22,907 nt of DNA from a virus. The stretch covers positions 1 to 22,907 of IMG/VR virus record IMGVR_UViG_3300017706_001672. One strand, given 5' to 3'. Shown here piece by piece: positions 1 to 22,907 of the stretch. The translations under genes and the position numbers were made by a program. Position 1 is the first letter of the stretch. Each line of letters opens with the position of its first letter. The notes beneath the pieces were generated by a model. It saw nothing but the letters and a program-made list of their open reading frames with translations, did not search any database and was not told the DNA's origin.

Positions 1-353
1 AAGCAGCTAAATGGAAAGAACTTCCAGAAAATTTACCTAGAGACTTTAAAGGGTATCTTGAAGACTTAAAACTTTCTAAATACTGTTTAAGCCCAGAAGG
101 TAATGGAATAGATTGTCATAGAATGTGGGAATGTCTCTATCTCAAAATAATACCAATTTGTCATAGGAATATACTTACAGAACATTTCGCTAAATTATTT
201 CCAATTATATTAGTCGATGATTGGTTAATTACAGATGAACCAGGAATGAATGTAAATTATTTAGAGGAAAACTATATAAAACTATCAGACTGGAGCAATT
301 ACCATCTGTTAGATCAAGAACAATATCTCAAACATATAAATTTTTATGATTAA
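1..353 (+). CDS. Exostosin-like glycosyltransferase, C-terminal fragment (5' end outside window)
   Basis: The reading frame is open from the left edge (first full codon at base 3) to TAA at 351-353, so this is the last 116 residues of a longer protein. The ATG at 123 is probably internal, because similarity to known proteins starts before it. The stretch reading SPEGNGIDCHRMWECLYL followed by IIPI resembles the nucleotide-sugar-binding part of exostosin-like (GT47-type) glycosyltransferases, where a 'P-x-GNG-x-D-x-HR-x-WE' pattern precedes a short hydrophobic strand. The protein would transfer a sugar from a nucleotide donor. Its stop overlaps the next start by 8 bases, so it belongs to the long co-translated block. 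Donor and acceptor cannot be read from this fragment. Confidence 0.75.
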   Translation, partial: AAKWKELPENLPRDFKGYLEDLKLSKYCLSPEGNGIDCHRMWECLYLKIIPICHRNILTEHFAKLFPIILVDDWLITDEPGMNVNYLEENYIKLSDWSNYHLLDQEQYLKHINFYD

Positions 354-1818
354 CCATAAACATAAATTTATATACCTACATACTCCTAAAACTGGAGGAA
401 TGTCTATAGGTAGTGCGCTATATGAAGCTTTAGGTATAAAAGATATCTATCAATCTTTTCATATACATTATGATGATTTAAATGAAGAAATACTTAGAGA
501 TTATTTTGTGTTTACGTTTGTAAGAAACCCTTGGGATAGGATAGTATCTGACTATAGATATAAAGAAGAAATTAATGCAAACTTTTCTTTTGAATCATTT
601 AGTAATAATCCTCAATTCTGCTATGAACAACAATACAAGACTTCAGTAAAACCAACAGATATAAATTTCTTTGATAATCATAAAGATACTTCTAATTACT
701 TTTCAGAATTTATTCATACTATTTCTCAATTAGATTTTCTTAAAGGAAAATTTAACCACAATATTGATACTTTACCATTTATTAATTTTACAGGTAGATA
801 TGAAAATATAGAACAAGATTTTAAGTATATATGTGATAAGATAGGAATAACAGCTAAGCTTCCCCACAAAAATTTTACTAACTGGAAAAATAAACATTAC
901 TCCTGGTATTTTAAGAATATGAACTTTAATTCTGATATAATTAAAGACAGTGAAAAGTTTAACTATACGTTCGAAAGAAAAGATATAAGTAGTAAAGTTG
1001 ACTACTGGTTTGAAGACTTTAGAAAATATAAACCATTTGATATAGTAGAGTATGACGATGTAGTAGACACTTATTTAAACGTATCTAATAAACTTAAACC
1101 CGACTATGATAAATCGGGTTGGAATGAACGTCCAATTAACTCAGATACGGAAGATATAGATGAAAATAAAAACTGGGATGGCTTTGACCCGGTTTATTAT
1201 AATATTGATCCTACAAAAGAAGGAATAGTAATGGCAAAAGCTGATACTATTTCTATGAATATGTTAGGATACGGAGAATCATGGACTCATTTTATATATT
1301 TAACATTACCTTCTCAGCTAATTACAAAATATATGACTCAAGTACATGATAATAAAGATATTTCTATAGCTAAAAAATTTATTAGGGAAGTAGAGGAGAC
1401 ATACGGTAGTGATGGTTGGAAATATAACAATTGGAAGAAAGTAGAAGCTAAATTTGATAAAAATTACCCTGAGTTTTCTAGCTATACAGATGCTTATGAA
1501 ACCCACAAGTGTCTTAAATGGAAACAAGACTTTGATATTGCGCAATACATATCTATTTATACAAAAGGGTTACTATTCCCTATCTGTTATAACGATAAAG
1601 ACTTTATGTTACGGAGAGGTACTCATAGAGCTTTTCTACTATCAATGACAGGTAGTGATGTACCGATTATATTACAATACGACAAGAGAAAAGGAATAAA
1701 ACAAACCTTTGAAGTTAACACTCCTGAATTTTTCGGAGGTAAGTGTTTGAAAATGATTGTTGACTTAGAAAAACAATCTCAAGAGTACTACATAGAAGGT
1801 AAAAAAATAGTTATATGA
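346..1818 (+). CDS. Sulfotransferase (family 2-like) fused to a GTHR-motif domain
   Basis: This is a two-part protein of 490 residues. Residues 1 to about 220 look like a PAPS-dependent sulfotransferase of the Sulfotransfer_2 type: TPKTGGMS (13-20) matches the 5'-phosphosulfate loop, RNPWDRIVSDY (60-70) matches the 3'-phosphate-binding motif, and TGRYENIEQDF (149-159) is the usual late family motif. It should move sulfate from PAPS to a sugar or other hydroxyl group in the cytoplasm. Residues about 228-490 form a separate domain with RGTHRAFLLSMTG at 424-436. That part is related over its whole length to the protein encoded just downstream at 2473-3312. The GxHR pattern recalls the ParB/sulfiredoxin fold, but this is only a resemblance. 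The ATG start overlaps the previous stop by 8 bases. Confidence 0.8.
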   Translation: MINHKHKFIYLHTPKTGGMSIGSALYEALGIKDIYQSFHIHYDDLNEEILRDYFVFTFVRNPWDRIVSDYRYKEEINANFSFESFSNNPQFCYEQQYKTSVKPTDINFFDNHKDTSNYFSEFIHTISQLDFLKGKFNHNIDTLPFINFTGRYENIEQDFKYICDKIGITAKLPHKNFTNWKNKHYSWYFKNMNFNSDIIKDSEKFNYTFERKDISSKVDYWFEDFRKYKPFDIVEYDDVVDTYLNVSNKLKPDYDKSGWNERPINSDTEDIDENKNWDGFDPVYYNIDPTKEGIVMAKADTISMNMLGYGESWTHFIYLTLPSQLITKYMTQVHDNKDISIAKKFIREVEETYGSDGWKYNNWKKVEAKFDKNYPEFSSYTDAYETHKCLKWKQDFDIAQYISIYTKGLLFPICYNDKDFMLRRGTHRAFLLSMTGSDVPIILQYDKRKGIKQTFEVNTPEFFGGKCLKMIVDLEKQSQEYYIEGKKIVI

Positions 1819-2486
1819 AAACATTAGCAGTTATTATACACGCCAGAATGAAAAGTACTAGATGCCCTGAAAAGCATTTAAGACCTATCAACGAACATGG
1901 TGATACTCTACTCACGATTGCTTTAAATAATGTAAGCAAACTATCTAATGTAGAAGAAAAGTTTTTAGCAGCACATGAGCAAGAGATTATTGATCACTAC
2001 ATACCAGGAGTACAGATACTTCACAGAGAATACGCTTCCGTAGCACCCGGCAATGCTCATCACTCTGTTATGTACAAACACCTAGAAAATGTGGAATCTG
2101 ATTATATATGTAACTATAATCCCTGTCAACCTTTTTTAAACATAGACAAATTACAAACAACTATCGATTGGTTCAAAACTAGTTCTCATGATAGTGCGAT
2201 TACAGTAGCAAGAGAACGTAACTTCTTTTGGAGCGATGGATTGAAACCAGTAAATTTTAAAGAAAACGACAGACTGTCTACTACTTCAGGTCCAAGTTTA
2301 TTTAAAGCTACTCATTCGTTAGTTTTCTATAAGAAAGAATACATGCTTAACAACTGGGAATTATTTTCTAATACTCACAATGATCCTTACCCTTATCAAG
2401 TAGATTGGCCTGAAGAAGAATTAGTAGATGTAGATACAGAATTAGATTTTAAATTAGTCAAAGCATTGAGTAGTGGAATACATTAG
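1815..2486 (+). CDS. CMP-sugar synthetase-like cytidylyltransferase
   Basis: This 223-residue protein resembles the acylneuraminate/KDO cytidylyltransferase family (NeuA, KdsB, SpsF). The N-terminus VIIHARMKSTRCPEKHL (6-22) follows the family pattern I-x-AR-x-x-S-x-R-x-P-x-K-x-L, which binds the CTP phosphates. Later YNPCQPFLN fits the strand that usually carries a Q/DxP motif. The expected reaction is activation of an acidic sugar as its CMP derivative. The NeuB-like gene at 11285 would be the natural supplier of such a sugar, although the two genes are 9 kb apart. The start overlaps the preceding stop as ATGA. The C-terminal half is less typical, so another nucleotidyltransferase or a glycosyltransferase-like role is possible. 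Confidence 0.7.
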   Translation: MKTLAVIIHARMKSTRCPEKHLRPINEHGDTLLTIALNNVSKLSNVEEKFLAAHEQEIIDHYIPGVQILHREYASVAPGNAHHSVMYKHLENVESDYICNYNPCQPFLNIDKLQTTIDWFKTSSHDSAITVARERNFFWSDGLKPVNFKENDRLSTTSGPSLFKATHSLVFYKKEYMLNNWELFSNTHNDPYPYQVDWPEEELVDVDTELDFKLVKALSSGIH

Positions 2487-3312
2487 TAACTATACAAAAT
2501 TTTACACAGATGTTTTTGATGAACTTAAAGTTTTTGATATACTAACATATAGAGATATAGAAAAATTATTTCTAAAAGTAAATAAAATTTTAATTGAAAG
2601 TGGAGAATGGAAGTTAAATGATAGTATAAACAAAGAGTCGTTTAAGAAAACTTTAGTAAAGACTCCTTCTGGTAATGAGAAATATGTTTATGAAAAGGGT
2701 AGTTTAACTAAGAAATATTTAAACTCATATTTAAACATTAAACCTTGTATAACAGGTAAAAGTATACCTAAAGAATCTTATTTAAATTCTAAATTTATAC
2801 TTTTAAGTGTACCAAAAGAAATTATTAATAACTACCAATCATGCAGCATAAGCTCAGACACTTTAGATATAGTAAGAGAATTTGTTAGAGATGTAGAAGA
2901 TACGTGCGGATGGGAAGGAAACTGGAAAGAAGTAGAAAAAATATATGACATAAGATGCGGATCACAAAAATGGAGATCTGATTTTAGTTTTGAATGGTAT
3001 ACTAGTATGAAGAAAGACGGTATAATTTACCCGGCTTTTTTCTTAGATGAAGCTTTTCTTACTAGAGGTACTCATAGAAGTTACTTAGGAGCACTAGCAG
3101 GATATGATTATTTATTTTTCATAAAATATAAATCAGATATTTTTGAAATTATCAGTGGTCGTCAAAGCCATAATAAAAATAGACTACTTGGTAAATTAGA
3201 TCCGGGGTATTGGAGTAATGATAAATTGAGCTTGAATATTAATGTTAAAAATAAATCTATTGTATACAGATTATATAACCAAAAAAAAATAATAGGTAAG
3301 TTAAAATTATGA
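2473..3312 (+). CDS. GTHR-motif protein, stand-alone paralogue of the sulfotransferase C-terminal domain
   Basis: The function is unknown. The protein has 279 residues and starts at GTG 2473. A TGA at 2467-2469 in this frame excludes an earlier start, and no ATG follows for a long way. It matches the last 260 residues of the gene at 346-1818 in order: KVFDILTYRDIEKLFLKVNK (19-38) against KPFDIVEYDDVVDTYLNVSN; EFVRDVEDTCGWEGNWKEVE (136-155) against KFIREVEETYGSDGW; and LTRGTHRSYLGALAGYDY (196-213) against LRRGTHRAFLLSMTGSDV. The G-x-H-R step followed by a small-residue-rich helix resembles ParB/sulfiredoxin-like folds, some of which bind nucleotides. That is a hint only. No membrane segment or signal peptide is visible. 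It sits between a CMP-sugar-synthetase-like gene and a HAD phosphatase, suggesting a role in the same pathway. Confidence 0.75.
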   Translation: MEYISNYTKFYTDVFDELKVFDILTYRDIEKLFLKVNKILIESGEWKLNDSINKESFKKTLVKTPSGNEKYVYEKGSLTKKYLNSYLNIKPCITGKSIPKESYLNSKFILLSVPKEIINNYQSCSISSDTLDIVREFVRDVEDTCGWEGNWKEVEKIYDIRCGSQKWRSDFSFEWYTSMKKDGIIYPAFFLDEAFLTRGTHRSYLGALAGYDYLFFIKYKSDIFEIISGRQSHNKNRLLGKLDPGYWSNDKLSLNINVKNKSIVYRLYNQKKIIGKLKL

Positions 3313-3617
3313 AAACTAAAAAATACGTTATCGATATAGATGATACTATATGTAAAGAAGAAGGACCGGTAATAAGTAGAGTACCTTACCCTGATAGAAT
3401 AAAAAAAATAAATGAGTTATATGACGAAGGTCACACTATTATTTTTTATACTGCTAGAGGGAATAAAAGCGGCAGAGGAGAAGCTTATTATAGGCCGATT
3501 ACAGAATCTCAATTAGAGATGTGGGGATGTAAATACCACCACCTATATTTTAAACCTTTCGATGCTGATATATTTATAGACGATAGAGGTATTCACCCTA
3601 AAGATTTTTTTAAATAA
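3309..3617 (+). CDS. Small HAD-family phosphatase (capless)
   Basis: This 102-residue protein shows all four HAD motifs: DIDDT (9-13, nucleophile D9 and acid D11), FYTARG (motif II threonine), a lysine in YFKPFD (motif III), and IDDRG (motif IV acidic pair). It is about the minimal length for the fold and has no cap domain. It resembles the small 'capsule biosynthesis phosphatases' found in polysaccharide loci and in marine phages. It would hydrolyse a phosphate from a sugar phosphate or similar small molecule in the cytoplasm. The stop overlaps the next ATG by one base. The next gene is a nucleotidyltransferase. The same HAD-nucleotidyltransferase-glycosyltransferase order recurs at 13666-15878, where the first two are fused. 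The substrate is unknown. Confidence 0.85.
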   Translation: MKTKKYVIDIDDTICKEEGPVISRVPYPDRIKKINELYDEGHTIIFYTARGNKSGRGEAYYRPITESQLEMWGCKYHHLYFKPFDADIFIDDRGIHPKDFFK

Positions 3618-4342
3618 TGAAACAGTTTTTTAATATAGTATTACCTATGGCAGGTAGAGGGTCTAGATTTAGACAACAAGGGTATAAAGATTCTAAACCA
3701 TTTATTAATGTAGAAGGTAAACCTATGATTCAAAGAGTTGTGGAAAATCTCAATATAGAGTTCGATAAAAACTTTAAATTTATTATCTTATGTCAGAAAG
3801 CTGATTATGAGCAATATGATTTTACCCTGTTCAATAAAATGATTGGTCATGATAATATAGAGATAGTTAAACTAGATGGAATTACAGAAGGAGCAGCATG
3901 CACACTACTAACAGCTAAAGAGTTTATAGATAATAAAGTTCCTCTCCTAAGTTTTAACTCTGATCAAATGATTGACTACGATCCTAACGAAACATACAGT
4001 AGATTAAGTCTGCATGATGGAGGAATGCCGTGCTTTAAAGGAGATGGTCCTAAATGGTCGTACGCAAAGACTGATGAAGATGGGTATGTGACAGAAGTAG
4101 CAGAAAAGAAACAAATATCAAACGATGCAACTGCAGGGTATTACTATTGGAGTAGAGGATCTGACTTTGTTAAGTACGCAGAACAAATGATAGAAGCAGA
4201 TGACAGATTAAATAATGAATTTTATGTAGCACCAGTATATAATTATGCTGTTAAAGATGGAAAACGTATCGTAATAACACAAGTTGATAAAGTATACCAA
4301 ATGGGTACACCAGAAGACTTACAAGAGTACTTAAATGGATAA
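3617..4342 (+). CDS. Sugar-phosphate nucleotidyltransferase-like protein
   Basis: This 241-residue protein has the N-terminal signature of the NTP_transferase family: LPMAGRGSRF (9-18), with KPFINVEGKPMIQRVVENL shortly after. These are the nucleotide-binding glycine-rich loop and the conserved lysine region seen in glucose-1-phosphate thymidylyl-, cytidylyl- and uridylyltransferases. SFNSDQMIDYD supplies the usual metal-binding aspartate after the second hydrophobic strand. The expected reaction joins an NTP with a phosphorylated sugar or alditol to give an activated donor. It is clearly paralogous to the C-terminal half of the protein at 13666-15042, sharing MAG-x-GSRF, GKPMIQ-x-V-x-ENL and TEGAACT. 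The base and sugar specificity cannot be read from sequence alone. Confidence 0.85.
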   Translation: MKQFFNIVLPMAGRGSRFRQQGYKDSKPFINVEGKPMIQRVVENLNIEFDKNFKFIILCQKADYEQYDFTLFNKMIGHDNIEIVKLDGITEGAACTLLTAKEFIDNKVPLLSFNSDQMIDYDPNETYSRLSLHDGGMPCFKGDGPKWSYAKTDEDGYVTEVAEKKQISNDATAGYYYWSRGSDFVKYAEQMIEADDRLNNEFYVAPVYNYAVKDGKRIVITQVDKVYQMGTPEDLQEYLNG

Positions 4343-4982
4343 AAAAAAACGTATTGCCATTTGTTTTTTTGGTCAAATTAGAACACTAAAGATAATAGAA
4401 GAAACATACAGTAAACTTAATATTGAAAACTGTGATGTTGATTTATTTATTAGCTCTTGGGATGACTTTCATGATAAAACCAGTTTTGTAAACTTTACAG
4501 ATACTGAGTTTCTTAAACCTCATGAACGTCAATATGTTAATAATACAGAAAAAGCAGCGTATACTATCTACAGAGTCAACAATATAAAAACTTCTTACGA
4601 AATATGGAATGATTTTACATATGACTATATTATGTGGACTAGAAGTGAAATACTATTCGATAAAAAAACCTTAGAAGAATACTTTAGCAGTAAAATAAAA
4701 AAACAAACAAACGAAATAGAACTACTAAGTAATATAGTAAGAGATAAAGACGATAGTGTTTACTTACATGCTGACTACTCTTTCTTTGGACCTTCTCATA
4801 TTTTTGATATATATGCTACAGGATGGAAAAGTATTTTTAAAGCACAAAAGTTACCCCTGACTCATGGAGGTCACAACTATCATGCAGAAGTAATTACTCA
4901 GAATAACATTAAAGTTAATCAGATTAAACTTCACCATTTATTCCAATATGGTAAATTAGAAAAAAGACAATTAAATGAATAA
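4335..4982 (+). CDS. Glycosyltransferase-like protein, paralogue 1 of 3
   Basis: The protein has 215 residues. It opens with IAICFFGQIRTLK (7-19), then DVDLFISSWDD (34-44), YDYIMWTRSEILF (96-108) and YSFFGPSHIFD (148-158). The same order of elements occurs in the proteins at 15039-15878 and 16958-17608. A Rossmann-like first strand, a 'D-x-F-x-x-x-W' second strand and a 'TRSE/D' acidic step in place of DxD recall small GT-A-like families seen in polysaccharide loci and marine phage genomes. I infer a sugar or polyol transferase acting in the cytoplasm, with unknown donor and acceptor. It overlaps the nucleotidyltransferase gene by 8 bases, which may supply its donor. Confidence is good for the gene and moderate for the role. 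Confidence 0.6.
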   Translation: MDKKKRIAICFFGQIRTLKIIEETYSKLNIENCDVDLFISSWDDFHDKTSFVNFTDTEFLKPHERQYVNNTEKAAYTIYRVNNIKTSYEIWNDFTYDYIMWTRSEILFDKKTLEEYFSSKIKKQTNEIELLSNIVRDKDDSVYLHADYSFFGPSHIFDIYATGWKSIFKAQKLPLTHGGHNYHAEVITQNNIKVNQIKLHHLFQYGKLEKRQLNE

Positions 4983-5898
4983 ACCTATAACATACGCTTA
5001 TTTAGAGACTACAAACTATTGTAACTTACAGTGTTCTTTTTGTAACAGAGATGAAGTAATTGGAGCTTTACAACATATGCCGTTATCTAAGTATAAAAAA
5101 ATGTTAGAGAACCTTAAACACCACCCAATAAAAGAAGCTAAGTTAATGGGTATGGGTGAACCAATGTTACATCCTCAATTCGATGAAATATGTAAAACTT
5201 TCAAAGAGGTATTTCCTGACGCTTTCTTAATTGTTGCAACCAATTGCCAGTACCCTATCAGACCAGAATCTAAAATGGGTAAAAAGTTTGAAGAGTGTAT
5301 GAAATATATTGACTTAATGTACTTTAGTATAGACGGATACAAAGATTCATACGAAAGAGATAGGTCACCTGCTAAATGGGATAAGTTAATGAGGTTTCTA
5401 GATGATTTCAAAGATATGGATAGACATGGCTGCAGGGTTACATGTAATTATGTAGTGAACACTAATAATATACAAGATATCCAAACTATAAAAGACGAAA
5501 TTGTGGATGTATACGGGTTAGAGGAGTTAAGACTTAATATTGCTCAAGATTGGAGTGAAGATAAGAGTATGCCAGGTGGATATACATTAGACCAAATAGA
5601 TTATTTAAATAAAAACTGGAAAAACGAAATAAAAGGTAAAAGTGAATGGGACTTTCCTGATTGTTTCTGGGTTAAAGAAGGTATCTACACTACTGTAGAA
5701 GGGCATGTTAAAATGTGCTGTTTAAATACTGGAGCAGACCCATTTGGTAATTTATTTGAAAATACAATCGAAGAAATTAGAGATACTAAAGATTATAAAG
5801 CTGTACAAGGAGGATGTGCGACTAATAACCCTACTAGTCACTGTTTAAATTGCTCTTATAAGGAATTAGCACCATTACTTAGTCAGATAAGAAAATGA
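4975..5898 (+). CDS. Radical SAM protein with SPASM-like C-terminal cysteines
   Basis: This 307-residue protein has the radical SAM cluster motif C16-x3-C20-x2-C23 in TTNYCNLQCSFCNR, followed by KLMGMGEPMLHP, which fits the GGE-type SAM-binding strand. The C-terminus holds further cysteines (CFW, MCC, GGC and the CLNC pair near the end) with the sequence FGNLFENTIEEI between them. That is typical of a SPASM/twitch domain binding auxiliary 4Fe-4S clusters. Such enzymes use a 5'-deoxyadenosyl radical to modify peptides or sugars, for example epimerisation, dehydrogenation or cross-linking. Its place between glycosyltransferase-like and SGNH genes makes a sugar or a glycan-linked group a plausible substrate, but a virion peptide is equally possible. 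It overlaps both neighbours (8 and 4 bases). Confidence 0.88.
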   Translation: MNKPITYAYLETTNYCNLQCSFCNRDEVIGALQHMPLSKYKKMLENLKHHPIKEAKLMGMGEPMLHPQFDEICKTFKEVFPDAFLIVATNCQYPIRPESKMGKKFEECMKYIDLMYFSIDGYKDSYERDRSPAKWDKLMRFLDDFKDMDRHGCRVTCNYVVNTNNIQDIQTIKDEIVDVYGLEELRLNIAQDWSEDKSMPGGYTLDQIDYLNKNWKNEIKGKSEWDFPDCFWVKEGIYTTVEGHVKMCCLNTGADPFGNLFENTIEEIRDTKDYKAVQGGCATNNPTSHCLNCSYKELAPLLSQIRK

Positions 5899-6782
5899 TA
5901 GACTTAAAGGTTGATAAAAATAAAAGTTATACGATAGTAGGAGCAGGTTGTTCTCATACTCAAGGTAGTGCTTTCACTGTATTCAAAGAAAACAAATTAG
6001 AATGGGCTACTAAAGCTATAAAAGATAAATATAGTACTTTATGTACACCAGATTTTGTTACTAACAACCTTACATGGATGGCTAAACTATCTAAACATAT
6101 TCCTATACATAATATTATCAATTTAGGTCTAGGAGGTTATGGAACAACAACATCTGTAAGACATATAAAAGAATATTTAAAGAGCAAGACTGATATTAGT
6201 GACCATATTTTTATAATTCAGTTACAAAATGTATTTCGAAACGAAATTATTAACAAAATTTTTAATCCTTTTACTACTATAGACTCAATAAATCATTTTT
6301 TGAATAGAAAAGAAATAGATGCTAAATTTCGACAATCTTATTTAGATTTACTATTTAATGAGAGGGTTGAAGAAGCTGTATACTTAAAAGAATTATTATT
6401 TCTTCAAAATATTATCACTAAACTAGGAGGTCAAGTTAGAATTTTCTTTCAACCCTGGTATACTTTTCGTATCTTTAATAAAAAAGAAAGAGATGAAATA
6501 GATGGAACGTTTTACTCTGTAGATAGAAAATCTTTCTATGTTAATGAACATAAAATAAAAAATACTATAGAAAATTTAAACATAATTTCTTTACATAATA
6601 ATAATAAAGAGTACGATATAGGAGAACTTTTAGGAAGAAATATCAGACCCACTCTGCATAATGAAAATCTAGTCCCTGATGATCACCACTTATCAGAACT
6701 AGGGAATAGTTTAGTAGCTAAAAGTATATTCTATAATATAAATAATAAATTTGAAGCATATGATGAAGAAACACCTGTATAA
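5895..6782 (+). CDS. SGNH-hydrolase-like protein, paralogue 1 of 3
   Basis: This 295-residue protein has features of the SGNH/GDSL fold. VGAGCSHTQG (15-24) carries the likely nucleophile S20 in block I. NLGLGGYGTT (76-85) matches the glycine-bearing block II. DDHHLSELGN (262-271) matches the C-terminal Asp-x-x-His block with a helix-capping pattern. Block III is not a clean GxND, so the oxyanion Asn is uncertain. Family members are O-acetyl esterases, acyltransferases or lipases, and in polysaccharide loci they often add or remove O-acetyl groups. No signal peptide is visible, so it should act in the cytoplasm. Related proteins lie at 10465-11301 and 12890-13669. The start overlaps the radical SAM gene by 4 bases. 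Confidence 0.7.
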   Translation: MIDLKVDKNKSYTIVGAGCSHTQGSAFTVFKENKLEWATKAIKDKYSTLCTPDFVTNNLTWMAKLSKHIPIHNIINLGLGGYGTTTSVRHIKEYLKSKTDISDHIFIIQLQNVFRNEIINKIFNPFTTIDSINHFLNRKEIDAKFRQSYLDLLFNERVEEAVYLKELLFLQNIITKLGGQVRIFFQPWYTFRIFNKKERDEIDGTFYSVDRKSFYVNEHKIKNTIENLNIISLHNNNKEYDIGELLGRNIRPTLHNENLVPDDHHLSELGNSLVAKSIFYNINNKFEAYDEETPV

Positions 6783-7767
6783 CGTATTCAGAAAATCTAA
6801 TCAAGAGGATAAAACTAAATTTAAACACGTTCTTACTCAAAACGAACGTAATTATCCAATAGATAGTAAGTTAATGAACAAATTTTTTAGTTCTCTTACT
6901 CAAAAAGATTTATGTTTCTATCCAAATACTGAAAATTTAAAAAAGAAAATATGTAATTACTATAATATAGAAACCGACAACCTTCTACTCACACCAGGTT
7001 CTTCTTTTTCTCTTAAAACTATTTTTGAATCATTCAACGTAAAAGGAAATAACATAATCACCTCAGATTATTTCTTTCCTATGTACCAAGTTTATAGCGA
7101 TTTGTATGAAGTGGAACTACGAAAAGCTAAATATACTAATATGAAGTTAGATATTGATAGTATCATCGACTTAATAGACAGTAACACACAATTTATAGTA
7201 TTAGCTAATCCTAATTCTCCGTTAGGAGATTTATATAGTAAAAAAGACATCATAAAACTTTTAGAAACAGGAATTTTTGTTATTATTGACGAAGCATACC
7301 TTGAATTTACCGGGGAGGAAACAAGTATAACTTTAATTGAAGAGTACACTAACTTAATAGTAACAAAAACCTTTTCTAAAGCTTATGGAGCAGCAGGATG
7401 TAGAGTAGGGTTCTTGGCCAGCCATATTGATAATATGAAATATTTATCTAAATTTAGATTAATGTATGAAATAAATACAATAGGAGCTAAGTATATAGAA
7501 TTTATATTCGATAATATAGACTATTATAACAAGTATATCAAAGATACTTTTGACTTTAAAGAAAAAGCTATAGTAAAACTAAAAGATAAAGGATACACTA
7601 TTGTTAATACCGATTGCAGCTGGTTCTATTTAAAAAGGTATGATAAGATAGACAACTTAAAAAAGTTTAATGACGAAGGAATGAGTTTTAGAACTCTTAT
7701 ACTTCCTGATGGCATTGAATATATAAAATTTAACTACGATTTAAATTTAAATGATAAAATTTACTAA
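6760..7767 (+). CDS. HisC/CobD-like PLP-dependent aminotransferase
   Basis: This is a fold-type I aminotransferase resembling histidinol-phosphate aminotransferase. Motifs in order are LLTPGSSFSL (cofactor phosphate cup), NPNSPLG (canonical NPNNPTG), IIDEAYLEF (Asp contacting the PLP pyridine nitrogen), TKTFSKAYGAAGCRVGF (Schiff-base lysine in FSKAYG, arginine in CRVG). An upstream TTG at 6751 is in frame. I prefer ATG 6760 (or 6763), which leaves about 335 residues and overlaps the SGNH gene by about 20 bases. HisC enzymes are usually 350-360 residues. The C-terminus reads YIKFNYDLN where HisC normally has an arginine that binds the substrate carboxylate, so the substrate probably differs. 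It would exchange an amino group on a phosphorylated or sugar-linked ketone, aldehyde or amino acid. Confidence 0.85.
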   Translation: MMKKHLYNVFRKSNQEDKTKFKHVLTQNERNYPIDSKLMNKFFSSLTQKDLCFYPNTENLKKKICNYYNIETDNLLLTPGSSFSLKTIFESFNVKGNNIITSDYFFPMYQVYSDLYEVELRKAKYTNMKLDIDSIIDLIDSNTQFIVLANPNSPLGDLYSKKDIIKLLETGIFVIIDEAYLEFTGEETSITLIEEYTNLIVTKTFSKAYGAAGCRVGFLASHIDNMKYLSKFRLMYEINTIGAKYIEFIFDNIDYYNKYIKDTFDFKEKAIVKLKDKGYTIVNTDCSWFYLKRYDKIDNLKKFNDEGMSFRTLILPDGIEYIKFNYDLNLNDKIY

Positions 7768-9169
7768 AAAATCTCTGGAACTTATCGATATTGCTCTTAA
7801 TGTAAGTGATATATACTCCATTAATGACTTATCTTATAATATAGTTGCACACGATGTAGGAACTGTTTTTGATAATAGAATAGATGAACTAAGAACCAAA
7901 TGGTTGTTCAGTAAAACTGGTCTTTATAACGGAGTAGTTGATAATAAGTACGCTATGGCTAGGATATTTGAATACCTATTTCATGGTGACTTCAATAAAA
8001 GTCTCAGACAGAGGCTGAACATAGTACAAGAGATGTTTAAAGTTGATTTTAAATCTAATGTACCTATACATATAACTTTAGGACCAAATTTTTATGATAA
8101 AAGTGATAATCCACCGTATAGAGAGTATACCTTAGATTTTGATGACCCGTCTACTTTTGATGACTTTAACGTGATTGTACACCCAGGACAAACCAGAGCA
8201 CAAGCCAGTGTATTCTGCAAACGTAACTTAGATAACGTTTTACTATACATTCCTAAAGTATATAAAGATATAATTAAAATTAAAAATTTTCCAAAACATA
8301 CAAAAGTTACCGGAGAAAAAGAATTATCTAAGTGTTATAGTACGTTTGTGCATAAACAAGAAAACAGGACAATAGATTTACAGTTTAGAGGACTAGGCGA
8401 TGATATAGGTAATAATTTAAAATTTCATAAGCAGAGAGTTGTTGGGTACCCTCATAGGTACCATAAGATATACATACTTAAAGCTTGTGCAATACAGGTA
8501 GAAGGTAAAGAAGAACATCCTAGTCACTACTACTTAGAACAATCTTTTATCTCCTTCAATAAATTCTGTCAAATATTTCACAGAAACGAGTATACTTTAT
8601 ATACTTCACTTGACGGACCTCAAGCTAAAACATTATTCTTTGAAAACACTAATAGATTATTTTCCCTTAGTTCAAATAAAATAAAATACCACCCTAAAAG
8701 AATATTCAATATATTAGAAAGTACAGATGCAATACCTCCAGCACGCTCTATATATTTTACTTCTAAAATGATTAATTCATTTGATGATGAAAAAATTAAA
8801 CCATTCATAAAAGCTTTACAAGATGTTTATGATCAGCACCGTGGTCCATTAGACTATGAAACTAGAAAAGATATCCCAGATACCCCTTCCAGTATACACT
8901 ACCCGTTAGTAAGTGTAGATAAACGATTTGATTATGAAAGTATAGCTCAAAAGCAAGACTATAAAGGTTTCGCAGTATGGTATAACCCTACAGGAAAACC
9001 AAAACTTTACAGAGATTTTTACGAACTACTTTTTTTCACCTGTGAGTCTATCTCTTGTACTATAAGTGAAAATAAAGAACTTGCTATAATTAACTGTGAA
9101 CATGAATACTGGAAAACAGGAAAGAATTACAAAGAATGGATATTAACAGAAATTATGTATAATGATTAG
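7751..9169 (+). CDS. Protein of unknown function with a possible GxxR (ParB-like) segment
   Basis: I do not recognise this 472-residue protein. It has no obvious signal peptide, membrane segment or repeat, and it is the second longest complete enzyme-sized product in the block. Residues 138-168 read DFNVIVHPGQTRAQASVF followed by hydrophobic DNVLLYIPK. This resembles in spacing the RGTHRAF...DVPIILQY segment of the proteins at 346-1818 and 2473-3312, with threonine replacing histidine. That similarity is short and may be coincidence. The C-terminal third is rich in aromatic residues. The ATG at 7751 overlaps the aminotransferase stop by 17 bases, and the stop overlaps the dehydrogenase start by 8, so it belongs to the same co-translated pathway. 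Confidence 0.6.
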   Translation: MIKFTKKSLELIDIALNVSDIYSINDLSYNIVAHDVGTVFDNRIDELRTKWLFSKTGLYNGVVDNKYAMARIFEYLFHGDFNKSLRQRLNIVQEMFKVDFKSNVPIHITLGPNFYDKSDNPPYREYTLDFDDPSTFDDFNVIVHPGQTRAQASVFCKRNLDNVLLYIPKVYKDIIKIKNFPKHTKVTGEKELSKCYSTFVHKQENRTIDLQFRGLGDDIGNNLKFHKQRVVGYPHRYHKIYILKACAIQVEGKEEHPSHYYLEQSFISFNKFCQIFHRNEYTLYTSLDGPQAKTLFFENTNRLFSLSSNKIKYHPKRIFNILESTDAIPPARSIYFTSKMINSFDDEKIKPFIKALQDVYDQHRGPLDYETRKDIPDTPSSIHYPLVSVDKRFDYESIAQKQDYKGFAVWYNPTGKPKLYRDFYELLFFTCESISCTISENKELAIINCEHEYWKTGKNYKEWILTEIMYND

Positions 9170-9983
9170 AATAGGATTTTTAACACCGTATCAACACTTA
9201 CCAGAATTTACTAGTTTTGCAAAGAAAAATTTTAAATGTATTAACATGGTTGGCTTACCAAAAGATAAGCTGAAAATTTTTAAAAGTGTAGATTATTTAT
9301 TTGCAGCTCCAAATTATCTCAAATATATAATAGAGCAAAAAGATATAGAAGGAACAAACATAAAAGGAATAATTACTCCTTCTACTGGCGACAATCATAT
9401 AAACGTTTCTATACCGGTCATTTCTATAAAGAATGATAGTATATTAAAAGAGATATACTCTACCGCAGAGCATAACCTATACTTATGCTTAGCTCTACCT
9501 AGGGAGATAGGAAACATAGTAGAATTAAAAGAAAAAACTTTAGGTATTTTAGGGTACGGTAGACTAGGTAAAATATTAGAGAAAATAGCTAAACCGTTAT
9601 TTAAATCAGTATTAAAAGCAGATTTAGATTTCATAGATGATGATTTTTTTAATAATACTGATTTTTTAAGTGTCAATATCGATTATAGAAAGTCAAACAT
9701 AGAGTATATAAATGAAGAATATGTTGGAAAGTTCAGAAAAAATATCTATATTGTTAATACAAGCCGTGGTGAAGTCGTTGACGAAGGAGATATAGTAAAA
9801 TTACTATACGATGGTAAATTATTAGGATACGGTACTGATGTTATACAGGAAGAACATACCTCTAAAGCTACCGTACTTAAATGTTATCATGATAATCGTA
9901 TATTCATTACTAAGCATGTAGGAGGCACAGCTATTGAAGCACAAGAGAAAGCATATAAACAAACATTAAGTAAAATACTATGA
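9162..9983 (+). CDS. D-isomer-specific 2-hydroxyacid dehydrogenase family protein
   Basis: This 273-residue protein carries the NAD-binding loop LGILGYGRLGK (127-137), the catalytic arginine in NTSRGEVVDEGD (R202), an acidic residue in GTDVIQEEHT (E231 in the expected place) and the catalytic histidine in TKHVGGTAIEAQ (H252, canonical 'PHIGGxTxEA'). These are the signatures of the family including phosphoglycerate dehydrogenase and PdxB. It would interconvert a 2-hydroxy acid and a 2-keto acid with NAD(P). It is about 40-60 residues shorter than usual, and the N-terminal substrate-binding half is the short part. Next to a PLP aminotransferase two genes upstream, it could provide a keto acid for transamination. 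That pairing is inference. Confidence 0.88.
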   Translation: MIRIGFLTPYQHLPEFTSFAKKNFKCINMVGLPKDKLKIFKSVDYLFAAPNYLKYIIEQKDIEGTNIKGIITPSTGDNHINVSIPVISIKNDSILKEIYSTAEHNLYLCLALPREIGNIVELKEKTLGILGYGRLGKILEKIAKPLFKSVLKADLDFIDDDFFNNTDFLSVNIDYRKSNIEYINEEYVGKFRKNIYIVNTSRGEVVDEGDIVKLLYDGKLLGYGTDVIQEEHTSKATVLKCYHDNRIFITKHVGGTAIEAQEKAYKQTLSKIL

Positions 9984-10486
9984 CTTTAGAGACTTTTGAA
10001 AAATATAAACCTGCATTTGACTATATTACGAAAAACCGTCCTATGCATATATTAGAATATGGAGGAGGACAAAGTACCTACTATATCAACGAACATTTAG
10101 ATAACTTAGGATACGGAGGAAAAGTAACAGCTTTTGAAGATAATCCTGAATTCTATAATTATGCAGTAGAAAAAGGGTGGAATACAAAAGATAGTATTAA
10201 ATTAGCTAATATTGAAATGATTGACTACGATGAAGGTATAGTTAGATACATACATACTCTAGATGAAGTCAAAGATGTTGATTTTATTATACTAGACGGT
10301 CCTGATTACCGAATACATACTCAATCAAATGGTACTCCTTCTGGTACCACCGATAATATACAGGTACTAACAAACGAATTAGGTAGAGATATCCCTTTTT
10401 GGATAGAAGGAAGAATAGGCTGTCAGGAATACTATAGGGATTTAGGTTTTAATATGGTAACAGAATGGGACGAAGTAAAGGGATAA
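9980..10486 (+). CDS. Class I SAM-dependent methyltransferase-like protein
   Basis: This small protein of 168 residues has the Rossmann-like features of class I methyltransferases. HILEYGGGQST (23-33) corresponds to motif I (E/DxGxGxS). VTAFEDNPEFY (49-59) has the acidic residue that binds the SAM ribose. DVDFIILDGPDYR (99-111) is the fourth-strand motif. The C-terminal FWIEGRIGCQEYYRDLGF is compatible with the late beta hairpin. The length is short for a full methyltransferase, and the middle region after residue 110 is abbreviated. It could methylate a sugar hydroxyl or a small precursor, or bind SAM without that activity. The start overlaps the dehydrogenase stop as ATGA, and the next gene begins 22 bases before its end. 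Confidence 0.65.
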   Translation: MTLETFEKYKPAFDYITKNRPMHILEYGGGQSTYYINEHLDNLGYGGKVTAFEDNPEFYNYAVEKGWNTKDSIKLANIEMIDYDEGIVRYIHTLDEVKDVDFIILDGPDYRIHTQSNGTPSGTTDNIQVLTNELGRDIPFWIEGRIGCQEYYRDLGFNMVTEWDEVKG

Positions 10487-11301
10487 AAAAATTAGTAAGT
10501 TTCGGGTGTAGTTTTGTAGAAGGAGCTGCTATTACCGATAAAGTAGGACATTGGGTAGGCAAAAGATATGCTTTTCCAACTACTATAAGTTCTGAACTTG
10601 GTGTTACTGACTATAAAAACTATGGACATTCTGGTTACGGTAATGAATCTATACTAAGAAGTATTCATCGTCACTTTAAACAGGATATTGACCATTCAGA
10701 CACTCTAGTAATTATTGGACTATCAGGTATTACTAGGCATGAAATTTACTCTAACTACCAACAAAAGCATTACGATAATCATCTTTTTGATTATAAACAA
10801 CGCGATAATAATGACGTCTTTGCTTATAAACGTAGAGCTAAAAAATGGTTAGGAAAAGAAGCATTATGGGTAGATTTTAAAACTTATATTCATATAGAAC
10901 AGAAATACTTTTTTGACCTTGCTTCAAAACAAGAAAAGCTCCAATGGCAGATTAGCCACTTAGACGGTTACTTTAAAAATAAAGGTATTAAGTATGTTTT
11001 ATTTAATAGTATAGAAGATAATTTAGGAGATATAAAAAAAGACATAAACTACCTTAGTTTAGTTAATGTTAATGAACACAAAGATGTTAGTTTATCTGGT
11101 ATAACTAATATAGAAGATACATGGAACATTAAATTAAGGTTACAGCATTATTACAATGTAAATAAAAACTTTAATATAGAAAAATTCAGAAGCCAAAAAC
11201 CTCCTTACGGTAAGTACTACTGTGCTGGACACCCATCACCTAATGCTCATAAGGAGTTAGCAAATACAATATTAAAATATATAGATGAAAATAATATCTG
11301 A
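10465..11301 (+). CDS. SGNH-hydrolase-like protein, paralogue 2 of 3
   Basis: This 278-residue protein carries VSFGCSFVEGAA (11-22, nucleophile S16), KNYGHSGYGNES (51-62, block II), LVIIGLSGITRHEIY (81-95, in the place of block III) and a C-terminal AGHPSPNAHKELA (254-266) that supplies the histidine of the 'HPSxxGH' block. It is closest to the protein at 12890-13669, which shares the I-G-[LW]-S-x-I-x-R strand, and more distant from 5895-6782. A classical block III asparagine is replaced in both. An O-acyl esterase or transferase role on the glycan is likely but untested. No export signal is seen. The ATG at 10465 lies inside the methyltransferase gene (22-base overlap), and the sequence between it and the block I motif is short, supporting this start. 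Confidence 0.7.
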   Translation: MGRSKGIKKLVSFGCSFVEGAAITDKVGHWVGKRYAFPTTISSELGVTDYKNYGHSGYGNESILRSIHRHFKQDIDHSDTLVIIGLSGITRHEIYSNYQQKHYDNHLFDYKQRDNNDVFAYKRRAKKWLGKEALWVDFKTYIHIEQKYFFDLASKQEKLQWQISHLDGYFKNKGIKYVLFNSIEDNLGDIKKDINYLSLVNVNEHKDVSLSGITNIEDTWNIKLRLQHYYNVNKNFNIEKFRSQKPPYGKYYCAGHPSPNAHKELANTILKYIDENNI

Positions 11302-12118
11302 GTTATGTCAAAATCACAACGGTGATAGAGATTTATTAGAAAGAATGGTTAAAAATGCTGCAGTATGTAGCGATATAGTTAAGATACAATCCATAAAAGC
11401 TAATACATTTACTTATAGAAAGGAGTATGAAGAATATAGACCATACGAACCAGAGTTTGTTAGATTAAAAGGTTTAGAGTTATCTAGAATAGATGAAGAA
11501 TTTTTTATCTTTAAATGTATGGAGTATGGAGTTGAATCAATGACTACTATATTTGTTCCTCAACACGCTCCTAGGTTTAACGAATTAGGTTACGATAACT
11601 TAAAACTATCAGGCTACTCTATTCCTGCATTTGATTATGGTAAAAAATTAAAAAGCTTTAAGTTTAAAAGATTATTTTTTTCAACTTCAAGTTTAACTAT
11701 AGAAGAGATAAAACAAACTGTTAAGAATTTAAATGAGATGGGGATTGAGTACTATATGTTACAATGCACATGTGTATACCCAACTCCTCTATCTAAACTT
11801 AACTTACAAAATATAAATTACTTTAGAGATAAACTAGGAGTTAAGAATGTTGGATTAAGTGATCATACTAATCCTCATGAAGATAACCTACTATCTTCTA
11901 AGTTAGCTATATTTCAAGGTATAGACGTATTAGAAAGGCATTTTACTGTACTTAATATAGATGAAACTAGAGACGGTAAAGTATCAGTTACTCCAAAGAT
12001 GATGTCAGAGATAAAAAGATTTAGTACTTTATCAAAAGATGATCAGTATCGTGAACTTAACGAGTTCAACGAACAACAAATATTTAATCACGATTATTAT
12101 AGAGGAAGATTTAAATGA
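11285..12118 (+). CDS. NeuB-like nonulosonate synthase lacking the SAF domain
   Basis: This 277-residue protein has the TIM-barrel motifs of N-acetylneuraminate/pseudaminate/legionaminate synthases: ISELCQNHNGD (4-14), VKIQS (32-36, active-site lysine), LQCTCVYPTP (159-168), VGLSDHT (189-195) and LERHFT (216-221). These enzymes condense phosphoenolpyruvate with a six-carbon N-acetyl sugar to give a nine-carbon acidic sugar. Characterised members are about 340-350 residues and end in an antifreeze-like SAF domain that caps the partner active site. Here the protein stops right after the barrel, so that domain is absent. The usual GPDH-type motif near the end is altered to TRDGKVSVTP. The CMP-sugar-synthetase-like gene at 1815 is a possible partner. 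The start overlaps the SGNH gene by 17 bases. Confidence 0.85.
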   Translation: MKIISELCQNHNGDRDLLERMVKNAAVCSDIVKIQSIKANTFTYRKEYEEYRPYEPEFVRLKGLELSRIDEEFFIFKCMEYGVESMTTIFVPQHAPRFNELGYDNLKLSGYSIPAFDYGKKLKSFKFKRLFFSTSSLTIEEIKQTVKNLNEMGIEYYMLQCTCVYPTPLSKLNLQNINYFRDKLGVKNVGLSDHTNPHEDNLLSSKLAIFQGIDVLERHFTVLNIDETRDGKVSVTPKMMSEIKRFSTLSKDDQYRELNEFNEQQIFNHDYYRGRFK

Positions 12119-12906
12119 AAATAAGTTTTATTATATGTTATAGTTCAACCTGGCCAATGACTGTGTTCGATAAAGAAATGCATCCAGAGGTCGATAAAGA
12201 GTTAGACAAAAAAATACTGGAACAAACCAATAGACTAATCAAACAGATATTAGGATTTAGAAATCTAGCTAAAGAGATTATACTAGTTGATAATTCTAAT
12301 GATTTTGTTACTGATATTAATTCGGATCATCTATTTGTCATAAAAGGAGCAGAAGTAACTGAAGATAATAATCAAGCTAAAATTACTGCTGAAGCATATG
12401 ATATAGGTATAAAACGTGCTAAAGGCACACACTTAGTTATTCAGCATAACGATACTCAATACTTAACTGATTACTATCCACCTGATGAATTATTTGTTGA
12501 CTTTGTAAAAACTTTAGACGATTTTAGATTAGAATATATTACAGTAGATACTAAACCATCAAAATCAGCAAGTCAAGAAGAAAGTTTTTATGCTGATTGT
12601 TACTGGTTTTTATGCAGAGCTGATTTTTATACCAAACACGATATTAAAGTAGGATATCTTAAAGGAGATAATAACCATGATGCTACTATTACTTGCATTA
12701 AAAAGAAATTAAAGTTCTTACATCTACCTGGTTACTATGAAATAGGCTTAGATATGAATCACCATATCAACTTAAGAAGGAATTACCCTGGACTAGGTAA
12801 GCTATCAGGAAACATACATACACTTTTTAATATCCCATTTCTATACCACTATAAAGGAGGAACTGGATTGGGCAACTTAATACATAAACATGATATTATT
12901 TACTAA
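12115..12906 (+). CDS. GT2-like (GT-A fold) glycosyltransferase
   Basis: This 263-residue protein begins with ISFIICYSS, and then has EIILVDNSND (54-63), the nucleotide-binding aspartate step of GT2 enzymes. GIKRAKGTHLVIQHNDTQYL (98-117) matches the 'G-x-x-x-A-x-G-x-x-hhh-hhDxD' segment, but the DxD is read as HND. The downstream segment contains CYWFLCRADFY and DNNHDAT, which sit where GT2 enzymes carry the ED catalytic-base motif. It probably transfers a sugar from a nucleotide donor on the cytoplasmic side. There is no C-terminal membrane segment, unlike many GT2 enzymes that act on lipid carriers. The overlap with both neighbours (4 and 17 bases) keeps it in the block. Confidence 0.72.
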   Translation: MKISFIICYSSTWPMTVFDKEMHPEVDKELDKKILEQTNRLIKQILGFRNLAKEIILVDNSNDFVTDINSDHLFVIKGAEVTEDNNQAKITAEAYDIGIKRAKGTHLVIQHNDTQYLTDYYPPDELFVDFVKTLDDFRLEYITVDTKPSKSASQEESFYADCYWFLCRADFYTKHDIKVGYLKGDNNHDATITCIKKKLKFLHLPGYYEIGLDMNHHINLRRNYPGLGKLSGNIHTLFNIPFLYHYKGGTGLGNLIHKHDIIY

Positions 12907-13669
12907 CGGAGATAGTTGGACACAAGGAGATTCCCCAGCACAGACTTTAAACTGGGAAGCAAAAAAAACATTAGATTGGTATAACATAGTTCCTTTTTTC
13001 GGGCAATTCTATAAACATATCAATGACAAAGGTAAAGCAGATCCAATGTTAAACACTAGAGCTGAATATAAATTCTATGATTCACCAGTCTGGCCAAAAG
13101 AATTAGGTTCTAGATTAGGAGTTGAAACTTGGAATGCTGGAAGATTAGGTGACGGTAATGCTGATATTAAAAGTTCTACTATACAAAGTATTGAATGGTT
13201 GAAAAAACAAGGTAAAAAAGATATATTCGCTGTTATAGGCTGGAGCAGTATAATAAGAGTTCCAATTTATACAGTCGATTGTGAAGGTAAAACACAATTA
13301 GACCAACAGAGACCTGATAAGTATGCAGCTGCTAATGAAATTTACCGTAGAACTAATCATATACAAAACGAGTTTTTACATCACATATTAGATCTTCAGA
13401 ATTATTTTAAAGTAAACAATGTTAATTATTTAATGTTTAATGCTTTTGATCATTTTTTAGATTTTGACAGACATTTTTTATCTTCTGCAATAGATAAAAC
13501 TAAATGGATTAATCATACAGTTAAACCAGCACATTTTAAAGAATACATTTTTCAAAAATTTAAATTGAATAACTGGAGTGAAAGTCCTTACTTCATAACA
13601 GCTCACCCTAGAGATGTTTCTCATAAAGCTTGGGCTAAGTACCTATATAATTACATACAATCATTATGA
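12890..13669 (+). CDS. SGNH-hydrolase-like protein, paralogue 3 of 3
   Basis: This 259-residue protein starts almost directly with block I: ILFTNGDSWTQGD (2-14) with the canonical G-D-S and nucleophile S9. TWNAGRLGDGNAD corresponds to block II, and FAVIGWSSIIRVPIY matches the strand of the relative at 10465 (VIIGLSGITRHEIY). The C-terminal ITAHPRDVSHKAWAKYL carries the HP-x-x-x-x-H pattern. Of the three SGNH genes in the window this one has the most standard GDS box. The expected activity is esterase or acyltransferase acting in the cytoplasm, perhaps tuning O-acetylation of the phage-made glycan. The start lies 17 bases inside the GT2-like gene, and the end overlaps the HAD-nucleotidyltransferase fusion by 4 bases. 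Confidence 0.75.
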   Translation: MILFTNGDSWTQGDSPAQTLNWEAKKTLDWYNIVPFFGQFYKHINDKGKADPMLNTRAEYKFYDSPVWPKELGSRLGVETWNAGRLGDGNADIKSSTIQSIEWLKKQGKKDIFAVIGWSSIIRVPIYTVDCEGKTQLDQQRPDKYAAANEIYRRTNHIQNEFLHHILDLQNYFKVNNVNYLMFNAFDHFLDFDRHFLSSAIDKTKWINHTVKPAHFKEYIFQKFKLNNWSESPYFITAHPRDVSHKAWAKYLYNYIQSL

Positions 13670-15042
13670 GTGCAATAAAGTTAATAATATTTGATTTAGA
13701 CGGAGTATTAGTAGAAGCTAAAAATATACATTTTGACGCTCTAAATGAAGCATTAACAAGTATCAACCCCGGTTATAAAATAGGTTGGTCAGAACATTTA
13801 AATACTTACGACGGTTTAAAGACATTTCAAAAACTAGATCTACTAACTAAAGAAAAAGGATTACCAGCTGAAGTACATAACGAAGTTTGGAATAAAAAAC
13901 AACAGTTAACATTGCGAAAACTTTCTGATTTAGAACCAAATGAAGATTTAATAGCTACATTTCAGTTACTTTATAAAGATGGTTTTAAACTAGCAGTGTG
14001 TTCTAACTCTATTAGAAGAACAGTACTTACTGTACTAGCTAAGCTTGGACTAATAGAGTATTTAGATCTTATCATATCAAATGAAGATGTTACTAATAGC
14101 AAACCACACCCAGAAATGTACTGGAAAGCTATCTCAACTATGAGTATGCTTCCCGAAGAAACTTTAATAGTAGAAGATTCTCCTTATGGATTACTTGCCG
14201 CCGCGAGAAGTAAATCGTATATTTTAAGAGTAAAGAATCCTAAAGAGGTAACATATAATAATATTATGAATAAAGTAGATACAGTAGATAACGGAGAGAA
14301 ACAAGCAACACCAGCTTGGAGAGACGATAACTTAACAGTACTTATTCCAATGGCAGGAGCAGGAAGTAGATTCGAACAAGCCGGGTATACTTTTCCCAAA
14401 CCTTTAATAGACGTTAAAGGTAAGCCAATGATTCAGGTAGTAACTGAAAATTTAAATATTAAGGCTAACTTTGTTTATGTAGTACAGAAAGCACATAGAA
14501 AGAAATATAATCTAGATACTCTTTTAAACTTAATAACTCCTAAATGTAAAATAGTCGAAGTAGAAGGAGTAACAGAAGGAGCAGCATGTACAGCTCTGCT
14601 AGCTAAGAAGTATATAGATAATGATAAACCTTTATTTTTTGCCAACTCAGATCAATTTGTTGAGTGGGACAGTAATGAATTTTTATATAAGATGAATGAA
14701 ACAGAGGCTGATGGCGGTATAGTTACATTCAAAGCTACTCATCCTAAGTGGTCATTTGCAAAAGTAAATGAGGAAGGATTAGTAACAGAGGTAGCAGAAA
14801 AAAATCCTATATCTGATACTGCTACAGTAGGATTTTACTATTGGAAAAAAGGATCTGATTTTGTTAAATATGCCGAAGAAATGATAGATAACAATATTAG
14901 AGTAAATAACGAATTTTACGTTTGCCCTGTATTCAATCAAGCTATTGAAGATAATAAAGCTATAAGAATATTCAACGTAGATAATATGTGGGGATTAGGA
15001 ACACCTGAAGATTTAAAATACTATTTAGAAAACATAAGATGA
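13666..15042 (+). CDS. Fused HAD phosphatase (beta-phosphoglucomutase-like) and nucleotidyltransferase
   Basis: This 458-residue protein has two enzymes in one chain. Residues 1-210 are a HAD protein of the beta-phosphoglucomutase/phosphatase group with an alpha-helical cap: IIFDLDGVLVEAK (7-19, D10 and D12), HFDALNEAL at the cap start, AVCSNS (motif II), SKPHPEMY (motif III lysine) and LIVEDSPYG (motif IV). Residues about 222-458 are a nucleotidyltransferase beginning LTVLIPMAGAGSRFEQAGY, with GKPMIQVVTENL, TEGAACTALL and FANSDQFVEWD. The latter half is paralogous to the stand-alone protein at 3617-4342. The fusion suggests that the phosphorylation state of one substrate is adjusted just before or after activation with a nucleotide. 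A linker of about 12 polar residues joins the domains. The gene following is again a glycosyltransferase-like one. Confidence 0.88.
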   Translation: MSAIKLIIFDLDGVLVEAKNIHFDALNEALTSINPGYKIGWSEHLNTYDGLKTFQKLDLLTKEKGLPAEVHNEVWNKKQQLTLRKLSDLEPNEDLIATFQLLYKDGFKLAVCSNSIRRTVLTVLAKLGLIEYLDLIISNEDVTNSKPHPEMYWKAISTMSMLPEETLIVEDSPYGLLAAARSKSYILRVKNPKEVTYNNIMNKVDTVDNGEKQATPAWRDDNLTVLIPMAGAGSRFEQAGYTFPKPLIDVKGKPMIQVVTENLNIKANFVYVVQKAHRKKYNLDTLLNLITPKCKIVEVEGVTEGAACTALLAKKYIDNDKPLFFANSDQFVEWDSNEFLYKMNETEADGGIVTFKATHPKWSFAKVNEEGLVTEVAEKNPISDTATVGFYYWKKGSDFVKYAEEMIDNNIRVNNEFYVCPVFNQAIEDNKAIRIFNVDNMWGLGTPEDLKYYLENIR

Positions 15043-15878
15043 AAATAGCAGTACTTATTAACGGTAGCGGAAAACATTTAGATATTACTCAACATCTATT
15101 TGGACATTGGAATAAACTCTATAAAAACATAAGTTTTGATTTCTACTTAGCTACTTGGCAAGATGAAATAGATTATACTAAATATAAATGGATAAAATCT
15201 TATGTAAGACTTAAAGAAGAGGCGTGTCCATATGATCTAAGCTCACACCCTAAAGGTCAGCACCAACCTCATTACTCATACTCCTTATATAAAGCAGATC
15301 AATTGAGAAAAGAATCAGGTATAGAGTATGATGGAGTATTTCAAACTAGATCAGATATTTTTATATTTAGAGAACTATTAGATTTACTTACTTCTCTGTA
15401 TACTATTAAACAAGGTATCAATCAAGATGTGAGTAATAGCCAAGTATCACCTAGAATAATGTTTACTGGAAGCGGAAATGAACTTCTCAACGGTAGGTTT
15501 TGGACTCAAGATTACTTTTTCTTTGGTCATCCAAAAGCATTCGATAAATTTTCTAATATGTTTATTGATGTATGGATTAAAAACGAATTACCTGATAGGT
15601 TAAAATTAATGCATGTAATGCAAGCAGAATATTTACATAAATTAGGAATATATAACAGTAGCATAGCTAATTACCCCGGTCATGCGGTACAAAGCGTACT
15701 CATAAGAGAAAAGCATCGTTTTGGTCATCATAGTACTCATACTGATGCAGGATGGGAAAAACAGCACCCTTCTCCTAGACAACTTAAAACTCTAATAGCT
15801 CAGAATGGACCAGAGCACTTATTAACTAGAGATATAGCACCTAAAGCTATCATATACTTTGAAAGCACAGATAAATAA
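15039..15878 (+). CDS. Glycosyltransferase-like protein, paralogue 2 of 3
   Basis: This 279-residue protein begins KIAVLINGSGKHL. It then has SFDFYLATWQDE (32-43), YDGVFQTRSDIFIF (97-110) and DYFFFGHPKAFD (158-169). These align in order with the protein at 4335-4982 (VDLFISSW, YIMWTRSEILF, FFGPSHIFD). The TRSD step is a candidate metal- or donor-binding acidic motif. It is longer than its relatives because of insertions between the elements and a histidine-rich C-terminal stretch around HRFGHHSTHTD. I infer a transferase using the product of the nucleotidyltransferase encoded immediately upstream, as the same gene order occurs around 3617-4982. No membrane segment is visible. Specificity is unknown. 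Confidence 0.6.
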   Translation: MKIAVLINGSGKHLDITQHLFGHWNKLYKNISFDFYLATWQDEIDYTKYKWIKSYVRLKEEACPYDLSSHPKGQHQPHYSYSLYKADQLRKESGIEYDGVFQTRSDIFIFRELLDLLTSLYTIKQGINQDVSNSQVSPRIMFTGSGNELLNGRFWTQDYFFFGHPKAFDKFSNMFIDVWIKNELPDRLKLMHVMQAEYLHKLGIYNSSIANYPGHAVQSVLIREKHRFGHHSTHTDAGWEKQHPSPRQLKTLIAQNGPEHLLTRDIAPKAIIYFESTDK

Positions 15879-16324
15879 TGATACTTATATCTCATAGAGG
15901 AAATATAGACGGACCGAACGTTGATAACGAAAATAAACCTTCGTATATAGCAAATGCAATAGATAGAGGTTACGATTGTGAAGTAGATTTTTGGTATACT
16001 GATAATAAATTTACTTTAGGTCACGATAACCCCCAGTATGAGATACCAATAGAGTTTATACAGACATATTACAATAGGTTATGGATACACTGCAAAAATT
16101 ATGATGCTTTATCTAAATTAATTGAAATAGATAGAGGTGGTGTGTATTTAAATTATTTTTGGCATGAATCAGACGATGTTATTATAACTTCAAAAGGATA
16201 TATGTGGGCTAATCCCGGTGTCTATATAGAAGGTAGTATAGCAGTACTTCCTGAGTTAAAAAACGATAACTTAACAGACAGATTAGGAGTCTGCAGCGAT
16301 TATATTATTAACCATGAGCACTAG
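15878..16324 (+). CDS. Short GDPD/PLC-like phosphodiesterase
   Basis: This 148-residue protein has the catalytic pattern of glycerophosphodiester phosphodiesterases: ISHRGN (4-9, H6 and R7), GYDCEVDFWYTD (31-42, metal-binding E35 and D37) and LGHD (47-50, H49). A later LWIHCKNYDAL fits the next strand of the TIM-barrel family, where a lysine or glutamate is usual. Most GDPD proteins are 230-300 residues, so half the barrel seems reduced or missing. Short versions of this kind could still be active, or act on a simpler phosphodiester. A glycerol-phosphate-type substituent or a nucleotide-activated alditol would be a logical substrate in this block. The start shares one base with the preceding stop. 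Confidence 0.75.
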   Translation: MILISHRGNIDGPNVDNENKPSYIANAIDRGYDCEVDFWYTDNKFTLGHDNPQYEIPIEFIQTYYNRLWIHCKNYDALSKLIEIDRGGVYLNYFWHESDDVIITSKGYMWANPGVYIEGSIAVLPELKNDNLTDRLGVCSDYIINHEH

Positions 16325-16961
16325 ATTTGTAAAAAGAGGTAATAAAGTTATACTCGGTATGGCTAAAAACGGTAGCCAAGCTCTCAAACAACTTTCTTAT
16401 AGTAATAAAGATTGGATAAGAACAGAAGGCGATATACCTGAGGAAATTTTAATCGACTATAGGATGACTATCTATATACCTATTAGAGATGAGTTTGATA
16501 GAGCATACAGTGGATTGATACAACTGCTCAATGATATTATAGTAGATGAAAAAATAAAAGATATTCAACATTATCTTTGGAACAATATAGTTTTAGATAG
16601 TAGTTATTACCCTAAAATATCTTATAAAAAGATAACTACTATACATTATTTTTGGAGCTATATATTTCTTAATAAAAAATGGAAAGGAGCTAAATTTAAA
16701 TTCTTCAATTTAAAATATCTGTCTAATAGATTTTGTGACCATATTAAAGAAGATCGTAAAAATATTCCCTTATACAATACTGCTGTTAAGAGCCCAGTAA
16801 AAGTTGAAATAATGAAGAACCTTCCCTCTAAAGAGTTACTTTTTAAAAACTACTTTCACCCGCATTGGAAACAACCATATCAATTTATGGAAAAACCAAT
16901 CTGGAAAAGATTAAAGAGCACAGATTACTGGTTAGATTTAGAAGATAAAAATCTTTTATGA
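16314..16961 (+). CDS. Divergent sulfotransferase-like protein
   Basis: This 215-residue protein has two segments that recall sulfotransferases. GMAKNGSQALKQL (15-27) resembles the 5'-phosphosulfate loop (PKTGSxSL), and IYIPIRDEFDRAYSGLIQLL (53-72) resembles the 3'-phosphate-binding motif (hhhRNPhxRhhSxY). The spacing between the two is about right. The rest is lysine- and aromatic-rich without further recognised motifs. If the resemblance is real it would be a second PAPS-dependent enzyme, together with the fusion at 346-1818. Because the proline before the lysine is missing and the loop is atypical, I keep the functional claim modest. The start overlaps the GDPD gene by 11 bases, and the end overlaps the next gene by 4. 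Confidence 0.5.
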   Translation: MSTRFVKRGNKVILGMAKNGSQALKQLSYSNKDWIRTEGDIPEEILIDYRMTIYIPIRDEFDRAYSGLIQLLNDIIVDEKIKDIQHYLWNNIVLDSSYYPKISYKKITTIHYFWSYIFLNKKWKGAKFKFFNLKYLSNRFCDHIKEDRKNIPLYNTAVKSPVKVEIMKNLPSKELLFKNYFHPHWKQPYQFMEKPIWKRLKSTDYWLDLEDKNLL

Positions 16962-17608
16962 AAAAAGCAATCTTTATTTCAGGACATTTAAATGGTTTAT
17001 CAAATAATATTTTACCATTATTAGATTTAAATACTGATATATTTGTGCATACTTGGGAAGAACAAGGTTACCGTAGATGGGTAACAAAATTAAATAGGTA
17101 CAATAAAAACTGTAACAGTATAAACATCAGTACTGAAAAACCAAAGATTGATCGTAAAAGAATTTCTTACCTTTATTCAACATATTCCTCTTTTAAATTA
17201 TGTGAACAATTAAACACTTATGATATCTGTATAAAATTTAAACCTAACTTAGACACAGATACTATTAAATACAGTACTGATACACAAACAAGTTTTACTA
17301 AAGCTAAATTACAATCTAGACCACTTCTTGAAGGGTACACAAAAGAAGATTGCGTATACGGCACAGTACATTATAAAAGTATAGACGAGAGATTCTTTAT
17401 AATATACCCTAAAGGTATAAATAAAGTATTTTATAAGGATAAAAAAACATTTTACGAAGAAATAACAAGGACAGATGAATTACTTAGTTCACTACTAGGA
17501 GCAGATTATGAAGGTAGTTTACTATGGACTAAATTATTTGAACAAAATCAAGTACCTATAATTCAAGATATTAATCTAACTTTACCAAACAATAAACAAT
17601 GGCAGTAA
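16958..17608 (+). CDS. Glycosyltransferase-like protein, paralogue 3 of 3 (divergent)
   Basis: This 216-residue protein begins KKAIFISGHLNGLSNNI. It then has TDIFVHTWEEQ (26-36), matching the 'D-x-F-x-x-x-W' strand of the proteins at 4335 and 15039. YDICIKFKPNLDTD (88-101) sits where the others have YDYIMWTRSEILF and YDGVFQTRSDIFIF. Here the TRSD/E step has become KPNLD, so any metal-binding or catalytic residue is shifted or lost. The final FFGP/FFGH element is replaced by a region around RFFIIYPKGINKVF. It is likely a distant member of the same family, acting on a related substrate, or an inactive relative. It is the last enzyme-like gene of the block. Confidence 0.5.
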   Translation: MKKAIFISGHLNGLSNNILPLLDLNTDIFVHTWEEQGYRRWVTKLNRYNKNCNSINISTEKPKIDRKRISYLYSTYSSFKLCEQLNTYDICIKFKPNLDTDTIKYSTDTQTSFTKAKLQSRPLLEGYTKEDCVYGTVHYKSIDERFFIIYPKGINKVFYKDKKTFYEEITRTDELLSSLLGADYEGSLLWTKLFEQNQVPIIQDINLTLPNNKQWQ

Positions 17609-17943
17609 AAAGAGCAAAAAAATTAAAAAAGCAAGATTTTGACAACGTTAAAATTATAAAATCTAGAATAGATAGAGCTGACGAAGAATATATAAAGATA
17701 GGTAAACTAAAAGTAGAGTTAACTAAAAAAATACTTCAATCTATTTCCGGTATAAATTCTACCGATAATTTAAAAACTATAGGTAAATATGAACTATATA
17801 TTAATAAGACCAGAATAGCTCTCGAAACTTTTATTTCTGAAACAGATAAACAAAATGTCGAACTAGCTAAAGACTTACAGAAAAAATACGGTCCCGGTAC
17901 TATAAATCCAGATAAAGGTACTTTTATTCCTAATCCACTTTAG
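17599..17943 (+). CDS. Small phage protein, coiled-coil rich
   Basis: The function is not known. This protein of 114 residues is basic and rich in Lys, Ile and Leu. It has predicted helical, coiled-coil-like character over most of its length (roughly residues 15-95) and ends with QKKYGPGTINPDKGTFIPNP. A C-terminal 'KYG-x-G-x-I-N...G-x-F-x-P' tail is, from memory, common in small proteins of marine T4-type phages, which suggests a phage-specific structural or accessory role rather than sugar metabolism. It overlaps the last glycosyltransferase-like gene by 10 bases and is followed by the only sizeable break in the first 18 kb. It may be a conserved phage gene marking the border between accessory and core regions. 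Confidence 0.6.
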   Translation: MAVKRAKKLKKQDFDNVKIIKSRIDRADEEYIKIGKLKVELTKKILQSISGINSTDNLKTIGKYELYINKTRIALETFISETDKQNVELAKDLQKKYGPGTINPDKGTFIPNPL

Positions 17944-17954
17944 ACTTTTAGTAT

Positions 17955-17964
17955 CTATTTATAT
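17955..17964 (+). promoter_or_regulatory. CTATTTATAT motif upstream of the sheath gene (distal copy)
   Basis: This is one of five copies of a [AC]TATTTAT[AT] motif found in the short gaps ahead of tail genes. The reverse complement of the core is the T4 late-promoter box TATAAATA, so orientation is unexpected if it is a T4-type late promoter for these genes. The AT-richness makes chance matches easy. Confidence 0.25.
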
Positions 17965-17976
17965 AAGAAGACAAAT

Positions 17977-17997
17977 ACTCTGTTTACAAGAGTTTTT
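17977..17997 (+). terminator. Weak intrinsic terminator candidate at the end of the glycan block
   Basis: ACTCT (17977-17981) pairs with AGAGT (17989-17993) around a 7-base loop, and the hairpin runs straight into TTTTT (17993-17997). Extra pairs inside the loop (TG with CA) are possible with one bulged base. The stem is short and AT-rich, so it would be leaky. The position is right for ending the 23-gene transcript, 34 bases after the last stop codon. Confidence 0.4.
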
Positions 17998-18010
17998 CGA
18001 AATAGTCAAT

Positions 18011-18025
18011 ATATTTATTAATATA
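18011..18025 (+). promoter_or_regulatory. ATATTTATTAATATA motif upstream of the sheath gene (proximal copy)
   Basis: This copy lies 37 bases before the sheath ATG. It is nearly the same as the copy at 20400 (ATATTTATTAGTATA) ahead of the gp26-like gene. The repetition at similar distance from unrelated genes argues for a shared promoter or other transcription signal. Confidence 0.35.
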
Positions 18026-18047
18026 CAATAATTAAACTAAAGCAAAC

Positions 18048-19799
18048 ATGGCAGAAACTATAATCTCCCCAGGTGTATTTCAAAGAGAAAATGATATCTC
18101 TTTTATCTCCCCAGCACCCGCAGAAGTCGGAGCTTGTGTAATAGGTCCTACAGTAAAAGGACCAGTTGAAGTTCCAACTACAGTTACTTCTTATAATCAA
18201 TATGTAAGAGTATTTGGAGAAACATTTGAATCAGCTTCAACTAACCAAGAATTTCTAACTTCACTAGCAGCTAAAAATTACTTCTCTCAAGGAGGTGATT
18301 CTTTATTAGTAGCAAGAGTCGTATCAGCATCCAATACATGGGGTGCAGCTAGTAGCTCTCACATATCAGCTTCTGATAACGCAAGTATATCTTCTTTTGA
18401 CCTTGAAACTATTGGTGAAGGAGTAATATATAATAACTGTACTGGCTCAGGCCTTTACGTTGGATCTGCAGAAGAAAACTCAGACGGATCTTTAAAGTCT
18501 GGTTCTGTTGATAACCTTAGATGGGAAGTCTCAAACGTAAGTAATGCTTTAGGTACTTTTACTCTATCAGTTAGAAGAGGAGATGATAGTAGCAAAAATA
18601 AAGTTGTATTAGAGACATTTAATAACTTAAGCTTAGATCCAAATGCAGACAACTACATAGAGAAAGCAATTGGTAACCAAGTTAAGTCTATTGCTTCAAC
18701 AAGTGATAATATTAAAACTACCGGAGAGTATATTAACAAATCCAATTACATTAGAGTAAGTGCAGTAAATTCACCTACTATTAATTTTATAGGAAACGAT
18801 GGTAATAGAAGAGCAGATGCTTTAACAGGTTCTTTACCGATAGCGGATTCAGGATCTTTCACAGGAGGTACAGGTAGAATTGTACCATTAAATACTGCTA
18901 ACTTATACTTTGGTGATATTAATGTAAATACACAAGGATTAATTGCAGATGATTATTCTAATATTATTACCTTATTAAACAATGCCGATGACTTTAAGTT
19001 CAATGTTCTTTCAGCACCGGGTCTTATAGACTCTGTTGGCGCTCATTCAACTATTATAGGTAATCTTATTTCTTTAGCAGAAAGTAGAGGAGACTGTATA
19101 CTTGTAGCGGACATTAGAAGATATGATGAAGGAACAGTAGCTAGTGCAGCAGCACAAACTGATGCATTGAATAGCTCATATGCAGCTACATACTGGCCTT
19201 GGTTACAGACTAGATCTGCAACTGGTAAGAATGTCTGGGCTCCACCTTCATTATTTATACCTGGAGTATATGCATTTACAGATGGAGCAGATGCACCATG
19301 GTTTGCACCAGCAGGACTTGTTAGAGGAGGATTAGTAGGAGTTATTCAAGCTGAAAGAAGATTATCTAGAACAGATAGAGATTTATTATACAATGCTAAA
19401 GTAAATCCAATAGCTTCTTTTCCTGGAACAGGTATAGCAGTATTTGGTCAAAAGACTTTACAGACTAAAGCATCAGCTTTAGATAGAGTAAATGTAAGAA
19501 GATTATTAATCGAACTTAAAGAGTTCTTAGGTAATCAAGCACAAAACTTAGTATTTGAACAAAATACAGTAAATACAAGAAATAAATTCTTAGCAGGAGT
19601 TAATCCTTATTTAGATTCTATAGTAGAAAGACAAGGTCTTTATTCTTATAGAGTAGTAATGGACGACACTAACAATACAGCAGATGTAATAGATAGAAAC
19701 CAATTAATAGGTCAGATATTTATTCAACCAGCTAAAACAGCTGAATTTATTGTACTAGACTTCACAGTTGAACCAACAGGTGCAACATTTGGAGCATAA
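18048..19799 (+). CDS. gp18: Contractile tail sheath protein (T4 gp18-type)
   Basis: This 583-residue protein forms the contractile outer layer of the tail, which shortens to drive the inner tube into the host. The N-terminus IISPGVFQRENDIS is the usual sheath opening (I-x-x-PGV-x-x-x-E), followed by GACVIGPTVKGPVEVP. The C-terminal third has the most conserved sheath core: VNVRRLLIELKEFL, LVFEQNTVNTRNKFL, YSYRVVMDDTNNTADVIDR and IFIQPAKTAEFIVLDF, which form the interlocking handshake domain. The middle 300 residues are variable and serine/asparagine-rich, as expected for the surface-exposed insertion. It is shorter than T4 gp18 (659 residues). The start ATG is preceded by an A-rich sequence without a Shine-Dalgarno. 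The tail tube gene follows after 42 bases. Confidence 0.95.
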   Translation: MAETIISPGVFQRENDISFISPAPAEVGACVIGPTVKGPVEVPTTVTSYNQYVRVFGETFESASTNQEFLTSLAAKNYFSQGGDSLLVARVVSASNTWGAASSSHISASDNASISSFDLETIGEGVIYNNCTGSGLYVGSAEENSDGSLKSGSVDNLRWEVSNVSNALGTFTLSVRRGDDSSKNKVVLETFNNLSLDPNADNYIEKAIGNQVKSIASTSDNIKTTGEYINKSNYIRVSAVNSPTINFIGNDGNRRADALTGSLPIADSGSFTGGTGRIVPLNTANLYFGDINVNTQGLIADDYSNIITLLNNADDFKFNVLSAPGLIDSVGAHSTIIGNLISLAESRGDCILVADIRRYDEGTVASAAAQTDALNSSYAATYWPWLQTRSATGKNVWAPPSLFIPGVYAFTDGADAPWFAPAGLVRGGLVGVIQAERRLSRTDRDLLYNAKVNPIASFPGTGIAVFGQKTLQTKASALDRVNVRRLLIELKEFLGNQAQNLVFEQNTVNTRNKFLAGVNPYLDSIVERQGLYSYRVVMDDTNNTADVIDRNQLIGQIFIQPAKTAEFIVLDFTVEPTGATFGA

Positions 19800-19811
19800 A
19801 TTTTAAAGTAG

Positions 19812-19826
19812 ATATTTATAATAAAT
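19812..19826 (+). promoter_or_regulatory. ATATTTATAATAAAT motif upstream of the tail tube gene
   Basis: This copy of the TATTTAT motif lies in the 42-base gap between sheath and tube genes, 30 bases before the tube ATG. It could give the tube gene its own late transcript, useful because sheath and tube are needed in equal, high numbers. The evidence is only sequence recurrence. Confidence 0.35.
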
Positions 19827-19841
19827 AATTAAAAGTATAAA

Positions 19842-20327
19842 ATGGCAGTATTAGACCCAAATGAAATAATGTTTAAAGCTTTCGAACCGAAAGTACAAAA
19901 CAGATTCGTCCTATTCATAGATGGTATTCCATCCTTCATGGTTAAGAACGTAGCAGCTCCAAGCTTTACAGATGAAGTTATCAAACTTGACCACATCAAT
20001 ACGTACAGAAAAATACGTGGGAAAAGAGAATGGCAAGATATGGATTTGACATTATACGATCCAATCACACCATCAGGAGCTCAAGCAGTAATGGACTGGG
20101 CTAGATTATCATACGAATCAGTAACAGGAAGAGCTGGATATTCTGATTTCTATAAAAAAGACTTAAAGCTTAACATATTAGGTCCTGTTGGAGATATCGT
20201 AGGAGAATGGGAAATTAAAGGAGCATTTATTCAAACTGCTAATTTCGGTACCTTCGATTGGTCAAACAGTGATCAAGTAGACCTTACTATAACAGTATCT
20301 ATGGACTACTGTGTATTGAATTACTAA
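19842..20327 (+). CDS. gp19: Tail tube protein (T4 gp19-type)
   Basis: This 161-residue protein is almost the size of T4 gp19 (163). It stacks as hexameric rings inside the sheath to form the DNA channel. The sequence has the family order: NRFVLFIDGIPSFMVKNVAAP near the N-terminus, HINTYRKIRGKREWQDMDLTLYDP in the middle (the conserved 'K..G.R.W.d..iTlyD' strand), and a C-terminal GEWEIKGAFIQTANFGTFDW with DLTITVSMDYCVLNY as the final strand. Its position directly after the sheath is the normal phage order. A strong intrinsic terminator follows within 25 bases, so sheath and tube transcripts probably end here. Confidence 0.95.
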   Translation: MAVLDPNEIMFKAFEPKVQNRFVLFIDGIPSFMVKNVAAPSFTDEVIKLDHINTYRKIRGKREWQDMDLTLYDPITPSGAQAVMDWARLSYESVTGRAGYSDFYKKDLKLNILGPVGDIVGEWEIKGAFIQTANFGTFDWSNSDQVDLTITVSMDYCVLNY

Positions 20328-20348
20328 CATTATACTTAAATATACTAT

Positions 20349-20380
20349 AAGAACCCGGATTTTTCCGGGTTTTTGTTTGT
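20349..20380 (+). terminator. Strong intrinsic terminator after the tail tube gene
   Basis: AACCCGGA (20352-20359) pairs perfectly with TCCGGGTT (20364-20371) around a TTTT loop, with flanking A/T pairs extending the stem. A T-rich run (TTTTTGTTTG) follows. It is the only GC-rich hairpin seen in the window and it sits 22 bases after the tube stop, a textbook rho-independent terminator. Confidence 0.9.
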
Positions 20381-20399
20381 TCCAAAATATTTTATTCGT

Positions 20400-20414
20400 A
20401 TATTTATTAGTATA
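20400..20414 (+). promoter_or_regulatory. ATATTTATTAGTATA motif upstream of the gp26-like gene
   Basis: This copy lies directly after the terminator and 39 bases before the gp26-like ATG, where a new promoter is required. It differs by one base from the copy at 18011. This makes it the best placed of the promoter candidates. Confidence 0.45.
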
Positions 20415-20438
20415 AACAAGTTATAAACAATAAGATTT

Positions 20439-21185
20439 ATGAATCCTAACTTTAAAATACCTACAGAAACTGTAGAATTACCTTCTAAAGGCCTTTTATA
20501 CCCAAAAGACTCACCGTTAGCAAGCGGTACTATCGAAATGAAGTACATGACAGCTAAAGAAGAAGATATATTGTCTAATACAAACTATATGAGAAAAGGT
20601 ATAGTATTAGATAAATTAATGCAATCCTTGATAGTTACAGAAAATTTTGACTATAACAATTTACTTATTGGAGATAAAAATGCTATTATGATAGCTGCAA
20701 GAGTACTTTCTTACGGAAAAGACTATACAGTTAACTACTTAGGAGAAGATATAGTTGTTGATTTAAGTAAATTCGATAACAAAGAAATAGACCCTATTAT
20801 CAAAGAAGGTAAAAATGAATTTGAATTTAAATTACCAAAAACAGATAATTTAATCAAATTTAAATTACTCACTCACAAAGATCAAAAAAATATTGACAGT
20901 GAGTTAGCAGGATTAAAAAAACTAAATAAAGATGATTCGTCGGGTAGCACTACTAGGTTAAAATACTTAATCACCGGTGTTAACGGTACAACAGAACAAA
21001 AAGATATCAGAGAGTTTGTAGACAAGTACTTACTTGCTTCTGATGCTAGAGCTTTAAGGAGTTTCTATGCAAAAATCCAACCTGATGTAAATATGACTTT
21101 TACATATACAGATGAGGAAGGTGGAGAGGAGGAAGTTGATTTGCCCATTGGGCTCGACTTTTTTTGGCCTGACTCCCGAGGATAG
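20439..21185 (+). CDS. gp26: T4 gp26-type baseplate hub / tail assembly protein
   Basis: This 248-residue protein resembles the T4-type gp26 baseplate family. It begins with FKIPTETVELPSKGLLYP, then GTIEMKYMTAKEEDILSN and a helix leading to LDKLMQSLIV, the most conserved stretch of the family. An acidic, lysine-rich middle (KFKLLTHKDQKNI) and a C-terminal EEVDLPIGLDFFWPDSRG complete it. In T4, gp26 helps build the baseplate hub. Here it sits between the tail tube and tape-measure genes, which is also the place of tail assembly chaperones in other tailed phages. Its end overlaps a second frame (see 21136-21414), and a T7 run lies at 21159-21165. Both a stand-alone protein and a frameshifted longer form are possible. 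Confidence 0.8.
   Translation: MNPNFKIPTETVELPSKGLLYPKDSPLASGTIEMKYMTAKEEDILSNTNYMRKGIVLDKLMQSLIVTENFDYNNLLIGDKNAIMIAARVLSYGKDYTVNYLGEDIVVDLSKFDNKEIDPIIKEGKNEFEFKLPKTDNLIKFKLLTHKDQKNIDSELAGLKKLNKDDSSGSTTRLKYLITGVNGTTEQKDIREFVDKYLLASDARALRSFYAKIQPDVNMTFTYTDEEGGEEEVDLPIGLDFFWPDSRG
21125..21135 (+). promoter_or_regulatory. Shine-Dalgarno-like AGAGGAGGAAG inside the gp26-like gene
   Basis: This purine run contains AGGAGG (21127-21132) and is a rare strong ribosome-binding sequence in a window that otherwise almost lacks them. It could serve initiation at TTG 21136 (spacing of three bases, short) or TTG 21148 of the overlapping frame. It also encodes Gly/Glu codons of the gp26-like protein, so it may be coincidental. 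Confidence 0.35.
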
Positions 21186-21414
21186 AAAAAACTTATTTTC
21201 TCAAATTCACGAAATAGTATTTAACGGTAAAGGAGGTTATTCTTGGACTGAGGTATATAATATGCCTATATGGTTGAGAAGATTTACCTTCGAAAAGATG
21301 AAACTATACTATGAAGAAGAAGCAAAAGCTCATACCCCAAAAACATCTCCTAAGAATCAAACACTAGGTCCAGATATTAAACCAAACTATAGCTCTGCTA
21401 GGAGTAAAAAGTAA
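21136..21414 (+). CDS. Small overlapping tail protein (gp51/tail assembly chaperone-like), start uncertain
   Basis: A separate frame, +1 relative to the gp26-like gene, is open from at least 21112 to TAA 21412-21414. It encodes GLTPEDRKNLFSQIHEIVFN followed by GGYSWTEVYNMPIWLRRFTF, a helical, aromatic segment that looks real rather than a chance frame. The ATG at 21112 gives 100 residues but has no ribosome-binding signal. TTG 21136 or 21148 lie after an AGGAGG. A ribosomal frameshift at the T7 run (21159-21165) would instead attach about 82 residues to the gp26-like protein. The position between tube and tape measure fits a tail assembly chaperone, or a T4 gp51-type hub assembly protein. The C-terminal tail is proline-, serine- and lysine-rich and probably disordered. 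Confidence 0.65.
   Translation: MICPLGSTFFGLTPEDRKNLFSQIHEIVFNGKGGYSWTEVYNMPIWLRRFTFEKMKLYYEEEAKAHTPKTSPKNQTLGPDIKPNYSSARSKK
21159..21165 (+). other. T7 run, candidate frameshift site
   Basis: In the gp26-like frame the codons are TTT TTT TGG. Phe-tRNA on TTT 21162-21164 can move one base forward onto TTT 21163-21165 with full pairing, and the next codon GGC is in the frame of the downstream overlapping gene. A -2 slip reaches the same frame. The two frames overlap around this point. There is no direct evidence that slippage happens. Confidence 0.35.
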
Positions 21415-21421
21415 TAGTTTC

Positions 21422-21436
21422 CTATTTATAACATAT
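21422..21436 (+). promoter_or_regulatory. CTATTTATAACATAT motif upstream of the tape-measure gene
   Basis: The motif fills the 26-base gap between the small overlapping gene and the tape-measure ATG, 19 bases before the start. It matches the copy at 17955 (CTATTTATAT) in its first nine bases. If it is a promoter, the transcript leader would be very short. Confidence 0.3.
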
Positions 21437-21440
21437 AGAT

Positions 21441-22907
21441 ATGGCAACACCTGAAGATTTAAAAAGAAAAGAACGATTCGTACAACTCCTTAAAGAGGAG
21501 AGAAATATTGTTAACGAAATTGCAAACTCTCTTAAAGAAAAAGAAGCTGCTAATTCTGAACTAACTAAAACTCAGACAGAAGCAAATCGAATACAAAAAG
21601 ATTTTAATAAACTTATTCGAGAAGCTGAAAAAGCTTATTTAGATATAGATACTTCACTTGATTCTACTAAAAATTTACAAGCTCAAATATCAGCTCAAGA
21701 AAAATTCCAAATTAAAGCAGGAAAAGAAAAAGCAGAAGGTTATAAAGAGATAGTCGGATCTTCACAAATAGTTGTTGAAAACTTAAAAAAACAAGTTAAG
21801 ATTTCAAAAAATCTAGATAAATCTGGTAACTTTTTTAAAGGATTTGCAAGTTTTGTAGATAAGATACCTGGTCTTAGTGCTTTAAAAGGACCTTTAGAAG
21901 GTGCAGCTAAAGCAGCAAGAGAGTCAGCTGTAGCTCAAGAAAGATCAGGAGGTAGTATTAATCGTTCCAAAGCTGGTTTAGCCGGTATGAAAAAACTGAT
22001 GAGTCCTGCTGGTGGTATGGTGGGATTAGCCGGAATACTACTTAAAATAGTTTCTAAACTTTTCTTTGGAGCAGATAAAAGAGTTACAGATATAGCTAAA
22101 AATTTAGGAATATCTAAAGATAATGCAAGAGAATTAGATAAGATATTAATATCAACATCTTCAAAGGTGAGTAACATGTCTATTAATGCAAAAGCATTAA
22201 GTGATTCATTAGCTGATTTAACAAAGACATTTGGTGCTAGCATACCAGTCTCTGAAGAATTAGTACTAAATCAAGCATTCCTAACTAAATCATTACATCT
22301 ATCAGGAGAAGAAGCCAGTAACTTATCCTTTCTCTTTAGTGCTTTTGGTGGTTCAACTACAGAAGCTACTAATAATGTAATAAAGTTAAATAAATCTCTT
22401 AAAAAGCAAAATGGTTTTTATATTTCATCTAAATCTCTACTAAAAGAAATATCTACTACTAGTGCAGAAATACAAGGTTATTTTGGCTTTTCAGAGAAAG
22501 CTTTAGCCGGAGCTGTATATCAAACAAGAAGATTTGGTATTAGTTTATCTACTGCTAACGGTATAGCATCTAGTTTGTTAGATTTTGAAACTAGTCTTAG
22601 TAATGAATTACAGTTAGAATTACTTACTAATCAATCATTAAATTTTGAAAGAGCAAGAGCATTAGCTTTTACCGGTGACATAGCTGGTGCATCTGCAGAA
22701 GTATTAAAACAGACACAAAAATTAACTGAAGAGCAAAGAAAAAATCCTATTATACTAAAAGCCGCTGCTGATGCATCCGGTGTATCAGTGGAGGAACTAA
22801 ATAAGTCTTTCATTATACAGAAAAGGTTAAATATAGGTGCAAAAGAATATAACAGACTACTAAAGAAAGGATCAGCTTTGATGGGTCAAGACAAAGCTAA
22901 TCAGTTA
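21441..22907 (+). CDS. Tail tape-measure protein, N-terminal part (3' end outside window)
   Basis: The frame is open from ATG 21441 (MATPEDLKRKER) to the last base, giving 489 residues without a stop. Residues 1-110 are a charged coiled coil (long heptad-like runs of Lys, Glu, Leu, Ile and Ala). Then come a Gly/Ala-rich stretch (PGLSALKGPLEGAAKAA), a hydrophobic helix (SPAGGMVGLAGILLKIVSKL) that could be membrane-active, and a series of helical segments rich in Ala, Ser and Leu with patterns such as LGISKDNARELDK and AKALSDSLADLTKTFG. This composition, the position after tube and chaperone-like genes, and the great length are typical of tape measures, which set tail length and pass into the host on infection. 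Similarity to T4 gp29 is not obvious by eye. Confidence 0.8.
   Translation, partial: MATPEDLKRKERFVQLLKEERNIVNEIANSLKEKEAANSELTKTQTEANRIQKDFNKLIREAEKAYLDIDTSLDSTKNLQAQISAQEKFQIKAGKEKAEGYKEIVGSSQIVVENLKKQVKISKNLDKSGNFFKGFASFVDKIPGLSALKGPLEGAAKAARESAVAQERSGGSINRSKAGLAGMKKLMSPAGGMVGLAGILLKIVSKLFFGADKRVTDIAKNLGISKDNARELDKILISTSSKVSNMSINAKALSDSLADLTKTFGASIPVSEELVLNQAFLTKSLHLSGEEASNLSFLFSAFGGSTTEATNNVIKLNKSLKKQNGFYISSKSLLKEISTTSAEIQGYFGFSEKALAGAVYQTRRFGISLSTANGIASSLLDFETSLSNELQLELLTNQSLNFERARALAFTGDIAGASAEVLKQTQKLTEEQRKNPIILKAAADASGVSVEELNKSFIIQKRLNIGAKEYNRLLKKGSALMGQDKANQL

Follow-up and report, generated by a model that had tools for sequence, protein, structure and literature searches.

Gene content and architecture of the locus

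The window, the whole 22,907-nucleotide stretch of viral DNA analysed here and the only record of its source genome (22.9 kb), was identified as part of a T4-like genome by gp18, gp19 and a gp26-like gene, which stand beside several families of sugar enzymes (Table 1); the virus is probably a T4-related phage with a marine Bacteroidota host. As the original prediction had claimed, all 22 junctions between g01 and g23 overlap, by 1 to 23 bases (4 nt at eight junctions, 8 nt at four, 1 nt at two and 10-23 nt at the remainder), the g09/g10 overlap being 23 nt if translation starts at the ATG at 6760 and 32 nt if it starts at the TTG at 6751. The tail genes downstream are separated by gaps of 104 nt (g23-gp18), 42 nt (gp18-gp19) and 111 nt (gp19-gp26). 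The same architecture was seen in relatives, with 424 of 473 block junctions overlapping or abutting (30 loci, some on the same contigs) and only 2 of 34 junctions doing so after gp18, gp19 and gp26.

The window enters this operon mid-way: g01 is truncated, and in relatives the upstream genes run on ungapped. One relative, a 191-kb record, has a block of about 32 kb free of gaps, which begins behind a late-promoter-like TATTTAT element with an S74 tail-fibre gene and ends at g23-gp18. Since g23 is found at gp18 also in loci that lack the block, it is probably a virion gene, and the glycan portion of the window therefore probably comprises 22 genes.

Table 1. Features of the block and the start of the adjoining tail region.
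Feature	Coordinates	Strand	Assignment and basis
g01	3..353	+	exostosin/GT47-like, weak; Pfam below cut-off; cut off by record start; same position in relatives
g02	346..1818	+	sulfotransferase fused to g04-type domain; PF03567 E 8e-11; phrog_3347
g03	1815..2486	+	CMP-sugar (Kdo/nonulosonate) type cytidylyltransferase; PF02348 E 4.5e-9
g04	2473..3312	+	new family; invariant GT/SHR (RGTHR) ParB-like motif; no Pfam or PDB relative
g05	3309..3617	+	small HAD phosphatase, EcbF/BcbF-like; phrog_1238 E 2e-25; TIGR01689 below cut-off
g06	3617..4342	+	sugar-phosphate nucleotidyltransferase; PF00483; phrog_3980 E 1e-67
g07	4335..4982	+	putative glycosyltransferase-like family, from context; phrog_13607
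g08	4975..5898	+	radical SAM/SPASM; PF04055 and PF13186, both over cut-off
g09	5895..6782	+	SGNH-like hydrolase by motif (sequence inspection only); no Pfam match
g10	6760..7767	+	HisC/CobD-like PLP enzyme; PF00155 E 1e-33
g11	7751..9169	+	new family; N half with HPGxTR motif, C half weakly GT-A-like
g12	9162..9983	+	D-2-hydroxyacid dehydrogenase family; PF02826 E 1.4e-23
g13	9980..10486	+	methyltransferase-like; profile matches O-methyltransferases weakly
g14	10465..11301	+	SGNH-like (DUF6071); below cut-off
g15	11285..12118	+	NeuB-type PEP-condensing synthase without SAF domain; PF03102 E 7e-30
g16	12115..12906	+	GT2-like glycosyltransferase; PF00535 E 0.004, below cut-off
g17	12890..13669	+	SGNH-like (DUF6071); PF19547 E 1e-7, over cut-off
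g18	13666..15042	+	HAD (beta-PGM type) fused to nucleotidyltransferase
g19	15039..15878	+	putative glycosyltransferase-like; phrog_13607
g20	15878..16324	+	small GDPD-like protein; profile matches 3i10, a GDPD, E 1.7e-4
g21	16314..16961	+	sulfotransferase-like by motif (sequence inspection only); no Pfam match
g22	16958..17608	+	putative glycosyltransferase-like; adjoins g23/gp18 in relatives (conserved)
g23	17599..17943	+	small probable virion protein; 72-member family at gp18, with or without block
TATTTATA	17956..17963	+	late-promoter-like element preceding gp18
gp18 tail sheath	18048..19799	+	65% identity to Flavobacterium phage immuto

Enzymes of the block

The enzymatic repertoire first read into the block held up in part. 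Profile or structure matches support the assignments of g02, g03, g06, g08, g10, g12, g15 and g18, the two parts of g02 being separate genes in many relatives (split at loci L136, L149 and L151), and the case is weak for methylation (g13), for O-acyl editing (g14 and g17 are DUF6071 proteins and g09 has no match) and for glycosyl transfer by g01, g07, g16, g19 and g22. The radical SAM protein g08, whose nearest solved structures are SkfB and BtrN, is the core of the cassette. The best NCBIfam matches of g03 were Kdo and PseF cytidylyltransferases, below every equivalog cut-off, and a solved-structure search with g03 alone as the query returned no match.

At 277 aa, g15 matches the NeuB barrel, lacks the SAF (antifreeze-like) C-terminal domain and has SiaC/NeuB as its nearest solved structures; it keeps the residues aligned to E25, K53, H215, E234, H236 and D247 of NmeNeuB, E134 being ambiguous. 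The hydrolysing UDP-GlcNAc 2-epimerase (PF02350) was not among the Pfam matches of the window, and only one of ten large related records had it. The 191-kb record that carries the block is among the nine without it and has a second sugar cluster that includes a DegT aminotransferase. Because of the missing epimerase, the SAF-less NeuB and the fragmentary nature of the window, the "complete pathway" of the original prediction is unsupported, and some precursors must be supplied by the host or by other phage clusters. A literature search on phage nonulosonate synthesis found no paper in the collection searched.

The proteins g04 and g11 represent new families, although the absence of a fold match does not demonstrate a new fold. 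The g04 model (pLDDT 90) carries an invariant G-T/S-H-R; the AlphaFold model of g11 (pLDDT 82) gave Z scores of 3.8 or lower in structure comparison by VIA-align. Neither protein had a ParB Pfam match, and the fold comparisons gave one weak KorB row (Z 2.5), so that the idea of a ParB/Srx-type kinase, suggested by the motif and without Pfam or convincing fold support, is not put forward.

That the block would encode no membrane protein was borne out: no membrane or hydrophobic segment was found among g01-g23 (Kyte-Doolittle, 19-residue window), the top mean of 1.71 being located in a HAD domain, and no PF01943 flippase occurred in eight large related records. The block has neither the flippase nor the polymerase membrane proteins of a Wzx/Wzy-type O-antigen system, and its exclusively soluble enzymes agree with cytoplasmic protein glycosylation of the flagellin kind.

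Conservation and selection across relatives

When viral contigs were scanned, the radical-SAM gene retrieved 61 loci and the NeuB gene 44, and across these the same block genes recur with their order mostly kept. The expectation that such a glycan-type set would be found beside gp18 in other contigs was supported, with gp18 in the flank of 32 of the 44 NeuB loci; the refuting case, in which related phages would carry the genes one at a time and in no regular arrangement, is contradicted by the recurring set and its strict gene pairs, g10 lying downstream of g08 at all 61 g08 loci and no more than two genes away at 55 of them. Relative to the nearest relative, dN/dS was 0.03-0.20 for g01-g22, comparable to the 0.04-0.15 of g23-gp26, and every measured gene is under purifying selection.

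The block, a multi-gene set for sugar activation and transfer in a T4-like genome, fills a slot of varying cargo within the structural module, with fibre-type genes on one side and gp18 on the other; in relatives this slot holds a glycan block, cargo of another kind or tail genes. Such variability is what would be expected if the glycan genes were passive cargo from a recombination hot spot without selected function, the "stuffer DNA" raised for cyanophage glycan clusters, whose function was left as an open question (PMC3037559). That explanation, the least probable of those considered, runs against the intact reading frames and couplings, and against the largely kept gene order and the strict gene pairs seen in metagenomes that are independent of one another; the dN/dS values of g01-g22 indicate selected DNA, and it was rejected on them.

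Matches were sought among 50,697 cultured phage records: g03, g11 and NeuB had none, g08 was matched in fragments only, and the g18-g20 pair alone occurs, in cyanophages. Homologues of g18 were found in SAR11, Legionella and cyanophages, and g20 adjoins g18 in SAR11 as well, one SAR11 genome having both together with a short NeuB in a polysaccharide-type cluster; a Bacteroidia MAG has NeuB with an adjacent PGDH, likewise in a cluster of the surface-polysaccharide type. Neither group was retained as a source: for the radical SAM gene, 197 SAR11 genomes gave only distant matches and 395 Bacteroidia genomes only weak ones, two NeuB relatives being closer.

A late-promoter-like element

The T4 late promoter TATAAATA showed no excess in the window; its reverse-complement form TATTTATA precedes structural genes. 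TATTTAT occurs in the 110 nt preceding gp18 in 77 of 77 cases, gp19 in 82 of 82, gp26 in 67 of 72 and g28 in 46 of 49, but precedes only 28 of 634 block genes. Based on this conservation, TATTTAT may be a late promoter, and the block is probably switched on together with the tail genes.

Comparison with known systems

That large marine phages can carry glycan clusters was already evident from the first cyanophage genomes. The LPS clusters of the marine T4-like cyanomyoviruses P-SSM2, S-SSM7 and S-SM2 are large glycan-biosynthesis sets of unproven function that sit near hli03 or phoH (PMC3037559), whereas the block here is at gp18; P-SSM2 has no glycan genes between gp17 and gp18, and of the block's genes cultured cyanophages have only those of the g18-g20 type. 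The host recognition cluster of pelagimyophages, between VrlC and gp14, likewise forms a hypervariable island among the structural genes, where glycosyltransferases accompany tail-fibre genes (PMC7029224), but NeuB, g03 and g11 are unmatched, and g08 matched in fragments only, in cultured phage records. The glycan operons of S-CAM9 and S-PRM1 also have overlapping genes, including homologues of g18 and g20, but do not adjoin gp18 within the 41-kb stretches examined, with other partners and with NeuB and g08 unmatched. The nearest cultured relative by gp18, Flavobacterium phage immuto, shares the gp18-gp19 neighbourhood, a g23-like gene and TATTTAT elements, and has fibre, lysozyme and hypothetical genes where the block phage has glycan genes.

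With bacterial nonulosonate pathways the block shares a NeuB-type synthase, a putative CMP-ligase and a PLP enzyme; it differs in that a NeuC-type epimerase is missing in most large relatives. Flagellin glycosylation islands, like the block, employ soluble enzymes without a flippase, and the C. difficile flagellin genes include a HisC-like enzyme, a HAD protein and an NTP transferase (a literature search for these by locus tag found no paper in the collection searched). Set against both kinds of bacterial system, the block is without a SAF domain and an identified Maf-like transferase.

Possible function of the block

The likely role of the block is decoration, either of the virus's particles or of the surface of its host. 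We favour a late, translationally coupled operon that would make modified sugars and attach them, most likely to virion proteins while these are in the cytoplasm, and give this a probability of roughly 0.47. Virion acceptors are preferred because all the enzymes are soluble, flippase and polymerase are lacking, the block is continuous with tail-fibre and sheath genes, and the putative promoters are of late type. The operon would occupy the slot between tail-fibre-type genes and g23-gp18 in T4-like phages related to immuto. In the order of reactions that we infer, as we do the late timing, the sugar and the acceptor, NeuB (g15) would make a keto-sugar acid from PEP; the NTP transferases g06 and g18 would activate sugar phosphates, and the CMP-ligase g03 the keto-sugar acid; g08 with its PLP partner g10, the dehydrogenase g12 and the HAD phosphatases would tailor the sugars; and soluble transferases and sulfotransferases would attach and finish them on virion proteins, by analogy with flagellin. 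More tentatively, tail or tail-fibre proteins may bear a phage-made, sulfated, nonulosonate-like glycan, from a cassette that includes the new radical SAM/PLP pair, g04 and g11.

Several findings sit uneasily with virion glycosylation: a Maf-type protein glycosyltransferase was not seen, the five putative transferases have weak or no profile matches, and a place beside tail genes would equally result from a generic cargo hot spot, the gp17-gp18 and host recognition cluster regions of cyanomyo- and pelagimyophages bearing unrelated cargo (PMC3037559, PMC7029224). Moreover, the polysaccharide-type clusters of the SAR11 genome (g18-g20, short NeuB) and of the Bacteroidia MAG (NeuB-PGDH pair) fit work on the host surface. 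In infected cells the soluble enzymes would then make activated sugars and act on the lipid-linked precursors of LPS or capsule, for export by the host's flippase and polymerase; the outcome would be a block to superinfection or an altered receptor. This possibility, doubtful but ranking close behind virion glycosylation, has a parallel in what has been suggested for the glycosyltransferases of pelagimyophages (PMC7029224); against it, putative late-type promoters and continuity with tail genes point to late expression, when exclusion would be less useful, and the block has no acceptor-side or membrane gene. It is improbable, if slightly less so than stuffer DNA, that the target is phage DNA, nucleotides or a small molecule: radical SAM and PLP enzymes and nucleotidyltransferases serve many small molecules, and g04 and g11 have no known relatives, but sulfotransferases, a CMP-sugar-type ligase, NeuB and SGNH-like proteins jointly indicate glycan chemistry, and DNA-modification families were not found.

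For one family of such clusters, then, selection, conserved gene pairs and operon structure show that the block is a maintained functional unit. If virions are its target, these phages would possess a flagellin-like glycosylation system of their own.

Layout and Conservation of the Gene Block

The 22,907 bases covered by the window are the whole IMG/VR record, and g01 is truncated, so the operon extends upstream beyond it; in four related loci (L131, L132, L136, L140) it continues upstream with no gap reaching 30 nt. As the original prediction held, each of the 22 junctions between g01 and g23 is an overlap. After the glycan-type genes come the small gene g23, the tail sheath gene gp18, gp19, a gp26-like gene and then a long gene, possibly that for the tape measure.

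Table. Features of the window and of a related phage (firm assignments are Pfam-based)
Feature	Position	Description	Assignment
g01-g22	3-17608	glycan-type block
g02	346-1818	sulfotransferase; C-terminal second domain of g04 family	firm (sulfotransferase)
g03		cytidylyltransferase, CMP-sugar type	firm
g04	2473-3312	g04 family
g05		HAD, EcbF type	weaker
g06		nucleotidyltransferase	firm
g08		radical SAM with SPASM	firm
g10		class I/II PLP enzyme, nearest HisC and CobD	firm
g11	7751-9169	g11 family
g12		2-hydroxyacid dehydrogenase	firm
g13		methyltransferase-like	weaker
g14, g17		SGNH-like DUF6071	weaker
g15		NeuB	firm
g16		GT2	weaker
g18		HAD-nucleotidyltransferase fusion	firm
g20		GDPD-like	weaker
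g21		sulfotransferase-like	by motif, weaker
TATTTAT/TATTTATA	17956	before gp18
TATTTAT/TATTTATA	19813	before gp19
TATTTAT/TATTTATA	20401	before gp26-like gene
TATTTAT/TATTTATA	21423	before g28
Hairpin	~20353-20375	strong, terminator-like (ACCCGG-ATTTTT-CCGGGT-TTTTG), between gp19 and gp26-like gene; absent from terminator-scan list
G603, stretch L308	12831-15628	upstream operon part: two adjacent GT7 galactosyltransferase-like + LamG lectin-like fusions
G603, stretch L307	4887-15010	second sugar cluster

Many of the 80 loci fetched with gp18 have the same block directly 5′ of it, and in others different cargo or tail genes fill the same slot. Alignment scans with NeuB and the radical SAM protein gave 44 and 61 loci, respectively. 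Gene order mostly follows the window (median Kendall tau 0.87, and at least 0.95 in 31 of the 69 loci with at least eight single-copy block genes, some of which share a contig), with losses and insertions that are lineage-specific. The radical SAM gene g08 has g10 downstream in 61/61 loci, within two genes in 55 of these, and even in loci without most other block genes; in the 31 NeuB loci that yielded both g11 and g12, g12 always directly follows g11. Such order and pairing contradict the scenario, weighed against the original prediction, of related phages carrying these genes singly and at random. The cassette also occurs in a second phage lineage (L118, L156, L171) with no recognisable gp18 nearby, a terminase-like gene lying a few kb downstream in L118, and it therefore seems to be mobile as a whole. 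Compared with L089/L128, the closest relative, all block genes have dN/dS values of 0.03-0.20, comparable to the 0.04-0.15 of g23-gp26; the block genes are functional.

A Probable Late-Type Transcription Unit

The motif TATTTAT lies within 110 nt upstream of gp18 (77/77), gp19 (82/82), gp26 (67/72) and g28 (46/49), against merely 28 of 634 block genes. TATTTAT/TATTTATA is the reverse complement of the T4 late promoter sequence TATAAATA and is kept in nearly all relatives. Structural genes of phage immuto have TATTTAT upstream as well, and the element is inferred to serve this phage group as its late promoter. In G603, a related 191-kb phage record, the block starts directly behind TATTTAT with a fibre gene encoding an endosialidase-chaperone domain, followed by two glycosyltransferase-LamG fusions and the cassette, and ends ~32 kb on at g23-gp18, with a single 38-nt gap that has TATTTAT inside. 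The operon is thus probably late, forming one stretch with fibre genes.

Enzymes and Pathway

The metal-site and active-site residues of the window's NeuB are conserved, the equivalent of NmeNeuB E134 being ambiguous in the alignment, and the SAF domain is missing. The g04/g02-C and g11 families have no relatives in Pfam or PDB, and their confident models (pLDDT 90 for g04, 82 for g11) have no good match among solved structures. Structure comparison gave the C-terminal half of g11 a weak lean to GT-A folds (best Z 3.8), and both families have a ParB-like GxHR/GxTR motif (GTHR in g04/g02-C, HPGxTR in g11). None of this shows what either family does.

The complete pathway originally proposed was not borne out. 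The operon is cut at the record start, and, in related records that may be fragments, a hydrolysing UDP-GlcNAc 2-epimerase was not found in nine of ten large ones, nor a PF01943 flippase in the eight tested. The window's pathway is thus incomplete, with precursors supplied by the host or by other parts of the phage. The second sugar cluster of G603 comprises a DegT aminotransferase, GT4-type transferases, a dehydrogenase, epimerases and an acetyltransferase, all but DegT as read from sequence.

Relatives and Function

One SAR11 genome has the g18-g20 pair within a cluster of surface-polysaccharide type, together with a short NeuB from a different subfamily, and in a Bacteroidia MAG NeuB adjoins a g12-like dehydrogenase amid O-antigen-type genes. 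Several Legionella species (L187-L193, L198) have the g18-type fusion at 51-53% identity. No close relative of the phage radical SAM family turned up in 197 SAR11-family or 395 Bacteroidia genomes. A set of 50,697 phage records gave fragmentary matches to it and none to NeuB, g03 and g11. Cyanophages share g18 and g20, but in other operons. Judged by gp18, the closest relative in culture has Flavobacterium as its host.

We rank virion glycosylation first, at a probability of about 0.45-0.5, because the enzymes are all soluble, export genes are lacking, and the unit is of late type and continuous with fibre and sheath genes; flagellin offers an analogy. Remodelling of the host surface by these enzymes comes second, as a somewhat less likely reading. 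Glycan clusters of marine T4-like phages were already known, as was cargo near gp18 (PMC3037559, PMC7029224), and the block in the window is a new form of these clusters.
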